The notes: generated by a model from the sequence alone, not told the origin. DNA of 61,328 nucleotides from a virus (IMGVR_UViG_3300045972_000344:1-61328); one strand, 5' to 3'. Positions 1 to 61,328 are shown, numbered from the stretch's first letter. Numbers and translations: made by a program.

Positions 1-7
1 GTCTGCT

Positions 8-202
8 TCACTCGCCCGCCTTGAGGATCCGCATGGTCCTGCACTTCCGGCAGCACCAGACCTGGGCCTCGGTGATCGGCGTCTTCCCCCATGGCGTCTT
101 GATGTTGAGCGAGACCCCGTCCTTCTCTATCCGTTCCCGGCAGGTCCGGCAGCGTGGCGTGGTGTCAGGCCGCCCTTCGAGGAGCCCGTGGTGGATCATC
201 AT
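8..202 (-). CDS. Small four-cysteine (zinc-ribbon-like) protein
   Basis: The product has 64 residues. Two CxxC pairs are visible (C18/C21 and C51/C54, with an extra C50), a spacing typical of small phage zinc ribbons. I chose the start at 202 because it overlaps the stop of the upstream gene as ATGA, which suggests translational coupling; the open frame extends further up but reads as low-complexity Gly/Arg/Pro there. It is the last leftward gene visible at the left edge. No function can be named; nucleic-acid or protein binding through a metal-stabilised knuckle is inference. Confidence 0.6.
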   Translation of the reverse strand: MMIHHGLLEGRPDTTPRCRTCRERIEKDGVSLNIKTPWGKTPITEAQVWCCRKCRTMRILKAGE

Positions 203-537
203 GCTCGGCTCCGGCGCGGCAGAGGCCGCTTCGCCTTGAGCGCGCGGATGCCCGGCAGGATCCTGGGGCCGATGTCCTGCCCGAGCCCGACCTCCAGTTC
301 CTGGGCGACCGCCTGCAGGTTGATGCCGTCCAGGATGGCCGAGGCGGATTCCTTCCATGCGCGCAGGTCCGCAACCTCCCGCTGAAGGCTGCACAGGTCC
401 GGGCCGTTGATCTCCTCCACCAGCGCGGCGGCCAGCGCCTGGACCTGGGTCGAGCGCAGGTCCGCGTCCGGGTCATGGGGGTTTAGTTCCCGGATCTTGG
501 CCCGGGTCTTCGTGAGGATGGCTTCGAGGCTGATCAT
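199..537 (-). CDS. Hypothetical helical protein
   Basis: The product has 112 residues, mostly charged and predicted helical by eye, with a basic C-terminal end rich in Arg and Lys. The start at 537 is preceded by an AGAGAGGAGC ribosome site. An earlier in-frame ATG at 690 is rejected because it would cover another small gene on the same strand (578-697). It overlaps the next gene by four bases. I do not recognise the family; position suggests a small early protein of the leftward unit. Confidence 0.6.
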   Translation of the reverse strand: MISLEAILTKTRAKIRELNPHDPDADLRSTQVQALAAALVEEINGPDLCSLQREVADLRAWKESASAILDGINLQAVAQELEVGLGQDIGPRILPGIRALKAKRPLPRRSRA

Positions 538-577
538 GTGGCTCCTCTCTCGGGGTGGCGGCTGCTGGACATATTCG

Positions 578-697
578 TTATTCGGTATCGGCGCGGCACT
601 CGTCACAGGGTTCATCCCAGCTAACCCCGTGCTCACAGAAACCGTCATCGCGCATGAAGTCGCGGTCCATTTCATCGAAGGCGATTTCATCGACCAT
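578..697 (-). CDS. Very small acidic Cys/His protein
   Basis: The product has 39 residues, is strongly acidic, and carries C21, H23, C31 and C34, a plausible compact zinc site. The start ATG at 697 follows a GGAGGAACC ribosome site and the stop is TAA at 578-580. It lies in a different frame from the extended upstream reading of the gene ending at 199, which supports the shorter start chosen there. Function unknown. Confidence rests on the good ribosome site, the tidy spacing between neighbours and the organised Cys/His pattern. Confidence 0.55.
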   Translation of the reverse strand: MVDEIAFDEMDRDFMRDDGFCEHGVSWDEPCDECRADTE

Positions 698-719
698 GGT
701 TCCTCCAGATGGACAAAAG

Positions 720-923
720 CTATTCGGGGATCAATTCAAGGCGAGCCGCGCCACAGGTGAGGACGAAGTTGCATTTCTCACCGTCCTCGCGCTTCGTGCC
801 CACCCTGTTCGTGTTGTTCGTGTCTGTGATTTCCAGGACATCCCCAAGGGCGGCAAATCCGGGGGCACCGGCACCGACTACCTTCACCTTGTCGCCGGGT
901 TTAATGGTTTTGAAGTCGATCAT
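720..923 (-). CDS. Small SH3/KOW-like hypothetical protein
   Basis: The product has 67 residues. It opens with a pattern (IKPGDKVKVVG) typical of SH3-like or KOW-type beta barrels, followed by a strand-rich segment. The start at 923 is supported by a GAAAGGAAG ribosome site; the longer in-frame reading to 1049 has no such site and overlaps the gene at 961-1194. Such barrels often bind nucleic acid or protein, but no specific role can be assigned. Confidence 0.6.
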   Translation of the reverse strand: MIDFKTIKPGDKVKVVGAGAPGFAALGDVLEITDTNNTNRVGTKREDGEKCNFVLTCGAARLELIPE

Positions 924-960
924 TGGTTCTTCCTTTCGAGGGTCGTGCAGATGGACAGGC

Positions 961-1194
961 TCACGCCTGGAATGTGGCAGCGACAGAGCCGTCAGGATTG
1001 AGATATGTGAGGTGCGAGGTCGGGTGGAAGTAGAGTGAGCAGTCCTCACCGTCCATCCATACCCTCAGCCGCGCCCCTGTGGAACCGACGATCACGCCCT
1101 CGCGGTGCTGCCCGTGGTTGGGGTCGGTGGACCGGACCCGCATTCCGCGCTTGGCAGGGACACCGTAGTTTTTTCGGATGTATTCCATGCTCAC
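961..1194 (-). CDS. Conserved-type small phage protein
   Basis: The product has 77 residues. The centre (RVRSTDPNHGQHREGVIVG, then a segment ending LYFHPT) resembles a recurrent phage protein of unknown function that looks like a small beta barrel. I chose the GTG at 1194 because GGAGG sits five bases upstream; the in-frame ATG at 1188 would have an 11-base spacer. It is the fifth of a run of small leftward genes. Function unknown. Confidence 0.65.
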   Translation of the reverse strand: MSMEYIRKNYGVPAKRGMRVRSTDPNHGQHREGVIVGSTGARLRVWMDGEDCSLYFHPTSHLTYLNPDGSVAATFQA

Positions 1195-1281
1195 AGGAGC
1201 CTCCGGATCATGGGTAGGAGGCGCGGGGCCGCGTCATTCCTGGGTTGGTTGGTTCCGGCTCCCGGCGCGTGTTCGGACACT

Positions 1282-1623
1282 TCATGCCCCCTGGACGCTC
1301 TGCGCGTCCTCCATGGCCCCCTTGACCGCCTTCACCAAGGATGGCTCTGCGTTGTTCTCCACCAGCACCCGCTCCGCCTCGCTGGCCGCGTAGGCAGCGC
1401 CCTTGCGCCAGCCCTCCCCGAAGCGGCCGTCACCCGGCTGCAGGCCCTGGCCCGGTGCCAGGAGTCCCTGGGCCCGCAGGTTCTCCGCGTGGCGGTGGAT
1501 GGTGCTGACCGCCCGGCTCGTCCGATGGGCGACCTCCTGGAGCGTGGCCGCCCTGCCCGTCTCCGCGCACACCGCGTAGACGGCATCCATGACCGTTTTC
1601 TGGAACCTCGACCCTGGCCTCAT
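1282..1623 (-). CDS. Winged helix-turn-helix DNA-binding protein
   Basis: The product has 113 residues. Residues about 25-60 (TLQEVAHRTSRAVSTIHRH, then a Leu-rich turn) read as a helix-turn-helix with wing, similar to LexA- or MarR-like recognition modules that sort promoters. The start at 1623 overlaps the primase stop as ATGA, so the two are probably translated together. A regulator of the leftward early unit or a replication accessory factor is a reasonable inference; the target is unknown. Confidence 0.65.
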   Translation of the reverse strand: MRPGSRFQKTVMDAVYAVCAETGRAATLQEVAHRTSRAVSTIHRHAENLRAQGLLAPGQGLQPGDGRFGEGWRKGAAYAASEAERVLVENNAEPSLVKAVKGAMEDAQSVQGA

Positions 1624-3332
1624 CGTCCGCCTCCCCTCGTGATCCGCGCCATGCGCGCCCGGAGTTCCACGAGGCTGCACTGAAGCCCCGCCAGCACCGT
1701 CTGGTCCCCGGCGACCTCGCCGAGCCTCTGGATGATCATTCGCTGCTCCCTCTGGATGAATTCTCGCTCAAGTCGAAGCTGCAGCCGCTTGGGATCGACC
1801 TGCCCGGCCTGCTGCTCACGGGCGCATGCCGCGCGGATGATGGCCTGCTCATCGTGGCCGAGTTCCGTGGCGTCCCCCTGGGCCTCCAGGAGATCCTCAA
1901 GAACCCCCGCGCGCTCCCGCCAATCCCACCAGCCGAGAGGGATGTTCTGGACCCAGGTCACGAATGGCCCCGCCTTGGCCGCCATCGCCACCAGGGCGCT
2001 CACGGCGTCATCGGGCGGTGTCATGGGGCGGGCGACTGGCTTGGCCTGCTGCTGGGCCTGTTTGGGGGCCTGCTGCGCATGGAAGCTGGCCGCTGGCACC
2101 TTGAGTTCGTGGGCCGCCGCGAGGACGATCTCGTCTCTCTGGTGCCCGGGCAGGTAGGCGATCCACTGGGCGACCTCCCGGGCCGCCTGCAGCCTGTCTT
2201 CGAGGCGCCGCAGATCCTTCCCCGCCTTGGCCTTGTCCAGGGCGAAGGTGGCCCAGTCCGGTGCTGCTGCGACCGCCGACTTGGCCCCTGCCCCGCGCGT
2301 CCGGGCCCAGGTATCTGGGTCATCCCCTTCCGGCAGGATCAGGAGGCGAACATCGAAGCCCATGGGAAGGGCCAGCGTGAGCGCCTTGTGCGCCGCCCGC
2401 TGGCCCGCTTCGTCCCCGTCCATCGCCAAGGTGAGACGGTTCGTCCACCGCTTGATCGCGTTCAGGTGCCCCTCGGTGAGCGCCGTGCCCAGGGGGGCGA
2501 CCGCCCCTTGGATCCCCTGCTGGCAGAGCGCGATGGCATCGAAGTAACCTTCCACCACCACCGCCCCGCCGTCCCTCATGAATGCCTTGGCCCGGTGAAG
2601 GTGGAAGACGACCTCGGATTTGTGGAAGAGCGAGGTCTCCCGGGTGTTCATGTATTTCGGTGAATCCGCCGGGGCGTCTGGCATGGCCCTGCCCCCGAAG
2701 GCGATCACCCGGCCGCGTGTGTCCTTGATCGGGATGGTGATCCGCTCCCGGAGGAAGTCGATCATGGTTCCCCGTTGGCTGCGCACCGCGAGCCCGGCCG
2801 CCTCCAGAACCTCCGCGCTGAACCCGATCCCCTGCAGGTAGGTGATGGTCGTGTCCCAGCCAGCCGGGGCGAATCCGATCCCCTCCTCCTCGGCGACCGC
2901 CTGGGTGATGCCCCGCTCCTCCAGGTAAGCCCGGGCCTCGTAGGACTCGTGGAGGGTGGTTTCGTAGAAGTCCTGCGCCGCCGCCAGGGCCCGCAGTGCT
3001 CGATCTTCCGCCGGGTTGAGCGGCTTCTGCTCTCGGGATGGGAGGGTGATGCCCGTCCGCCGGGCCATCTCCTCCAGGGCGGTCTCGAAGTCCATGCCGT
3101 GGGACGCCTGGAGCCAGTCCATCGCGTCTCCCCCGGCGCCGCACGCGAAGCAGTGCCATTGTCCCTTGTCAGGCTGCACCGAGATGCACGGTGTTCGCGC
3201 TCCGCCTCCATGGGTTGGGCATGGCCCACCCATCCATCCCGTCCCTTGCTTGCGGAGTTTGATTGTCTCTCCGCACAGCCCTGGCAGGTCTGCGGCGTCC
3301 CTGATAGCGCGGATCGCTTGTGTGCGGTCCAC
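1620..3332 (-). CDS. DnaG-type DNA primase
   Basis: This protein makes RNA primers for phage DNA replication. The product has 570 residues. An N-terminal CHC2 zinc domain shows C38, H41, C61 and C64 (PCPTH and WHCFACG). A TOPRIM core follows, with VVVEGYFDAI near residue 260 and AMDGDEAG near 297, the expected acidic metal-binding motifs. The C-terminal third is helical, where DnaG proteins usually contact the helicase; I see no fused helicase. I chose the GTG at 3332 because AAAGGAGGG lies just upstream; the ATG at 3365 would bury that site. It is the first gene of the leftward unit and is followed without a gap by the helix-turn-helix gene. Confidence 0.93.
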   Translation of the reverse strand: MDRTQAIRAIRDAADLPGLCGETIKLRKQGTGWMGGPCPTHGGGARTPCISVQPDKGQWHCFACGAGGDAMDWLQASHGMDFETALEEMARRTGITLPSREQKPLNPAEDRALRALAAAQDFYETTLHESYEARAYLEERGITQAVAEEEGIGFAPAGWDTTITYLQGIGFSAEVLEAAGLAVRSQRGTMIDFLRERITIPIKDTRGRVIAFGGRAMPDAPADSPKYMNTRETSLFHKSEVVFHLHRAKAFMRDGGAVVVEGYFDAIALCQQGIQGAVAPLGTALTEGHLNAIKRWTNRLTLAMDGDEAGQRAAHKALTLALPMGFDVRLLILPEGDDPDTWARTRGAGAKSAVAAAPDWATFALDKAKAGKDLRRLEDRLQAAREVAQWIAYLPGHQRDEIVLAAAHELKVPAASFHAQQAPKQAQQQAKPVARPMTPPDDAVSALVAMAAKAGPFVTWVQNIPLGWWDWRERAGVLEDLLEAQGDATELGHDEQAIIRAACAREQQAGQVDPKRLQLRLEREFIQREQRMIIQRLGEVAGDQTVLAGLQCSLVELRARMARITRGGGR

Positions 3333-3522
3333 GGTCCCTCCTTTGCAGGGATCAGCTTCGCCCATTCCGGTTATTTTTCAAGCACCTTTTGCGCCTGCCC
3401 CGTGAAAAAGCGTAATCCCGGGGGGGTGCAAAGGCTCTAAGCATGGCGTAACTCCTGGGTTTGAGGCTGGACACCCATTCTACTCCCATTGCCGACCCTG
3501 CGCTCTGGACAAAAAAAAGGGC

Positions 3523-3551
3523 TTGCGTGGAGTTCCGTTTGTTCCGAAACT
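3523..3551 (+). promoter_or_regulatory. Possible rightward promoter
   Basis: TTGCGT (3523-3528) is followed 17 bases later by GAAACT (3546-3551), ahead of an AAAGGAGG ribosome site and the ATG at 3573. The -10 match is poor. The case rests mainly on the CTTGCG -35-like word, which also occurs upstream of the rightward units at 20785 and 55840. Confidence 0.3.
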
Positions 3552-3553
3552 CC
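3529..3553. promoter_or_regulatory. Imperfect inverted repeat, possible operator
   Basis: GGAGTTCCG and CGAAACTCC are 9-base arms with one mismatch, separated by seven bases. The repeat overlaps the candidate promoter in the divergent gap between the primase and the rightward unit. A repressor site is possible; no binding protein can be named. Confidence 0.35.
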
Positions 3554-3572
3554 AAGATGCAAAGGAGGCCCC

Positions 3573-3965
3573 ATGGCCATGACGAAGAAGGAAATTGCCG
3601 AGGCAGAAGCCCTGCGCGCTCGGCTTCAGGAGGCCACCAGCCTCCGCGACCTCACCATCCACTCCCCGGTCCCCATCCCGGTTTCTTCCGAGTCCTCGGT
3701 CGCCGAGGGGCTCTGGTGGGTGAACAGCTACAGCCTGCTGAATTGGATGGGCCAGACCCCATGCGCCGCTGGCTGCGTTGGGCTCGGCCGCCGAAAGGGC
3801 AGCTATTCCCACTCGACCTCCCCCGAGGGCTCGTCCTGGTCCCAGGGCCCGGGGAAGTTCTACGGCTCCCGGAAGGCTGCCCTGTTGGCCGCCCGGGATG
3901 AGGTCGTGAAGAAGTTCGCCCTCGCTCTCGCGGCCGTGGACCGTGAAATCGAAAAGGAGCCGTGA
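3573..3965 (+). CDS. Hypothetical protein
   Basis: The product has 130 residues. The N-terminal 30 residues are a charged helix, the centre is Ser/Gly/Trp-rich, and the end is helical and acidic. The start at 3573 has AAAGGAGG upstream; the open frame begins at 3489 but lacks a ribosome site there. It is the first gene of the rightward unit and abuts the next by TGATG. I do not recognise the family. Confidence 0.6.
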   Translation: MAMTKKEIAEAEALRARLQEATSLRDLTIHSPVPIPVSSESSVAEGLWWVNSYSLLNWMGQTPCAAGCVGLGRRKGSYSHSTSPEGSSWSQGPGKFYGSRKAALLAARDEVVKKFALALAAVDREIEKEP

Positions 3966-4366
3966 TGAGCATCGCCAATGTCGCCCGCGTCTCCCTCGAC
4001 CATCTCCATGCCGACCTGCAGGCCCGCTACAACCGGGTCAAGGCGTCCCTGGGCTCGCTGAAGCACCAGGAGTCGGAGTATGCCCGCCAGCACCGCGTCC
4101 TGCTGGCCGCCTACTCGGACCTGCTGGCCGTGGCCGCCGAGCACCTGGGCACCCTCGCTGCATCCACCCCCGCCCCGACCAACCCGGTCGAGGTCGCCGA
4201 TGGCCCGCCGTGCCCCGCATGCGCCCACCCCTCGTGGAAGACCGACCGCCCTGGGATCTGGCGCTGCACCCGCGCGGGCTGCGTCATCGGCCACTTCGGC
4301 ACCGGGGCCCCCGGCTTCCCCTCTTTCCTTGTCACCGACCCCGCAAAGGAGCACTCCCATGGCTGA
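3965..4366 (+). CDS. Coiled-coil protein with C-terminal zinc ribbon
   Basis: The product has 133 residues. A helical N-terminal half (about residues 5-65) is followed by a Pro/Ala linker and a four-cysteine ribbon (CPAC, then RCTRAGC), a single zinc knuckle. The ATG at 3965 is preceded by AAAAGGAGC; a GTG three bases earlier is also possible. The gene ends inside the start of the next (overlap 4359-4366), so translation is probably coupled. Function unknown. Confidence 0.6.
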   Translation: MSIANVARVSLDHLHADLQARYNRVKASLGSLKHQESEYARQHRVLLAAYSDLLAVAAEHLGTLAASTPAPTNPVEVADGPPCPACAHPSWKTDRPGIWRCTRAGCVIGHFGTGAPGFPSFLVTDPAKEHSHG

Positions 4367-5198
4367 AAACTCCGGCATCGCCTGGACCGACCACACCGTC
4401 AACCCCTGGTGGGGCTGCGCCAAGGTTTCCCCCGCCTGCGCGAACTGCTACGCCGAGGGCGTGGATCACCGCTTCGCCAAGAACGGCGATGCTCACTGGG
4501 GGGCCGATGCTTCCCGCCGGATCCGCGTGGAGGCCGCCGAGAAGGAGGCCCTCCGCTACGAGCGCCGCGCCATCAAAGAGGGCCGCCGATTCAAGGTGTT
4601 CTGTGCCTCGATGGCCGACTTCTTCGAGGACCGCCCCGACCTGGACCTGCCCCGCCTGCAGTTCCTGGATGTCATGCGGCGCACCCCGCACCTGGACTGG
4701 CTGGTGCTCACGAAGCGTCCCGATAATATCCAGCCCGCGCTCCTCCGGGCCTTCGAGGGCGTGATGGTGGACGGCCATGAAATCGCCGACTGGCTGGCCC
4801 ACTGGCTGGACGGGAAGCCGCCCGCGAATGTCTGGCTGGGCACCACGGTCGAGAGCCAGCAGTGGGCCAACCACCGCCTCACCTCTCTGCTCTCCGTCCC
4901 CGCCGCCATCCACTTCGTCTCGGTCGAGCCCATCCTGGGCCCCGTGGACCTGACGCCCTGGCTCGCCAAGGGCCCCCTGAACAGCCTGGACTGGGTCATC
5001 GTGGGAGGGGAGTCTGGCGCCCATGCCCGGCCGCTGGGCCTGCACTGGCTCATTGAGATTCGGAATGCCTGCCGCCGCGCTGGCGTGGCCTTCTTCATGA
5101 AGCAGCTTTCCCAGGAGGGCTGGTTCAATTCCTTTGACGACTTCGAGTCCTTCCCTATTGACCTTCAAATCCGCAAGTTTCCCGAGGATCTCCGATGA
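4359..5198 (+). CDS. Gp37/Gp68 family (DUF5131) three-cysteine protein
   Basis: The product has 279 residues. The N-terminus has the family signature, TVNPWWGC followed by C27 and C30 (C-x6-C-x2-C), a radical-SAM-like cluster motif. The middle holds LVLTKRPDN and the end has WVIVGGESG with the surrounding residues usual for this family. These proteins are common in phages and plasmids; their substrate is not established. The start at 4359 follows AAAGGAGC. It overlaps both neighbours, giving a tight operon with the nucleotidyltransferase-like gene. A role in modifying nucleic acid is inference. Confidence 0.85.
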   Translation: MAENSGIAWTDHTVNPWWGCAKVSPACANCYAEGVDHRFAKNGDAHWGADASRRIRVEAAEKEALRYERRAIKEGRRFKVFCASMADFFEDRPDLDLPRLQFLDVMRRTPHLDWLVLTKRPDNIQPALLRAFEGVMVDGHEIADWLAHWLDGKPPANVWLGTTVESQQWANHRLTSLLSVPAAIHFVSVEPILGPVDLTPWLAKGPLNSLDWVIVGGESGAHARPLGLHWLIEIRNACRRAGVAFFMKQLSQEGWFNSFDDFESFPIDLQIRKFPEDLR

Positions 5199-5905
5199 TC
5201 GAACTCTCCAAGCACGACCTCCTGCAGTGCGTCCGGCGGCTGCCCGCCCAGGTGCGCGACCTCCTCAAATCCCGGCCCGACCTCATGGTCGCGGGCGGTT
5301 ATATCCGGGCCTGCGTGGCGGGCGAGAAGGTGTCGGATATCGACATCATGTGCCCCTCGGTGGATGCGGGCGGGGCCTGCGCCCTGCTGCTCTCCAAGGC
5401 TTCCGGGGATGCCCGGATCCACAAGACCGACAACGCCCTCACGGTGAAGCTGCGCCCTGTCCCGGCCCAGTTCATCACCCGCTGGACCTTCGCCAGCCCA
5501 CCCGAGGCCCTTGCGTCCTTCGACTTCACCATCGCCTGCGCCGCCTTCTGGTGGGATGGGCAGCAGTGGTGCTCCCTGGCCCACGGCGACTTCTACACCG
5601 ACCTCGCTGGGAAACGGCTCGTCTACCTCTCGCCCGTCCGCGAGGAGGAAGCTGGCGGCTCCATGCTGCGGATCCTCAAGTTCTACCAGAAGGGCTACCG
5701 CATCCCCCTCGATTCCCTGGGCGCCGTCATGGCCCGGATGGTGAAGGCCCTGGACTTCAAGCGGATTGAAGACCTACAGGACGAGGCCCGGGTTGGGAAG
5801 GTGCTCACGGGCCTGCTCCGCGAGGTGGACCCGAACATCGACCCCGACCACATCAGCCATCTCCCCTCGCTCCCGGATGCCGCCGACCTGGATGCCCCGG
5901 AATGA
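5195..5905 (+). CDS. Poly(A)-polymerase/CCA-enzyme-like nucleotidyltransferase
   Basis: The product has 236 residues. The head of a class II RNA nucleotidyltransferase is visible: AGGYIR (G34, G35, R38), then the catalytic pair D48 and D50 in SDIDI, and FDFTIA with D110 in the place of the DFTINA signature. The C-terminal half (about 150-236) is helical as in the neck domain, but the protein is shorter than a full CCA-adding enzyme. Family members add nucleotides to RNA ends. It overlaps its neighbours and lies 0.7 kb upstream of a tRNA gene, so tRNA repair is an attractive inference. Another nucleotidyl transfer, such as to a protein, cannot be excluded. Confidence 0.75.
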   Translation: MIELSKHDLLQCVRRLPAQVRDLLKSRPDLMVAGGYIRACVAGEKVSDIDIMCPSVDAGGACALLLSKASGDARIHKTDNALTVKLRPVPAQFITRWTFASPPEALASFDFTIACAAFWWDGQQWCSLAHGDFYTDLAGKRLVYLSPVREEEAGGSMLRILKFYQKGYRIPLDSLGAVMARMVKALDFKRIEDLQDEARVGKVLTGLLREVDPNIDPDHISHLPSLPDAADLDAPE

Positions 5906-6300
5906 GGATGGGCCGACCGTCCCTCGCCCTCGGCATCTGGCCCGCCATGATCCAGGCGGCCGGGGGCGTCCTCCCGCTGGCCCAGCGCCTGGGGGTGACT
6001 CCCCGCGCGCTCCAGTGGGTCTTCACAGGCCAGCGTTCCCTCCGCTCCTCCAATGCCCCGGCTGCGCGCGCCTTTGCCCGGCTGCACGAGATCCAGATCC
6101 GGGTGTTCCATCACCCTTCGTCCCGGGGCGCGCTTCTCGTCTCCTCCGCCTCCGGCTGGTTCCTCGTGCCCGCCGAACCCGGCGGCTGGGAGCGCGCCAC
6201 TGTTGCCCGGCGCCAGCCCACCGAGGACTGGTCCGCCCTCCCGGCCCTGGAGGTCGACTTCGCCTCCATCTGGCCCTCCATCTCACCCGGGGATGTTTGA
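5902..6300 (+). CDS. Helix-turn-helix protein
   Basis: The product has 132 residues. Residues about 14-45 (AGGVLPLAQRLGVTPRALQ and following) fit an XRE or phage-type helix-turn-helix, followed by a strand-rich tail with several Trp. The ATG overlaps the previous stop as ATGA. It may regulate the unit or bind phage DNA. The full family is not recognised. Confidence 0.55.
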   Translation: MRMGRPSLALGIWPAMIQAAGGVLPLAQRLGVTPRALQWVFTGQRSLRSSNAPAARAFARLHEIQIRVFHHPSSRGALLVSSASGWFLVPAEPGGWERATVARRQPTEDWSALPALEVDFASIWPSISPGDV

Positions 6301-6323
6301 TCCCCTTGTTCCGAAAGGACACC

Positions 6324-6641
6324 ATGCCGCAAGGAAACGCTGCCAACACTTTCGATTTTTCTATCGCTCCGGCCTACCGCGCCAAGGGTGCAATCCTGGC
6401 CGTGCTCGACCACCGGGGCCCGGGGCACACGCTCTACTGCCTATCTCGCAACGCCCGCCACTCCCCGCATCGTGGCTGCCCCTCCCAGCCCGCGCTCTGG
6501 AAGGCCCCCGCCGGGCTCCTGGAGGCCCTACGCGCCCTCCTGGCTTCCGGCTGTGTGGATCGGGTGGGCGCCTACCACTGGTTGCGCCCTGGGCGCTCTC
6601 GTGGCATCGTTGTCCCTCTACGCGGGGTAGTTCAGCGGTAG
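6324..6641 (+). CDS. Hypothetical basic protein
   Basis: The product has 105 residues, is basic and Leu/Arg-rich, with strand-like then helical segments. The start at 6324 follows GAAAGGAC. Its last 21 bases overlap the 5' end of the tRNA gene, which is unusual and could mean the true stop lies earlier in a sister phage or that the transcript is processed at that point. No function recognised. Confidence 0.5.
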   Translation: MPQGNAANTFDFSIAPAYRAKGAILAVLDHRGPGHTLYCLSRNARHSPHRGCPSQPALWKAPAGLLEALRALLASGCVDRVGAYHWLRPGRSRGIVVPLRGVVQR

Positions 6642-6695
6642 AACGCTTGTCTCATACGCAAGAGGTCGCGGATTCAAATTCCGCCCCCGCACCCA
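6621..6695 (+). tRNA. tRNA with CAT anticodon (Met-type)
   Basis: The 75 bases fold as a complete tRNA with encoded CCA. Position 8 is T and 9 is A, the D stem is GTTC/GAAC, the anticodon stem is CTTGT/GCAAG with loop CTCATAC, and the T loop is TTCAAAT. The acceptor CGCGGGG pairs with CCCCGC but leaves a C1-A72 mismatch, a hallmark of bacterial initiator tRNA. The anticodon stem lacks the three G-C pairs of initiators, and the D stem has U11-A24 as in elongators, so identity is ambiguous: initiator Met, elongator Met, or tRNA-Ile2 if C34 is modified. Confidence 0.88.
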
Positions 6696-6798
6696 AAAGC
6701 CACGGCCCCCCACGCCTCTCCCGCAAGGGACGCGCACCCAGGGGGGCCCCTTTGCGTCTGGCCCCTGATAGGATGGAGCATCCCCCTCGGAGGCTTTC

Positions 6799-7440
6799 AT
6801 GGGCGCTCTCACCAATCTCGCCGAGAATAAGATCCAAGACGCGGTGTGGCGTGGGCAGGCCCTGGGCGCCCCGGCGACCCACTACTTCGCCCTGATCGCC
6901 GCCTCGCGCGGGTATTCGAGCGCAGTTCGCTCGGCCGTGGTCTCCATCGGCGACACCCTTCTCCCCACGACCCCGAACGGCCGCATGTATCGCTGCACCA
7001 CGGGCGGAACCTGCGGCGCGGGTGAGCCCACCTGGAGCACCGTGAACGGCGGCACGACCGCTGACGGCGGCACGGTGGTCTGGACCGAAATGACCCCCGA
7101 CTTCGAGGCCGGGACGAACCTCACCGAAGTGTCCGGCGGCGGCTACGCCCGGCAGCCCCTCGCGGCTTCGCTGGCGAACTTCGCGGGCACCCAGGCACTG
7201 CTCTCCACCACCGCCTCGACCGGAACGGGCGGCCAGACCGCGAACAATGTGGCGATCACCTACGGCACCCCTTCGGCGAACTGGGGAGTCATCGGCGCCC
7301 TCGTCACCGCCTCCTCGCTGGCTGGCGCGCTCTCCACGGATGCTTGGTCCTACCAGACCCTCACCACCCCCAAGACCGTGAACAACGGCGACTCGGCTCC
7401 CAGCTTCGCCATCTCGGCCTTCACGAACACCCTGGATTAA
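6799..7440 (+). CDS. Virion appendage or fibre-type protein
   Basis: The product has 213 residues rich in Ala, Thr, Gly and Ser. The segment from GRMYRCTTGG through GEPTW to TVVWTE (about residues 60-100) is a small module that recurs in phage tail and appendage proteins. VSGGGYARQP at about 113 is another recurrent virion motif. The start follows CGGAGG. It heads a rightward block of structural genes just after the tRNA. An exposed fibre or adhesin component is the likely role. Confidence 0.6.
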   Translation: MGALTNLAENKIQDAVWRGQALGAPATHYFALIAASRGYSSAVRSAVVSIGDTLLPTTPNGRMYRCTTGGTCGAGEPTWSTVNGGTTADGGTVVWTEMTPDFEAGTNLTEVSGGGYARQPLAASLANFAGTQALLSTTASTGTGGQTANNVAITYGTPSANWGVIGALVTASSLAGALSTDAWSYQTLTTPKTVNNGDSAPSFAISAFTNTLD

Positions 7441-7449
7441 GGCTGACCG

Positions 7450-7734
7450 ATGGCCGCTACGGGAACCATCGTTATCGACTTCGGCGCCTTCCCTGGCGCG
7501 AACGAAGCCTATGTCGATGTCACGGGGCAGGGGACTATCCTCGCGGGCTCGCTCTGTGATGCCTGGATCCGCGCGGAGGCTTCCCCCGACCACGACCTGC
7601 AGGACCACACCTGGGCGCCGTGCTTCGTGGAAATCTGCACGGGTGTCCCATCGGCTGGCGTGGGCTTCCGCATCTACGCCCGGTGCGTGGAACAGATCAC
7701 TGGAAAATTTAACCTCGACTGGGCTTGGGCCTAA
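7450..7734 (+). CDS. Small conserved-type virion protein
   Basis: The product has 94 residues, almost all beta strand by eye. It resembles a family of short phage structural proteins with the pattern IDFGAFPGANEAYV near the N-terminus and FRIYARC near the end. The gene lies between two appendage-type genes with nine-base gaps, which supports a virion role. The exact position in the particle is unknown. Confidence 0.6.
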   Translation: MAATGTIVIDFGAFPGANEAYVDVTGQGTILAGSLCDAWIRAEASPDHDLQDHTWAPCFVEICTGVPSAGVGFRIYARCVEQITGKFNLDWAWA

Positions 7735-7746
7735 AAGGAGCACCCC

Positions 7747-9210
7747 ATGGGATTCGGCGCATTCATCCTCGGTCTCACTGGCCTCCAGGCCGATGTAGAC
7801 GCCTTCAACAACCTAAAGGTCAACCTCCCGGCCACGCTCACGCAGGCTGGCTACGCGATCATCGCGGGGCAGATCCCCGGCTCGCCGAACCAGAACCGCA
7901 TCGTCAATGTCTCCGCTGAGGGCCGCCCCCATGTGGCCCTCGACCGCCCGATCTTCTACATGAACTTCGCGGGCTCGGCGACCTCCGCGAACGCCATCCC
8001 CCAGGACGCCCTGAAGCAGACCGCCACGACCATGACGGCCGCTGCGGGCTCGCCCTCCAACGGGTTCCTGCTGCTGAATGCCTCCGCGATCAACACCACC
8101 GCCACGGGCATCCAATACCAGACCTACGCGACCTTCGCCACCTACGCGGGCTTCGGCACTCGATATGAATTCGAGGCTGCCACGGTCAACGCCGGAAGCG
8201 CCGCCAACAAGACCATCGAACTGGGTTCGTTCCTGACGACCGATGCAAAAACGCCCGGCATCCTGGACGGCTTCTGCTTCCGCTGGAATGCCTCGGGTGA
8301 GTTCCGGGGCATCATGTCGATCAACGGCACGGAGACCTCCACCGCCCCGCTCGCTATCCCCTCGGACAATGTCATCCACCGCTACACCATCGTGGTGAAC
8401 CAGGGCGGCCTGGATTTCCTCGTGGACGGGCTCTGGGTCGCCACCCTGGCTGTCCCCACAGATCAGGTCGGCCCCGGCTTCCAGCCCAATCTTCCCCAGG
8501 CTGTCCGAGTCTACAATTCGGTCGCCACCCCCACCCTGGCCCCGCAGCTTAAGGTGGCCGAAATGTGGGTCACCCAGTGCGGCGTGGACTGGAACAAGCC
8601 CTGGGCCCACATCAAGGCCGGGGAAGGCCAGCACTGCTCCAATGTCCCCTTCGGCACGGCCATCGGCGAGACCACCAACGGTGGCAACGCCGTGGCGATC
8701 CCTGCGACCGCCGTTGGCTCCAACACCGCCGCACTCCTGAACGCTCTCGGTGGCACCGCCCGCATGACCGCCCAGGTGACCAATGTGGCCGCCGCTGGCG
8801 ATAACATTTTCTGCTCGTATCAGGTGCCCGTGCAGTCCGCGACCCAGGGCTCCAAGCGCCTTGTGATCACGGGCGTCCGCATCGCCGCTTCGAACGGCGG
8901 CGCCGTCATCGCCACCACGCCGACCCAGCTTCTCTGGGGTCTGGCTTGGGGCCACACGGCCGTCTCCCTGGCGACCGCCGATGCCGTGGGCGCCAAGGCA
9001 CCGCGCCACATGAAGCTGGGTCAGATGTATGGTGCCATCGGCAATGTGATCGGCCAGGGCTACGACCGCGATCTGGTGGCGCAGTTCTCCACCCCCATCG
9101 TGGTGAACCCTGGCGAGTTCATCGCCGTGACCCTGCGGTTCCTGCTCGGCACCGCGACCGCCCTCCAGGAAGTCGTTGGCTGCGTGGGCTTCGAGGGCTA
9201 CTGGGAGTAG
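7747..9210 (+). CDS. Large beta-rich appendage/fibre protein
   Basis: The product has 487 residues with no signal peptide or membrane segment. It is strand-rich, with long Ala/Thr/Asn stretches. Residues about 60-280 resemble a jelly-roll or concanavalin-like wrapper (EFEAATV, LGSFLT, FLVDGLWVATLAV), a fold used for glycan binding by fibres. The C-terminal 150 residues form a second strand-rich unit. AAAGGAGC precedes the ATG. A receptor-binding or decorative role is inferred from fold-like features and neighbours. Confidence 0.6.
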   Translation: MGFGAFILGLTGLQADVDAFNNLKVNLPATLTQAGYAIIAGQIPGSPNQNRIVNVSAEGRPHVALDRPIFYMNFAGSATSANAIPQDALKQTATTMTAAAGSPSNGFLLLNASAINTTATGIQYQTYATFATYAGFGTRYEFEAATVNAGSAANKTIELGSFLTTDAKTPGILDGFCFRWNASGEFRGIMSINGTETSTAPLAIPSDNVIHRYTIVVNQGGLDFLVDGLWVATLAVPTDQVGPGFQPNLPQAVRVYNSVATPTLAPQLKVAEMWVTQCGVDWNKPWAHIKAGEGQHCSNVPFGTAIGETTNGGNAVAIPATAVGSNTAALLNALGGTARMTAQVTNVAAAGDNIFCSYQVPVQSATQGSKRLVITGVRIAASNGGAVIATTPTQLLWGLAWGHTAVSLATADAVGAKAPRHMKLGQMYGAIGNVIGQGYDRDLVAQFSTPIVVNPGEFIAVTLRFLLGTATALQEVVGCVGFEGYWE

Positions 9211-9236
9211 TGGCTCCCCCCGGGAAGGAGTAACCC

Positions 9237-9950
9237 GTGGGCCTTCTCCTCGCCCTCCAAGGAACCGGAACGACCGCCGCCGCCCTCGCGGCGGCTGGTT
9301 CGTCTTCATCCACGGGGAGCGGGGCGCTCACCACGGCCATCCGGCTGCTGGCCGCCGCCTCGGTTCTGGCGACCTCGACCGCCGACCTCACCACTTCCGC
9401 CGCCTCCCCCGCCATCTCCGCCTCCGGGGTTTCCTCCAGCAGCGGCACCGCCGCCCTCACGGCCTCGATTCGCCTCACAGCGGCCGGGGCCGAGTCCTCT
9501 ACGGGGGTTGCCGCCCTGGGGATGCCCTCGGCGCTCCTGGGGGCCTCTGGCGCGTCCAGCGCGTCCTCCACGGCTGCCCTTTCAACCTCCGGAGCCAAGT
9601 TCTCCGCCGCAGGGGTCAGCGGGGCCAATTCCACGGCCGCCTTCACCGCGTCCATCCGGTTCGTGGCCCAGGGCCAGGAGTCCTCCCAGGGCACGGCCGC
9701 CCTGACCACCTTCCAGGCCCTCGGCACCGCCCCGGGGTTCGTAACCTCCTCCGGGTCCGCGTCTCTCACCGTCCCCCGCCTGCTGTTCGCGGATGGGTTC
9801 GTGTTCTCCTCCGGGACGGCCGCGCTCTCCACGAGCGGGATGGAAGTGAAGCCCGCCGCCCCGGGCCGGGAGTTCCCCGTGTTCTCTGATCCCCGCGTGT
9901 TCAATGTCTACGCCGAGTCCCGCTTGATGGAGGTCCACAATGACCTGTAA
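9237..9950 (+). CDS. Ala/Ser/Thr repeat protein of the appendage block
   Basis: The product has 237 residues, mostly Ala, Ser, Thr and Gly. About eight degenerate repeats of roughly 25 residues carry a core such as SSGTAALTASIR (compare SSSTGSGALTTAIR and SSASSTAALSTSG). The repeats run to about residue 200, after which a normal sequence with FPVFSDPRVFNVYAESR ends the protein. The GTG start at 9237 follows AAGGAG. The repeats look like a fibrous or decoration shaft with a C-terminal cap. Repeat number may vary between related phages. Confidence 0.6.
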   Translation: MGLLLALQGTGTTAAALAAAGSSSSTGSGALTTAIRLLAAASVLATSTADLTTSAASPAISASGVSSSSGTAALTASIRLTAAGAESSTGVAALGMPSALLGASGASSASSTAALSTSGAKFSAAGVSGANSTAAFTASIRFVAQGQESSQGTAALTTFQALGTAPGFVTSSGSASLTVPRLLFADGFVFSSGTAALSTSGMEVKPAAPGREFPVFSDPRVFNVYAESRLMEVHNDL

Positions 9951-10278
9951 TTCCGATGCGATCCGCGAGCAGGCCCCGACCTCCCACCTGGACTACGGCT
10001 TCAATTGGGCCACGGCGCCCCTGGAGACGGGCGAGACCCTGGCATCCTCGACCTGGGATGTGGACCCCGTCACCGTGCCCCCGCTCGTGCTCGACAACCC
10101 CGGCCTGATCATGCCGGATGGCACGGAAGCCACGGGCGCGGGCGCCACGCGCTCGGTCGTCTGGGCCTCGGGAGGCTTGGCGGGCCAGGACTACACGGTC
10201 ACGAATCGCGTGGTGACTACGATGTCCCGGGGGGATTCCCGCTCGTTTGTCCTGCGGGTGCAGGAAGTGCTGGGGTGA
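9940..10278 (+). CDS. Phage fibre/adaptor-type structural protein
   Basis: The product has 112 residues. The pattern YGFNWATAPLETGETLASS followed by a Trp-containing strand and VVWASGGLAGQDYTVTNRV is that of a widespread short phage virion protein with an Ig-like fold, often near fibre genes. It overlaps the end of the repeat protein and ends inside the convergent leftward gene (62-base overlap). An adaptor joining appendage parts is a reasonable inference. Confidence 0.65.
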   Translation: MTCNSDAIREQAPTSHLDYGFNWATAPLETGETLASSTWDVDPVTVPPLVLDNPGLIMPDGTEATGAGATRSVVWASGGLAGQDYTVTNRVVTTMSRGDSRSFVLRVQEVLG

Positions 10279-10528
10279 AGGGCAGGGCCGGGATCTCCCC
10301 GATCCCGCCCTTCTCCTGCGCCTGGGCCATTGCCTCCATGTGCCAGGACCAGTGATCCATGGCGTCCGGGTGCTCCTCCAGGTGCTGCGCGCCGTAGCGG
10401 CTGTGCATGTGGTGGGCGCCGTCCTGCAGCAGCTTCCGGTAATCGTGTTCCGCCGCCTGGGTCTCCAGGTCGGTTTCGGCGAGCGCGCGGGCCAGCCCGT
10501 GGCGGGGATCGGCTTCGGGGGTCTTCAT
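10217..10528 (-). CDS. Small His-rich helical protein
   Basis: The product has 103 residues, helical and rich in His, Ala and Glu (EHDYRKLL, HHMHSRYGAQHLEEHPDAMD), with a Pro-rich tail. The style matches the large His-rich protein at 16593-20645. The start at 10528 overlaps the upstream stop. It is the last gene of the long leftward block, and its end overlaps the convergent gene at 9940-10278. Function unknown. Confidence 0.55.
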   Translation of the reverse strand: MKTPEADPRHGLARALAETDLETQAAEHDYRKLLQDGAHHMHSRYGAQHLEEHPDAMDHWSWHMEAMAQAQEKGGIGEIPALPFTPALPAPAGQTSGNPPGTS

Positions 10529-10686
10529 TGGAGCCTCGCTTGGTCGAAGGTCATGGTGTCCACCGGGGCGAATTCATCCACGCGAGGGTGCTGGCACCCG
10601 GCCATGACGAGCCACCCGCACTCCGGGCAGGCGTAGCTGCCCCGCCTCAGATCGGTGTCTTCGGGGTGGTGCTGGCATTGGCTCAT
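10525..10686 (-). CDS. Small zinc-ribbon protein
   Basis: The product has 53 residues. Its core SYACPECGWLV is a CxxC knuckle, supported by C4, H6 and a later CQH, a plausible zinc site. The ATG at 10686 overlaps the stop of the giant helicase gene and its own stop overlaps the next start, so the three are translationally chained. Function unknown. Confidence 0.6.
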   Translation of the reverse strand: MSQCQHHPEDTDLRRGSYACPECGWLVMAGCQHPRVDEFAPVDTMTFDQARLQ

Positions 10687-13600
10687 GCGGCATCCTCGGT
10701 CTGCTGTGCCTTCCGGGCCCGGAGCGCGCGGAGCGTCATCCCGATCCCGCTGTCGTCCAGGTATCCCTCTTTCGACTGGTAGATGCCAGCCAGAACCTGC
10801 TTTTTCTGCACCCGGGCCCGGGCGTTCCGGTCGTAGGCGTGGTCAGCCAGCAGGTTGGTCACCTCCACATCGGAGGTCTGGCCCAGGCGGTCGATGCGCG
10901 CCGTCCTCTGCTCGTGGGTCTTGTAGGTCATCGGCTGGTCGAAGTGGATTAGGTGCTTCCCGCGCTGAAGGTTGGCACCCGTGGCCGCCGCGTCCGAGGC
11001 GATCAGGATGTCCGCCGTGGGCTCCCGGCCCGGCCCGCCCTGGAAGGCTGCCAGCTTGCCCGGCTTCTCCCTGGAGGAGTCCTTGCCGCTGATGGACGCC
11101 ACCCGCAGGCCCGCGTCCTCCATGGCCTTGTGGAGCGCCTCGACCGCTTCCAGGCGGTGCGCGAAGAGGACCACGGGCTTGCCTTCGGCGATGCTCTCCC
11201 GGGCCATCTTCACGGCGGCTGCCATCTTGGCCCCGCCGATGTTGATTGCTCGGTCCATGGCCGCCTCTCGGAAGGTGCCGACCGCCTTGCGCACCCCCTC
11301 TGCGATGGCCGGGTATTCCTCCTCCGGCTTCCCGATGAAGGAGCGCGGGGCGAGTTCCTTGGCCCATTTCAGGGTGTCTTCCCCGAGGCGCAGCTTCCCG
11401 GCCGCCTTCTCGATGGTGGCGATCTGGGTCTGCTGGTCCGCGTCCAGGCCGATGGTCTCGTCATGGTGGTGGGCCACCTTCCCGCTGCCCACGCGCTCGG
11501 TGAAGAAGTAGCGCGACAGTTCGCCCTTGAGGCCCCGCCGCGAGATCGCCGAGTCGGATCCGTAGCGCCGCAGGAATTCGTCTCGCCCCTGCCTCGGGTA
11601 GCGCACGGGATCGATCTTGTGGAGCCAGTCGTATGCCTCGCTCGGGTCGTTCTTCACCGGGCTCCCGGTGGCTCCGATGTAGTGGCTGGCGTTGTGCCCG
11701 TGGGCATCGATGATCTTGGAGAGGAGGCTGTCCGGCTTCCCCTTCCGGTTCAGGGCGTCATGCCCCTCATCGATCATCAGGGCATCGAAGCTGGCCCCTT
11801 CCTTGGCGAACGCCGCCTTCAGGTTGTCCTTCAGATCCTCCGGGGTGGCGCCCATGGCCCACTTCGCGGCATCGTCCTCGCTGATCCCCCGGTGGGACGC
11901 CAGCAGCTTCACTGAATCGTCCCGGACGGCCGCGTGGGTCATCACCACGGCATGCTTCTCTGGGTCTCGGTAAGCCTGCAGGCGCTGTTCAAAGGATTCG
12001 CCCGGGACGGCATGCAGCTTGATCCCGGTGGTGGGGTCCAGGAAGTTCGCCGCCTCGGCTCCGAACTGCTCCTGAACGATGCTCGGCACGGCCATGAGGA
12101 TCTTTTTGCCCTGCCCACTGTGAACCAGCGAGGAGGCGGCGCCCATCATGATCCCCGTCTTCCCGCTCCCGGCCCCGTAGAACAGCCCCATCCGGTGCAG
12201 GCTGTTGAACGCCTTGATCCCCCGCTGCTGGGCCCGGAAGTCCCGCCCGGTCCCGGCATCGTATCCCATGTGCATGCCCTCCTGGACCTTGACGGGCTTC
12301 ATGCTCCGGCTCTGAAATGGGGCCGATGCGTTGGGCATAGCGGCCGACAGTTGGGCCTCGATCCGCGCGCCCAGGCGGTAACGCTCGCCCGGCGCCGCTT
12401 CCGGCTTCTCCCATTTCTGGGGCTCATCGCTCTCGGGAGCACCCGACAGTTCATCGGAGCCGAAGAGAGCGCCCCCCTGCCCGAAGAGCCCGGCTTCGTC
12501 CGCCTGCTCCATGCGCTCGCGGACATTGACCGACCGGAACTTCCCGGCGCCGCCGCGCTGCATCTTGGCCTGCTTCGACCGCCGCTCCGCTTCGAGTTCG
12601 GCCGCCTTCTCCGCCCCGGCAGTCGCCTTGAGGTGCGTGGAGTAGTGGGCGATGTCCCCCGTCCCCATCTGGAGCACCTTGCCCGTCAGCTTGGAATAGT
12701 GGCCGTGGAACTTCTCTGCGAGGCTGCTCTGCATCTCGCCCTGGATCGATTCGGTGGCCGCCTTGAGGCCGCCCATCTTCTCGATGTAGTCCGCCCAGGG
12801 GCTGTGGGAATCGATGGCCGCGAGGCGCCGCTCCAGCAGGGCCCGCTGCTCCCCGTGGGCCGCCGCGAAGGTGGACCCTTCCGCCGGGGCCGGGCCGAGG
12901 TCGTCAAGCTGCTGCTGCAGATCCTGGCGCTGGGCCTCCCCGGGGGAGTTCTTGCGGATGATGGCGTTCTTTTTCCGCTGGTATTCCTGATACTCCGGGC
13001 TCTCGGTGGGGCCCATGTCCTCGAAGAGGCTCATGCCCCCGGTGGTCTCATCGAACTGCTCAGGGGCCGGGCCCAGGGCCTGGAGTGCGTTCGCCAGATC
13101 CTCGCCCTTCTTCCCGTGGTGCTCCCGGTAGAACCAGTCCCGGATGGCGTGGCGCTGGATCGTGGTGAGTTCCCCGATTCCGGCATGCGCAGCCTGCAGG
13201 CGGGGGTCTTCGGCGATGGCCCGGTGCAGGGCCTCCCGGAAGTCCGGGTGATCTGGGTCCAGGGTCTGCCCTTCCAGGGTTCCGGTGTCCCCGCTGGAGT
13301 CCAGGAACTTCCGGCCGAGGGCATCGATGCTCGCCTGGATCTGCTTCGGCTCCCGCATCTTCGTCTTGTAGACCGTGTGCCCCGCGCTGTCCCGCACGAC
13401 CTGCCCGTTGTGCATCTCGGCCACGGGCTCGCCCTGCTCATCCCGGACCATCTCGTGGGTGGGGACCAGCTTGTTGATGGTCTCCTCCATCTCCCCGTGG
13501 AGGTGGGGGGGGATCATGTCCCGCAGGGTCACGCCCCGCAGGTCCGAGTTGATGTCCGTCCCACGGTGCCCGTCCGCCCACCGCTGGCCGATGTAGCGCG

Positions 13601-16013
13601 CGATGGCAGGCTCCAGGTGCTGGGAATCCGCCCCCTCTGGGAGTTCGACCTTCCGGTTGAAAACGGGCGGCTCCATGAGTTCGTTGTCGTAGCGGCTGGG
13701 CGTCCGCTTGGCGAAGCCTGGGGGGATGTATCCCTCCTCATCCATCTCGCCCCGCTTGATGCTGAGGGCCAGTTCCCGCTCCGCCACGGCCGCGTGGTCG
13801 ATGGGCTTGATCAGCTTGTCCTGCCCGGCGCCCGGAATGGTGAGGACCGCCTCGCCCCCCTCGTGGTCTAGCTGGTAATCGTTCGGCATGAGGCCCATGG
13901 CCGCCGCCGCCTGGATCGCCCGTTCCGGGGTGCTCCGGCCGAGCGGAACCTGCAGGTTCTCCGCCGGGGTGCTCTGCAGGGCCGCGATGAGGGCCGCCCG
14001 CGCCTCGAAGCGACCAAGGGCGCCGCCCAGCACCGACCGGGCCTGCTTGAGCGCCTCCACCCGCGTCTTGTGCATCTCCGCCGCCGCCGCGAAGTCCTTG
14101 GGGGTGCTGAGAAGCTGTTCCTTCATGGTCTGGGCTTCCGCCCGCAGGCCCTGGGCCTCCTGGGTCGCCTGGGGCAGATCGTTCTGCTGCTCCTGGAGGT
14201 GGTGCGTCTCCAGGGCCTCCAGGATCGTCTTCTGGTCCGCAGGCTCAAAGCGCGACCGGATGGCCCGGCTCAAGACCTGGGCCGCGCACTCGGGCCCCAG
14301 GGTCTCGACCGTGTCCCGGTCCAGGAGCCCGGCGCCGAAGACCGCCAGCCCTGCCTCGTGGAGCGCCGTCCAGGCCGCGCTGCCCCGGGAGGCCGCCATG
14401 CCCTCCTCCTCACTCCCGTCCCAGGCGCCCTGCAGGGTGCTGCTCTCCGGGTTGGCCTTCTCCACTTCGTCCAGGAACTGGCTCACATGGGAGCGAAGGA
14501 TCTGCTCGGTCAGGTCCGCGACAAGAGCCTCTTTATCCTCGGGAGAAGGCTCGGAGGCTGTCGCCAAGAACCCCGGTTGAAAAACGCGCCCGGTCTTGGC
14601 CGCGACTGCCTCCTCATACGCCTCCCGGAGCGCCGCCCGTGCCTTGAGCATGCCCCCGAGGTTCGCATTGTCTGCCAGCGCATCCTTGATGGCCGTGGCC
14701 GTGGCCTCCGCCCTGCGCTGCTGGAGTTCCTTCGTGGCGATGTGGGCCTGGACGGCTGCCTGGGTCTGCTCCTCATTCCGGGGTGCCCCGGGCTCGGCAG
14801 GGTTGACGCGCGGGGCCAGCCCCTGGGATTCCTTCCATGCGGCCGTGGCGCCGACCAGCTTCTCCGCCGTCAGGCCGTTGGCTTCGGCGCGCTCTCGGAT
14901 CGCCCGGTCGTATCCGGGGCCCTTGTCCTGCTGGGTAGAGAGGATCGTGTCGATGGCGAGGCCGGGGGTGAGGTCGCCCCCCACTTCGGCGAGCCCGGCC
15001 GCGACCCGCGTCTCGGCATCGAGGGTGATCTTCCGCTGGGCTTCCTTGCAGGCCGCGAACGCCTGCTTCAACCGCTCCCGGTGGTAGGCACGGGCGACCT
15101 TGGGGTCTGCATCGGGGGTGTTGCTGAAGAGGTCCGGGGCCTCGGCTGCCTGGGAATCGTCCCCCAGAACCTGCTTGATGAAGGCGTCCTCCGCCTTCTT
15201 CCGGTGTTCCTTGGCTTGGACCGACTGCTGCACATGGGCCTCGCGCTGCTCGGGGGTCATGGCCTTGAGGGCTTCCTTCTCCGCCTGCTGCTTGGCCGTC
15301 CGGCGCTCGGTCGACTCCTGCTTGTATTGCTCGGGGCTCTTGGTCAGGTTGATGCGGAGGAAGTTCAGCTTTCCCCCGGCTCCTCCCACCACCCGGTGAA
15401 GACCAGGATGGCCTTCCACGGGGCGAAGAAGAACCGCATTGCCCTTCGTCCCCGGCCCATTAGGATGCACGGTGATCCAGCGGTCCCCGCTCTGGGGCGG
15501 GGTGTCTGCCTTGGCGACTTCGAGAGGTTCCTTTTCAGGATCCACCGCTTCAGCTTTGATCCGTTTCCCCTCAAAGAACGCCTCCAGTCCCCCGTGCTCA
15601 TGGGGCTTGCCGTGGTGGTCATGGGCCGTCTCCGCCCAGGATTCGCCCTCGCTGATCCAGTCCTCCAGGCTCCCGTTCGGGATCTGGCGGATGCTGCTGA
15701 TCGGGTGCTGCCCGGCGGGGTAGTGCTTCATCAGGACTTCGGCCGCGTGAACCGGGCTGTCGAACCCGAGGAGCACCTTCTCCTCATCGTGCTCGCCGTC
15801 CGGGTGGGTTTGCCCGACCACGAAGACGCTGGGGCTGTCCTTGTGCGGGCCCACCCACGCCTTGACCTCCCGGCGCCCCTCGCCATCGAGCCCCTTGATG
15901 ATCCCCCGTCCGGCCTTCATGCGCGTCATCCAGCCGATGCCGTCCGGGCCCTTCCCCAGCTTGAAACCGCCGGGCTCGTGGGTCATCTGGATCGGGATTC
16001 CTGCGATGTCCAT
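10683..16013 (-). CDS. Giant polyvalent protein with SNF2-like helicase
   Basis: The product has 1776 residues. Residues about 1-125 look like the inorganic-pyrophosphatase-like domain of phage polyvalent proteins (VFVVGQTHPDG, DEEKVLLGFDS). At about 180-225 lies a module with VHPNGPGTKGN and VVGGAGGKLN, seen in other phage multidomain proteins. A long charged helical middle follows. The C-terminal third is a superfamily II helicase: GAGSGKT near 1285, IDEGH near 1414, ATGSP shortly after, and RTARIDRLGQ near 1709. I chose the ATG at 16013 because GGAGG lies five bases upstream; the ATG at 16034 is the alternative. DarB-like relatives are injected and protect phage DNA. That role here is inferred. 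Confidence 0.8.
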   Translation of the reverse strand: MDIAGIPIQMTHEPGGFKLGKGPDGIGWMTRMKAGRGIIKGLDGEGRREVKAWVGPHKDSPSVFVVGQTHPDGEHDEEKVLLGFDSPVHAAEVLMKHYPAGQHPISSIRQIPNGSLEDWISEGESWAETAHDHHGKPHEHGGLEAFFEGKRIKAEAVDPEKEPLEVAKADTPPQSGDRWITVHPNGPGTKGNAVLLRPVEGHPGLHRVVGGAGGKLNFLRINLTKSPEQYKQESTERRTAKQQAEKEALKAMTPEQREAHVQQSVQAKEHRKKAEDAFIKQVLGDDSQAAEAPDLFSNTPDADPKVARAYHRERLKQAFAACKEAQRKITLDAETRVAAGLAEVGGDLTPGLAIDTILSTQQDKGPGYDRAIRERAEANGLTAEKLVGATAAWKESQGLAPRVNPAEPGAPRNEEQTQAAVQAHIATKELQQRRAEATATAIKDALADNANLGGMLKARAALREAYEEAVAAKTGRVFQPGFLATASEPSPEDKEALVADLTEQILRSHVSQFLDEVEKANPESSTLQGAWDGSEEEGMAASRGSAAWTALHEAGLAVFGAGLLDRDTVETLGPECAAQVLSRAIRSRFEPADQKTILEALETHHLQEQQNDLPQATQEAQGLRAEAQTMKEQLLSTPKDFAAAAEMHKTRVEALKQARSVLGGALGRFEARAALIAALQSTPAENLQVPLGRSTPERAIQAAAAMGLMPNDYQLDHEGGEAVLTIPGAGQDKLIKPIDHAAVAERELALSIKRGEMDEEGYIPPGFAKRTPSRYDNELMEPPVFNRKVELPEGADSQHLEPAIARYIGQRWADGHRGTDINSDLRGVTLRDMIPPHLHGEMEETINKLVPTHEMVRDEQGEPVAEMHNGQVVRDSAGHTVYKTKMREPKQIQASIDALGRKFLDSSGDTGTLEGQTLDPDHPDFREALHRAIAEDPRLQAAHAGIGELTTIQRHAIRDWFYREHHGKKGEDLANALQALGPAPEQFDETTGGMSLFEDMGPTESPEYQEYQRKKNAIIRKNSPGEAQRQDLQQQLDDLGPAPAEGSTFAAAHGEQRALLERRLAAIDSHSPWADYIEKMGGLKAATESIQGEMQSSLAEKFHGHYSKLTGKVLQMGTGDIAHYSTHLKATAGAEKAAELEAERRSKQAKMQRGGAGKFRSVNVRERMEQADEAGLFGQGGALFGSDELSGAPESDEPQKWEKPEAAPGERYRLGARIEAQLSAAMPNASAPFQSRSMKPVKVQEGMHMGYDAGTGRDFRAQQRGIKAFNSLHRMGLFYGAGSGKTGIMMGAASSLVHSGQGKKILMAVPSIVQEQFGAEAANFLDPTTGIKLHAVPGESFEQRLQAYRDPEKHAVVMTHAAVRDDSVKLLASHRGISEDDAAKWAMGATPEDLKDNLKAAFAKEGASFDALMIDEGHDALNRKGKPDSLLSKIIDAHGHNASHYIGATGSPVKNDPSEAYDWLHKIDPVRYPRQGRDEFLRRYGSDSAISRRGLKGELSRYFFTERVGSGKVAHHHDETIGLDADQQTQIATIEKAAGKLRLGEDTLKWAKELAPRSFIGKPEEEYPAIAEGVRKAVGTFREAAMDRAINIGGAKMAAAVKMARESIAEGKPVVLFAHRLEAVEALHKAMEDAGLRVASISGKDSSREKPGKLAAFQGGPGREPTADILIASDAAATGANLQRGKHLIHFDQPMTYKTHEQRTARIDRLGQTSDVEVTNLLADHAYDRNARARVQKKQVLAGIYQSKEGYLDDSGIGMTLRALRARKAQQTEDAA

Positions 16014-16043
16014 GCCGTCCTCCGTGCTCGACATTCTCCCATG

Positions 16044-16067
16044 ACAAAGGCCCGGTTGCCCGGGCCT
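16044..16067 (-). terminator. Hairpin, probable leftward terminator
   Basis: Reading leftward, AGGCCCGG and CCGGGCCT form an 8-base stem with a GCAA loop, followed by a short TTTGT run. It lies between the Ig-like gene (16090-16443) and the giant helicase gene, so it may lower transcription into the latter. Confidence 0.6.
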
Positions 16068-16089
16068 CGTGTCACTTCCGTGCGGGGGT

Positions 16090-16443
16090 CTACGCCTTGG
16101 GGACGGGGGTGCCCACGGTGAAGACCACCTGAGTCGCGGGCAGGGGCGCGGGCGCCACGGCGGACACCGCGAAGTCCTGGCTTCCGCTCACGACCGATCC
16201 GTCCGGGTTGGTCCCGTGGACGGTGAGGGCCGAGTTCCCGGCCGCCAGACCCTGGACCGTGATCTCCGCCGTTTCGGCAGGGACCGAGGAGTCGTAGGGG
16301 GCGGTGAAGGCCGCGCCGATGACGCTGGGGTCACCGGGGACGAGGGTGATGTTGGTCACCTTGGCCGGGGCGCCGTTGGCGTCCAGGAAGGCGATGGAGA
16401 CAGGCACCTGCTGGGTGCTGTCGAGGAGGGCGGGGCTGCTCAT
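16090..16443 (-). CDS. Ig-like domain protein
   Basis: The product has 117 residues and is nearly all beta strand, with the spacing of a bacterial Ig-like domain (PVSIAFLDANGAPAKVTNI, then LTVHGTNPDG). Such single domains decorate phage capsids or tails. I chose the ATG at 16443 because GGAG sits seven bases upstream. The frame stays open to an ATG at 16596 that overlaps the previous stop as ATGA. That longer form would add a basic, hydrophobic and His-rich 51-residue leader, so it remains possible. Confidence 0.6.
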   Translation of the reverse strand: MSSPALLDSTQQVPVSIAFLDANGAPAKVTNITLVPGDPSVIGAAFTAPYDSSVPAETAEITVQGLAAGNSALTVHGTNPDGSVVSGSQDFAVSAVAPAPLPATQVVFTVGTPVPKA

Positions 16444-16592
16444 GGGGATGCTCCAAAAAAGGAAGGGGTGGCGGAAAGCTATTGTGACAGCGTTCCGGTG
16501 GTGGTGGTGACGGTGTAGAAGGTGCCAGATAATCTGGCGGAGCCTCCCGAGGATGATGTTCAGGACCGTGGCGAAGATGCGGAGGTGGCGCC

Positions 16593-19500
16593 TCATCCTT
16601 GAGCCTTGGCCCGGTGGTAGCTGGCTGCGGCGTGGTGGGCTTCCCAGGCTTTCTGGTGGCCCTCGTGCTTGTAGTCGGTGTCTTCGTTGGCCTGCTCGTG
16701 ACTCATCTCAGCGGCCATGTGGCTCATCTCGGCAGCGTGGTGGTCTTCCTTCGTCCCGGTCTGCTCTGCCTTGACGGACGCGGCGTGGGCGGTCTGGGAG
16801 TAGGGGAGCATCTGCTTCCCCGTCCTGCCCTTGGTGCCCTTGGCAGCGGCGAGCGCCCTGTCGTGGTGGGTCTCAGGCGGGGTGCGCGCCTGCATCGCGG
16901 CGACCTGCCCATCGTGGTAGGCGGCCTTCGTTTCGTGCTGCCCCCGGACCTCGCTGTCGTATTGGATCGCGGCGGCGTGGCGGTGAGCGGCTGCAGCCTC
17001 CTCGTGGACCTTGGCGCCTCCGGCCGGGGCGAGGGTGGTCCGGCTGGCCGACTCCGCCCGCTTGGCTCGGAGGTTGATTTCATCGTGCCCCTTCGCCATC
17101 TCGGCTCGGTGGTGCTCGATCTTGGTCCGGTGTGCATCGGCCTTCAGGAAGTGGTGGTCGGCAGGGTATTGGTTGGCATGCGCCGTGGTGCCCATCTTGG
17201 TCGCAGCCTCCCGCGCCTTCCCGTGGGCCTCGATGGCGAGGAGGTGCTTGGCGGCATGCTGATCGTGGGACTGGTAGTTGTCCTCCAGCTTGTGGGCATC
17301 GGCATGCTCGCTCAGGTGCCCGGCGATCTTGGTGGCGTGTTCATAGGTTCCCTGGTTCCCCGTGTTCTCTTTCGCGTGGTCGACCGACATTCCGAAGTGG
17401 CGGCTGGCCGCGTGGTAGTGCTCGCTGCCATTGCCCTCGGCATGCGCCTGGAGGTGAGCCTCCCCGGCCTTCTCGTGGAGCAGGGCGGCCTTGCCGTGGG
17501 CATCCTCGTATCCCGCCTCCCCGCGCGCATGGGCAGAAGTCTCGCGGCTGGCCTTGTCTGCAGCCCGGGTGTGGTCATCCGGGGTGGCGGCCGAAGCCTT
17601 CCCCTCCTGGTGGGCCTTGGTCTCGCGGTCTGCCATCTCCATGGCCTCCTCTCGGGTCTTCCCGTGGCCCAGGATGGCGCCGCCGGAGGAGACCGAGTGG
17701 ATGGGCTGGCCCGTGGAGTCCTCCCCCTCGGTGTGCCGCATCCCGTTCGGGAGTTCGGTCACGATGGGGGTCTTCTTCGCCCGGGCCGCCGGGGCGAGTT
17801 CGGCCGCCTTCTTCGCGTGGCTGGAGGCGTAGTGGCCGTGCAGGTTGGCTTGGTCCTCATGGCCCCGCTGCTGCCACGCCTCGGGGGCATGCTGGGCGGC
17901 GGTGCGGTGGGCCTCGGCTGCCTGCTTGTGCAGGTCAGCAGCAGCGGCATGCTCCTCGTGGCCCTTGCTGATCGAGTGGGATGTCGCCATGGTGGCGTTC
18001 TTGCTGATCGCGTTGGCCGCGTTCATGTGGGTGTCGTATCCCGAGACCTGGACCGTCTTCCCGCCCACCACCCGGGTGTGCTGCTCCACATGGGCCTTGG
18101 CGACCGTCTGCCCCTTGGGCCTGAATCGTTCGGCCACCTGGAAGTGCAGGTTCCTGGTTTCGGCGTGGCCCCGGGAGAATTCGACCGGGCCATTGTTGGC
18201 GAGGGTGTTGTGCATGTCTGAGGCTTTCCGGTGCGCCTCGTAGGCTGCCTGGATGTCCTCCTGCTTCCCCCCCCCGGATCGGACCTTCCCCGTCAGGACA
18301 TGGGCCGCGCTCGACTGGGCCTCGGCCGCCGCCTTCTGGGCCGGGTAGCTGGTAGCGCGCGCATTCCGCTCCGGCGCTGGGATCCGCAGGCGCCTGGACT
18401 CCGTGGCGTTCCCCTCGTGCGCGTCCGCGCGGCCGTCATGCTGAATGTGGGCCGCCGTGTGGTCGGTGTTCCGGTTGGCGGTCATGTCGTCAACCTGGGC
18501 CCTGGCGGCGGCCTTGTGCATCAGCGCGGCGTGTCGGTGGAGCCGGGCGGATTCGAGGTATTTCTTCTCGCTCCCGGGCCCGTATCCGACCTTGTCGTGA
18601 TCCACATCCCCGGCCCTGGCAGCCTCGCTGGCCCTGGTTGCGGAGGCGCGCTTGCTCTCGTAGGCGCTGACCTGGACGACCCGTCCGCCCTGGGTTCGGG
18701 TGTGAGCCGCGACCTCGGACTTCCCGAAATCCTGGCCCTCGACCCCGGGGGTGGCCGCATCCTTCAGGGCGCGAACCTCCTCCAGATGGGCAGTGGCCGC
18801 GTCCTCGTGGTGGCGGGCGATGGCGTGGTGGGCCTCGATGACCTCCGGCATGATGTCCATCCGGTTCGTGTGGTCCTTGGCCCGGTCCCGATGGGCGTTG
18901 GCTGCGGCGCGGTGGGCATTGAAGGCGCGGGCGTGGGAGAGGGGGGTGTTCTTTTCCCCTGCTCGGATCGTCTGGCTGTGGGCATGCTCGCTCGCCTGCC
19001 GGGCGGTTCCGTTCCCGTGCAGGTTCAGGCCGACCACCTTCTCCATCGCCATCGTGGCGTGGTCCCCGGCGTCCGGCTTCTCCATGCTCCGCTGGATCCG
19101 GGTGTGCTCATCGGCGAAGGAGTGATGACCCATGGCGGCCGTGGCGTGGTGCAGCCGGAGGGCATCGTCCGTGGATGCGGCGGCGGCGTGGTCGTGTTCC
19201 TGGGCAGCCTCCAGATGCATATGCGCGGCGTATGCATGCTGGTCGTTCTTTTCGACCCCCAGTTCCTCGTTCCCGTGGGCCTCCTCGGACGCAGCCAAGG
19301 CGTTGTCCGTGGCGGTGGCGGCCCGGGGATGGCTGCTCTGGTGGTTCATGACCTCGCCGTGATGGGTCCACATGCGGTTGAAATCGTAAGCCGCGACCTG
19401 GACGACCTTGCCGTTAACCGTTCGGGTGTGGCCCTCCACATGGGATTTCCCGATCTCCTCCTCATCGTCCTCATCCTTCTTCCGGTCCTTCTCATCCGGG

Positions 19501-20645
19501 TGCCCTTCGACCGCCAGAGCGGCGCCGCCCGTCTTCGTGGCGATGTCCGTGCCCCCGCCGAGGGAGGTCATGCAGCCCTCGCCCTTGGCGACAGTCTGGG
19601 TCTCGACCTTGGCCCCCTCGGCTTCCTGGGCCTTCTTCGCGTGGAAGGCGTGGAGTTCCATGTGGCGCATCGCCATCTGGCCGTGGTGCCCGTCTTCGGA
19701 GTCCTCGTGGGCCCCGTGCAGGGACATGTGGTGGTCGATGGCGTGGGCATGCAGCGCGGCGGCCTTTCCGTGGTCGCCCTTGGTCCCGGTCTTCACGGCC
19801 TGGGTGGTGGCCTTCTCTGCCTCCCCGCTCGCCATGGCCGCCCGCTTGACGGTCGGGTAGGGGAGAGGGCCCATGCCTGCCTTAAAGCTGGCTTCGTGAG
19901 CCTGGGCCTGGATCTCGTGGCCTTCGGCCTGCTCCTCGTGTCCGGCGCCCGGCTTGGCCTCAGCCGCCTTCGCATGAGCGGTGGCGGCCGCTTGGTGGGC
20001 CGCGACCTTGCTGTGGGAATCGTAGGCTTCCCCGGCCGTCCGCGTGGAGGTCTCAGCCTTCGTCTTCGCCCGGTTGTATTTCTCCTCCCCTCGGAGGCTG
20101 TTGGCCTCGCTCCGGTGGTAGGCGACCGCGTTCAGGTGGGACGCCTTCAGCTTGGCATGCTCCTCCCCGACCTCCGGCACATCCATGGGGTGCACCGCGT
20201 GAGCCTCCCCGTGCTGCTTGGCCGCCTCCTCGTGGGACGCGGCGGCGTTCTCGTGGCCCTCGGCCGTCTTCGTCCGCATCGCGTGGAAGGTGGCCCCGTG
20301 CGCCAGGGTGGTCTGCTTCATGGCCGCCGTTCGGGCGTTCTCGTATGCCTTCACATTGACCGTCTTCCCGTTGGCGAGGGTCCGGGTGTGCTGCCCGACC
20401 ATCCCCTTGGCGATCTCCTCCACGGCGCCCAGGATCTCCAGGGCCTTGCCCTCGTCCCCGCCCATGGCCTTGACCACCTCCTCGACCACTTCCATGGGGG
20501 TGACCCCCTCGGCCGCGCCATCGGTCAGGGCCTTGGCGAAGGCGATCCCTTCCGGCGTCTTGTCGAGGCCCCGCAGGTCTCGGAGGAAGGAGCGGGAAGC
20601 CTGAAGCTGCCCCGCCATGGTGAAGATCCGGGTTAGGTGGTTCAT
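16593..20645 (-). CDS. Giant His/Ala-rich helical repeat protein
   Basis: The product has 1350 residues dominated by Ala, His, Glu and Lys in an HxxAAxxH rhythm over long helices. Four copies of a short beta-type module with the consensus HTRxxxGKxVxVxxY begin near residues 83, 404, 645 and 852 and divide the protein into blocks. Single copies of the same module occur in the two large proteins encoded upstream on this strand. The N-terminal 80 residues are a normal acidic helical domain. CGGAGG supports the start at 20645. No enzyme motif is visible. The histidine content suggests metal binding or pH response; a packaged internal virion protein is inferred from context. Confidence 0.75.
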   Translation of the reverse strand: MNHLTRIFTMAGQLQASRSFLRDLRGLDKTPEGIAFAKALTDGAAEGVTPMEVVEEVVKAMGGDEGKALEILGAVEEIAKGMVGQHTRTLANGKTVNVKAYENARTAAMKQTTLAHGATFHAMRTKTAEGHENAAASHEEAAKQHGEAHAVHPMDVPEVGEEHAKLKASHLNAVAYHRSEANSLRGEEKYNRAKTKAETSTRTAGEAYDSHSKVAAHQAAATAHAKAAEAKPGAGHEEQAEGHEIQAQAHEASFKAGMGPLPYPTVKRAAMASGEAEKATTQAVKTGTKGDHGKAAALHAHAIDHHMSLHGAHEDSEDGHHGQMAMRHMELHAFHAKKAQEAEGAKVETQTVAKGEGCMTSLGGGTDIATKTGGAALAVEGHPDEKDRKKDEDDEEEIGKSHVEGHTRTVNGKVVQVAAYDFNRMWTHHGEVMNHQSSHPRAATATDNALAASEEAHGNEELGVEKNDQHAYAAHMHLEAAQEHDHAAAASTDDALRLHHATAAMGHHSFADEHTRIQRSMEKPDAGDHATMAMEKVVGLNLHGNGTARQASEHAHSQTIRAGEKNTPLSHARAFNAHRAAANAHRDRAKDHTNRMDIMPEVIEAHHAIARHHEDAATAHLEEVRALKDAATPGVEGQDFGKSEVAAHTRTQGGRVVQVSAYESKRASATRASEAARAGDVDHDKVGYGPGSEKKYLESARLHRHAALMHKAAARAQVDDMTANRNTDHTAAHIQHDGRADAHEGNATESRRLRIPAPERNARATSYPAQKAAAEAQSSAAHVLTGKVRSGGGKQEDIQAAYEAHRKASDMHNTLANNGPVEFSRGHAETRNLHFQVAERFRPKGQTVAKAHVEQHTRVVGGKTVQVSGYDTHMNAANAISKNATMATSHSISKGHEEHAAAADLHKQAAEAHRTAAQHAPEAWQQRGHEDQANLHGHYASSHAKKAAELAPAARAKKTPIVTELPNGMRHTEGEDSTGQPIHSVSSGGAILGHGKTREEAMEMADRETKAHQEGKASAATPDDHTRAADKASRETSAHARGEAGYEDAHGKAALLHEKAGEAHLQAHAEGNGSEHYHAASRHFGMSVDHAKENTGNQGTYEHATKIAGHLSEHADAHKLEDNYQSHDQHAAKHLLAIEAHGKAREAATKMGTTAHANQYPADHHFLKADAHRTKIEHHRAEMAKGHDEINLRAKRAESASRTTLAPAGGAKVHEEAAAAHRHAAAIQYDSEVRGQHETKAAYHDGQVAAMQARTPPETHHDRALAAAKGTKGRTGKQMLPYSQTAHAASVKAEQTGTKEDHHAAEMSHMAAEMSHEQANEDTDYKHEGHQKAWEAHHAAASYHRAKAQG

Positions 20646-20727
20646 CCCTGCCTCCGTATTCGGTGCCTCATTCTCCCACCTTCCCGAAAGATTGGCGGAT
20701 CTGGTATTTGGTCCTCACTCGAAATTA

Positions 20728-20744
20728 TGACTTGCGAAAAGTCA
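20728..20744. promoter_or_regulatory. Perfect inverted repeat, candidate operator
   Basis: TGACTT and AAGTCA flank five bases (GCGAA). The repeat covers the -35 box of the promoter of the deacetylase-like gene and lies in the divergent gap with the His-rich protein gene. A protein bound here would block that promoter and could also affect leftward transcription. Confidence 0.45.
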
Positions 20745-20759
20745 AGCGGGGGCTATACT
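20732..20759 (+). promoter_or_regulatory. Sigma-70-like promoter of the deacetylase-like gene
   Basis: TTGCGA (20732-20737) and TATACT (20754-20759) are separated by 16 bases. The predicted start near 20766 leaves a short leader with AAAGGAGC before the ATG at 20785. This is the best promoter match in the window. Confidence 0.6.
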
Positions 20760-20784
20760 TCTAAGTGCAAAGGAGCCCCACCCC

Positions 20785-21897
20785 ATGAAAAACGCCGCCC
20801 TCTCCATCCCCGTCTTCTACTCCCCGAAGCAGGCTGCCAAGAACGCCACCGCCTTCTCCCCGTCCGCCGGGAAGCCCGCCATCGTGGCCCAGGCCCTGCT
20901 CGACCGTGGGTTCGCCGTCACCATCAAGGCGCCCCGCCCCCTGCTGTTCTCCGAAATGGAGCGCGTCCACGGCACCCGCCATCTCATGGGGATCCTGGAC
21001 GGGACCATCTCCAACGGCTTCGGGAACAAGGATCTGGAAGTCGCCCGGACCCTCCCCTACACCACGGGCTCGATGCTCTCGGCTGCCCTGGCTGCCACCC
21101 CGGAAATGCCCGCCGTGTCGCTGTCGTCCGGGTTCCACCACGCTGGCTACACCAGCCCCTCCGGCTTCTGCACCTTGAATGGCCTCATGATCACCGCCGC
21201 CGCCCTGCTGTCCCAGAAGAAGGCCCGCCGGGTCGCCATCCTGGACTGCGATGCTCACTACGGGAATGGCACCGATGAAATCCTCCGCATGTTCCCCGCC
21301 CTGGCGAAGCACATCATCCACCGCACGGTCGGCCAGGGCTCGGTCCACCACTCCGCCTACCTCCAGAAGGTCGAGCGGTTCCTGTCCGAGATCCGGGACT
21401 TCGGCCCCGATGTGGTTCTCTACCAAGCGGGCGCCGATCCCCACGAGTGCGACCCCTTGGGCGGCTACATCAGCACCGATGAAATGCGCCAGCGGGACCG
21501 GATGGTCTTCGAGTGGGCCAAGAAGAACAAGGTCGCGCTCTGCTGGAACCTCGCGGGCGGCTACAACAAGGGTGGCGTCACCGGGATCGATCCGGTGCTG
21601 GCCCTCCACCTGAACACCTTCCGGGAAGCCTGCGCGGTCTACGGGCTCCCCGTCCCGGCCGAGATGGTGGTGGCTGCCCTCAGCCCGAGCGCCAAGGCTT
21701 CACGCAGCGCCTACTGGGACCAGGACTGGGACAACCAGGATCGCTCCTACGGCGGCCGCTACTCCCGGCGCGAATCCTCCCGGCGGGCCCAGCGGGTCTC
21801 CTCCCACGAGAATTGGAGCGGTGGCAAGGGCGCGAAGGAACTGGAGCAGCCCCGGCGCCTCAGTGAACGCTCGATGTTCGACCTGGACCGCTTCTAA
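20785..21897 (+). CDS. Histone-deacetylase-fold amidohydrolase
   Basis: The product has 370 residues. Zn-dependent enzymes of this arginase/deacetylase fold remove acetyl groups from lysine or polyamines. The expected active-site elements appear in order: GFHHAGYTSPSGFCTLNG near 116 (His pair and loop), LDCDAHYGNGT near 152 (metal-binding Asp and His), GADPHECDPLGG near 215 (second metal Asp), and AGGY near 257 (catalytic Tyr). About 70 residues past the core form an Arg/Ser-rich tail that could bind nucleic acid. The gene stands alone on the plus strand inside a leftward block, with its own promoter and ribosome site, and ends against a convergent gene. Histone substrates are unlikely in a bacterium; acetyl-lysine, acetylated polyamine or another amide is possible. 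Confidence 0.88.
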   Translation: MKNAALSIPVFYSPKQAAKNATAFSPSAGKPAIVAQALLDRGFAVTIKAPRPLLFSEMERVHGTRHLMGILDGTISNGFGNKDLEVARTLPYTTGSMLSAALAATPEMPAVSLSSGFHHAGYTSPSGFCTLNGLMITAAALLSQKKARRVAILDCDAHYGNGTDEILRMFPALAKHIIHRTVGQGSVHHSAYLQKVERFLSEIRDFGPDVVLYQAGADPHECDPLGGYISTDEMRQRDRMVFEWAKKNKVALCWNLAGGYNKGGVTGIDPVLALHLNTFREACAVYGLPVPAEMVVAALSPSAKASRSAYWDQDWDNQDRSYGGRYSRRESSRRAQRVSSHENWSGGKGAKELEQPRRLSERSMFDLDRF

Positions 21898-22085
21898 TCC
21901 TCGGCCTGCAGTTCTTCGGCGTGGAGGCATGTGGCCTTCGCCACCGCGAGCACCAGACAGTTGATCGCCTGCTCGGGCGTCCAAATTCCCACAGGGGGGT
22001 CAGCGATGGCCCCCTTGAGGTCGTTAACCGCGAGGACCACGCCCTGCTCTGCTTTGATCTTTTCGATGGCGGCTTGGGCGCTCAT
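21894..22085 (-). CDS. Hypothetical small protein
   Basis: The product has 63 residues: an acidic, Ala-rich protein with a hydrophobic central helix (AINCLVLAVAKATC). Its start overlaps the stop of the GNAT-like gene as ATGA and its stop overlaps the end of the deacetylase-like gene by four bases. The tight packing supports a real gene. Function unknown. Confidence 0.55.
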   Translation of the reverse strand: MSAQAAIEKIKAEQGVVLAVNDLKGAIADPPVGIWTPEQAINCLVLAVAKATCLHAEELQAED

Positions 22086-23617
22086 GCTGATCTCCGGGCT
22101 GCTTTGGCCTTCGTGTATTTAAGCATGCGTTGTAGGTGGCGGTCATCCCCCACCAGGAACCGACCACCGAAGTTCGTTCCAGGCATGAAGAACTGGCCGA
22201 GGGGATGGTCCGCGACCTCCCACTGGGCGTAGTTGTTCGTCTTCGCCACGAGGGCCTCGAATTCCCGGCGCTTGGTGGGGTTCGCCCAGATCGCCTTGGC
22301 CTCCTGCGCCTGCTGCAGCTTGTGGGCACTCGACCGCATCTTGGCTTGGTTCCCGGCGCTCGTGGCGGCCTGCAGTTCCCGCTGCCGCTTGACGATGTGC
22401 TGGTCGAAGTCGATCTGGGAATAGCGGGCCTGGATCTGGCTCTGCTGCGACCGCCAGCAGGAATTGTCCCTCGGCACGAACCCGTATCGGCTCCAGGCGA
22501 ACCCGCCCCCGCCGCAGGCCGCCGTCACATCGGCGTGGTGAAGGCCCCATGCCCGGTAGTAGTCCATCGAGTGGGCCAGGAACGCCTCGCTGTAACCCGA
22601 CCCCTGGACCGAATCGTCCGTGATCAGGTAGGCGTGGTAAACCGATTTTTCGGCCGGGTTGCTGAAATTGAAATTGCGCTGAAAGGTTCCGATCTTGCCG
22701 GGAAGGGCCGGGTCTCCGCCGAAGCTCAGGCTTGACGAACTCCCGTCAAATGCCAGCTTCAGCCCTGGCCCCCAAGGCACAAAGCAATCCTCGATCCACT
22801 GCCGAATGTCGCTCTTGCAGTGCAGATTCCAGCCGTTGATGAAGCCGTCCGTGAACCTGAAGGTCATCCCCCTGGCTGCGCACTCCCGGGTCACTGCATC
22901 GCAGATTGCCCTGCTGAGGGGTTCGGTCTGGGGGATCGGGTTCCCACCGAACATGCCGCCCGCGACTCGGACGGCGCCGAACAGCTTGGCGAATTCATCG
23001 TCAATGTCGGATTCAGAGGCTCCCGGGGTCTCCAGGCGCTGCCCGAAGATGCTGGCGAACTGGTCATCCGTCTCGGTCTCCGTGGGCCCGGTCGCAACCG
23101 GGGCACTTTGGGCCACGGCGGGGGCCACGGCGGGCGCGGGGGTGGCGAGTGGGACCACGGGCCGGGCAGGGGCCGTGCGCGCCCTGGTGGGCCTCACGGG
23201 CGCCGCTGCCATCGGGACGGTGTTCACGGTGGGAGGGGGTGCCTCCTGGCTGAACCCGCCATGGAAGGCCACGGCGTTCAGGAGGGCCCGGGCGTCCTGC
23301 GCGGTCTCGAAGTCCAGCACATCGTAGGCGCCTTGGCGGCCGTGGTGGTTCCCGCCTGCCCGGGTCCGGGTGTAGCGGATGCCGTGCCTGTCGGCGAGCC
23401 TCATCAGTTCTCGGGTGTCCGCCCCGTTGGTGGACCGGATCCGGGTGGGCCTCCCGTCCACGATGGTCGACCGCTCGTGAAGGTGGGCCTCCCGGCTGGT
23501 GGCCGCGATGGCGTGGTTCGCGTGGTAGTCGTGGACGAAGATCACCTTGCCGTTGACCACCCGGTAGTGGGCGTTCGTGTGGCGGTTCTCCTGGTGGGTG
23601 GCGGCGACAGCGGGCAT
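22082..23617 (-). CDS. Multidomain protein with GNAT-like acetyltransferase domain
   Basis: The product has 511 residues. The N-terminal 110 residues hold one copy of the beta-type module (AHYRVVNGKVIFVHDY) and a segment ending GGNHHGRQGAYDVLDF, shared with the next protein upstream. A Pro/Ala linker follows (about 120-185). Residues about 235-400 resemble GNAT acetyltransferases: QGSGYSEAFL (acetyl-CoA loop), YYRAWGLHHADVTA, and GGFAWSRYGFVP. Similar GNAT-like units occur in phage capsid-associated multidomain proteins. The C-terminal 100 residues are a basic helical region. It overlaps the small gene at 21894-22085 and starts three bases after the upstream stop. The acetylation target is unknown. 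Confidence 0.65.
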   Translation of the reverse strand: MPAVAATHQENRHTNAHYRVVNGKVIFVHDYHANHAIAATSREAHLHERSTIVDGRPTRIRSTNGADTRELMRLADRHGIRYTRTRAGGNHHGRQGAYDVLDFETAQDARALLNAVAFHGGFSQEAPPPTVNTVPMAAAPVRPTRARTAPARPVVPLATPAPAVAPAVAQSAPVATGPTETETDDQFASIFGQRLETPGASESDIDDEFAKLFGAVRVAGGMFGGNPIPQTEPLSRAICDAVTRECAARGMTFRFTDGFINGWNLHCKSDIRQWIEDCFVPWGPGLKLAFDGSSSSLSFGGDPALPGKIGTFQRNFNFSNPAEKSVYHAYLITDDSVQGSGYSEAFLAHSMDYYRAWGLHHADVTAACGGGGFAWSRYGFVPRDNSCWRSQQSQIQARYSQIDFDQHIVKRQRELQAATSAGNQAKMRSSAHKLQQAQEAKAIWANPTKRREFEALVAKTNNYAQWEVADHPLGQFFMPGTNFGGRFLVGDDRHLQRMLKYTKAKAARRSA

Positions 23618-23620
23618 GGT

Positions 23621-26206
23621 CTACCTCCCCTGCAGCTTCGCGGCGAAGTCCCGGGCATGCTGGGCATGCTCCTCTGCCTTGCGGATCGCGGCCTTCCGCT
23701 CCTCACCCTTGGGCAGCGTCATGGCGTGGTGGTAGGTCGCCACCGCCGACTTCTTGTAGGCATCGAGTGCGGCCGTGATCTTGCCTCGGTCGGTGGTGCC
23801 CGTGGCGATGGCATGGGCCGTGGCCGCCGCCTGCTGGTGGGTCTCATGGGCCCGGGCAAAGCGGGGATCAGAGGTCTTCGGCCGGGATTCCAGGCGGGTG
23901 GCCTCCTTCGCGGCCTTGTCCGCAAGCTGGGCCAGCTTGTCCACCACGGGCTTCGTGGCCGATGCCCAGATCCCAGTGGGGTGCGCCATCACGGGGAGGG
24001 CTGCGTCCCGGGCCTGCCGGACGGCTTGGGCCATGGTGGTGGCGGCTGCCCGGGCGTCATCGGCCTCGGGGTGCTGCGCCAGCACTTCCGTGGTGGCTGT
24101 GTGGATCGTGTTCAGGTGCGCGAGGGCCCCCGCGAAGCGGATGGCGGCGGTCTTCTGCTCCCCGGTCATCCCGCCGTTGAGGGTCTCGCTGTTGATCGCC
24201 TGGATCTGGGTGGATACGGCCGTCTGGGGATTCTGTTCGGTGGTGGCGAACCGCTCCAGCTTGGCTCCGAAATCCAGGGCCGCGATCTGGCTGTCGATCC
24301 CGGTCTTGGCCTCGGTCAGCTTGGCCTCGGTCATCCCGGCGGGAAGCGCGGCGCCCGTGGGGCGCATGTCGATCATGTCCTTGGCATCGTTGGCCGCCTT
24401 CTTGGCCGCCTCGAATCCGCGACCGCTGCTGAGGGTGCTGGTGATCGCGGCCGGGTTCAGGCTGGTCATCGCGTTCCGCCACTGGTTCGCGGCGGTGGTC
24501 TTCCAGGCGGTCAGGCGCTCCTGGTGCCACCGAGGGCCCTTGCCCTGCTGGTCTGGGATGGCTCCACGGGTCGCCAGATCCAGGCCGATGGCATGGGTTC
24601 GGATGGCCTCCATGGAGTTCTGCAGGGCCTGCTTCGTGTGCTGGCTATCGGTGCCCCGGGCCCGGTCGCCAGCCGCGAAGGCAGCGTCCCGAGCGGTCTG
24701 GTATTGCGAGGCCGTGACGCCGGATCCGGCCGGTGGCCCGGTGACGGGCGCAGGACGGGGGGCCCCGGAAGGGCCAGCACCCGCGCCAGGGGCTGCCGGG
24801 CGGACGGGGATGGGGACGGAGGTTCCCTGGGGCGGAACAATCGCAGCGGCGGCAGCCTGGGCAGGCTGGTTCAGGCTCGGGTGCAGGTAATTGTCCATGG
24901 CCGTGTAGCGCAGGCGTGGCGAGGCGCTGTCCTCCCGGCCGACATACCCGCCCCGGACCTTCTCCGCCTTGATCTGGGTCACCAGGGCGTTCGCGGCGGC
25001 CTGGGACATGGGGGTGACCGTCTTGGTTCGGACGACCAGCGAGCGGCTGTCGATGCTCCCGTTCCCGGCGTTGACGACCCACTTCCCCTCCCCCACTTGG
25101 CGGAGGTCGATGATGTAGTGCTTGTTGTGCGTCCCGCTCGTGTTCTCCAGGACCACCCGGCGGTCAAGCTGCCCCGCGATGTGGTTGGTGAAGAAGCGGC
25201 GATCCTGGCTGAAACTCTGGGCGGCAGCGGCCAGGGCGGCGGAAGGAGACGGGGCCTGGGCGGCGGCGGCATTCGCCACGGCGGCATTGTTCGTCCGGGT
25301 GGCGGTCGCCATCCTCTGCAGCGCAGCCTGGACGGCTCCGGCGCCCCGGGTGGCGGTGTGGACGGTGTGCTCGTGGGCTCGGTCGCCGTGGCGGAGCCGC
25401 ACCGCGTCCATGACGGCGTGGGCCTCGGCAGTGCTGGCGAAGATCATGGTCGGGTATGCGCTTTGACGCCCGTGGTGGTTCGCCCCACTGGGCCGGGTCG
25501 CCACCGGGTTGACCCCCAGGCTGTGCGCGGCCGAGAGGACGAGGTCGCGGTCGTCCGAGTCGGTGGCCCGGATGAATGCCTGCCCGGACTGGTTCACTCC
25601 CACCACTGTCCGCTGGTGCATGGTGGCGCTCGGGTGCTCCCCGTTCACCGTCCGGTCGTAGTTCGGGATGTAGACGATTTTGCCGTTCACGATCCGGTAA
25701 TGCGCCTTCACATGCGCCGTCTCGGACTTCAGAACCGCCTCGTCCTGCAGATTCCCTTCCTCGATCCAGCGGCCGAGTTCGTCAATCGGGACGGTGATGA
25801 CCGAGCCCATCACATCGTCCGGGTTGTCGCTTCTCCCCGCCCTGAACGCGTGGATGGCCGCCTCCCGGCTGGGGTAACCGATGAAGACCTTGTGCTCATC
25901 GAATTCGCCCGTGGGCCCCTTCTGGTTGATGATGTGGGCCTCGGTGCCGCTGCCCATGAGGGGCCCGACCGCGCAGTCCAGGTGATCCCCGTCCGCGCCC
26001 TCGGTGCCCTTGATGTATCCGTAGTGGTAGGGCATCGTCACTTCCCACGGATCGCCCTTGTGGTTCACGCCGCTCCGCTTCGTGCCCGCCAGATTCTCGA
26101 TGGCGATGTCCATGCCGTGCAGGCGCCAGTGGGTCTTCGCGTAGTTCCCGGCTCGCTTCTGCGCCTCGGTCGGCGCATCGGGTGCGATGGGCGTGGCGGT
26201 CGTCAT
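23621..26206 (-). CDS. Polyvalent protein with inorganic-pyrophosphatase-like domain
   Basis: The product has 861 residues. Residues about 10-150 match the pyrophosphatase-like domain of phage polyvalent proteins: YAKTHWRLHGMDIAIENL, then MPYHYGYIKGTEGADGDHL and FDEHKVFIGYPSREAA. The acidic GADGDHLD motif could bind metal and pyrophosphate. Next come the beta-type module (AHYRIVNGKIVYIPNYD) and the GANHHGRQSAYPT segment, both shared with the GNAT-like protein. The remaining 500 residues are Ala-rich helices with Pro linkers. The start at 26206 follows CGGAGG; the ATG at 26272 lacks a site. It is the first gene of the leftward block. Family members are usually delivered with phage DNA. Confidence 0.8.
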   Translation of the reverse strand: MTTATPIAPDAPTEAQKRAGNYAKTHWRLHGMDIAIENLAGTKRSGVNHKGDPWEVTMPYHYGYIKGTEGADGDHLDCAVGPLMGSGTEAHIINQKGPTGEFDEHKVFIGYPSREAAIHAFRAGRSDNPDDVMGSVITVPIDELGRWIEEGNLQDEAVLKSETAHVKAHYRIVNGKIVYIPNYDRTVNGEHPSATMHQRTVVGVNQSGQAFIRATDSDDRDLVLSAAHSLGVNPVATRPSGANHHGRQSAYPTMIFASTAEAHAVMDAVRLRHGDRAHEHTVHTATRGAGAVQAALQRMATATRTNNAAVANAAAAQAPSPSAALAAAAQSFSQDRRFFTNHIAGQLDRRVVLENTSGTHNKHYIIDLRQVGEGKWVVNAGNGSIDSRSLVVRTKTVTPMSQAAANALVTQIKAEKVRGGYVGREDSASPRLRYTAMDNYLHPSLNQPAQAAAAAIVPPQGTSVPIPVRPAAPGAGAGPSGAPRPAPVTGPPAGSGVTASQYQTARDAAFAAGDRARGTDSQHTKQALQNSMEAIRTHAIGLDLATRGAIPDQQGKGPRWHQERLTAWKTTAANQWRNAMTSLNPAAITSTLSSGRGFEAAKKAANDAKDMIDMRPTGAALPAGMTEAKLTEAKTGIDSQIAALDFGAKLERFATTEQNPQTAVSTQIQAINSETLNGGMTGEQKTAAIRFAGALAHLNTIHTATTEVLAQHPEADDARAAATTMAQAVRQARDAALPVMAHPTGIWASATKPVVDKLAQLADKAAKEATRLESRPKTSDPRFARAHETHQQAAATAHAIATGTTDRGKITAALDAYKKSAVATYHHAMTLPKGEERKAAIRKAEEHAQHARDFAAKLQGR

Positions 26207-26285
26207 GGTGCCTCCGGGTTGGAGAATTTTCGCATATCCCGACAGCGCGCGGGTGAATCTGGAGTGAGGCACGGTCCCGCAACTG

Positions 26286-26317
26286 TTGGTTTTTCCTCAG
26301 AGTGCGGGTGGCATACT
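26286..26317 (+). promoter_or_regulatory. Possible promoter giving a leaderless mRNA
   Basis: TTGGTT and CATACT lie 20 bases apart, and the ATG of the prohead protease gene follows the second box by seven bases with no ribosome site between. The same layout precedes the gene at 47057. The spacer is longer than usual for sigma-70, so this is tentative. Confidence 0.3.
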
Positions 26318-26324
26318 TCCCCCC

Positions 26325-27332
26325 ATGGACACTGGCGCTCTCCAAAACGCAGCCGCGCTCATCGCAGGGATGGGGCTCATGGCCTCCCCCGCCGAGATGC
26401 CGATGCTGACCCTCGATTGCGGAACCCAGTTCTGCAAGGCGACCCCTGCCATCGAGGGCGGTCACCGGGTGCTCTACATGGAGGCTTCGTCCGAGGCCCG
26501 CGATGTCCAGAACGAGCGGATCCTTGCGGCGGCGCTGGAGGACTCGAAGGACTATTTCCTGAAATACGGCCGGATCGACCTGGATCACGCCACCGTCTGG
26601 CAGATGATCCGCGAGACCAAGCTGGACCCGTCCAACCCCTACGCCCGGGAAATCGGCCGCCCCCTCGATGTCCGCGTGACCCGGAAGCCCGGCGATGTTC
26701 CCCGCGTCTGGGTGAAGTGCGCCATCTTCAAATCCTCCGACCCCTCCAACCAGTTCGCCCGCGCGGCTAATTGGTTCTGGGACACCCTGCAGGTCACCCC
26801 TCCCGCGATCTGGTATCCCTCGGTCGCAGGCTCGCTCCTCCCGGGTGGCCGCGAGGATGGCCCTGACGGTTCCCGCACCATCAAGAAGCTGCGGTGGCAC
26901 TCCATCGGCCTGTCCCGGAACCCGGTCAACACCGACCTGTCCCCCGCCTCGACCGTCCCCCTGGATGTCTTCGCCAAGGCCATGCGTCCCGGTAACGACC
27001 TCTCGGCTGCCCTGAACGCGCTCTCCCAGTTCTCTGCCCCTGCTCCGGCGGACGCGGATGCTGCCCTGCGGCATGCCGGGATCCAGCTTCCCCCCGTGGA
27101 CGGCGGTTCCATCCCTGCTGGCCTCGTGCTCACTGAAGAGCGCGGCGCCGTCATCCGGCGGGCCATCCTGGAAGCCCAGCCCCCCTACGCCATGACCGAC
27201 TGGCTCGCCAAGGTCGCGTCCATGGGAATCACGCCCGCCGAGGGCATGGCTTACCTCCTCGCCCTCCTCGGTGATGGACGGCGGTTTGCCATGACTCTCG
27301 ATCCCGCAGACAATAAGATCCAACCCCTGTAA
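26325..27332 (+). CDS. Prohead maturation protease
   Basis: The product has 335 residues. Phage prohead proteases cleave scaffold and capsid N-termini during head maturation. The family layout is visible: YGRIDLDHAT with candidate catalytic H88, a strand-rich middle (IGRPLDVRVT, VWVKCAIF), then WYPSVAGS with candidate nucleophile S166. The C-terminal 150 residues are an Ala-rich helical extension. It is followed by the scaffold and the major capsid protein, the usual order. No ribosome site precedes the ATG, so the mRNA may be leaderless. A longer reading from 26286 has no support. Confidence 0.75.
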   Translation: MDTGALQNAAALIAGMGLMASPAEMPMLTLDCGTQFCKATPAIEGGHRVLYMEASSEARDVQNERILAAALEDSKDYFLKYGRIDLDHATVWQMIRETKLDPSNPYAREIGRPLDVRVTRKPGDVPRVWVKCAIFKSSDPSNQFARAANWFWDTLQVTPPAIWYPSVAGSLLPGGREDGPDGSRTIKKLRWHSIGLSRNPVNTDLSPASTVPLDVFAKAMRPGNDLSAALNALSQFSAPAPADADAALRHAGIQLPPVDGGSIPAGLVLTEERGAVIRRAILEAQPPYAMTDWLAKVASMGITPAEGMAYLLALLGDGRRFAMTLDPADNKIQPL

Positions 27333-27344
27333 AGGAGACCTCCC

Positions 27345-28202
27345 GTGAGCGCACTCTCGTTGCTTGAACTGGCCCAGCAGATGCTCAGTGGTTCCGTGGT
27401 CGCCAAGGCGGACGCGGCTCCCGCTCCTGGCGCCGAAGACCCCGACTCCATCCCGGGCAAGGATCAGCGCGCCGAGGGTGGCGCCCCCACCGAGGAGGCT
27501 CTGAACGCGGCCCGCACCGAGGCCCAGGCCGGGCAGCAGGCCCAGGGTGGCCCCGAAGGTGGCCCCGAAGGTGGCCCCGAAGGCGGCGCTCCTGGCGCTC
27601 CCGGCGAAGGCGGCGAGGGCGGAGAAGGAGGCGATGGCGGTTCAGGTGGCCCCGAGCCCGATGGGGACGAGGGCGGCGAGCCTGCCCCCCAGGTCACCAA
27701 GGCCGAGATCCTGGATTCCATCAAGTTCCTGGCCGACTTCCACGGATTGACGGGCGGCGAGGTCGCCAAGGCTTTCGCTGGCATGGAAGGCAACCCGAAC
27801 TGGGACGATGCCCCCGTGGGCGATGGGGTCGAAATGCTCCAGAAAATCGTGGAAGGCCAGCAGAACCAGAACAAGATTCTGGACGCCATCGCGGCGTTCC
27901 TGGCCGACCTGTCCAAGAACACCGTCAACCTCAAGACCGAGATCACGAAGTCCCTGGATGCCGCTGAGGCCGCCAAGGTCACGGCCAAGGAAGCCCTCGA
28001 CAGCATCTCGACCGCCATGCGCTCTGCTCCTGCCGCTCTCCCGAAGGCTGAGGTCATCGTGGCGAAGGCCCTGGGTCAGCAGGGCGGCGAGCGCACCCTC
28101 ACCTCCCAGGATCTGTTCAAGATCGCCCTGGAAGGCAAGATGAGCCCCACCGAGATCGCCTCGGCGAACCGCTCCCTCAACTACCAAACCACCGGGCGCT
28201 AA
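27345..28202 (+). CDS. Scaffold-like protein of the head module
   Basis: The product has 285 residues and is acidic. An N-terminal helix is followed by a disordered Gly/Pro/Glu-rich linker (about 65-115), then a long helical and probably coiled-coil half (about 120-255) and a short C-terminal tail. This composition and its position between protease and major capsid protein fit a capsid scaffold. The GTG start at 27345 follows AAAGGAG. A minor internal head protein is the alternative. Confidence 0.7.
   Translation: MSALSLLELAQQMLSGSVVAKADAAPAPGAEDPDSIPGKDQRAEGGAPTEEALNAARTEAQAGQQAQGGPEGGPEGGPEGGAPGAPGEGGEGGEGGDGGSGGPEPDGDEGGEPAPQVTKAEILDSIKFLADFHGLTGGEVAKAFAGMEGNPNWDDAPVGDGVEMLQKIVEGQQNQNKILDAIAAFLADLSKNTVNLKTEITKSLDAAEAAKVTAKEALDSISTAMRSAPAALPKAEVIVAKALGQQGGERTLTSQDLFKIALEGKMSPTEIASANRSLNYQTTGR
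27546..27581 (+). repeat. Three tandem 12-base repeats
   Basis: Three exact copies of GGTGGCCCCGAA encode Gly-Gly-Pro-Glu repeats in the linker of the scaffold-like protein. In-frame copy-number changes would alter linker length only. Confidence 0.85.
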
Positions 28203-28222
28203 CGCCCTCGTTCAAACCCCGT

Positions 28223-28237
28223 CCCGGCCCAGCCGGG
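28223..28237 (+). other. Short hairpin before the major capsid gene
   Basis: CCCGGC and GCCGGG flank three bases in the 54-base gap between the scaffold and major capsid genes. There is no T run, so it is more likely an RNA processing or stability element than a terminator. Confidence 0.35.
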
Positions 28238-28256
28238 CACATGAGGAGAAAGCGCC

Positions 28257-29744
28257 ATGAATGTTGGCCCCCTCGACATCCTCTCCGCCCTGGGTGACTC
28301 CGGGGCCTCCCCCGCTCTGGCCGAAATCACCAAGGCTTTGACCAGCATGGGTGCGGGCACGGACCTCGCCGCACTCACTGGCGGTGGTTCGTTCCGCGTG
28401 GAAAACATGGACCCCGTTCTCGCTTCCGCCACGGTGAAGCAGGAGCACTTCAAGTTCTTCAAGCGGCTGCTGCCCAACCGCCGCGAGTCCTGGTCGATCC
28501 TTGATCAGGCGGTCGTGAAGACCGGCATCGGCGCCTTCGCTGGCTCCGCGAACTCCAACGAACTCGGCAGCGGCCAGATCGAGCGGCAGGGTGACTACAC
28601 CCGCCTCATCACGGAACTCGGGACTTACTTCTCCCGGCGCTCCGCCTCGATCATCACCAGCATCCAGGCCACCCTGCAGAACAAGCAGGGCATCGTGGAT
28701 TTCAGCGCGATTGACGAGGAAGATGTCAACGCCGCCCTGGAAATCCTCTACTCCCTGGAGGCCGACCTGTTCCTGGGCGACAAGACCCAGAACCCCTTCG
28801 CCACCACCGGCCTGATCCCCTCGATCATCGCCAAGGCCCCCGCGAATGTGGTGGACATGAACGGCGAGCCCCTCGCCAGCCATGACCCCATCAGCCTCCT
28901 GGCGAACCGCATCACGGACGAAGGAAACTGGGGCAAGCCCAGCGTGGCCTTCATGTCCGGTCTCGTGAAGGCGGACCTGGATGCCTACCTGGAAGCCGGA
29001 TACCGCGTCAACCTCGACAGCGGCATCCCCTCCACCCAGATCGGCGTCCTCACTCGCGGCATGCATTACAGCAGCGTGGCCGCCGCCGATGGCGTGATCG
29101 ACTTCGATCCCAGCGCCTTCCTCAACGAGACCAAGATGCCCGTGGAGGCCACGAACTCGGCCTACTGCACCGCGGGCGCCCCGGTCTCCGTCACGAACAC
29201 CGTGCAGGGCTCTGCGAACCCCTCGGCCTTCTGGCTGGACAAGGCCGCTGGCACCTACCAGTGGACCGTGGGCGGCGCCTACACCTACCGGGTGGAAGCC
29301 TGCACCCCGGGTGAAGTTTCCCTGACCACGCTGTCCAACAGCGCCACCATGATCGCGGGCCGCGCCTTCGATCTGGTGATCACCGCCTCGGCCAGCAACA
29401 AGGAAACCCACTACAAGATCTACCGCAGCCGCAAGGCTGGCACGACCAACGCGAACGACTACCGTCTGGTGGCCATCGTGAAGAAGGCTGGCGCGACCAC
29501 GAACTGGACGGATCTGAATGCCTACATGCCGGGCACCAGCTACTGCGCCATCGTCTCCCCCGATCCCGCCAGCCTGCGCTGGGTCCAGATGCTCCCGATG
29601 ACCAAGATCCCCTTCGCGCTGAATGACCTCAGCTACAAGTGGGGTGCGTTCTTGGTCGGCGCCCTCCGGGTCGCCCTCCCCAAGCATCACGGGGTCATCA
29701 AGAACATCATCCCGAAGGGCGCGACCTGGAAGGCTTACACCTAA
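28257..29744 (+). CDS. Major capsid protein, SPO1/Twort-like
   Basis: The product has 495 residues and builds the icosahedral head. The N-terminal 60 residues are a probable delta region removed in maturation. The order of segments matches capsid proteins of SPO1/Twort-like myoviruses with an HK97-type fold: a helix with HFKFFKRLLPNRRESWSI, a spine region around YTRLITELGTYFSRR, then an Ig-like insertion (about 300-425, with YTYRVEAC and YKIYRSRKAG). The end WVQMLPMTKIPFAL to GALRVALPKHHGVIKNI is especially close. A strong terminator follows at 29765, and a good AGGAG site precedes the ATG. Confidence 0.88.
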   Translation: MNVGPLDILSALGDSGASPALAEITKALTSMGAGTDLAALTGGGSFRVENMDPVLASATVKQEHFKFFKRLLPNRRESWSILDQAVVKTGIGAFAGSANSNELGSGQIERQGDYTRLITELGTYFSRRSASIITSIQATLQNKQGIVDFSAIDEEDVNAALEILYSLEADLFLGDKTQNPFATTGLIPSIIAKAPANVVDMNGEPLASHDPISLLANRITDEGNWGKPSVAFMSGLVKADLDAYLEAGYRVNLDSGIPSTQIGVLTRGMHYSSVAAADGVIDFDPSAFLNETKMPVEATNSAYCTAGAPVSVTNTVQGSANPSAFWLDKAAGTYQWTVGGAYTYRVEACTPGEVSLTTLSNSATMIAGRAFDLVITASASNKETHYKIYRSRKAGTTNANDYRLVAIVKKAGATTNWTDLNAYMPGTSYCAIVSPDPASLRWVQMLPMTKIPFALNDLSYKWGAFLVGALRVALPKHHGVIKNIIPKGATWKAYT

Positions 29745-29764
29745 ACCGAGACCCCCTCGGGATA

Positions 29765-29795
29765 CGAAAGGGCCCCCTTCGGGGGGCCTTTTTCG
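29765..29795 (+). terminator. Rho-independent terminator after the major capsid gene
   Basis: GGCCCCC pairs with GGGGGCC around a TTCG loop, flanked by AAA and TTT that extend the stem, and is followed by a T run. It lies 20 bases after the capsid stop codon and would limit read-through into the connector and baseplate genes. Confidence 0.85.
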
Positions 29796-29836
29796 TGCCC
29801 GCGAGTGTAGGATAGGGGAGACCCCAAGGAGGCCAC

Positions 29837-30244
29837 ATGGCTCGCGTCCTTTGCATCGGCAAACCCTACACCCCGCCCGTGCTCAACGGCTACACCTTCG
29901 CTCCGGTCGGAATCGACCCGGAAGTCACGCTGCCCGGCCCCGACACCTTCTGGGCTGCCGAGGTGGACGAGGAAGGCTACCGCCACTTCTGCGTCAACGA
30001 GGAAGGCTCCCCCTTCTTCCTGGACACCGATCCCCGCGCGGCGAGCCTGCAGCCCGGCTTCGGCCAGGGCGCTGGCAACGAGGCCGACCCGTTCCTCCCC
30101 TACGCCCAGTGCAAAAACAAGGCGGAACTCGTGGCGCTGGCGAAGGCCAACCTGGGCCTCGACTTGGACGAGACGGTCAAGCGCGCCGATCTGGACGCGG
30201 CCGTGCTGGCGGCGCTCGCCCTGCAGCCCCCCGTCACCACCTAA
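29837..30244 (+). CDS. Head-module hypothetical protein
   Basis: The product has 135 residues. The N-terminal half is strand-rich with several Tyr, Phe and Pro, and the last 45 residues form an acidic helical hairpin (KNKAELVALAKANLGL and the following helix). This C-terminal piece resembles small helical protein-binding (HeH/SAP-like) tails found in phage head proteins. AAGGAGG precedes the ATG. Position after the capsid gene suggests a head completion or decoration role. Confidence 0.55.
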   Translation: MARVLCIGKPYTPPVLNGYTFAPVGIDPEVTLPGPDTFWAAEVDEEGYRHFCVNEEGSPFFLDTDPRAASLQPGFGQGAGNEADPFLPYAQCKNKAELVALAKANLGLDLDETVKRADLDAAVLAALALQPPVTT

Positions 30245-30259
30245 CCAGCCGGAGGGCTC

Positions 30260-31072
30260 ATGGCCTACAAGGTCGATGCCGCCTATGTCCGCGATACGGT
30301 CCTCGCGCCCCTGATCGGGCGCGGGGCCCGTTACGAGAACGCCGTCACGCTCACGACCATCGAGGAGTTCGTGGCCGAGGCGAAGCTGGCGACCGAGCAG
30401 CGCCTGTCAACCCGGTTCACCCCGACTGAATTCTCAGGGTGGGACGGGAAGGGCTCGCGGCCGAGCCCTACCGCCGCCGACCCCACCGCCGTGCCTGCTG
30501 TGCTCCCGGCCGAGGTCGAGCCCGCTTATATGTGGCCCGCCATCTCCCCCGGCCTGGGGTTCCTGAACTTCAGGCTGCGCATGCGCCCCATCCTCGAATT
30601 CTACGGCGGCACCCTCCGCCTGCCCGGCGCCCCGGCTCCTGGCGTGGACCTCCTCCCCGACTGGTTCCGGGTCGAGTCCTACACTTCCGAACTGACCCTC
30701 ATGCCGAACTTCGGCGGGGCCGCGCTCGTGATGCCCAACCTCCCCTTCGGCCTGTTCAATTGGATGAAGCAGCGGATCCCAGACGGGGTGCTGTTCAAAT
30801 ACCGGGCCGGGATGGACGACCAGGAGTGGAATCGCTTTCCCCAGGTGAACCGCCTTGTGGCCCTGCGCGCGGCCATCGCCTGCCTGCCCACTCTGGCCCT
30901 GCGCATCAATCCGACCCAGGTCACCAGCAAGTCCGCCGATGGGCTCTCGCTCTCCCGGGCCTCTGGGTATGTCTTCAAGGACTTCGAGGAGCGGCTGGAC
31001 AAGGAAGCCGAGGCCGTCCAGACGCAGATCCTTGACGCTTGGGAGGGCTCGTCTGCGCTCTCCATCCTTTGA
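30260..31072 (+). CDS. Probable head-tail connector protein
   Basis: The product has 270 residues, with alternating helices and strands and no membrane segment. The central part has FNWMKQRIPDGVLFKYRAGMD and later helices with many charged residues. It lies between the capsid and baseplate genes, where SPO1-like phages encode connector and neck proteins. I do not recognise a specific family, so the call rests on position and size. Confidence 0.45.
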   Translation: MAYKVDAAYVRDTVLAPLIGRGARYENAVTLTTIEEFVAEAKLATEQRLSTRFTPTEFSGWDGKGSRPSPTAADPTAVPAVLPAEVEPAYMWPAISPGLGFLNFRLRMRPILEFYGGTLRLPGAPAPGVDLLPDWFRVESYTSELTLMPNFGGAALVMPNLPFGLFNWMKQRIPDGVLFKYRAGMDDQEWNRFPQVNRLVALRAAIACLPTLALRINPTQVTSKSADGLSLSRASGYVFKDFEERLDKEAEAVQTQILDAWEGSSALSIL

Positions 31073-31080
31073 GGTGAGCC

Positions 31081-32631
31081 ATGGCCCGAAATTCTGACGA
31101 CCTCGGTGTGCAAGCGGGCTACCTGCTCTCCGCCCTCGATGAAACCGGGAACCCGCCCACGGCTTTTGAATTCGGCGGCCTGTCCCCCGACCTCACTCTC
31201 CGCCTCCCCCCCCAGTCCCTGCAGATCCAGCGGTCCATTCGGGCCGAGGTTCTGAAGGATCTGGGCCGGGGCGTCTCCATCGTCACGGGCGGCGAGGGCC
31301 TGGGAAAGATCCAGATCCAGGGCACCCATGGCGTGGGCGCCTTCGTGGACGCCAACACCCAGTCCCCGGGGAAGGATGCCCGGGACGCGCTCCAGGCATT
31401 CTTCGCGGCCTTCGTGGGCTCCAACGATGAGCGGGGCCGGACGGGCAAGGAGGGCCTCCGCATGGTCTTCCGCATGGTGGGGGGTGGATTCTCCAACCCC
31501 TCGAACGAGGCTTACCTCGTCTGGCCCGAGGCGTTCCCCACGGACATTCGTTCCGTCTCCCGGCCCCATGCCTGGGACTGGTCCTGCGCGCTCACAATCC
31601 TGGCCCCCTACCGCTTGCCCACCACCGTGGACCCCTCCAAGCTGAAGAGTCCGGCCGAACTGGCAAAGGCTGTGAGTGCCCTCGACAAGCTGCTGGCCTC
31701 CGCCGCCTCGCTCTGGAAGGGCGCCCTGTCCGTGCTGCAGAACATCCGGGATCTCCGGTCGAAACTGGCCCTCATCAAGAACCGGATCACCGACTTCGTG
31801 GCCGGGGTGAAGGACGCGATCTATCAGGTCACCGACCTTGTCCGGGGCTCCGCCCAGCTTTGCACGAGCATCCTGCATGCCCTCTCGGTCACCGATTTCC
31901 TGGACACGGCCAAGACCGCGATCCGGGGGGCGGCCTACGAGGTCCGGCGGTTCCTGGGGCAGTGCGCCATCACCGCCAACCAGTTCAACCGCTCCGGCGC
32001 CATCCAGGCCAGCCTCACCAGCAGCCGCACCGCCTCCCCGGCCCGGCCGGTGGTGCTGGCCCTGTCCCCTGGGGATTCCCTGCAGGCCATTGCCGCCCGG
32101 AACCTGGGCGCGGCGTCCCGGTGGACCGAACTCGTCACCGTGAATGGGCTGGTCTTCCCCTTCGTGGACTTCTCCGGGCCCAACGGGGCGCCTGGGAGCG
32201 CCTACGCGGGCCTCCGGGTGCTCGGGGCCACTGACACCCTCAAGCTGCCCCTCCCGGTCGTCCCTGGGGTCGTGGGCGTCTCGGACGACCCAATTGGAAC
32301 GGACACCCCAGATGCCCCTGGCTTCATCGGGGATCTGCAGGGGGGCACGGACAACATGGTCGCCTCCCTCATGCGCCGCCTGTCCACCCCGCGCGGCCGG
32401 ATCCCCTGGCACCCCTCCTACGGCTCCGGGCTCAAGGCGCGCATCGGCTCCCCCTCGACCAGCGACCTCATCCTCGCGGCTATGGCGGACGCCCAGGACA
32501 CCCTCACTTCCGACCCCCGCGTCCTTGCCGTGAACCGGATCGAGGTCGCGTTCCTGAACGGGTTGGTGGATATCAATGCCGAGGTCGTCACCCCTCTGGG
32601 GGCGCTCTCCCTCGCCGGGGCGGTATCCTGA
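31081..32631 (+). CDS. Fused LysM and gp25-like baseplate protein
   Basis: The product has 516 residues. Residues 1-180 are strand-rich, followed by a helical linker (180-310). A LysM-like segment is at about 325-390 (LSPGDSLQAIAARNLG, then WTELVTVNGL), as in T4 gp53-like and other baseplate proteins. The C-terminal 90 residues match the gp25/gpW wedge family: a conserved helix after RRLSTPRGRIPWHPSYGSG and a strand-rich end. Wedge gp25 starts sheath polymerisation. Two wedge functions that are often separate genes appear to be fused here. Confidence 0.7.
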   Translation: MARNSDDLGVQAGYLLSALDETGNPPTAFEFGGLSPDLTLRLPPQSLQIQRSIRAEVLKDLGRGVSIVTGGEGLGKIQIQGTHGVGAFVDANTQSPGKDARDALQAFFAAFVGSNDERGRTGKEGLRMVFRMVGGGFSNPSNEAYLVWPEAFPTDIRSVSRPHAWDWSCALTILAPYRLPTTVDPSKLKSPAELAKAVSALDKLLASAASLWKGALSVLQNIRDLRSKLALIKNRITDFVAGVKDAIYQVTDLVRGSAQLCTSILHALSVTDFLDTAKTAIRGAAYEVRRFLGQCAITANQFNRSGAIQASLTSSRTASPARPVVLALSPGDSLQAIAARNLGAASRWTELVTVNGLVFPFVDFSGPNGAPGSAYAGLRVLGATDTLKLPLPVVPGVVGVSDDPIGTDTPDAPGFIGDLQGGTDNMVASLMRRLSTPRGRIPWHPSYGSGLKARIGSPSTSDLILAAMADAQDTLTSDPRVLAVNRIEVAFLNGLVDINAEVVTPLGALSLAGAVS

Positions 32632-32646
32632 TTCTGGAGGTGTTCC

Positions 32647-33888
32647 GTGTCGTTTACTCCCCGCTCGCAGCAGGATGTCGTTGACTCCCTGCTTGCCTTC
32701 GCCGCCTCCGATCCCGCCGTCTCGGCTGGTGTTCTCCCGTCCGACCTGAATGTCGGCTCCCTGGAGCGCGCCCACCTGGAGTCCATGGCCCTGCTCATGG
32801 AAGAGGGCGAGCAGCGGATGGCGATGGCGGTGGTCTCGGCCATCTCGGAGTCCTGCTTCCGGGCCTTCGGCTTCGACTTCCTGCCCCCCCAGAAGGCGTC
32901 CGGCGGCGTGGTCTTCACCGCCTTCGTGGCGCCCGTGGCCGATGTGACGATCCCCTCCGGCGCCCAGCTTATGGGCCCCTCCGGGACCGTCTTCCAAACC
33001 ACCGCCGTGGGCACGATCCTGGCGGGCCAGCTTACCTCCGCGAATGTCCCGATCCAGAGCACCGTGGCCGGGGTGGTGGGGAATGTCGCCCAGAATTCCA
33101 TCACCCGCCTCGTGGCGCCCCTCGCTGGCGTGGACATGGTCACGAATTCATCCCGGACCATGGGCGGGGCGGACACCGAAACGGCGGACGCTCGGGCCGT
33201 CCGGTTCGCGGCGTTCCTGCGCACCCTGGTTCGCGGGACCAAGGAGGCCCTCGAATTCGCCGCCCTGTCAGCCTCCGGTGGGGTCTGGGACGCGCGCACG
33301 GTCGAGCCCTTCATGATCGATCCCAGGCCGGATGGGGTGCCCTACTCGGGCCTCGTGTGGCTGTTCGTGGACGATGGCTCGGACGCCACCCTGCTCGATG
33401 TGGGGGTCTCCTCGGAGGTCACGAAGCTGGTTGAGGGGTATGTGGACCTGACCGGGCTCCCCGTCCCTGGCTACAAGGGCGCGGGCACTCGGGTGGAACT
33501 GAAGAAGGTTCCCCGCACGAGGGTGCTGGTCCGTGGCAAGGTCGCGCTCCGTCCCGGCGGCGGGGCCCGGTGGGGTGAAATCCAGACCGCCCTTTCCTCG
33601 GCTGCCGCGTCCTACTTCGACCGCCTGCGCATCGGGGAAAAGGCCAGCTACCAGACCCTCGTCACCTTCCTGACCTCGGCCGACCCGGACATCGCCGAGT
33701 GCGACCTCGTGTTCTGGAAATACACCGACACCCCCATCGCCTACGATGCCTCGCTCTCGGCTGCGGACCTGACCTTCTACCTCCCCGCGAACCCCCTCTC
33801 CGTGGGCGCCCGTGGCGTCCTCTACTCCGGTGTGGCCCTGGGTCCGACAGGCTCCCCCGTGACCTACCCGGAGTGGATCCTTGCCTGA
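32647..33888 (+). CDS. Baseplate J-like wedge protein
   Basis: The product has 413 residues. The family features of P2 gpJ and T4 gp6 are visible: an N-terminal helix with SLERAHLESMALLMEE, then VADVTIPSGAQLMGPSG, and the strand repeats VPIQSTVAGVVGNV and ADTETADARAVRF typical of baseplate J proteins. These form the wedge dimers that surround the hub. The start is GTG with GGAGG upstream. It overlaps the hub gene by eight bases. Confidence 0.85.
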   Translation: MSFTPRSQQDVVDSLLAFAASDPAVSAGVLPSDLNVGSLERAHLESMALLMEEGEQRMAMAVVSAISESCFRAFGFDFLPPQKASGGVVFTAFVAPVADVTIPSGAQLMGPSGTVFQTTAVGTILAGQLTSANVPIQSTVAGVVGNVAQNSITRLVAPLAGVDMVTNSSRTMGGADTETADARAVRFAAFLRTLVRGTKEALEFAALSASGGVWDARTVEPFMIDPRPDGVPYSGLVWLFVDDGSDATLLDVGVSSEVTKLVEGYVDLTGLPVPGYKGAGTRVELKKVPRTRVLVRGKVALRPGGGARWGEIQTALSSAAASYFDRLRIGEKASYQTLVTFLTSADPDIAECDLVFWKYTDTPIAYDASLSAADLTFYLPANPLSVGARGVLYSGVALGPTGSPVTYPEWILA

Positions 33889-36064
33889 AGAATCGCTCCC
33901 CCAGCTTGGCCTCACGGCCGATCCCCTGTCTTCATCCGTGGAGGTGGTCGATGACGCGGCACCCGAGATCACCATCATCCGGCCGTTCCTCAAGGTCGAT
34001 ATTTGCGCGTCCATCGTCCCTGACTCAAAAATGGATAAGGGGCGCTGGTTCCGCTATTCGGCGGGGGTCTCCGCCACTCCCGGAGAGGATAACGCTGCTG
34101 TCCTGGACTACATCCGAGAGGACGGTCAGCGCGTCAATCTGGCAGGAAAAGCCTCGCTGATCTCCTGCAGCGCGGGCGACAGCCTGGGCGGCCAGTCCTG
34201 CGCCATGCGGTTCCCGCTCTCGGGGCTCATGGTGTTCCTGCTCCCCCGGCTCCGCCCCATGGACCGCGTCCGCGTCACGGTCACGGTTCCCGGGCACACC
34301 GACTGGCTCGTGTTCGATGGGCTGATCCGTTCCATCCGGTCGTCCCGCCGCGCAGGTTCCGGCTGGTCCTCGGAGGTCTCCATCACGGCCGGGGGCATCG
34401 ACACCCTGCTCTCCGGCGCCATCTTCAATTGGCAGGGCTTCGTCCATCCCGCCTCGGACATTCTGCAGGGCGCCGAAGGCACGACTCTCGTGGAGGCCCT
34501 GGGCAAGTCCGCCAAGGCCCCGCACCTTCTCCTCCAGGCGTTCCTGGAGTCCGCTCTGAATTCGGCCATGGGCCTGCAGATCGGCGACCCCGATGAGGAT
34601 GGGCTGGATGTCCTCGATTACGCCCTGTTCCCCCAGAACGATCCGAAGTCCTGGGGCTCCTGGAAGGATGTCGCCTATCCGCTCCCGTGGTCGCTCATCC
34701 AGGGGCAGTCCGGCCAGTCCTTTTGGGCCATCGCCCAGGCGATCTCCGAGCCCACCTTGCACGAGTTCTTCTCTGGCTACCGGAAGGCGGACACCGAATC
34801 CGGGGACGAGAATGCCCCGCTCCGGCCTGCCCTCATCCACCGCCCCCGGCCCTTCCCTGGCCGTGCCGAGTGGGATTCCTACTGGCTGGACCTGCCCGTG
34901 GTGAAGGTGGGCGGCGAGTTCTCCTCCGCCCTCATGGGCTCAGATGATGCCCTGTCCCTGGAGCGCCGCGCGAACACCTTCCACTGGGGCGGCATGGGGC
35001 TGGGCGACCACTCGACCGAAGCCTTCAACGCCAAGCTGTTCTGGGGCTGGGCCTCGTCATTTGAACTGGTGAACCGCTACGGCTACGCCTCCCACTCGGT
35101 CGTCTCGAAGCTGTCCCCCATCGCGCCCGGGGCCCCGATCCAGGATTACCTCCAGTTCGCCAAGGACCACCTTCTCCACTTCGCCTTCCAGGAGGCGCCC
35201 CTCACCATGCTCCAGACCCGCTCCGTAGAGGCCGTGTTCCTGCCCGTGCGCCCCGGCGAGGTGCTGGAGGACCACTCCCTCGGTTCCGACTCCACGAAGG
35301 TCATCACGGGCTATGTGGTCTCCACCGACTTCTCCCTGCGCGCCTCCGGGGATTCGGTCGCCATGTCCATGGGCGCCACCGTGGACCGCTGCATCGCGGG
35401 CACGGACGCGAAGGGGTATCCCGACAAGATCCGGGCCCTGCTGTCCGACCTGAAACTCCACGCCTACGCGGGGCAGGATGCTGGGCCTCCGGGCCCTCAC
35501 CCGGCCGTGACCTCGACCTATGTCCCCCCGCAGCCCTCCATCGAACCTCCGCCTGGGATCCCCGAGCAGGTCCGGGTCGCCATCTTCAAGGCCCGGGACA
35601 CCTTCCAGATCCCCGGCTGGCTCATCGGCCATGTCCTGCTGAACGAGACCTCGATGGGGCGGAACCTCGGCGGCGGCGCCACGGCCGCAAACGGCATCGC
35701 CCAGATCACCGATGTGGCCCTTGCCGACCTCGTGGCAATCGGGCACCTGAACCCGGATGGCACCCCCTTCGGTGCTGCTGACCGCCGGGATGTCTCGAAG
35801 TGCATCCATGCCTGCGGGCGCTACTTGAAGCGATGCCAGCAGCTTCTCGAGGCCATGCCCGGGGGCTTCCCGCCGACCGGCGCAGACTACTACTCGTGGG
35901 TCTGCCGCGCCTATCGCTATGGCGCTGGTTCCGCGCGCACCTTCGGGGCCGCGAACGCCTGGAGGTTCCCGGATGCAGGCGAGGTTGGCTTCCCCGACTA
36001 TGCGAGATACTGGAGTCCGGACGGCGTGGGCAAGGGCCAGAAGGTCTGGGGGTGGCTGGGATGA
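33881..36064 (+). CDS. Baseplate hub fused to a lytic transglycosylase-like domain
   Basis: The product has 727 residues. The first 500 are strand-rich with the character of a gp27/gpD-type hub (VNLAGKASLISCSAGDS near 90, VTVTVPGHTDWLVFDG near 130). A Pro-rich linker at about 540-560 leads to an SLT-type domain with LNETSMGRNLGG (candidate catalytic Glu near 588) and NGIAQIT, used to cut peptidoglycan during injection. The start is TTG at 33881, preceded by GGAG, and overlaps the stop of the wedge gene. It ends four bases inside the spike gene. Confidence 0.75.
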   Translation: MPEESLPQLGLTADPLSSSVEVVDDAAPEITIIRPFLKVDICASIVPDSKMDKGRWFRYSAGVSATPGEDNAAVLDYIREDGQRVNLAGKASLISCSAGDSLGGQSCAMRFPLSGLMVFLLPRLRPMDRVRVTVTVPGHTDWLVFDGLIRSIRSSRRAGSGWSSEVSITAGGIDTLLSGAIFNWQGFVHPASDILQGAEGTTLVEALGKSAKAPHLLLQAFLESALNSAMGLQIGDPDEDGLDVLDYALFPQNDPKSWGSWKDVAYPLPWSLIQGQSGQSFWAIAQAISEPTLHEFFSGYRKADTESGDENAPLRPALIHRPRPFPGRAEWDSYWLDLPVVKVGGEFSSALMGSDDALSLERRANTFHWGGMGLGDHSTEAFNAKLFWGWASSFELVNRYGYASHSVVSKLSPIAPGAPIQDYLQFAKDHLLHFAFQEAPLTMLQTRSVEAVFLPVRPGEVLEDHSLGSDSTKVITGYVVSTDFSLRASGDSVAMSMGATVDRCIAGTDAKGYPDKIRALLSDLKLHAYAGQDAGPPGPHPAVTSTYVPPQPSIEPPPGIPEQVRVAIFKARDTFQIPGWLIGHVLLNETSMGRNLGGGATAANGIAQITDVALADLVAIGHLNPDGTPFGAADRRDVSKCIHACGRYLKRCQQLLEAMPGGFPPTGADYYSWVCRAYRYGAGSARTFGAANAWRFPDAGEVGFPDYARYWSPDGVGKGQKVWGWLG

Positions 36065-36780
36065 TCTACGCGGCGATTGTTCGGGAGGTCATGGTCGATC
36101 CCCCCGGGGTCCGCGTCCAGTTCAAGGATCTGGTTCGCTCCGGCTTCGCCCAGTATGACTTCGCCCGGGTGCTGGTCCCGAAGATGGCCCCCCTTGGCGG
36201 GGCCGCCTCGTGGCTGCCCGAGGTCGGGGAGTTCGGGGTCGTGGGGGAACTGGAGGGCGGCTTCTATGTCTGGCTCGGAGCACTCCCCTTCCTGGACAAG
36301 AACCAGAGCGACCCCACTCCGGGGATCGCCTACCTCCGGCACCAGTCCGGCGTGGTCCTCCAGGTGCGTGAAAACGGCGACTTCGAGGTCGCCCACCCCA
36401 GTGGCCTGCGCCTGACCGTCTCGCGCGATGGCGAGGCCCTACCGGCTCTCCAGGCGTCCTCCGCGCCCCCGGATGGGGACACGGTCGTCCCCATCCTCTC
36501 TCTCGTCCATCCCTCCGGCGCCGAGGTCATCGTGGACGCGGACGGGAATGGGGTCATCCATGGCTTCGCCTCCCTCGCCTTCCAGGACGGCACGAAGCGG
36601 TTCTCCATGGAGGGCCTGTTCAGCTATGTGAAGGACACCCTCGTGCCCTGGCTGAAAACCCACAAGCACACGGCCACGGGCGCGACCTCGATCACCACCG
36701 TCCCGACCTCGCTGCCCTCCGATCCAGTGGATTCGTCCTGTCTGTCCCCGGCCACCTTCCAGGGCCCACAGGGGGCGTGA
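36061..36780 (+). CDS. Baseplate spike (gpV/gp5-like) protein
   Basis: The product has 239 residues. An N-terminal OB-like barrel (about 1-95) carries FARVLVPKMAPLGG and the PEVGEFGVVG turn typical of spike proteins. It is followed by a strand-repeat segment (VREDGDFEVAH-like, GAEVIVDADGNGVI) that would form the trimeric beta helix. Then comes a C-terminal HKHTATGA stretch that could bind metal near the tip. The ATG overlaps the hub stop. Spike next to hub is the expected arrangement. Confidence 0.75.
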   Translation: MIYAAIVREVMVDPPGVRVQFKDLVRSGFAQYDFARVLVPKMAPLGGAASWLPEVGEFGVVGELEGGFYVWLGALPFLDKNQSDPTPGIAYLRHQSGVVLQVRENGDFEVAHPSGLRLTVSRDGEALPALQASSAPPDGDTVVPILSLVHPSGAEVIVDADGNGVIHGFASLAFQDGTKRFSMEGLFSYVKDTLVPWLKTHKHTATGATSITTVPTSLPSDPVDSSCLSPATFQGPQGA

Positions 36781-37607
36781 TGGGCGACCTGTTCCGGGGT
36801 GGTCTCGATGTTGACTGGGCGGTGCTCTCCGACTGGTCCGAGTCCCTGCAGGCCATCATCCAGGGCGGCCACCTGGATGTCTTCACCAGCTACGCCGAAA
36901 CGGCCGGGGTGGTGGCGACCCATGCCCTCGTGCTCTATCAGGGCTACCTGAAGGGGAACCCCCTGCCCAATGGTTCCGCCGTGCAGCGCCCCTCCGGGAA
37001 CCTCGCCCGGCATGCCTCGCTGGACGAACCGTCCTTCCTGGACTTCCGCCTGGAGAATCCCGAGTCCTACGCGGAGGCCATCGAGAAGGGCACCCGCGAG
37101 CGGGACATGAAGGAAGTCCTGGCGACCGCCCCGAAGGCCCGGCGCGCGAAGGACGGAAGCCTCTACCTCATCATCCCCATGCGCCACGGCACCCAGTCCG
37201 ACTCGGTGGGCCTCAAGCCCATGCCCCAGACGGTCTACAAGATGGCGAAGGCCCTGCAGCGGTCCTCGGTCACTGGGCACCGGATGGAAATGTCCGGGAC
37301 TGGCTTTATGGTGCAGCGGAATACTTATAACTGGGGCGGGAAACTGACCCAGAAGGCCCTGCAGGAGTCTGGTCATTCGTTTAAGGAACAAAACCAATTT
37401 CAGGGCATGTATAAATTCGGAAACGCGGGCCACTCGTCTTATATGACCTTCCGTATCCTGTCCTCGAAATCGGCCGGGTGGGTGATCCCTGCGCGGCCGG
37501 GCCTGTTCCCGGCGCGCACGGCGGCTGAAGAAGCCTACCAAGACGGCAAGGAGCACCTTGCTGCGGCGCTCCTTGAGGATCTGCTCCGGCTGTCCGGCCT
37601 GGGTTAG
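36780..37607 (+). CDS. Probable tail completion/virion morphogenesis protein
   Basis: The product has 275 residues. The N-terminus is helical, the centre contains YLIIPMRHGTQ and a Lys/Gln-rich stretch, and the end is a helix of Ala and Leu. It follows the spike gene directly. The region 37320-37440 is visibly more A/T-rich than its surroundings. Position suggests a tail terminator or neck protein; the family is not certain. GTG at 36777 is an alternative start. Confidence 0.45.
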   Translation: MGDLFRGGLDVDWAVLSDWSESLQAIIQGGHLDVFTSYAETAGVVATHALVLYQGYLKGNPLPNGSAVQRPSGNLARHASLDEPSFLDFRLENPESYAEAIEKGTRERDMKEVLATAPKARRAKDGSLYLIIPMRHGTQSDSVGLKPMPQTVYKMAKALQRSSVTGHRMEMSGTGFMVQRNTYNWGGKLTQKALQESGHSFKEQNQFQGMYKFGNAGHSSYMTFRILSSKSAGWVIPARPGLFPARTAAEEAYQDGKEHLAAALLEDLLRLSGLG

Positions 37608-39802
37608 AGGTAGGGCGATTTCATGTTGTGGACGAGGAACCAGGGGCCCTCGGCACTGGCGCCCACGAAGTAGGTTCCCGCCCGCGTCCCGATGGTGCTG
37701 CGCACGGGGATGGGATGGTCAGCCTCGACCAGCGTGGTGAGCGGGGTGTCGATCCCGTTGCCGTCCCCGGTCGTGATGATGCTGTCGCCCACCACGAGTT
37801 CGTCCGCCCGCTTGAAGTCCCGCTCCACCGCGAAGGGGTGGCCCTTGGTGCAGGTAATCCCCTGGACGACCATGGCGTTTGGGTCGCCTTCCTCGGCCTC
37901 CACTCGGGTCTTGTCCGTCACCAGCACATCGCGGATCTGGCGAAGGCCGAAGGGGAGCCCTTCCAGGTTGATCCCCTTCACCGTGTCCCCGGCGCCAACC
38001 AGGGCCATCTGCTTCCCGGTGCCGTCCTCCATTAAGACGAAGGTCAGGAGTTCATCGAAACAGCCGCCCCCGCCGCCCCCGCCGCCCCCGCCCCCGCCGC
38101 CCCCGCCGCCCCCGCCCACATAGTCCGTGGTCACGATGTTGATCACCAGTTCCACGACCTGCGGGGATCCGGCGCTGTCCGTGGCCCGCACCCTGGCCTT
38201 GGTCGTCCCGGCCGCCGCGACAGTTCCCGTGAGGTGGCCGCCCGCGACCGCCGCGCTCGGGAGGTTCGTGTCCACCCCGGTCACGAGGCTCCAGGTGATG
38301 GGGCTCTGGCCGCCGCTGCTCGTGAGGATGATGTCCACGGGGTATCCGTAGCTGCCCGCCACGAAGTTGTAGGTGCTCGCGTTCGTGATGACCAGGGTCA
38401 CCACCGAGTAGGCGGTCAGGGTGATGTTCACCGTCTTCGTGACCGGGACTCCGGTCGCATCCGTGGCCTGGACGCTGATGGTCCAGCTTCCGACCGATGG
38501 AAGGTTCAGGGTCATCAGGCCGTTGCCGTCCATGCTGGTGAACCCGGCCGCCGTGCCTCCGGTGATGGCCCAGGCCACGCTCCCCGTGGCGTTCTGCTTC
38601 GTGTTTTGGATGGTGATAATCTTCGGGTAAGCCTGCCCGTTGGCCGCCATCGCGTTCCAGTCCGGGGTGGTGATCGCCAGGGGGGCCGTGGCTGCCTGGA
38701 CGCCCAGGAAGGTGATTACGATCCTGGCCGAGTAGCTGCGCTTCCCGATGGTCTTGAAGTAGAGCCAGTCCCCGGCCGTGGCGCTCACGGTGGCAAGGAC
38801 TGGCTTGTCCACGCCGCCGTTGTTGTTCGGCATGCCCGCCGAGTATTCCTGCACATCGGCGCTGCCCGTGGTTCCGACCGGGCGCCGCCAGACCTCCACC
38901 ACGCAGTCGTGCTGGCTGCTGTTGTATTGGCCGAAGGTCTCCCCGAGGATCAGGTATTGCCCGGTGGTCTGCAGCTTCACGAGGGTGAGGTCGGTGTCGA
39001 AGACGATGTCCGAGCCGCTGGCGGCCGTCCGGTTGGCGACCGGGATGCTCTGCGTGGTGGGCGGGTTGCCCCAGGCGTCCGGAACCACGATCCAGAAACT
39101 CACCATGCTCGCGTATGGCTTGACGCTGCCCAGGACTTGGTCCTTCTTCCGCAGCACATCGAGGTCCGTGGTGGGGTCCACCGTGACCTGGAACCGCCCG
39201 GTGTGGACCTCGTCCCCGACCTTGTTGTGCTTCCCATCGATGAGCAGGCCCATCTCGGAAAGGTCCAGCATCGTGTTCGGGAGGAACTGGATGCTCGGTG
39301 TGCCCCCCTGGGGAAAGACGATTCGGGCCAGCACCACGGGCGGGCGCAGGGCGGCGTCCAGGGCGGCCACGGATGGGTCTACGGGCGTCAGGGCGTCCGC
39401 CCCCTGCACGATCTCGTAGAACGCCTGCTGATTGGCCGTCAGGGTGCCCAGGGGCTGTCCGTCCCCGCCAATGGGGCCCGCGATCCACCCCCAGCGCCCC
39501 ACCACGAGGATGTTGCGGCTGAGGCCCGCTGCAGGCTCAAGCTGGGCCGTCAGCACCGGGACAGTGGCGTCCTCCAGGATCTGGAAGGCTCCGGCGCCCT
39601 TGATCCAGGGCGTCCTCCAGGCCCAGAACCCGAGGGTGGCGTTCACCCCGAGCCCCACCGTCCACTGCTTGCTGGATCCGCTCCCGGTGCTGCTGACCGA
39701 AAGGACGGGCTTGGCGGTGATGCCGCTCCGGGCGGCGGCTGCTCGGGCGATGGCCTGATCCGTGCTGTATTCACCGAACAGGGGGGCGAGGAACTGGGTC
39801 AT
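37604..39802 (-). CDS. Tail fibre protein ending in a Hint (intein-like) domain
   Basis: The product has 732 residues. The N-terminal 330 residues are fibre-like and strand-rich, followed by Ig/cadherin-like repeats (about 335-555). Eighteen consecutive glycines (563-580) then lead to Cys581 and a C-terminal Hint domain of 152 residues. Hint motifs are in order: CFDELL at the splice junction, TCTKGHPFAV (block B T-x-x-H), ADELVVGDSI, and YFVG then FLVHN. Six residues follow HN and no extein remains, so N-terminal cleavage or ligation is likelier than full splicing. GGAG precedes the ATG. It is the last gene of the fibre block. Confidence 0.75.
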   Translation of the reverse strand: MTQFLAPLFGEYSTDQAIARAAAARSGITAKPVLSVSSTGSGSSKQWTVGLGVNATLGFWAWRTPWIKGAGAFQILEDATVPVLTAQLEPAAGLSRNILVVGRWGWIAGPIGGDGQPLGTLTANQQAFYEIVQGADALTPVDPSVAALDAALRPPVVLARIVFPQGGTPSIQFLPNTMLDLSEMGLLIDGKHNKVGDEVHTGRFQVTVDPTTDLDVLRKKDQVLGSVKPYASMVSFWIVVPDAWGNPPTTQSIPVANRTAASGSDIVFDTDLTLVKLQTTGQYLILGETFGQYNSSQHDCVVEVWRRPVGTTGSADVQEYSAGMPNNNGGVDKPVLATVSATAGDWLYFKTIGKRSYSARIVITFLGVQAATAPLAITTPDWNAMAANGQAYPKIITIQNTKQNATGSVAWAITGGTAAGFTSMDGNGLMTLNLPSVGSWTISVQATDATGVPVTKTVNITLTAYSVVTLVITNASTYNFVAGSYGYPVDIILTSSGGQSPITWSLVTGVDTNLPSAAVAGGHLTGTVAAAGTTKARVRATDSAGSPQVVELVINIVTTDYVGGGGGGGGGGGGGGGGGGCFDELLTFVLMEDGTGKQMALVGAGDTVKGINLEGLPFGLRQIRDVLVTDKTRVEAEEGDPNAMVVQGITCTKGHPFAVERDFKRADELVVGDSIITTGDGNGIDTPLTTLVEADHPIPVRSTIGTRAGTYFVGASAEGPWFLVHNMKSPYL
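38063..38116 (-). repeat. Poly-glycine codon run
   Basis: Eighteen GGC or GGG codons in a row encode the flexible arm that joins the fibre to its Hint domain. The tract is a likely site of in-frame length variation and of sequencing or assembly error. Confidence 0.85.
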
Positions 39803-39826
39803 GGGTGATCTCCGGCTGGTTCCATT

Positions 39827-40150
39827 CTACGGGGCTTTGGGTGGGTAGAGTTGGCCTGTGGTGGCATGGTCACCTCCGCCCCGCTCCTTGTAGATAGGCG
39901 GGAAGGTCAGGATGATCTGGCGGCCCATGGGTGGGGTTGGGATCCTGACAACGGTCTTGATCGCTAGGGGTGGCATCATCTGGGCGGGATACCACATTTC
40001 ATATTTCCATTTCGTCCAGACCATGGAAGCGGCGAGGTTCATCCCGAGTGATGCCGGGGTCGGGAAGGTGGTTGGCACCCGCAGGCTCCCGAAGTTGGGG
40101 CCTGTTGGATCGCTGTAGTTTTTCGTCTGCCCGTTAGGGACGGTGGCCAT
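39827..40150 (-). CDS. Small fibre-cassette protein with TTGQLYPP tail
   Basis: The product has 107 residues. The C-terminus FPPIYKERGGGDHATTGQL continues to a YPP motif and is closely similar to the end of the protein at 43115-43453; a shorter version ends the protein at 42089-42226. The rest is strand-rich and Pro-rich. Each copy follows a large fibre gene on the same strand. A fibre-attached tip, a collar or a dedicated chaperone are possible roles. Nothing similar is known to me by name. Confidence 0.6.
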   Translation of the reverse strand: MATVPNGQTKNYSDPTGPNFGSLRVPTTFPTPASLGMNLAASMVWTKWKYEMWYPAQMMPPLAIKTVVRIPTPPMGRQIILTFPPIYKERGGGDHATTGQLYPPKAP

Positions 40151-40159
40151 GGCTCAACC

Positions 40160-42076
40160 TCAAGTTGGTTTTTGGTATCCGCAGAACAGGGCTCCGTTGT
40201 TCAGCTTCACGAACCAAAGGCCCTGGCAGACCAGATCCTGGTCGAAGTGGGCGGCAGCGGTGGTCCCGTATTTCCCTCGGGTGCATCCCGAGAATCGGAC
40301 AGGGCCAGTCGCCAGAGAGGTGTATTGGATGATCTCGCTCTCAATCACGATGAACCCTGCGGATTGGAAACCTGCTGTGCTGGCGACCGGGATGTCTACT
40401 GCTGCCGCACTGACCGCGCCGGATTCGGTGGTTGTCGCAACGGTGTCAGCAACCAGCATCAGGGCCTCATCCGTGGCTGTGCCCACAAACTTATACCAGT
40501 CCTGGATATCCACACACGGCGAGACAGCGCGCATACTGTTAACGCCTGCGTTGGCGATGCTGCTCATGTATTCACCGATCATTGAGACCCTGTGAATCTG
40601 GAAATCGTTTCCAGTCACATCTGCGGCGCTGAATAGGTTGGAACCGTAAAGCGGGATCCCACTCAATGCCCATGATTGGCTTGGCATCGGCCCCTGGGCA
40701 TCAATAATTTTCAATCTTGGGCTGCACCTGTTGAACGGGTGCCCACCCTCGTATGTCCCCGTCAACCCCTGGGCCTTGGCGAAGGTGGCCTCGTCAATTC
40801 CATATGCGTGGCTCACCTTCCCGAGCGCACCAGTTTTCGTTGTATCTTCATCCCACCCGACAACAAGTTCGATTGGAGTGCATGGGATGCTCCACCCAGA
40901 ACTCGGGACCGCAGCGACCGCCTTGGCGTTGTCTCCGAAGCAGGCGTGAATTGGGCCATAAAAATTGGAGTTCGTCTTTGTGCCCAGACCGATGCCGCGA
41001 GAGTTCACCTGGATGTAATAAATAAATCCATTTACTAGGTCAACGGTCACATCGGTGTTGGTTGAACGAGCGCACATCCACCCAATGCCGGGGAGGGTGT
41101 TATTCCCGGTAATCTGGCCGTTGGTGTTCGCGTTGGGGGTAACAATGCAATTCGGGACATTCGTCTTCGCAACGCCAAGGATGTAGTCGTTGGTCCCGCT
41201 AGGGTTCTGTGGGCTGAGATACTGGTATTCCCAATTAAAATTCGTGAATGGCGATGCTCCGCTGGCCTTGATCGCCTCGTAAAGCAGGCGCAGGTTCTGC
41301 CTGGATGTGTTCCCTGCTCCACCTGTGGCACCCGTGACCGTGACGCCATCCAGAGTTACTCCGCAGGCCACGGCTCCCGCCGTCTTATCCCACAGGCTAA
41401 TGACCTGTGGCGTAAAGACAAGGCTCTCCTGGAAGGCAACGAATCGGATGTAGGTGCTCCCGTATTCGATGCGGAGGATGTCCCTGGCGGTGGCATTCCC
41501 GATGGTTTCACCAACAGGAGGAATAAAGTCAGAAAAAACCTGATTAGTAATAACCTGCCCACCCGCATCCTCAAGTGCGACAAGGCTCAGGTAGCCTCCA
41601 CCGGAGGCACCACTCTGCTGGGTGGTTGTGTTGATTCTCCAGTAAGGCTTAGATGGTGCGCCGGTAATGACATACCTCTTGATTTCCTCAAGGCTCCACT
41701 GTGTTTCGTTGAACGATTGGTGGACGGTGAAGCCCGTAGTCAAGCTTGTGTCGGACCATTCAAGCGTGAATGCCTTTGGCGCGTAGGTTTGCGGGCTGTT
41801 GGAACCCGAGCAGATCGTCAGCAGCGTTGGGGTGAACCCGGCAGTCTGAACTGCAACAGACCCGGCCGCACCTTGTGTTCCTGCGTAGGTCAGAAAATCG
41901 AAATCAAACGCGTTACTTGGTGTCGCCATCGTCCCGCCCACGGCGATGGGGACCAGAGACCGGCGCTTTTTCTGCCACCCCCTGGAGGTGAGGGCCGCAT
42001 CGATGGTGGTCTGCATCGTGGCGACATCAGCGCCGAGGGCAATCAGGAAGGACTCGAATCCGAGGAAGTTGCTCAT
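40160..42076 (-). CDS. Large tail fibre paralogue C
   Basis: The product has 638 residues and is beta-rich, without a signal peptide. It shares its start (FLGFESFLIALGAD), an internal DFIPPVGETIG block, the YYIQVNSRGIGLGTKTN segment and the ending GYQKPT with the protein at 43466-45358, so the two are diverged copies. It is visibly more A/T-rich, with more A/T third positions, than the surrounding genes, which suggests later import or relaxed adaptation. A role in host binding is inferred from size, composition and position. Confidence 0.65.
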   Translation of the reverse strand: MSNFLGFESFLIALGADVATMQTTIDAALTSRGWQKKRRSLVPIAVGGTMATPSNAFDFDFLTYAGTQGAAGSVAVQTAGFTPTLLTICSGSNSPQTYAPKAFTLEWSDTSLTTGFTVHQSFNETQWSLEEIKRYVITGAPSKPYWRINTTTQQSGASGGGYLSLVALEDAGGQVITNQVFSDFIPPVGETIGNATARDILRIEYGSTYIRFVAFQESLVFTPQVISLWDKTAGAVACGVTLDGVTVTGATGGAGNTSRQNLRLLYEAIKASGASPFTNFNWEYQYLSPQNPSGTNDYILGVAKTNVPNCIVTPNANTNGQITGNNTLPGIGWMCARSTNTDVTVDLVNGFIYYIQVNSRGIGLGTKTNSNFYGPIHACFGDNAKAVAAVPSSGWSIPCTPIELVVGWDEDTTKTGALGKVSHAYGIDEATFAKAQGLTGTYEGGHPFNRCSPRLKIIDAQGPMPSQSWALSGIPLYGSNLFSAADVTGNDFQIHRVSMIGEYMSSIANAGVNSMRAVSPCVDIQDWYKFVGTATDEALMLVADTVATTTESGAVSAAAVDIPVASTAGFQSAGFIVIESEIIQYTSLATGPVRFSGCTRGKYGTTAAAHFDQDLVCQGLWFVKLNNGALFCGYQKPT

Positions 42077-42088
42077 GGTGTGGCCTCG

Positions 42089-42226
42089 TCAGTCTGGATC
42101 GGGGGGCGGGTAAAGCTGCCCGGTGGTCGGCTTGGTCTGTCTCTCCATTCCAACCTGAAACCCTTGAATCGTGAAGGTCACTTTGGGCTCTGGGTTTGGA
42201 ACCTGCTGCTGGACATAGGTCGTCAT
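42089..42226 (-). CDS. Very small fibre-cassette protein with TTGQLYPP tail
   Basis: The product has 45 residues and falls below most annotation cut-offs. It ends in KPTTGQLYPP plus a short acidic tail, the same motif as the two longer small proteins of this block. The ATG at 42226 lies four bases after the preceding stop and 12 bases separate its stop from the next ATG. The shared motif at the same cassette position is the main evidence that it is real. Confidence 0.6.
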   Translation of the reverse strand: MTTYVQQQVPNPEPKVTFTIQGFQVGMERQTKPTTGQLYPPPDPD

Positions 42227-42229
42227 GGC

Positions 42230-43105
42230 TTAATCCCACCGGAGCATGAGGCCGATGCCCGAGGTTCCGCCGAGTTCCCCCTTGAGGTCGTGACCGCTGG
42301 CGAATGGCTTCCCGAAGCTGTAATAACTGCGCGTCACGAGGTCCGCTCCCACGATGGCGTAGACCGCGTTCACGGGGATGTCCGCGTGGAAGTATCCCAC
42401 GATGCAGGTAAAGGCCCCGATCTCTCCCGGGCTGTAGGCTCGGAATGGGAAGGTATGGATCGTGTTCGCCACATTCGGGTCCGCCGCGCTCACGGCGTTG
42501 TTCGGCGAGCAGAGCCCAGTGGTGTTCGGCGCCATCTGGACGGGGGCCAGCCCGTAGGGGAGCCAAGTCGCCCGGCGCCCGTAGCCATTGAATGAGACCA
42601 CCATCGCCCCGAGCCCATTGGCCGCTCGCTCGATGGCGAAGAGGTAGTTATAAGTCGTGGTGCTGGTTCCCCAGGACATGATGAACGCGGCGTATCCCGC
42701 CCCCCCGCATGCCGCCCACGACTGGGCCCCGGCGCCGCCCCCCGGCAGGTATCCGACCTGGGTTGCCGCCCACCCGCCGCCGAGGGTGAGCGCCCCGTTC
42801 GTGCTCTCCCCAATGTAGATGTAAAGCCCGAAGAAGTTGGAGGTCGCGCCCGTCCCGTAGCCGACCTTTACGAAGATCGGGTGGGTGCTCTGGGCGGCAT
42901 CGTTGAACCGATACATCCGGTATCCGAGGACCGCATAACCAACCCCGGGCTTGATGGCGGTGGTGAAATCAAGCTGCCCGGTGTCCGCCGTCTGGACGAG
43001 GCCCATGGCCCCCACCATGAAATTGTGGATGTCCGTGCACCGTGCCCTCCAGGTCGCATCGTCCCCGGTGTAGGTGTCGGCTGTTGCAATCGCGCTGTGG
43101 GCCAT
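42230..43105 (-). CDS. Fibre-block structural protein B
   Basis: The product has 291 residues, rich in Gly, Ala, Thr and aromatic residues, nearly all strand. It opens with helix-like ATADTYTGDDATWRARCT and DIHNFMVGAMG, then repeats of strand and glycine turns, and ends with GLMLRWD. It occupies the 'large' position of the middle cassette but is not obviously homologous to fibres A and C. A fibre tip or receptor-binding module is inferred. Confidence 0.55.
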   Translation of the reverse strand: MAHSAIATADTYTGDDATWRARCTDIHNFMVGAMGLVQTADTGQLDFTTAIKPGVGYAVLGYRMYRFNDAAQSTHPIFVKVGYGTGATSNFFGLYIYIGESTNGALTLGGGWAATQVGYLPGGGAGAQSWAACGGAGYAAFIMSWGTSTTTYNYLFAIERAANGLGAMVVSFNGYGRRATWLPYGLAPVQMAPNTTGLCSPNNAVSAADPNVANTIHTFPFRAYSPGEIGAFTCIVGYFHADIPVNAVYAIVGADLVTRSYYSFGKPFASGHDLKGELGGTSGIGLMLRWD

Positions 43106-43114
43106 CGGTTACTC

Positions 43115-43453
43115 CTAGACGCCCGGGCGGTGCGGGGGATAAAGCTGCCCTGTGGTGGCGTGGCCGCCTCCGCCGTATTCCTTGTAGATCGGCGGGAAGG
43201 TCTTCACGGCTGCGGCTGCTGCGTCCCGGCGCTTGAAGACCACCCCCACCAGGGGGGCCCGGTTCGGGGCTGAGGCCAGCACTGCTCCGTTGGTGAATTG
43301 GTGCCAGATTGTGAGAATGTCCAGTGGGACGCGCTGCTGGACCCAGATGCTGGGCGGCTTGAAGGTGGCCGGAAGCGAGACAAGCAGGCGCCTCGCCGGG
43401 GCCATCCCCGAGGCCCCGGTCGCGTCCGCGAGTGCTTTGACGGGTGATGCCAC
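43115..43453 (-). CDS. Small fibre-cassette protein with TTGQLYPP tail
   Basis: The product has 112 residues. Its last 28 residues (FPPIYKEYGGGGHATTGQL, then YPP) are almost identical to the end of the protein at 39827-40150. The N-terminal 80 residues differ and are helical and strand mixed. It sits between fibre A and structural protein B with gaps of 12 and 9 bases. Same possible roles as its relative. Confidence 0.6.
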   Translation of the reverse strand: MASPVKALADATGASGMAPARRLLVSLPATFKPPSIWVQQRVPLDILTIWHQFTNGAVLASAPNRAPLVGVVFKRRDAAAAAVKTFPPIYKEYGGGGHATTGQLYPPHRPGV

Positions 43454-43465
43454 TGGCCCCTCTCT

Positions 43466-45358
43466 TTAGGTCGGTTTCTGGTAACCCCAGAAGATGAGGC
43501 CCGTGTTGATTTTCACATACCAGCCCACGATGCTGACGAGGGTTTGGTCGTATTGCTTGTAGGCCACCGTGGCGTATTTCCCACGGGTGCAGCCCAGGAA
43601 ATGGGTGGCGTCCTTGCTCGTGTATTGGATGATTTCGCCCTGAATGGAGATCCACCCCGAGGCCGGGAACCCGGCCGTGCTCGTCACGGGGATGCTCAGG
43701 TCCGTGGCGAGAAGGGTGCCCGTCACCTTCGTCTCGAAGTCGGTGTGGGGGGCGAGGACCATCTGCTCGTTGTTCAGGGTGCCCACAAACCGATACCAGT
43801 CCAAGCCGCTGAAAACGGGCCCCACGCAGCGGGCGCTATAACCTCCGCCGTTGACATAAGGGTAGGAGGTGTCTGGGTCACAGGCCATGCGGTGAACCGC
43901 CCACGCCACCCCGCTGTCGGCCCCGGTGAAGAGGCCCTCTCCTCGAAGGACGATCCATGGGTTGTTCAGGCCGCCCGCGCCCGCGACCGAGTTCGACCAA
44001 TCCTGGATGATGTTCGGGTGGTTCTGTCGCGTGAATGCGTGGCCGCAGAAGTTCACGCTGTAGTCGATATACCCGCCAACATAGGTGCTGGTGTTGGTGT
44101 CTCCCCAGTAGTGGGAGAAGCGCCCGACCGCCCCGGTGTTCGCGGCCACATCGTCATATCCGACCACCAGTTCCATCACGGTGCAGTTCGGGCCGTAATC
44201 CGTGGCTGGAACCTGGGCGACCGCCGTGGCGTTGTCTCCGTAGCAGGCATGCATCGGGCCATAGAACCCCAGGTTCGTTTTGGTCCCGAGCGCGAGCCCT
44301 CGCTTGTTCACCTGGAGGTAGTAGACGAACCCGTTAATGAGGTCGATGGTGATGGCTTCGGGGGTGGCAATGCCCGCGTATTGCATCTGTGGGGAAGCGG
44401 AGCACCCGGGGAAGTAGAGGGTGCAGTTGGCGACCGTGGGGACGATGTTCGAGGCCACCGTGTTCCGCTGGCCGTGGATGTAGCCGACCCAGGTCCACTT
44501 CCAATCCGTGAAGTTCGCATCCACGCTGGCCTTGAGTGCATCAAAGAGCCCGCGATTGTTGTCGTTGGTAGTGTTCGGGGCGCTCCCCGTGTAGGAGACC
44601 GTCACCCCGTTGATGGTCAGGCTCACGGTTACCGCGCCCGCCGTGGCCCCGCTGACAAGAATCTGCTGCCCTATCCCGGTTAGGAGTTCCTGGACTGGCC
44701 CCATGGAAATCCCGCCGCCGTTGAACTGCATTCGGACGGCTTCACGCGCCTTGCTGTCCCCGATGGCTTGGTCTGATGGGGGAATGAAGTCGATGAAATT
44801 CTGGCTCGAAATAACCTGCCCGGCGGCGTTCTCAAGCATCCACTGGTTCACAAGGCAATATGTTCCGGTGCCCTTCGCGGTGATGTTGAGGCGCCAGTAG
44901 GCATGGGGTGTCGCGCCCGAAACAATGAATTTCCGCCGCTCCCCGGTGAACCAAAGCATTTCATTCGTCCAGGTCTGGAGGGTGCCTCCAGTGACGCCCC
45001 CGCTCCAGGTCACGCCGTCATCCGACCAATCGAGGGAGAAGGTCTGGGGGTTGTAGTAAGCCTGGGACTGGCCGCTGTTGTCCCCTCCCCACAGATACAT
45101 GATCGTGGGCGTGAATGGGGAAGCCATGCGGCACCCCACCCACCGGGGGAGGGCGGAGTTATCACCAGCGGCAGATGATGTCAGGTCGAATGCGTTGGCG
45201 GGTGTCGTGATCGTTCCGAGGACCGCCAGGGGTGGGATGCTCTCGTGCAGAACCTGCCACCCGTAGCTGGTGAGGGACGCCTTGAAGGTGTTCTGCACAT
45301 CCTGAATGGACGCGCCGAGCGCGATCAGGAAGGATTCGGCACCGAGGAATTGGCTCAT
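43466..45358 (-). CDS. Large tail fibre paralogue A
   Basis: The product has 630 residues and is beta-rich. It opens FLGAESFLIALGAS and ends FWGYQKPT, and aligns over its length with the protein at 40160-42076 through DFIPPSDQAIG, INGFVYYLQVNKRGLALG and FLGCTRGKYAT. Its base composition is as G/C-rich as its neighbours, unlike its paralogue. It follows the gpI-like gene by three bases. Host recognition is the likely role. Confidence 0.65.
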   Translation of the reverse strand: MSQFLGAESFLIALGASIQDVQNTFKASLTSYGWQVLHESIPPLAVLGTITTPANAFDLTSSAAGDNSALPRWVGCRMASPFTPTIMYLWGGDNSGQSQAYYNPQTFSLDWSDDGVTWSGGVTGGTLQTWTNEMLWFTGERRKFIVSGATPHAYWRLNITAKGTGTYCLVNQWMLENAAGQVISSQNFIDFIPPSDQAIGDSKAREAVRMQFNGGGISMGPVQELLTGIGQQILVSGATAGAVTVSLTINGVTVSYTGSAPNTTNDNNRGLFDALKASVDANFTDWKWTWVGYIHGQRNTVASNIVPTVANCTLYFPGCSASPQMQYAGIATPEAITIDLINGFVYYLQVNKRGLALGTKTNLGFYGPMHACYGDNATAVAQVPATDYGPNCTVMELVVGYDDVAANTGAVGRFSHYWGDTNTSTYVGGYIDYSVNFCGHAFTRQNHPNIIQDWSNSVAGAGGLNNPWIVLRGEGLFTGADSGVAWAVHRMACDPDTSYPYVNGGGYSARCVGPVFSGLDWYRFVGTLNNEQMVLAPHTDFETKVTGTLLATDLSIPVTSTAGFPASGWISIQGEIIQYTSKDATHFLGCTRGKYATVAYKQYDQTLVSIVGWYVKINTGLIFWGYQKPT

Positions 45359-45361
45359 GGT

Positions 45362-46942
45362 TCACCCTTCGTTCATCTGGGTCTTGATCGTGACAGTGGG
45401 GGTGGCGGTGGCGCTGTGCAGGTTCACCACGGAGACGAATGCTTGATTGGTTGGGGTCTGGGCGTAGGCCCACGGGGCGAACAGGATGTCCAGGGCCCCG
45501 GCGGTGGTAACCGCCTCCGCCAGCAGTCCGTGGTCCCCGGTGGGGTCGGTTCCGGCCGCGCGGGCGGCGTCCGCCGCAAGCTGGGCCGCGCTCTCGTAGA
45601 TCCGAACCCGCACGGGCACATCGCTGCTGATCTCCTTGACCATCCACTTCTTCCCGAGGTCCAGGATGAAGAGGTCGGCGCTGCCCGGGGCGATGCTGAG
45701 GGTCGTGTGGTTGTAGGTCCGGGGGAAGGGCAGAATGTCCACCCAGGCGTCCCCGATGACCTGCACCAGCGTCCCGGCGACCGTGACCGTGCACACGAGG
45801 TGCACCCGGGCCCCGACCACGGGATCCGCTTCTCCGAGGCCGAAGATGATGGCCTCCGTCCCCTGGCCGCTGAGGATGTAGCCTTCGGTGGCCTGCCACT
45901 CGTAGAGGGCGTCCTGCCGGGCCGGGACGCTCGCGTGGTGCCCGGTCTCGCCTGCGGGCGCCATGGTCACATCGGTGGTCACCGCTCCAACCACGGCAGC
46001 GATGGCGTTGGTCTCCCGGCTCCCGGTCTTCCCGTTGCCCAGGCCCCCGGCCTGAAGGACGGCGGCGGTCACCATGCCCACGGCGGCGGGCTGGATCGTG
46101 ATGGTGTCCGTGCCCTGGCCGCTGAGGAGCGTTCCGTTGGTGATCGTCCAGGTGTAGGTGGCCCCGCCCTCGGGGTATGCCACCCGCGCGGTGTAGGGCT
46201 GGTTTACGGGCACGGCGGCCACGGCGATGACCTGGGGCGCCCGGCCGTCCGACACAATGGCTAGAAGGCGGTTCCCTGCCCCACGGCGGCGGTCAATCAG
46301 GGCCACTACCTGCTCCTGGGATGAAATGTCGGGCATGGCCGCCGGGAGGACCACCACGAAGGTGTTCCAGAGGGTCTCGGCTCCGAAGCCCCCGAACCCC
46401 ATCAGGCGGTGGCCGCCGTTCACCCGGTGCCCATCGTTCAGGCGCAGGCTCGTGAAGAAGGACTCCCCCTCCAGGACTCGGGTGCCCGTCATGCCGAGGA
46501 GGCGGTCGATCAGGGCGGCGAGGCCCATGTTCGTGGTGCTGGGGCTGATGACCTCCTCCACGATCCGGCGGGCGTAGGCTTGGTCGAGTTCGCTGTCGTA
46601 GCGGGGAACCTGAAGGGTCCGGCCCCACTGGTTCAGGAAGACCCCGGCGGCTCCGGGCACATCGTCCACGGCCGAGAAGCGCCACCCGGCGCTGTCCGCT
46701 TCGTCCCAGGCTCCCGGCAGGTCCGCGTTCACGGGCACCCAGGCTGAACCACTCCAGACGATGTCCGTCCGGCCCAGGGAGGCTGGCATCTTTAGCTGCT
46801 CGACTGCGTTCCCGGTCTGGATCTCCTCGTCCACCTGTCCCTTCGCCCAGAGGCGAATTCGGGAGAATCTGGGGCCCGTCTCGGGTGCCGGGAGGGGCAT
46901 GGTCCCGACCATCCTGGCTGTGAGGTCATCGATCCGGCTCAT
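45362..46942 (-). CDS. gpI-like tail protein with Ig-like repeats
   Basis: The product has 526 residues. The N-terminal 210 residues resemble P2 gpI-type baseplate-to-fibre connectors (WGRTLQVPRYDSELDQAYA, then an amphipathic helix). Two strand repeats then share the core LSGQGT (TLLSGQGTDTITI and YILSGQGTEAIIF), followed by a third beta domain. This fits a protein that docks fibres to the baseplate. I chose the ATG at 46942 although no clear ribosome site is present; the frame stays open upstream to 47341 over the divergent gap, which is unlikely to be translated. Confidence 0.6.
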   Translation of the reverse strand: MSRIDDLTARMVGTMPLPAPETGPRFSRIRLWAKGQVDEEIQTGNAVEQLKMPASLGRTDIVWSGSAWVPVNADLPGAWDEADSAGWRFSAVDDVPGAAGVFLNQWGRTLQVPRYDSELDQAYARRIVEEVISPSTTNMGLAALIDRLLGMTGTRVLEGESFFTSLRLNDGHRVNGGHRLMGFGGFGAETLWNTFVVVLPAAMPDISSQEQVVALIDRRRGAGNRLLAIVSDGRAPQVIAVAAVPVNQPYTARVAYPEGGATYTWTITNGTLLSGQGTDTITIQPAAVGMVTAAVLQAGGLGNGKTGSRETNAIAAVVGAVTTDVTMAPAGETGHHASVPARQDALYEWQATEGYILSGQGTEAIIFGLGEADPVVGARVHLVCTVTVAGTLVQVIGDAWVDILPFPRTYNHTTLSIAPGSADLFILDLGKKWMVKEISSDVPVRVRIYESAAQLAADAARAAGTDPTGDHGLLAEAVTTAGALDILFAPWAYAQTPTNQAFVSVVNLHSATATPTVTIKTQMNEG

Positions 46943-47018
46943 GCGTCCATTCTGACACCCGCGCCCTTGTGCCTGCTGGGCTTTTGTGGGTTGTGCATCG
47001 CGCCCTGTCACAAGATAT

Positions 47019-47050
47019 TTGGATCCTGCTCTCAGCCCCGCCGTTATTCT
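47019..47050 (+). promoter_or_regulatory. Possible promoter giving a leaderless mRNA
   Basis: TTGGAT and TATTCT lie 20 bases apart, and the ATG at 47057 follows six bases after the second box with no ribosome site. The layout repeats that upstream of the prohead protease gene. Confidence 0.3.
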
Positions 47051-47056
47051 TTGCGC

Positions 47057-47890
47057 ATGGCCGCCCCCCTTTGGAACAGCTACGCGATTCGCCCGCTCGG
47101 GTTCCCGGGCATGGCGACTCTGACCGCGTGGGTGCTGCCCGGATCCGATGCTCCGACTGATGCCATCGCGGAGATCGTGGCGAAGGTGGGCTCTGCCCCC
47201 GTGGCGGTGGTCACTGATCCCACGGCCGCCTCGGTCTCTCTGGACCTGGGCGCGAATTCGTCCAGCTTCTCCCAGGATCTGTTCTCCGCCGGGCCCACCG
47301 TCATCTCGTGGTTCGCCAAGGATGCCGCTGGGATCTGGCACAAGGGCCCCGAGGTCACGGCCGACCTGTCTTCCTCTTGGGGCGCCGCCTTCCCCTACCT
47401 GAAGGGCTGGGCCATCAAGACCCTGCAGACCCTAGCCCTCGACCGCGCTCCGGTGCTGCCGGACGGCCGGAAGGTCACGATTCGCGGATCCTATCCCCGG
47501 GACACCTTCCCCCTCCCGGCCATGTCCGTTCAATTCGAGGCCGCTCCCCAGGGGCAGCGGTCCCTCGGTGAGCAGGGCCGTCCCCTTTCCGCCCTGCTGT
47601 TCCGGGAGGAGACCCCCTGGGCCGTCTCCCTGCGCATGGTGCTGTGGTCCGAGTTCCCCGAGGAGCGCGACACCCTGGCCCCCTGGTTCATCCAGACCAT
47701 GCAAGCCCTTTCCGCTCTGGCTCCCTACGCGGGGCTGGCGGAGCCCTCGTTCAACCTTTCCGAGTCCGAGGACTTCTCCGCTGCCCTGATGGAGAAGCCT
47801 CTTTTCCTGCTGTCGTGCGGGCTGAATGGGACGCTCTGGTCCCAGTTGACCCTCCCGCAGCGTAACTATCAGGGTCACCTAACCGTCTAG
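47057..47890 (+). CDS. Tail-module structural protein
   Basis: The product has 277 residues. A beta-rich first third (LTAWVLPGSDAPTD, VAVVTDPTAASVSLD) with an Ig-like pattern is followed by a mixed domain with WAIKTLQTLALDR and a long final region. It directly precedes the sheath gene by 10 bases. Position suggests a neck, tail terminator or sheath-cap protein. I do not recognise its family. No ribosome site is visible before the ATG. Confidence 0.5.
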   Translation: MAAPLWNSYAIRPLGFPGMATLTAWVLPGSDAPTDAIAEIVAKVGSAPVAVVTDPTAASVSLDLGANSSSFSQDLFSAGPTVISWFAKDAAGIWHKGPEVTADLSSSWGAAFPYLKGWAIKTLQTLALDRAPVLPDGRKVTIRGSYPRDTFPLPAMSVQFEAAPQGQRSLGEQGRPLSALLFREETPWAVSLRMVLWSEFPEERDTLAPWFIQTMQALSALAPYAGLAEPSFNLSESEDFSAALMEKPLFLLSCGLNGTLWSQLTLPQRNYQGHLTV

Positions 47891-47900
47891 GAGGTGCAGC

Positions 47901-49706
47901 ATGGGTGCTGTCGGCGTCATGGCTGGGGGTCAGAAAGTCACGATCCCCGGTGTCATCCCGGAGGTCGATGCTTCGGCAATGACCCCCGTCTCTCCGGTCG
48001 GGGCGAAGATCCCGCTGGTCATCGGCACTTCGGATGGGGGCGATCCCACCGTGGTGTATTCCTTCCGGTCGTTCGATGAGGCCAAGGCCGTGATCCGCTC
48101 GGGTCGCATCCTGTCCTACATCGCCCGGCTGTTCTCCCCCTCCCCGGACCTGCCCGGCGCTTCCATCGTGAAGTTCATCCGGGCCAGCGCCACGGCTGCG
48201 GTGGCCGCGCTCACTTCGGCCGCGCTCACCTTCACCAGCCGGGACAAGGGGTTTTGGAACAACGGCATCCGGGTCGCCATCGCCCAGGACGGCACGGGCG
48301 ATCCCCTGCTCCCCATCGTGGGCGGCGGCGGCTTCTTCAAATGCTGGACCGTGACGATCAAGAACCTCGCGGATAAGCAGACCTTCAGCTACTACCTGCG
48401 CTCCGGCCTGCTGCTCACCAGCCCGGCCCTCGGTTCCTTCAAGGCCGACTTCACGAACAATGTCTTCGACCTGATCGTGAACGGCGTCACGGTGGACGAG
48501 ATCCCCTTCTCTGGGGCGCTCACCTTGCGGGATGTCACCGCCTGGATCAATGCCCACGCGGGCTGGACCGCCCAGACGATTGGCCCCTCCTGGTATCCCT
48601 CCACCGTGCTGAATTCGGGGACCACCGCCATCGGTGTGACCTCGATCTTCTACCCGGCCGAGTCCGGCCTGCTGATCTACCTGCTCGGCAGCCAGAACCC
48701 CCTGGTCACCCTCGCCCAGTCCGGCGTGAACGCCGCCCTCACGGCCATCACCGAGGCGCCCCTCGCGGGCGGCCTGGGGCGCTCCTACGACACCCTGGCC
48801 TCCGGCGACCTGAACCCGGCCCTCACTCTGGCGGCCGTGACCACGGCGCACGGCGTCTTCATCCAGTCCGCCACCCTGGCCCTCCAGCAGCTTGCCCTCA
48901 CCCACTGCATCACCATGGGCGGCACGGATTACCAGAAATACCGGATCCTGTTCGCGGGCCTGAACTTCGCCGCGACCTCCCCGGTGGACGGGAACGATGC
49001 CACCGCCTCCACGGATGCCCTCGCGGCTGCGGCTGCGGTCACCCGGGCCCAGGCTCTGGATGGCCCCGCCGTCATGTGCTTCAACGGCACGACCACCCCG
49101 AATCCCATCAGCGGTGTCGCCGAGCAGCTTGGCGGCCTGGGTGTCGCTGCCCAGGCCCTGGGTCTCTGGTGCGGGCTGAAGACGGCCATCCCCTTGACCC
49201 ACAAGCCCCTGATCTCCTCGGGCCTGGAATTCCCCAACCTCTCCAAGTCCCTGACCGAGTCCCTGCTGGACGCGGGCGCCTTCTTCCCCTACTTCGATGC
49301 GGACACCGGCCGGACGCGAATCGTCCAGGCAATCACCGCCTACCAGTCCACGAATCCCAGCTTCCGCAACCTGCAGGGGCTGACCATCCAGCACACCATC
49401 GAGCGCCTCTGGCTCTCCGTGCTGGCCGCTTACATCGGCGCCCCGCTCGACCTGCAGACGGGCGAGCGCATCAAGGCCGACTGTGCCGGTGCGATGGACG
49501 GCTCGATCCTCACGGGCAACAACCCGGACGGGTTCCTCACCGAAGGCCGGAAGGCTGGCGCTCGGCTCCCCGCTTGGGAGGGCCTGCGCGTCATCGGCGA
49601 TTCGACCGTGGGCGCCTGGACGATTGATGTCAATGCCCACCCCGTGGGAGAAACCGACTACATCCGGGTCCGCACGAAGCTGACCCCCGTCCCCATCGAA
49701 CTGTAA
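47901..49706 (+). CDS. Contractile tail sheath protein
   Basis: The product has 601 residues. Features of sheath proteins are present: an early TIPGVIPEVDASAMTPV segment, the strand-rich insertion in the middle, and a C-terminal third with PLTHKPLISSG, FFPYFDADTGRTRIVQAIT, and a closing ETDYIRVRTKLTPV. The sheath contracts to drive the tube through the envelope and makes this a myovirus-type phage. AGGAGG precedes the ATG, and the tube gene follows after 12 bases. Confidence 0.85.
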   Translation: MGAVGVMAGGQKVTIPGVIPEVDASAMTPVSPVGAKIPLVIGTSDGGDPTVVYSFRSFDEAKAVIRSGRILSYIARLFSPSPDLPGASIVKFIRASATAAVAALTSAALTFTSRDKGFWNNGIRVAIAQDGTGDPLLPIVGGGGFFKCWTVTIKNLADKQTFSYYLRSGLLLTSPALGSFKADFTNNVFDLIVNGVTVDEIPFSGALTLRDVTAWINAHAGWTAQTIGPSWYPSTVLNSGTTAIGVTSIFYPAESGLLIYLLGSQNPLVTLAQSGVNAALTAITEAPLAGGLGRSYDTLASGDLNPALTLAAVTTAHGVFIQSATLALQQLALTHCITMGGTDYQKYRILFAGLNFAATSPVDGNDATASTDALAAAAAVTRAQALDGPAVMCFNGTTTPNPISGVAEQLGGLGVAAQALGLWCGLKTAIPLTHKPLISSGLEFPNLSKSLTESLLDAGAFFPYFDADTGRTRIVQAITAYQSTNPSFRNLQGLTIQHTIERLWLSVLAAYIGAPLDLQTGERIKADCAGAMDGSILTGNNPDGFLTEGRKAGARLPAWEGLRVIGDSTVGAWTIDVNAHPVGETDYIRVRTKLTPVPIEL

Positions 49707-49718
49707 GGAGGAGCGGCC

Positions 49719-50159
49719 ATGGCCAGCCAAGACGAAGCCCGCATCATTGGCGGGCATACTGCGAAGGTTCTGATCGGTGGGAAGGAGGTCGGGTTCTTCT
49801 TCGACCTGTCCTACTCGGTGGATTTCGGCCTCCAGGACGCCCCTGTCCTCGGCCAGACCACCGTGGTGGAACACCAGCAGACCCGCTACATCGTGTCCGG
49901 GGAATTCCGGCAGTATTTCATCCGGGACGAACTGGTGAACCCCGACAGCGCCATCCTGCCCAAGACCGCCGCCGAGGCGATCCGCCAGGGTGCCTTCGAT
50001 CTGGATGTCATCGACAAGGTCTCCGGGAAGGTTATCATTCGTCTGGAGGATGTCAGCTTGGCATCCGGGTCTGCCGGGTTCTCCACCGGGCAGCTTGTTT
50101 CCAAACGAGTCAGCTTCCGCGCCATCAACACCCGGTCTGGGAGCCAAGCCAGCGGGTAG
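49719..50159 (+). CDS. Tail tube protein
   Basis: The product has 146 residues, with alternating strands, a size typical of tube subunits. It carries GGKEVGFFFDLSYSVDFG near the N-terminus and a C-terminal strand ending KRVSFRAINTRSG. Position directly after the sheath gene is diagnostic. AAGGAGG precedes the ATG. Confidence 0.8.
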   Translation: MASQDEARIIGGHTAKVLIGGKEVGFFFDLSYSVDFGLQDAPVLGQTTVVEHQQTRYIVSGEFRQYFIRDELVNPDSAILPKTAAEAIRQGAFDLDVIDKVSGKVIIRLEDVSLASGSAGFSTGQLVSKRVSFRAINTRSGSQASG

Positions 50160-50162
50160 CCA

Positions 50163-50594
50163 ATGACCACCGATCCCCAGTCCGTAATCTCCAGGGCCTC
50201 CCAGTTGGGGGGCCCTGGTTCTGTCCCGGTGCTCGCCGATGGGGACATTTTCAAACTCCCCACCTGGGGGTTCGACTTCATCTCGGAGGCTTGGCCCCAG
50301 GTGAATGGCCGGATCGAACTCCGGTATCCCTCCTTCGGGGACGAGGTCGCCATCGAGCGGCTGGCCGTGATGAGCGGCGGCACCGTCTTGGCCCGGGCCC
50401 AGGCTGCCTTCATGGTCTGCCTGCACTCCGCCCCGCCCTGCTGGTGGCGCCCGAACCCCTCCCAGGCCCCGGACGCCCAGCCCCTCCCGGCGCCCGACCG
50501 GCTGCCCTGCTCCCCCGAACTGGTGGGTGCGTGGCAGAACTGGCTCGCCTGGAGGGACTCTTTTCGCAGCGGCGCTCCGGGCGCGGATCTCTGA
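50163..50594 (+). CDS. Tail assembly chaperone, first frame
   Basis: The product has 143 residues and lies between tube and tape measure, the place of lambda G/GT-type chaperones that coat the tape measure during tail assembly. The N-terminal part is strand and helix (DGDIFKLPTWGFDF, GDEVAIERLAVM), and the end is a Pro-rich stretch plus a Trp-rich helix. Its last 68 bases overlap an open frame in the +1 register that continues to 50820, so a frameshift product is possible. A role in tape measure folding is inferred from position. Confidence 0.65.
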   Translation: MTTDPQSVISRASQLGGPGSVPVLADGDIFKLPTWGFDFISEAWPQVNGRIELRYPSFGDEVAIERLAVMSGGTVLARAQAAFMVCLHSAPPCWWRPNPSQAPDAQPLPAPDRLPCSPELVGAWQNWLAWRDSFRSGAPGADL

Positions 50595-50820
50595 GGATCC
50601 TTCAAACAGGCAGGCCATCCTCTGGGCGGCCTCTGAAGCACTCCGGTGGTCGCCCTTCGACCCCCGGCTGCTCGCCTTGTCCCGGGTCCAGATGGAATGG
50701 GCTATCTTGATGGCCGAGCCTGCGAAGCGTGAAACAATCAAGGACGAGAAGGGCCTGGAGCGCGACCGTGCTGCTGTCCTGCTGCTGGAATGGTGCAGGG
50801 TTCACATTTCCAAGGGGTGA
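50527..50820 (+). CDS. Tail assembly chaperone extension in the +1 frame
   Basis: The frame from the GTG at 50527 gives 97 residues, helical and charged (SNRQAILWAASEALRWS, then RDRAAVLLLEWCRVH). No ribosome site precedes the GTG, and the frame is open upstream of it. It is therefore likely reached by frameshift from the first frame, as in many tailed phages. A candidate shift site is TCT TTT CGC at 50559-50567, where a +1 move gives TTC GCA. Confidence 0.55.
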   Translation: MRGRTGSPGGTLFAAALRARISEDPSNRQAILWAASEALRWSPFDPRLLALSRVQMEWAILMAEPAKRETIKDEKGLERDRAAVLLLEWCRVHISKG

Positions 50821-50823
50821 CCG

Positions 50824-51432
50824 ATGGAGGGCATGGATTTCCAGGAACTGATTGACGAATTCCCCGTCACCGTTCGCTGGGAGGCTTCCAACCTCTGCCC
50901 CTGCACCGGGGCGGACGGCATGGCCGACCAGTCCTGCGTCATCTGTCTCGGCAAGGGCCGCTGGTTCTCTCCCCTCTCCAAGCCCTTCGAGGTCGGTCTC
51001 ATCTCCCAGTCCGCCCGGAACCGGGCCGCCATGGCGAACACGATGGGCCCGGGCGCCACGGGCTCCTCCGTGCTCATCGTCCCCTGCTCGGCCGTCTGCT
51101 ACGCGGGGATGAACTCCGGGGATCGGATCTACGACCAGCGGGTGCTGGACGCCCATCAGGTGCTCATGGTGCCCAACACCCGGGCCGCCCTCCCGGCCGG
51201 GTTCACGAAGCTGCGGGCCTGGGTCAAGTCGTCCGATGGGCTCTCTCTCGTTGAGGTTGCCCCGCCCGTGCCGAACGACAAGCGCCGCATCACCGTGGCC
51301 GTGGCGACCTCCTTCACCTTCGATGCCCCCCGCGCCTACGAGGCGGTGAAGGAATTCGGCTCGATCCGATCCTTCGGCACGGGGCTCCCGAAGCGGTGGA
51401 CCTTGAACCTCCTCGATCTCTCTGTCCGGTAG
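50824..51432 (+). CDS. Tail/neck protein with CxC...CxxC motif
   Basis: The product has 202 residues. Near the N-terminus NLCPCTGADGMADQSCVIC gives a four-cysteine zinc-like site, followed by GKGRWF, a layout seen in small phage virion proteins between tail genes. The rest is strand-rich. It lies between the chaperone and the tape measure. A structural role is likely; the exact family is not certain. Confidence 0.5.
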   Translation: MEGMDFQELIDEFPVTVRWEASNLCPCTGADGMADQSCVICLGKGRWFSPLSKPFEVGLISQSARNRAAMANTMGPGATGSSVLIVPCSAVCYAGMNSGDRIYDQRVLDAHQVLMVPNTRAALPAGFTKLRAWVKSSDGLSLVEVAPPVPNDKRRITVAVATSFTFDAPRAYEAVKEFGSIRSFGTGLPKRWTLNLLDLSVR

Positions 51433-51441
51433 GAGGCTGCT

Positions 51442-53331
51442 TTGGGCGTATCTCAACCCCTCGGGATCAACGACAAGCTGCGCGAGGCCCTGCGGGAAGC
51501 CCAGGGCATCCTCGATGAAGCCAACCTCACGGGCAAGATCAAACTGACCACCGATTCGGGCGCTGGCCCTGGGTCTCTCTCCTCGGTGGAGTCCTCCATG
51601 GACCGCACCGAGCGGGACGCGAAGGAGGCGGCCGAGAAGTCTCCATCTGGAGACGGCAGCAGCAGCGGAACGGCGAGCATCCTGGGGGGCCCGAACGACA
51701 AGCTGCTGACCGCCCTGGACAAACTCATCAAGGCCATCGAGGGCTCTGCCTCTGGTGGTGGGCGGGGCCGGAAGCGACAGGCTGCCCCGGGCGAGCCTCC
51801 GGCGGATGCCGGGGATGACGGCTCCCCTGGCTATGTGAACCCCTACATTCTCCAGGGCCTCATCCAGAACCCCCTCGGCACCACCCAGAACTCCATCATG
51901 GGCATGCTCATGGGCGGGGCTGGGATGGGCCTGAAGGCGCCCTCTGGGCTCATGGCTATGCTGGCTGGCTCGGGTGGAACCTTCCAGCCTGGGGCTGCCC
52001 TCGCGGCCGAGACGGGCGTGGCCTCGGCTGGTGCGTCCGGCACCTTCGCCTCGGCTGGCATGATCGGCGCCGCCAAGATCGCCGTCCCCGTGGCCGCCTT
52101 CGCCGGGACCATGATGCTCCAGAATTCCTGGGCGAACGACCGCCTGCAGGATTCCACGGATTACATGCAGGACACCCGCTGGGGCCGTGGCGCTGGGGTG
52201 AACTGGCGCGCTGGCGCCTGGGAGAATAAGTGGAACTCCCGGCGGGATATCTGGCAGAAAGACACCCGGGATGTCATGGACACTTCGGGGCTCGGCTTCC
52301 AGGGCATGCGCTCCCACCTTGGGGATTACGGCACCATCTCGGCCATGAACGGGGCGGTCGAGTCCGGCCTGTCCATGGGCGTCTCGTCTTCCCAGGTGGG
52401 CGGCCTGCTGGGCGCTGGGGTGCGCTCCGGCACCTTCTCCATGAACGGCGCGGACGGCTCCACCCAGATGACCTCCTACCTCGCCCGGATCGAGGGGTGG
52501 ACCGCCAAGACGGCCATGTTCGGGTTCTCCTCCAACGAGGCCCTGCAGAAGCTGTCGGAGGTCTCCCAGCGCGGCATGCACGGGACGAACATTCTCACTT
52601 CGGGCGCCCAGACCTCCCTACTCTCGATGGATGCCCGGATCCGCGAGCGCCTCCCGGATCACCTTCAGCGGTCGGTTGGGGACGCGACCTCGGCCGCCCT
52701 GGGCGCCGCCCCGCAGGGTGAAACCCAGACCGCGCTCATGATGAACCAGTTCCTCGGGGCTGACGGCCAGTTGAACGAAAACGGCGAGGCCACCGCCCTC
52801 AAAGCGTTCGGCCCGGAGCAGCTTGGGAAGATGAAGGCCCAGTGGGGCACGATGGCCGGGACCGCCATCGCCAACCAGCTAACCAAGACCGACCTCGGTG
52901 TCCGAACCTCCCGGGTGGGGCTCTACCAGGGAATGAAGCGGAACGGCGCCAGTGCGGCGCAGGCCATGCTCGCCCTCAACGGCGGCGACTTCCTGTCCGC
53001 CTCCCTGGCGTCCGATGCTTCCACTGATCCCAACATCCTGAAGGATATGGCCCTCTCCGGGCACAACGCTCTGGCTGGGGCGGGTGGCGTGGATCACAAC
53101 ATGGAGGCCGAACTCGCCCAATTCGGGCAGGTCGTGAAGCGCGTCTCCGCCATGACCACCGACACCGCCGTGTTCTTCCAGAAGGCCGGGCTCTCCGCCA
53201 ATGCTGCCTCGAAGGAACTCACGGAATTCGCCGACAACCTCCGCCAGTTGAAGAAGGAGGCGTGGGGGAACCCGCTCATGTGGCTGCTCAATCCTGGCGG
53301 TGCTCTCGCGTCCCGGGCCCTCGGTCGGTGA
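51442..53331 (+). CDS. Tape measure protein
   Basis: The product has 629 residues. The N-terminal 130 residues are charged and disordered, then a hydrophobic Ala/Gly/Met-rich region with membrane-like stretches (about 140-230: MGMLMGGAGMGL and AVPVAAFAGTMML), then long helices to the end. This pattern and the position after the chaperones fit a tape measure, though it is shorter than many. The start is TTG with AGGAGG upstream. Its hydrophobic segment probably enters the membrane on DNA delivery. Confidence 0.75.
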   Translation: MGVSQPLGINDKLREALREAQGILDEANLTGKIKLTTDSGAGPGSLSSVESSMDRTERDAKEAAEKSPSGDGSSSGTASILGGPNDKLLTALDKLIKAIEGSASGGGRGRKRQAAPGEPPADAGDDGSPGYVNPYILQGLIQNPLGTTQNSIMGMLMGGAGMGLKAPSGLMAMLAGSGGTFQPGAALAAETGVASAGASGTFASAGMIGAAKIAVPVAAFAGTMMLQNSWANDRLQDSTDYMQDTRWGRGAGVNWRAGAWENKWNSRRDIWQKDTRDVMDTSGLGFQGMRSHLGDYGTISAMNGAVESGLSMGVSSSQVGGLLGAGVRSGTFSMNGADGSTQMTSYLARIEGWTAKTAMFGFSSNEALQKLSEVSQRGMHGTNILTSGAQTSLLSMDARIRERLPDHLQRSVGDATSAALGAAPQGETQTALMMNQFLGADGQLNENGEATALKAFGPEQLGKMKAQWGTMAGTAIANQLTKTDLGVRTSRVGLYQGMKRNGASAAQAMLALNGGDFLSASLASDASTDPNILKDMALSGHNALAGAGGVDHNMEAELAQFGQVVKRVSAMTTDTAVFFQKAGLSANAASKELTEFADNLRQLKKEAWGNPLMWLLNPGGALASRALGR

Positions 53332-53357
53332 TAGGCTTGAAGCTGCTGGAGACGCCA

Positions 53358-54122
53358 ATGCCGCCAACAATTTCACAGGCCCGATCCTTGATGGATAACG
53401 GCGTCATGTTCGCCATCTCGATCCTGATTGTCTGGGCCTTGGCGCTGGGGATCTGGCTTCTTTACAAGGCCGCGAATCGCAGGCTGCAGCCAGCCGCCGA
53501 CCCCAGCTTCCGGCCCTGCGATAACTGCGTCTTCGCGGACGACTTCCGCTCCCCGAATGAACTGATCGGCCACCGCCTGTTCGGGTATGTCCGGCTGGCC
53601 CGGGCCTCGCTCATCCCCAATCTGCCAATCAGCGACCCCGGCCGGAAGAAGCTATTTTCGGACCTGCTGGACGCTCGGTTCCGAATCGTGACCGAGTGCT
53701 ACATCCAATGGCTGAAGGCCAATCTCCCTATCCTGGAGGACATGCGGGCCGACACCCTGGCGTCCGAGCAGCTTGCCCTCGTGGGCTCCATCGTGGAGGG
53801 CTTCGAGGCTGAGGCCCGGCGCCTGTCCGCTCCCGAGGTCGTGGTCGAGCGCATGCGCCACTGGGAAGGGCCCCGCATCGGCCACCTTCGCTCGGAGATC
53901 CAGCTTGTCTGCGAGTCCGAGTGGCTGTCCGACTCCTCCCAGCGCCTGGGGTTCATCCTCTCAGTGGTGGAGCAGATCATGAAGGCCACCGTCCTGGACG
54001 CCGAGCGAACCCTGGGCAGCCTCAATGGGAAGCTGACCGGGCTCACCTACCAGGGGGTCGTCATCGGGCCCTGTGACTCCAAGCGGGGCGGCGACCCCGG
54101 AACCCACCACGGGCTGAACTAA
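53358..54122 (+). CDS. Membrane-anchored protein of the lysis boundary
   Basis: The product has 254 residues. One membrane segment is clear at about residues 17-35 (MFAISILIVWALALGIWLL), followed by a basic boundary and a soluble C-terminal domain with CDNCVFADD. The C-terminal domain is helical. The ATG at 53358 follows GGAG with six bases; the frame opens at 53262 inside the tape measure gene. It ends convergently with the leftward lysis genes (overlap of four bases). Function unknown; a superinfection or inner-membrane factor is possible. Confidence 0.55.
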   Translation: MPPTISQARSLMDNGVMFAISILIVWALALGIWLLYKAANRRLQPAADPSFRPCDNCVFADDFRSPNELIGHRLFGYVRLARASLIPNLPISDPGRKKLFSDLLDARFRIVTECYIQWLKANLPILEDMRADTLASEQLALVGSIVEGFEAEARRLSAPEVVVERMRHWEGPRIGHLRSEIQLVCESEWLSDSSQRLGFILSVVEQIMKATVLDAERTLGSLNGKLTGLTYQGVVIGPCDSKRGGDPGTHHGLN

Positions 54123-54874
54123 AGCAGGATCACGAGGGCGGTCAGGGCTGCCCCTCCCAGGCCCCAGAACCATTTCTTCGGGCGCTCCGCTTTCAGCAGG
54201 TCGTTCGTCTTCACCACGAGGGCGTCCTTCGCGGCGCTCCCCTTGTCACACTCCACCAGGGCCTCGGCGCCCTTGTCGATGGCTACCTGCTTGGCCTGGA
54301 CCTCCTTTTCCTTGTCCGCCAGGGCCGTCTTCGCCTCGGCGATGTCTTGGTCCTTGAGGTCCAGGTCTTCCTGCATGGCCTCCACCCGGGCCAGGGCCTT
54401 CGGGTAGTTCAGCCCGTCAACCACGAGGCCCAGCGCCTTCTGGGCGCTCGGTGCGCTCAGTCCCACCCCCAGTTCCCCCACAGCGGGCGTCAAGGGGGCC
54501 GCTGGCACCCCCGCGTCCGTCAGGGCCTTGGCGATGGCCGGGGCGGCGGTGGGGAGGCTCTCCAGGGCCGTTGGCGGGGCCACGGGGCCCATGGCCGCCA
54601 GCTTGGCTTCCACGCCCTTCATCCGGCCCTCCAGGGTCGCCATTCGGGCCACAGCGGCGGCTGCTTGGGCCTTCCATTCGTTGCTCTGGGCCACGGCCGC
54701 CTGGACCTGGGCCTTGGCTGCAGCCTCCCCTGCCTGGGCCGCCCCGACCTGCTCCCGGAGTTTCTGGATCTCCGTGTCCGTGCCCCGCTGGTAGGAGGTC
54801 AGGGCCGCGCCCGCGATCACGCAGACGAGGAGGACGGCCACGAGGCCGAGGATGAACTTCGTCAGGGTGGTCAT
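54119..54874 (-). CDS. Spanin-like membrane protein with coiled coil
   Basis: The product has 251 residues. An N-terminal membrane segment (about 6-26, FILGLVAVLLVCVIAGAAL) is followed by a long Ala/Glu/Lys coiled coil, a Pro/Ala linker at about 95-140, more coiled coil, and a second hydrophobic stretch at the C-terminus (WFWGLGGAALTALVILL). This resembles an inner-membrane spanin (Rz) or a unimolecular spanin with both ends anchored. It overlaps the holin-like gene by ATGA. It probably disrupts the outer membrane at lysis. Confidence 0.55.
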   Translation of the reverse strand: MTTLTKFILGLVAVLLVCVIAGAALTSYQRGTDTEIQKLREQVGAAQAGEAAAKAQVQAAVAQSNEWKAQAAAAVARMATLEGRMKGVEAKLAAMGPVAPPTALESLPTAAPAIAKALTDAGVPAAPLTPAVGELGVGLSAPSAQKALGLVVDGLNYPKALARVEAMQEDLDLKDQDIAEAKTALADKEKEVQAKQVAIDKGAEALVECDKGSAAKDALVVKTNDLLKAERPKKWFWGLGGAALTALVILL

Positions 54875-55248
54875 GGGGTGTCCTTGTCAGTTGGGGCGGG
54901 GGGGCCGCCCTGGATCGTGCCGTCTTTCTTGAAAATGTAGACGATGCCCGCGAGCCCCGCGACCGGGACCGTCAAGGCCGCGAAGGCGTAGACCGTGCCC
55001 ATGGGGACTTCGTTCCCCTGGTAGATCGTGTGGGCGATGGCTTTGGCGAGGATGATGGTTGCCCGGCAGAGGGTGAAGGTCGCCAGGAGCATCGCCAGCC
55101 GCTTCATGCTCTGGCTGGGGTTGGTGGCGTCAAAAAAACCGGCGCACCAGACCACGAAGGCATCCCCGACCCCCTTCTGCCGGACGAGGACTTCCTTCAG
55201 GGCCTGGAGGCCCTTGCTCGGGTTGGGGGCGTCCGGGACTTCGCTCAT
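54871..55248 (-). CDS. Holin-like two-membrane-segment protein
   Basis: The product has 125 residues with two membrane segments (about 52-72, MLLATFTLCRATIILAKAIA; and about 86-107, VYAFAALTVPVAGLAGIVYIF). It ends in a charged, Pro-rich tail. It lies between the spanin-like and DUF5675-like genes with start/stop overlaps on both sides. Two membrane segments fit a class II holin, which would open the membrane at lysis. An antiholin is the alternative. Confidence 0.6.
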   Translation of the reverse strand: MSEVPDAPNPSKGLQALKEVLVRQKGVGDAFVVWCAGFFDATNPSQSMKRLAMLLATFTLCRATIILAKAIAHTIYQGNEVPMGTVYAFAALTVPVAGLAGIVYIFKKDGTIQGGPPAPTDKDTP

Positions 55249-55700
55249 TCGACCGGGGCTTCGGGGAAATCATCGGTGATGCCCAGCCAGACCTGCTCCC
55301 CTCGGTCCAGGGCGATCTTCACCAGGGCGAAGAGGTCATGACTGGCCTGCAGGGTCTCGCTGAGGTGGAGGTCGCCGTCCTGCTTGTATCCAAGGAGGGG
55401 GCATCCCAGGGTGTCCTCCGCGTCCCGGCCGCCGTGCAGCCGGATCCCGGTGAAGCCCGGAACATCGTTGACCAGCATCATGTCCCGCTGGAATTTCTCG
55501 GAGAAGGTGATGGTCACGGGGTAGCGCCCGGCGGGGATGGCCGTCTTGCCGTAGACCTTGCCCTCGTTGATCGGGGTGTTCGGATCCGGGTCTTTGCGGA
55601 CGGGATCCTCCAGGGTCCAGCACTGGTGCAGGCTGTCCCGGGTCATTTCACCCGTGCATTGGGTCGTGTCGTTGTGTTTCCGGCTGATCGCAAGCTGCAT
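55245..55700 (-). CDS. DUF5675-like lysis protein
   Basis: The product has 151 residues. It resembles DUF5675 proteins, which occur in phage lysis cassettes: QCWTLEDPVR near the start, then AIPAGRYPVTITFS, then GIRLHGGRDAEDTLGCPLLG with a His and Cys placed as in an L,D-transpeptidase-like fold. The activity of the family is not settled; a peptidoglycan-active enzyme is likely. The ATG at 55700 follows AGGAGG. It is the first gene of the leftward lysis unit, and no other endolysin is visible in the window. Confidence 0.7.
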   Translation of the reverse strand: MQLAISRKHNDTTQCTGEMTRDSLHQCWTLEDPVRKDPDPNTPINEGKVYGKTAIPAGRYPVTITFSEKFQRDMMLVNDVPGFTGIRLHGGRDAEDTLGCPLLGYKQDGDLHLSETLQASHDLFALVKIALDRGEQVWLGITDDFPEAPVE

Positions 55701-55788
55701 GATAGGGCCTCCTGCCCCCATTCTACGCGCCTTCACAGGACATTTTCTGTCGTGTTTTCTGGCACTTCCGAAGCATGAAATTTAACTC

Positions 55789-55817
55789 TTGCGGAAGCGT
55801 GAATTCTGACCCATGCT
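55789..55817 (+). promoter_or_regulatory. Probable promoter of the recombination genes
   Basis: TTGCGG and CATGCT are separated by 17 bases, ahead of AAAGGAGC and the ATG at 55840. Two near-direct repeats, CGAAGCATGAAATTTAA and GGAAGCGTGAATTCTGA, lie about 23 bases apart across the -35 region and could be regulator sites. Confidence 0.45.
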
Positions 55818-55839
55818 TTGGGTCTTGCAAAGGAGCACC

Positions 55840-57024
55840 ATGCCGAAACCAATCCTCTCCTACCGGGGGCTGCGGACAGCCCTCGTCTCCCGTCTCATGG
55901 ACGCGGATACCCTTTCCGCCGGGCGGCACCTGTATGTCGGCGCATCCGAGGTCGGAGGCTGTCCCCGCTTCGTCTCGTGGTCGAAGGCCACCGCTCGGGT
56001 CTGGATCCCCGATGCCGACTCCGCCGGGGTGATGCTGCCCGGCCGCCTCGTGGAAAACGAGGGAGTCCAGCTTCTCCGCCTCATGGGCCTCGACTCGGCC
56101 CTGTCCGCCACGGGCACCCGGCAGGCCAACCTCCGGGACGAGAATTCCGGGCTCGGCTGCCACCCGGACGGGTTCCTGTCCGCCGATGCCTTTGAACTGG
56201 ATGAACTCTCGACCTACTTCACCGAGGACGGGGGCCCCTGGAAGCTGGAGGAACTCCGGCCGCTGCTCGTGGGCCCAGGGATCGTGGAGTTTAAATCCGG
56301 CTCCTCCGCCGTCTTCCGGGAGACGGTGCGCCACGGCGTCTCTCTCCAATATGCGGACCAGACCCAGGTCAACATGGGCCTGTCCGGGCGCCACTGGACC
56401 CTGCTGGTGATGATCTGCCGGGACAACCTCTCCAAGATCGCCCTCGTCTTCATCCCCTTCCGGGAGGCCCGCTTCCGGGCGCTGCAGCTTCACGCGAACG
56501 CCATCCTGGGCTCCGCTGCCCTGGCCCGCGAGGCTCTGGAGGGCGCCCGGCTGTGGCGGGTGGCCGAGGATGACCCCGAGGACGAGAAGGTCATCGCCAC
56601 GGTCGCCATGCACCTGCTGGCCCCCGATGAAGCCCGAGGCTACTGCCGGAAGTGTCCCCTGGCCTCCTCCTGCCCCGCCCTCACCCGGCGCACGGACGAT
56701 GCCTTCTTCCCGGAGGGCATTCTCCCCGAGGTCGAGGCGCTGGCCGAAATCGCCGCCGCCGCCGGGGACACCGAGAAGGCCGCGAAGGAAGAAGCGGACG
56801 ATGCCAAGGACCGGCTGAAGGAACTGGCCGAGCAATACGGCGCCACGAGGGCCATGCTCTCCCCGCCCTTCACCACCCTTTCCGTGGGAACCACCCAGGG
56901 CCGCGAGTCGTGCGACCTGCAGCGCCTGAAGACCCTCTATCCCGCCGCGTTCGCGGATTGCGTCTCCCGTGGGGAAGACTTCAAAACCGTTCGCATCAAC
57001 CGAAAGAAAGGAGCCAAATCATGA
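55840..57024 (+). CDS. Cas4/RecB-like exonuclease with Fe-S cysteines
   Basis: The product has 394 residues. A PD-(D/E)XK nuclease core is visible: E76 in VENEG, D110 in HPDG, E150 and K152 in VEFKSG, and Q174/Q176 in ADQTQ. C41 near the start and C269, C272 and C278 near the end (YCRKCPLASSC) are placed as the four Fe-S ligands of Cas4 and AddB nucleases. The remaining C-terminal part is a charged coiled coil. It is followed at once by the candidate annealing protein, so the two probably form the phage recombination pair. AAAGGAGC precedes the ATG. Confidence 0.75.
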   Translation: MPKPILSYRGLRTALVSRLMDADTLSAGRHLYVGASEVGGCPRFVSWSKATARVWIPDADSAGVMLPGRLVENEGVQLLRLMGLDSALSATGTRQANLRDENSGLGCHPDGFLSADAFELDELSTYFTEDGGPWKLEELRPLLVGPGIVEFKSGSSAVFRETVRHGVSLQYADQTQVNMGLSGRHWTLLVMICRDNLSKIALVFIPFREARFRALQLHANAILGSAALAREALEGARLWRVAEDDPEDEKVIATVAMHLLAPDEARGYCRKCPLASSCPALTRRTDDAFFPEGILPEVEALAEIAAAAGDTEKAAKEEADDAKDRLKELAEQYGATRAMLSPPFTTLSVGTTQGRESCDLQRLKTLYPAAFADCVSRGEDFKTVRINRKKGAKS

Positions 57025-58058
57025 CCCAGCCGGAATCCGGTCTCGTCACCCGCGCCCCCATGGCGCCCTCCCGTGCCCCCTCCCCCGGTGGTGGTCTCGT
57101 CCAGATGGACAAGGCCGCGATCATGGAGCGGGTGAAGGTCATCCACTCAATCATGGAAGAGGTCATGGTCGAGGGGCATCACTACTTCACCTTCGGGACC
57201 ACCAAGCGGAAGTTCCGTCTGGAAAACGGCACGGTCGAGGAGCGGGAAGTCCCGCAGTTCTCTCTCGGCAAGGCCGGGGCCGAGGTCGTCTGCCTCACCT
57301 TCGGGCTCACTCCCGATCTCGATTCCGTGGTGGTGGCCGATGACCCCAACGCCCCGCGCACCATCCAGATTTCCGAATGGGTGGACGATCCCACCGCTGG
57401 CCGCTCGGGTCGCCGGAAGATCATCAGAGATCAGGTTGTGACGGGTTACTACGAGGTGAAGTCCACCTGTGCCATCTGGTCGAACCAGGGCACCCTCCTG
57501 GCCCGGGCCTCCGGCTCGTGCAATTCCTGTGAGACCGCCTTCGTGAACCAGGGCTACTCGAATGTGAAGAACTCCATCCTGAAGCGGGCGGAGAAGCGCG
57601 CGATGGTGGCGGCCGTGCTCATGGCCTCCGGCGCTGGTGATGTCTTCGTGCAGGATCTGGAGGACACCCCCACGGCGGTGGATCCGAACCAGGGTTTCCG
57701 TGCTGCTGCCACCCAGGGCAGCGCGCAGACCGGCACCCAGACGGGCGCCCAGGGCGGCTCCCAGAACGTGGGCGCTGCTCCGGCTGGCTGGCTCTCGGAG
57801 CCCCAGAAGAAGCTGCTGTTCGCCAAGGGGAAGAACCAAGCCCCCCCCGCCTCCGAGGAGGTCATCCGGCACATCATCCATGTGCTGGACGGCATGCCCA
57901 AGCCCCAGGCGAAGCCCTACTTCGATGCCATCGCGGACGGGAAGCCCCAAGGCGCCGAACTCTGGGCCCAGGCCCGGCAGACCGTGGAAACTGCCGCCGC
58001 CGCCAAGGCTGGCGCTGGCCCCGGTGGCGAGGTGCCGCCCGACCAGCCGCCCGTGTAA
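57021..58058 (+). CDS. Candidate ssDNA-annealing/recombination protein
   Basis: The product has 345 residues. The core (about 30-200) has the pattern YYEVKSTCAIWSNQG, then GSCNSCETAF and NVKNSILKRAEKRAMVAAV, seen in phage proteins encoded beside Cas4-like nucleases and often taken as ssDNA-binding or annealing proteins. A Gln/Gly/Thr-rich linker (about 225-250) leads to a helical tail. It overlaps the nuclease gene by four bases. It also contains the only ACGT I found in the window (57766-57769). The biochemical role is inferred from pairing with the nuclease. Confidence 0.55.
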   Translation: MTQPESGLVTRAPMAPSRAPSPGGGLVQMDKAAIMERVKVIHSIMEEVMVEGHHYFTFGTTKRKFRLENGTVEEREVPQFSLGKAGAEVVCLTFGLTPDLDSVVVADDPNAPRTIQISEWVDDPTAGRSGRRKIIRDQVVTGYYEVKSTCAIWSNQGTLLARASGSCNSCETAFVNQGYSNVKNSILKRAEKRAMVAAVLMASGAGDVFVQDLEDTPTAVDPNQGFRAAATQGSAQTGTQTGAQGGSQNVGAAPAGWLSEPQKKLLFAKGKNQAPPASEEVIRHIIHVLDGMPKPQAKPYFDAIADGKPQGAELWAQARQTVETAAAAKAGAGPGGEVPPDQPPV

Positions 58059-58061
58059 CCC

Positions 58062-58295
58062 ATGGACGCCTCTGCCACCGTCCAGGCCCGGAGGGACCGT
58101 CTCTTGAAGGCGGTCCTCCGGTCCTCGGTTCCCCTCTCTACCGTTCGTCTCTCCCGGCGCATGGGTTGGTCCCTCCAGACCACCCGTGCCCACCTTCTGG
58201 TCCTGGCTGATCAGGGCCTGCTGGTCCGCCACAGCTATCGGCAGTGGTCCTCCCCTGCCGTCTTCTCCCGGAGCACTCATGCAGATCCTCTCTAG
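58062..58295 (+). CDS. Small winged helix-turn-helix protein
   Basis: The product has 77 residues. STVRLSRRMGWSLQTTRAH followed by LADQGLL is a standard winged helix-turn-helix, as in MarR- or ArsR-like proteins. It lies between recombination genes and overlaps the next gene by 17 bases. It probably binds DNA; regulator of this unit is an inference. Confidence 0.6.
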   Translation: MDASATVQARRDRLLKAVLRSSVPLSTVRLSRRMGWSLQTTRAHLLVLADQGLLVRHSYRQWSSPAVFSRSTHADPL

Positions 58296-59217
58296 CCGCT
58301 GGGGCGTCAGCTTCGGCGCCTTCACACTGAACGGCCGCCTCACGGGCGACATTCTGGACGAGGTGCTCCTCGGCTCCGCCCAGGCGTTCTCCATCCCTGC
58401 CCGGCCCGATGGGGAGGTCAAGCTGGCCGCCCCTTGCGGGATGTTCGACCCCGGGGGCCCCGTGGTGGGGCTCCGGTTCCTGGGCGAGAATGGCGACACC
58501 TGGGTTGGGGTGGGCACCCGCATGCTGGCGAACTCCCCGAACCCGGCGCTCGTGGAGGCATCCTTCCGCACCCGGGCCCACAACGAGATCGGGGAGAATT
58601 GGTCCTCCGCCAAGAAGAAGCGCCTGAATGGCCTTCGGAAAGCCTGCAGGCGCGACCTCGCGGCCACCACCCCCTTCCGGCTGTCCGAGTCCGGGGCCCT
58701 GTTCGTCTGCCTGGGCACTGGGGAGGTCGTCACCGTGGGGCAGGCGGGGCAGGCCGTGTGCCGCGACCTCGTGGGCCGCTCGGCCGTGCTCTCCCGGGTG
58801 GCCTTCACCCAGCCCGACAAGGCGAACGCGGGGAAGCTGCTCACCATTCTCCGGCGCCAGGAGGACTCCATCATCCCTTGGCCGACCGGGTCCGCCGCCC
58901 TGTTCCGGGTGCGCAGCGAGCAGAAGGAGTCCTGCGCCGTCCGCATGCTCTCATGGGCCCAGAACTCCACAGATGCCCAGGATCTGCTCTCCCAGCGGTG
59001 GAAACCCCGCAAGATCGAACTCCAGTGGGCAGACGAGCGGAAGGGCAGCCTGGACCTCTCCGGGGCTCTGTCCTCGGTGAAGTGGGCGGGCGGGATCCGG
59101 GTGGATGACCCCCAGCCCGCCATCGAGACCCGGCTGGCGATGCTCCTCACCATGAATTCCCAGGCCACCCGCCTCGTAGCGGAAGCAACGGCGCCCCTCT
59201 TGCCCATGGGGGAGTAA
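58279..59217 (+). CDS. RdgC-like recombination-associated protein
   Basis: The product has 312 residues. Size, the alternation of strands and helices, and the segment WSSAKKKRLNGLRKACRRDL followed by a strand domain resemble the bacterial RdgC family, a ring-shaped DNA-binding protein that limits RecA. The match is by eye and weak. The start at 58279 has CGGAGC upstream; the longer frame from 58186 overlaps the small regulator. Context with a nuclease and an annealing protein supports a recombination role. Confidence 0.45.
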   Translation: MQILSSRWGVSFGAFTLNGRLTGDILDEVLLGSAQAFSIPARPDGEVKLAAPCGMFDPGGPVVGLRFLGENGDTWVGVGTRMLANSPNPALVEASFRTRAHNEIGENWSSAKKKRLNGLRKACRRDLAATTPFRLSESGALFVCLGTGEVVTVGQAGQAVCRDLVGRSAVLSRVAFTQPDKANAGKLLTILRRQEDSIIPWPTGSAALFRVRSEQKESCAVRMLSWAQNSTDAQDLLSQRWKPRKIELQWADERKGSLDLSGALSSVKWAGGIRVDDPQPAIETRLAMLLTMNSQATRLVAEATAPLLPMGE

Positions 59218-59269
59218 GGCTGTAACCTATGGGCTTGGTGGGTTGCTTGGCAGCGACCTCCTTTGCGGG

Positions 59270-59300
59270 GATGGGGCTCTTTCGGGGGCCCCATCTTTTT
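59270..59300 (+). terminator. Rho-independent terminator
   Basis: GATGGGGC and GCCCCATC form an 8-base stem, with further pairing possible inside the loop, followed by TTTTT. It closes the recombination unit 53 bases after the RdgC-like gene. The remaining gap to 59409 holds a possible weak promoter (TTGCTT at 59331, TAACCT at 59353). Confidence 0.85.
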
Positions 59301-59408
59301 GCCTGCTCAAAAATAAATTGTATCCCCCGCTTGCTTTTTCTAAAGCATGCCTTAACCTTTATCCAGCCGGGGGAATGGTTCCCCTGCCCCCCTCCCGCAG
59401 AGGTCACC

Positions 59409-60047
59409 ATGTCCCGTCCCGCCTCCCCCGCCCAGAAGTCCCTCATCGCCCGCCTCGTGGCCGAGCGCCCTGGCGTCCAGTTCACCGCCCCGATGGTCTC
59501 GCTGATCACCGCCGCGAACGCTGGCTCCTCCGCCTTCTCCATGCAGTCCGCCTCCTGGCTGATCGAGCAGCTTTTCGCCACCCCCAAGCCCACCGCCGCC
59601 GCCGCCCGCTCCAACGAGGCGCCTGCGGAACTCGGCTACTACCTCGTGGACGAGACCGTCTATGTGGTCGTGGCCTCCAAGACCTCCGGCAAGCACTACG
59701 CGAAGCGCATGAGCGTGGTCGATGCCCGTGGCCGCTGGGAATACGCCCACGGCATGGTCTACCATCTCGCTGGCGCCCACCGCCTCACCGTGGAAGAGGC
59801 CGCCATCCTCGGCCGCTCCCTGGGCTGCTGCATGATCTGCGGCGCCACCCTCACCGACCCCGTCAGCGTGGAGCGCGGCATCGGCCCCATCTGCGAGACC
59901 CGCGTGGCTGGCACCTACGCCCCCCGCTCCGCCTCCCGCCGCACCGCCCCCGCCATGGTCGTGGATTGCCCCGGCTGCGAGGACTGCGATGGCGAGGGTG
60001 GCACCCACCGCCAGGGCCCCGCCTACCGCGAAGCCCACGCCGTCTAA
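59409..60047 (+). CDS. DUF6011-type small protein with treble-clef-like cysteines
   Basis: The product has 212 residues. The N-terminal 60 residues are helical with a basic stretch. A strand domain follows (YYLVDETVYVVVAS). The mark of the family is CCMICGATLTDP followed by RGIGPICETRV, a four-cysteine zinc site common in phage proteins. A further CPGCEDCDGEGG motif lies near the end. A terminator-like hairpin follows. Function unknown. Confidence 0.7.
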   Translation: MSRPASPAQKSLIARLVAERPGVQFTAPMVSLITAANAGSSAFSMQSASWLIEQLFATPKPTAAAARSNEAPAELGYYLVDETVYVVVASKTSGKHYAKRMSVVDARGRWEYAHGMVYHLAGAHRLTVEEAAILGRSLGCCMICGATLTDPVSVERGIGPICETRVAGTYAPRSASRRTAPAMVVDCPGCEDCDGEGGTHRQGPAYREAHAV

Positions 60048-60056
60048 CCCAACCCT

Positions 60057-60076
60057 GGGGGCCCTTCGGGGCCCCC
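60057..60076 (+). terminator. Strong GC hairpin without a T run
   Basis: GGGGGCCC and GGGCCCCC flank a TTCG loop. The tail is C-rich with few T, so termination may be weak or factor dependent. It lies between the genes at 59409 and 60098. Confidence 0.6.
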
Positions 60077-60097
60077 TCCTCCCCGCAAGGAGCCCCC

Positions 60098-60412
60098 ATG
60101 CCCACTCCCACGATCTCCCTGGACTTCTGCCGTGCGGAACTCAACGCCCCGACCTGCGTCATCCCGAACGGGCACATGCTCCGCATCATCGGCGGTGTCC
60201 AGGCGCCCATCGGTCTAGTTTCCCCCGGTGGCGCCAGCTTGGCCTCGAAGGCGAAAATGGCCGCCTACGCCCACACCTTCGCGGCCGGGCCCCGGATGCT
60301 GGCCGCCCTGAAGGGCGCCCTTGAATACGCCGACAACGGCACCCCCCTCCCCCCCGGCTCCCTGGCTGTCGCTGAAATGCGCGCCGCCGTGGCAGCCGCT
60401 GAGAATCGATAG
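60098..60412 (+). CDS. Hypothetical protein
   Basis: The product has 104 residues. The first half is strand-rich with CRAELNAPTCVIPNG, and the second half is a pair of Ala-rich helices with AGPRMLAALKGALEYAD, a pattern common in small phage proteins of unknown role. AAGGAG precedes the ATG. It is followed by two similarly small genes. Confidence 0.6.
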   Translation: MPTPTISLDFCRAELNAPTCVIPNGHMLRIIGGVQAPIGLVSPGGASLASKAKMAAYAHTFAAGPRMLAALKGALEYADNGTPLPPGSLAVAEMRAAVAAAENR

Positions 60413-60420
60413 GATCCTCG

Positions 60421-60630
60421 ATGCCGATATTCCCAGATACCTTCCCCCGCCCGCCGTTCGTGACCGATGAGCACCTGGAATTCCTGGACGACCTCCGCGA
60501 GTCCGGCGAGACCAATATGTTCGGTGCCCGGCCCTACCTCGCAGCCGCCTTCCCGGCGCTGTCCGAGCCTGAATCCTCGAAGGCCCTCAGCTACTGGATG
60601 GCCTCCTTCTCTGAACGCCACCCCCGCTAG
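60421..60630 (+). CDS. Hypothetical small protein
   Basis: The product has 69 residues and is acidic and helical (DEHLEFLDDLRESGETNMFG), ending in ASFSERHPR. Its sequence resembles small phage proteins without a known function. It follows the previous gene by eight bases. The ribosome site is weak. Confidence 0.55.
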   Translation: MPIFPDTFPRPPFVTDEHLEFLDDLRESGETNMFGARPYLAAAFPALSEPESSKALSYWMASFSERHPR

Positions 60631-60679
60631 TCCCTTTCCCAACCCAGGGCCGCCGCGCCCACCCCGCAAGGAGCACCCC

Positions 60680-61328
60680 ATGAAGCAAGGTCTTGAACTG
60701 AACGATCTGGCCCAGACCATCGTTCGCCACGCGTCCGGCAAGGAGGATTTCATCGCCCCTTCCTCGGCCCTCCGGTTCGGCGTCAACCCCGCCAACCAGA
60801 TCACCGTCTCCCTCCCGAACGACCGTTCGTTCGACCTCACCACCCTGGCCGAGAATCAGGTCGGCGACTTCCTCGGGATCCCCCGGCGCTTCGCCCAGCG
60901 GCTCTCCACCGAGGTGCCCGAACTGCTGGCGCACAACCTGAACACCCTCGGCGGCCGTTCCGACTCCCGGCGCATGCTGCGCACCCTGGACGGCGTGGGC
61001 CGCTCCTTCCTGTCCGACTCCTACAAGCGGGTGGACAACGAGGAGGTCTTCGATGGGATCTTCCCCTCGCTCATGCGCCTCGGGGCCCAGATCGAGTCCT
61101 GCAATGTCTCGGAGGACTACCTCCATCTGCAGGCCGTCATCCACCGCATGGAGGGCGAGATCCGGGTGGGCGATGCCGTGCGCTACGGCGTGGTCATCTC
61201 TAATTCGGAAGTGGGCCGGGGCTCGCTCTCGATCCGCCCGATCCTCTATCGGCTCCGCTGCCTGAACGGCATGGTCGTGGCCGACCAGACCCGGCGCCGC
61301 GCGCACATCGGCGGCTCCTACCTCGAAA
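60680..61328 (+). CDS. DUF932-type phage/plasmid protein, partial
   Basis: The first 216 residues are present and the gene runs off the window. The sequence matches DUF932 proteins: FGVNPANQITVSLPND, VGDFLGIPRRFAQRL, FLSDSYKRVDNEEVF and YGVVISNSEVGRGSLS are all in the expected order. These proteins are common in phages and plasmids, usually near recombination and replication genes; their function is not established. AAGGAGC precedes the ATG. Confidence 0.85.
   Translation, partial: MKQGLELNDLAQTIVRHASGKEDFIAPSSALRFGVNPANQITVSLPNDRSFDLTTLAENQVGDFLGIPRRFAQRLSTEVPELLAHNLNTLGGRSDSRRMLRTLDGVGRSFLSDSYKRVDNEEVFDGIFPSLMRLGAQIESCNVSEDYLHLQAVIHRMEGEIRVGDAVRYGVVISNSEVGRGSLSIRPILYRLRCLNGMVVADQTRRRAHIGGSYLE

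Follow-up and report, generated by a model that had tools for sequence, protein, structure and literature searches.

The DNA analysed here, a single stretch of 61,328 nucleotides (the window), belongs to a contractile-tailed phage and covers part of a genome of roughly 90 kb. The size follows from a sister contig of 88 kb, which is colinear, in reverse, with the whole window at ~75% nucleotide identity and encodes a major capsid protein that is 82% identical. Genes for a DNA primase, a very large helicase, a histone-deacetylase-like protein, the major capsid protein and the tail sheath are collected in Table 1, together with the last remaining copies of several short words. No DNA-modification or methyltransferase genes were found among the scanned window proteins, and no methyltransferase domain in the 1783-aa protein; because the window is a partial genome, a phage methyltransferase may sit outside it. 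The sister encodes a ParB-N6/N4 methyltransferase, located beyond the part shared with the window. Neither scans of viral contigs with the sheath and with the deacetylase nor a baseplate-protein query against genomes returned a match.

Table 1. Genes of the phage fragment and sole surviving copies of eliminated words.
Feature	Position	Strand	Remarks
Sole CGWCG	1086..1090	+	about 261 expected
DNA primase	1620..3365	-	phrog_6444
Sole GCACGC, both strands	3141..3146	+	about 46 expected
1783-aa protein	10683..16034	-	InPase-like domain at the N terminus, SF2 helicase at the C terminus
Histone-deacetylase-like protein	20785..21897	+	PF00850
Sole GAGCT	22723..22727	-	about 128 expected
Major capsid protein	28257..29744	+	phrog_752
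Sole CCGCGG	29170..29175	.	about 65 expected
Sole CTCGAG	35846..35851	.	about 20-22 expected
Tail sheath protein	47901..49706	+	phrog_279
Sole ACGT	57766..57769	.	AAC GTG (Asn-Val) in ORF 56652-58058

The host probably belongs to the Acidobacteriota, a judgement based on phage relatives and a single shared gene. Phages with 41–53% identical capsid proteins, and with related structural genes that keep the same arrangement, are present in three genomes of one Acidobacteriota order, including the MAG NC_groundwater_765_Ag_S2p5_67_25, and the deacetylase-like gene matches genes in several other genomes of that order, the likely host order, at about 70% nucleotide identity; as a guess, the order may be Holophagales. 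When 20 kb of the window was searched for CRISPR spacers in 77 genomes of the likely host order, the only matches besides phage genes and the deacetylase-like gene were short and at chance level. Thermus was considered as a host on the strength of weak DNA and sheath matches and was dropped, the capsid protein being about 29% identical to those of Thermus phages versus 31–32% for Bordetella and Pseudomonas phages and 41–53% for the phages in Acidobacteriota genomes. The Thermus relatives avoid AATT and, partly, CCATGG and CGGCCG, not ACGT or GTAC.

Words missing from the window

ACGT occurs once in the window and GTAC not at all, exactly as the original prediction had claimed. Its chance expectation of 150–200 copies each stands as a base-composition figure (186 for either word), but the fair expectation is about 60–120. 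A first-order Markov model expects 118 ACGT and 50 GTAC, and a second-order model 114 and 83. The synonymous codon shuffle, the fair null in that proteins and codon usage are preserved, expects 107.8 ACGT (sd 7.1) and 121.6 GTAC (sd 8.8), with runs giving about 108–110 and 119–122; keeping the next base as well lowers the figures to 61.8 and 70.6. The minimum over 200 shuffles was 87 ACGT and 97 GTAC, or 50 and 52 with the next base kept. Both words lie far below the second-order Markov and the codon-preserving nulls, the check that had been suggested, and their depletion is even along six 10-kb bins, in line with the proposal that it covers capsid, replication and fibre genes alike.

Other palindromes of the same composition had been described as common. 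This holds for GATC, TCGA, CATG and TGCA, which are near expectation; AGCT is only seemingly normal, since nearly all of its 117 copies are AAGCTG (91) and CAGCTA (21), and the GAGCT and CAGCTG contexts are gone. CTAG is low but present, as stated, with 11 copies observed and 24 expected on the codon null; low CTAG is a common occurrence, and the window is generally poor in CTAG, CTTA and CTAA words.

The earlier reading was nevertheless incomplete, since about 16 words are eliminated, ACGT and GTAC among them. In all, 3,584 patterns (4–6-base palindromes, gapped and ungapped, degenerate 6-base palindromes, and every 5- and 6-base word) were scanned against the codon shuffle, corrected for the number of tests and with overlapping words removed. 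The scan accepts 19 words as depleted in the window, and a shuffled copy yields none; 16 of the 19 are eliminated, with less than one tenth of their expected copies. Avoidance, defined as observed/expected below 0.1 where the expectation exceeds 15, was found for ACGT (1/108–110), GTAC (0/119–120), CGWCG (1/261, CGACG being counted together with its complement), GCCGGC (0/79), CCGCGG (1/65) and others. Further counts are 1/128 for GAGCT, 1/46 for GCACGC, 0/31 for AGGCCT, 0/29 for CGATCG, 0/21 for TCGCGA and 1/about 20–22 for CTCGAG. RGGWCCY, examined because of its component words, is absent as well (0/49); CAGCTG, GCCWGGC, CGGWCCG and AGCGCT, among others, have been lost wholly or almost wholly, and RCCGGY in part.

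Most words accepted by the scan are palindromes, the exceptions among the 19 being GAGCT, GCACGC and a mild CCTTA, and the eliminated words are shaped like Type II sites, some of them interrupted or W-centred palindromes. The majority correspond to classical Type II specificities, for example those of RsaI (GTAC), Hpy99I (CGWCG), NaeI/NgoMIV (GCCGGC), SacII (CCGCGG), StuI (AGGCCT), PvuI (CGATCG), NruI (TCGCGA), PvuII (CAGCTG), XhoI (CTCGAG) and EcoNI (CCTN5AGG).

Silent codon changes and divergence from the sister phage

The words were lost by silent codon change, with the proteins preserved. Asn, Asp, His and Tyr codons preceding Val end in T in 85 of 85 cases and never as NAC, the form used 78% of the time elsewhere; Lys, Glu and Gln codons preceding TAC end in A (AAA, GAA or CAA) in 32 of 32 cases, compared with 82% G-ending elsewhere. 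Both choices had been read from the sequence beforehand, the first for Asp-Val, Asn-Val and Tyr-Val and the second as a switch from AAG, GAG and CAG, and both are exact. Likewise, ACG is found at none of the 141 Thr codons preceding T (33% elsewhere), and Tyr after a G-ending codon is TAT in 27 of 27 cases (12% elsewhere). In place of ACG before T stands the preferred ACC, at a frequency of 0.85 versus 0.59 elsewhere, not ACA: replacement codons track codon preference, not mutational decay.

On comparison of the two genome sequences, the loss of GTAC is common to the sister and that of ACGT private to the window lineage. In the sister, GTAC (observed/expected 1/123), GCCGGC (0/101), CGATCG (1/30) and TCGCGA (0/24) are lost too. 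ACGT (156 versus 184 on the second-order Markov model) and CGWCG (347/304) are normal there, and CCGCGG (95/98), AGGCCT (50/44) and CTCGAG (71/56) are not lost; conversely, the sister has a list of its own with GTCGAC (0/34), GTGCAC (0/16), TGCGCA (1/14) and CCTNAGG (1/19), and has also lost CACGTG and GCTNAGC. Farther relatives inside Acidobacteriota genomes have mostly near-normal ACGT and CGWCG and are missing words of their own. As the sister and most of the distant relatives are near-normal for ACGT and CGWCG, the loss is most simply derived in the window lineage.

In 39.5 kb of aligned orthologous DNA, sites present in both phages, in the window only and in the sister only number 0/0/78 for ACGT, 0/0/149 for CGWCG, 0/1/41 for CCGCGG, 0/0/19 for AGGCCT and 0/0/23 for CAGCTG; the control words TGCA (43/63/71) and TCGA (76/99/135) are kept in the window at about 36–38% of the sister's sites. 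Between two lineages some 25% apart in nucleotide sequence, several words have been fully purged from one and are normal in the other, an illustration of how such word lists change.

Cytosine methylation within the words, for instance 5-methylcytosine in ACGT, might in principle have eroded them from C to T without selection. Such decay would agree with the 33 of 78 sister ACGT sites that read ACAT or ATGT in the window and with the frequency of these two words, 1.37 times the codon null, but the other 45 replaced sites differ from a simple transition, and the silent route at Asp, Asn, His and Tyr before Val is C-to-T in any case. The elimination is, moreover, essentially complete and extends to GTAC and GAGCT, words not known to decay in this way, and ACGT is retained in host-order chromosomes. 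Because Thr codons before T went to the preferred ACC, a G-to-C change, and GTAC and GAGCT are equally hit, decay of methylated cytosines is not the explanation, and we hold it to be very unlikely.

Host chromosomes and the case for restriction selection

Chromosome pieces from the likely host order contain ACGT at about 0.85–1.3 and GTAC at about 0.6–0.75 of the second-order Markov expectation; CGWCG is near expectation, CGATCG is low, and 0–2 words are eliminated per roughly 60 kb. Since these chromosomes are hardly depleted, the depletion in the window is not a host signature. The mild shortage of GTAC and the low CGATCG in these chromosomes, with the general scarcity of CTAG, CTTA and CTAA in the window, would fit a host or phage codon or oligonucleotide bias that makes words rare with no nuclease involved. 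Such a bias is very unlikely, because the depletion persists under a null preserving protein and codon usage, and ACGT and CGWCG are normal in the sister phage and in host-order chromosomes.

The original prediction had offered a host that uses the words as signals as its alternative, an idea that the ACGT and GTAC ratios of host-order chromosomes do not support. More broadly, the words could be binding signals of host or phage, for regulation, packaging or replication, excluded except where needed. The survival of single copies of some words would suit this, although nothing specific speaks for it; about 16 unrelated words are affected, the lone survivors are scattered across the window, the sister carries 156 ACGT and 347 CGWCG, and no ACGT site is common to both phages in the aligned DNA. 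We regard signals as almost certainly not the cause.

Purging by restriction-modification selection in the phage lineage very probably explains the missing words. Selection against unprotected sites would account for which words are missing, for their loss by silent change, for the even depletion across all genes and for the differing lists of related phages. The proposal that restriction is the simplest explanation gains support from the many further site-like words, the difference from the sister, the non-depleted host-order chromosomes and the agreement of replacement codons with codon preference. As with the host, we infer the agents, which would be restriction enzymes of these specificities. 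Hosts met by this lineage would, time and again, have carried Type II restriction-modification systems with a wide range of specificities. Phage genomes in which an unprotected site had gone, in almost every case via a silent codon change, would have survived better, and in this way ACGT and GTAC would have been purged along with a dozen or more further recognition words. GTAC, GCCGGC, CGATCG and TCGCGA may have been lost in the common ancestor with the sister or in parallel, and ACGT, CGWCG, CCGCGG, AGGCCT, CAGCTG and CTCGAG solely in the window lineage.

Candidate enzymes are encoded in the phylum. In one host-order genome, an NgoMIV-type endonuclease gene and a C5 cytosine methyltransferase gene overlap by four bases, a pair with a predicted GCCGGC specificity, assigned by family. 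XhoI-type genes (CTCGAG) are present in 16 of 357 phylum genomes, including a fragment in the likely host order, and XamI-type genes (GTCGAC) in three of the 357, none among those listed for the host order. For GTAC, the agent could be a base-excising glycosylase of the PabI type rather than an RsaI-type endonuclease. The PabI family recognises GTAC, and its carriers Helicobacter and Campylobacter avoid the word (PMC10273834), but the known family comes from Helicobacteraceae, Campylobacteraceae and a few hyperthermophilic archaea, not Acidobacteriota (PMC10273834), and we consider this agent improbable. GTAC is rare there too, but in those bacteria it is the host genome that is depleted; here, only the phage and its sister are, and host-order chromosomes keep most of their GTAC.

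Relation to known cases of site avoidance

The window is a clear case of an already known phenomenon, restriction-site avoidance: real, strong and ordinary in kind. About one viral genome in ten shows complete or near-complete site elimination (Rusinov et al. 2018, PMC6286503), and extreme loss (observed/expected <0.1) of orthodox Type II sites is most frequent in non-temperate phages (PMC6286503). The window resembles those phages in its extreme loss of mainly palindromic, orthodox Type II-like sites; unlike them, its words are inferred as sites rather than matched to host enzymes, and its eliminated words also include two non-palindromic ones, GAGCT and GCACGC. Any novelty may lie in the specificities implied for Acidobacteriota, especially these two. 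That GAGCT, GCACGC and the sister's GAGCTS-only pattern mark undescribed restriction specificities of this phylum, and so predict unknown enzymes, is a tentative suggestion that we think more likely wrong than right. This phage sequence can be read as a list of its hosts' restriction specificities, in a bacterial group that has seen little work on either its phages or its restriction systems.

The initial idea that so many losses are exceptional was ruled out by applying the same scan to nine other phages (40–50 kb each). Over its first 49 kb, the window has 11 eliminated words; Bordetella phage vB_BbrM_PHB04 has 13 per 49 kb, and Pseudomonas phage YuA and Burkholderia phage BcepNazgul have 11 each, with word lists that differ from that of the window. 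PHB04 shares the elimination of CCGCGG, CGATCG, TGGCCA, CAGCTG, AGGCCT and GCCWGGC with the window, but in PHB04 ACGT and GTAC are not lost as whole words. Escherichia phage T7, like the window, has lost a 4-base word (GATC, 6/121) plus several longer ones; unlike the window, it has fewer eliminated words (six) and encodes an annotated anti-restriction protein, Ocr. Elsewhere, the scan gave nine eliminated words in phiC31, two in phiMa and 0–1 in Dolphis, Sansa and Touem01.

Short words missing from other phages

The Thermus myophages Lalka8, Cumys and phiMa contain zero copies of AATT; CCATGG is absent from Cumys and phiMa, in which CGGCCG is almost absent, and GCCGGC is almost absent from Lalka8. 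In Lalka8, an annotated CRISPR repeat region and a TnpB-family gene sit within the structural gene cluster. Contig C109 of G390, a related phage in an acidobacterial genome, lacks GCRYGC (0 observed/38 expected), TCGNCGA (0/22) and CTRYAG (0/20), as well as CATCTC (0/15) and CGTCTC (0/14). Its list of missing words differs from that of the window and comes from the same likely host order.

Accessory genes of the window and its sister

The methyltransferase gene of the sister phage (G001) lies outside the region common to both phages, which share the histone-deacetylase-like gene and the tRNA gene. Several Acidobacteriota genomes carry genes ~70% nucleotide-identical to the former, likely a metabolic gene of host origin. 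Two large window proteins start with the same InPase-like domain (PF18823). In one, this domain leads into an SF2 helicase; in the other, matches to the DarB-like antirestriction and minor head families lie close to the N-terminus.

Coordinates of features in the window and other phages
Feature	Location	Model or note
N6_N4_Mtase methyltransferase, N-terminal ParB-like domain	L014:2826-4169 (sister 82826-84169)	Type II methyltransferase model match
tRNA-Met(cat) gene	window 6621-6695	sister counterpart 58034-58110
Histone-deacetylase-like gene	window 20785-21897	PF00850
InPase-like/SF2 helicase protein	window 10683-16034	PF18823
InPase-like protein with DarB-like and minor head matches	window 23621-26272	PF18823
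CRISPR repeat region (annotated), TnpB-family gene	L015:31982-32442 (Lalka8 54281-54741)
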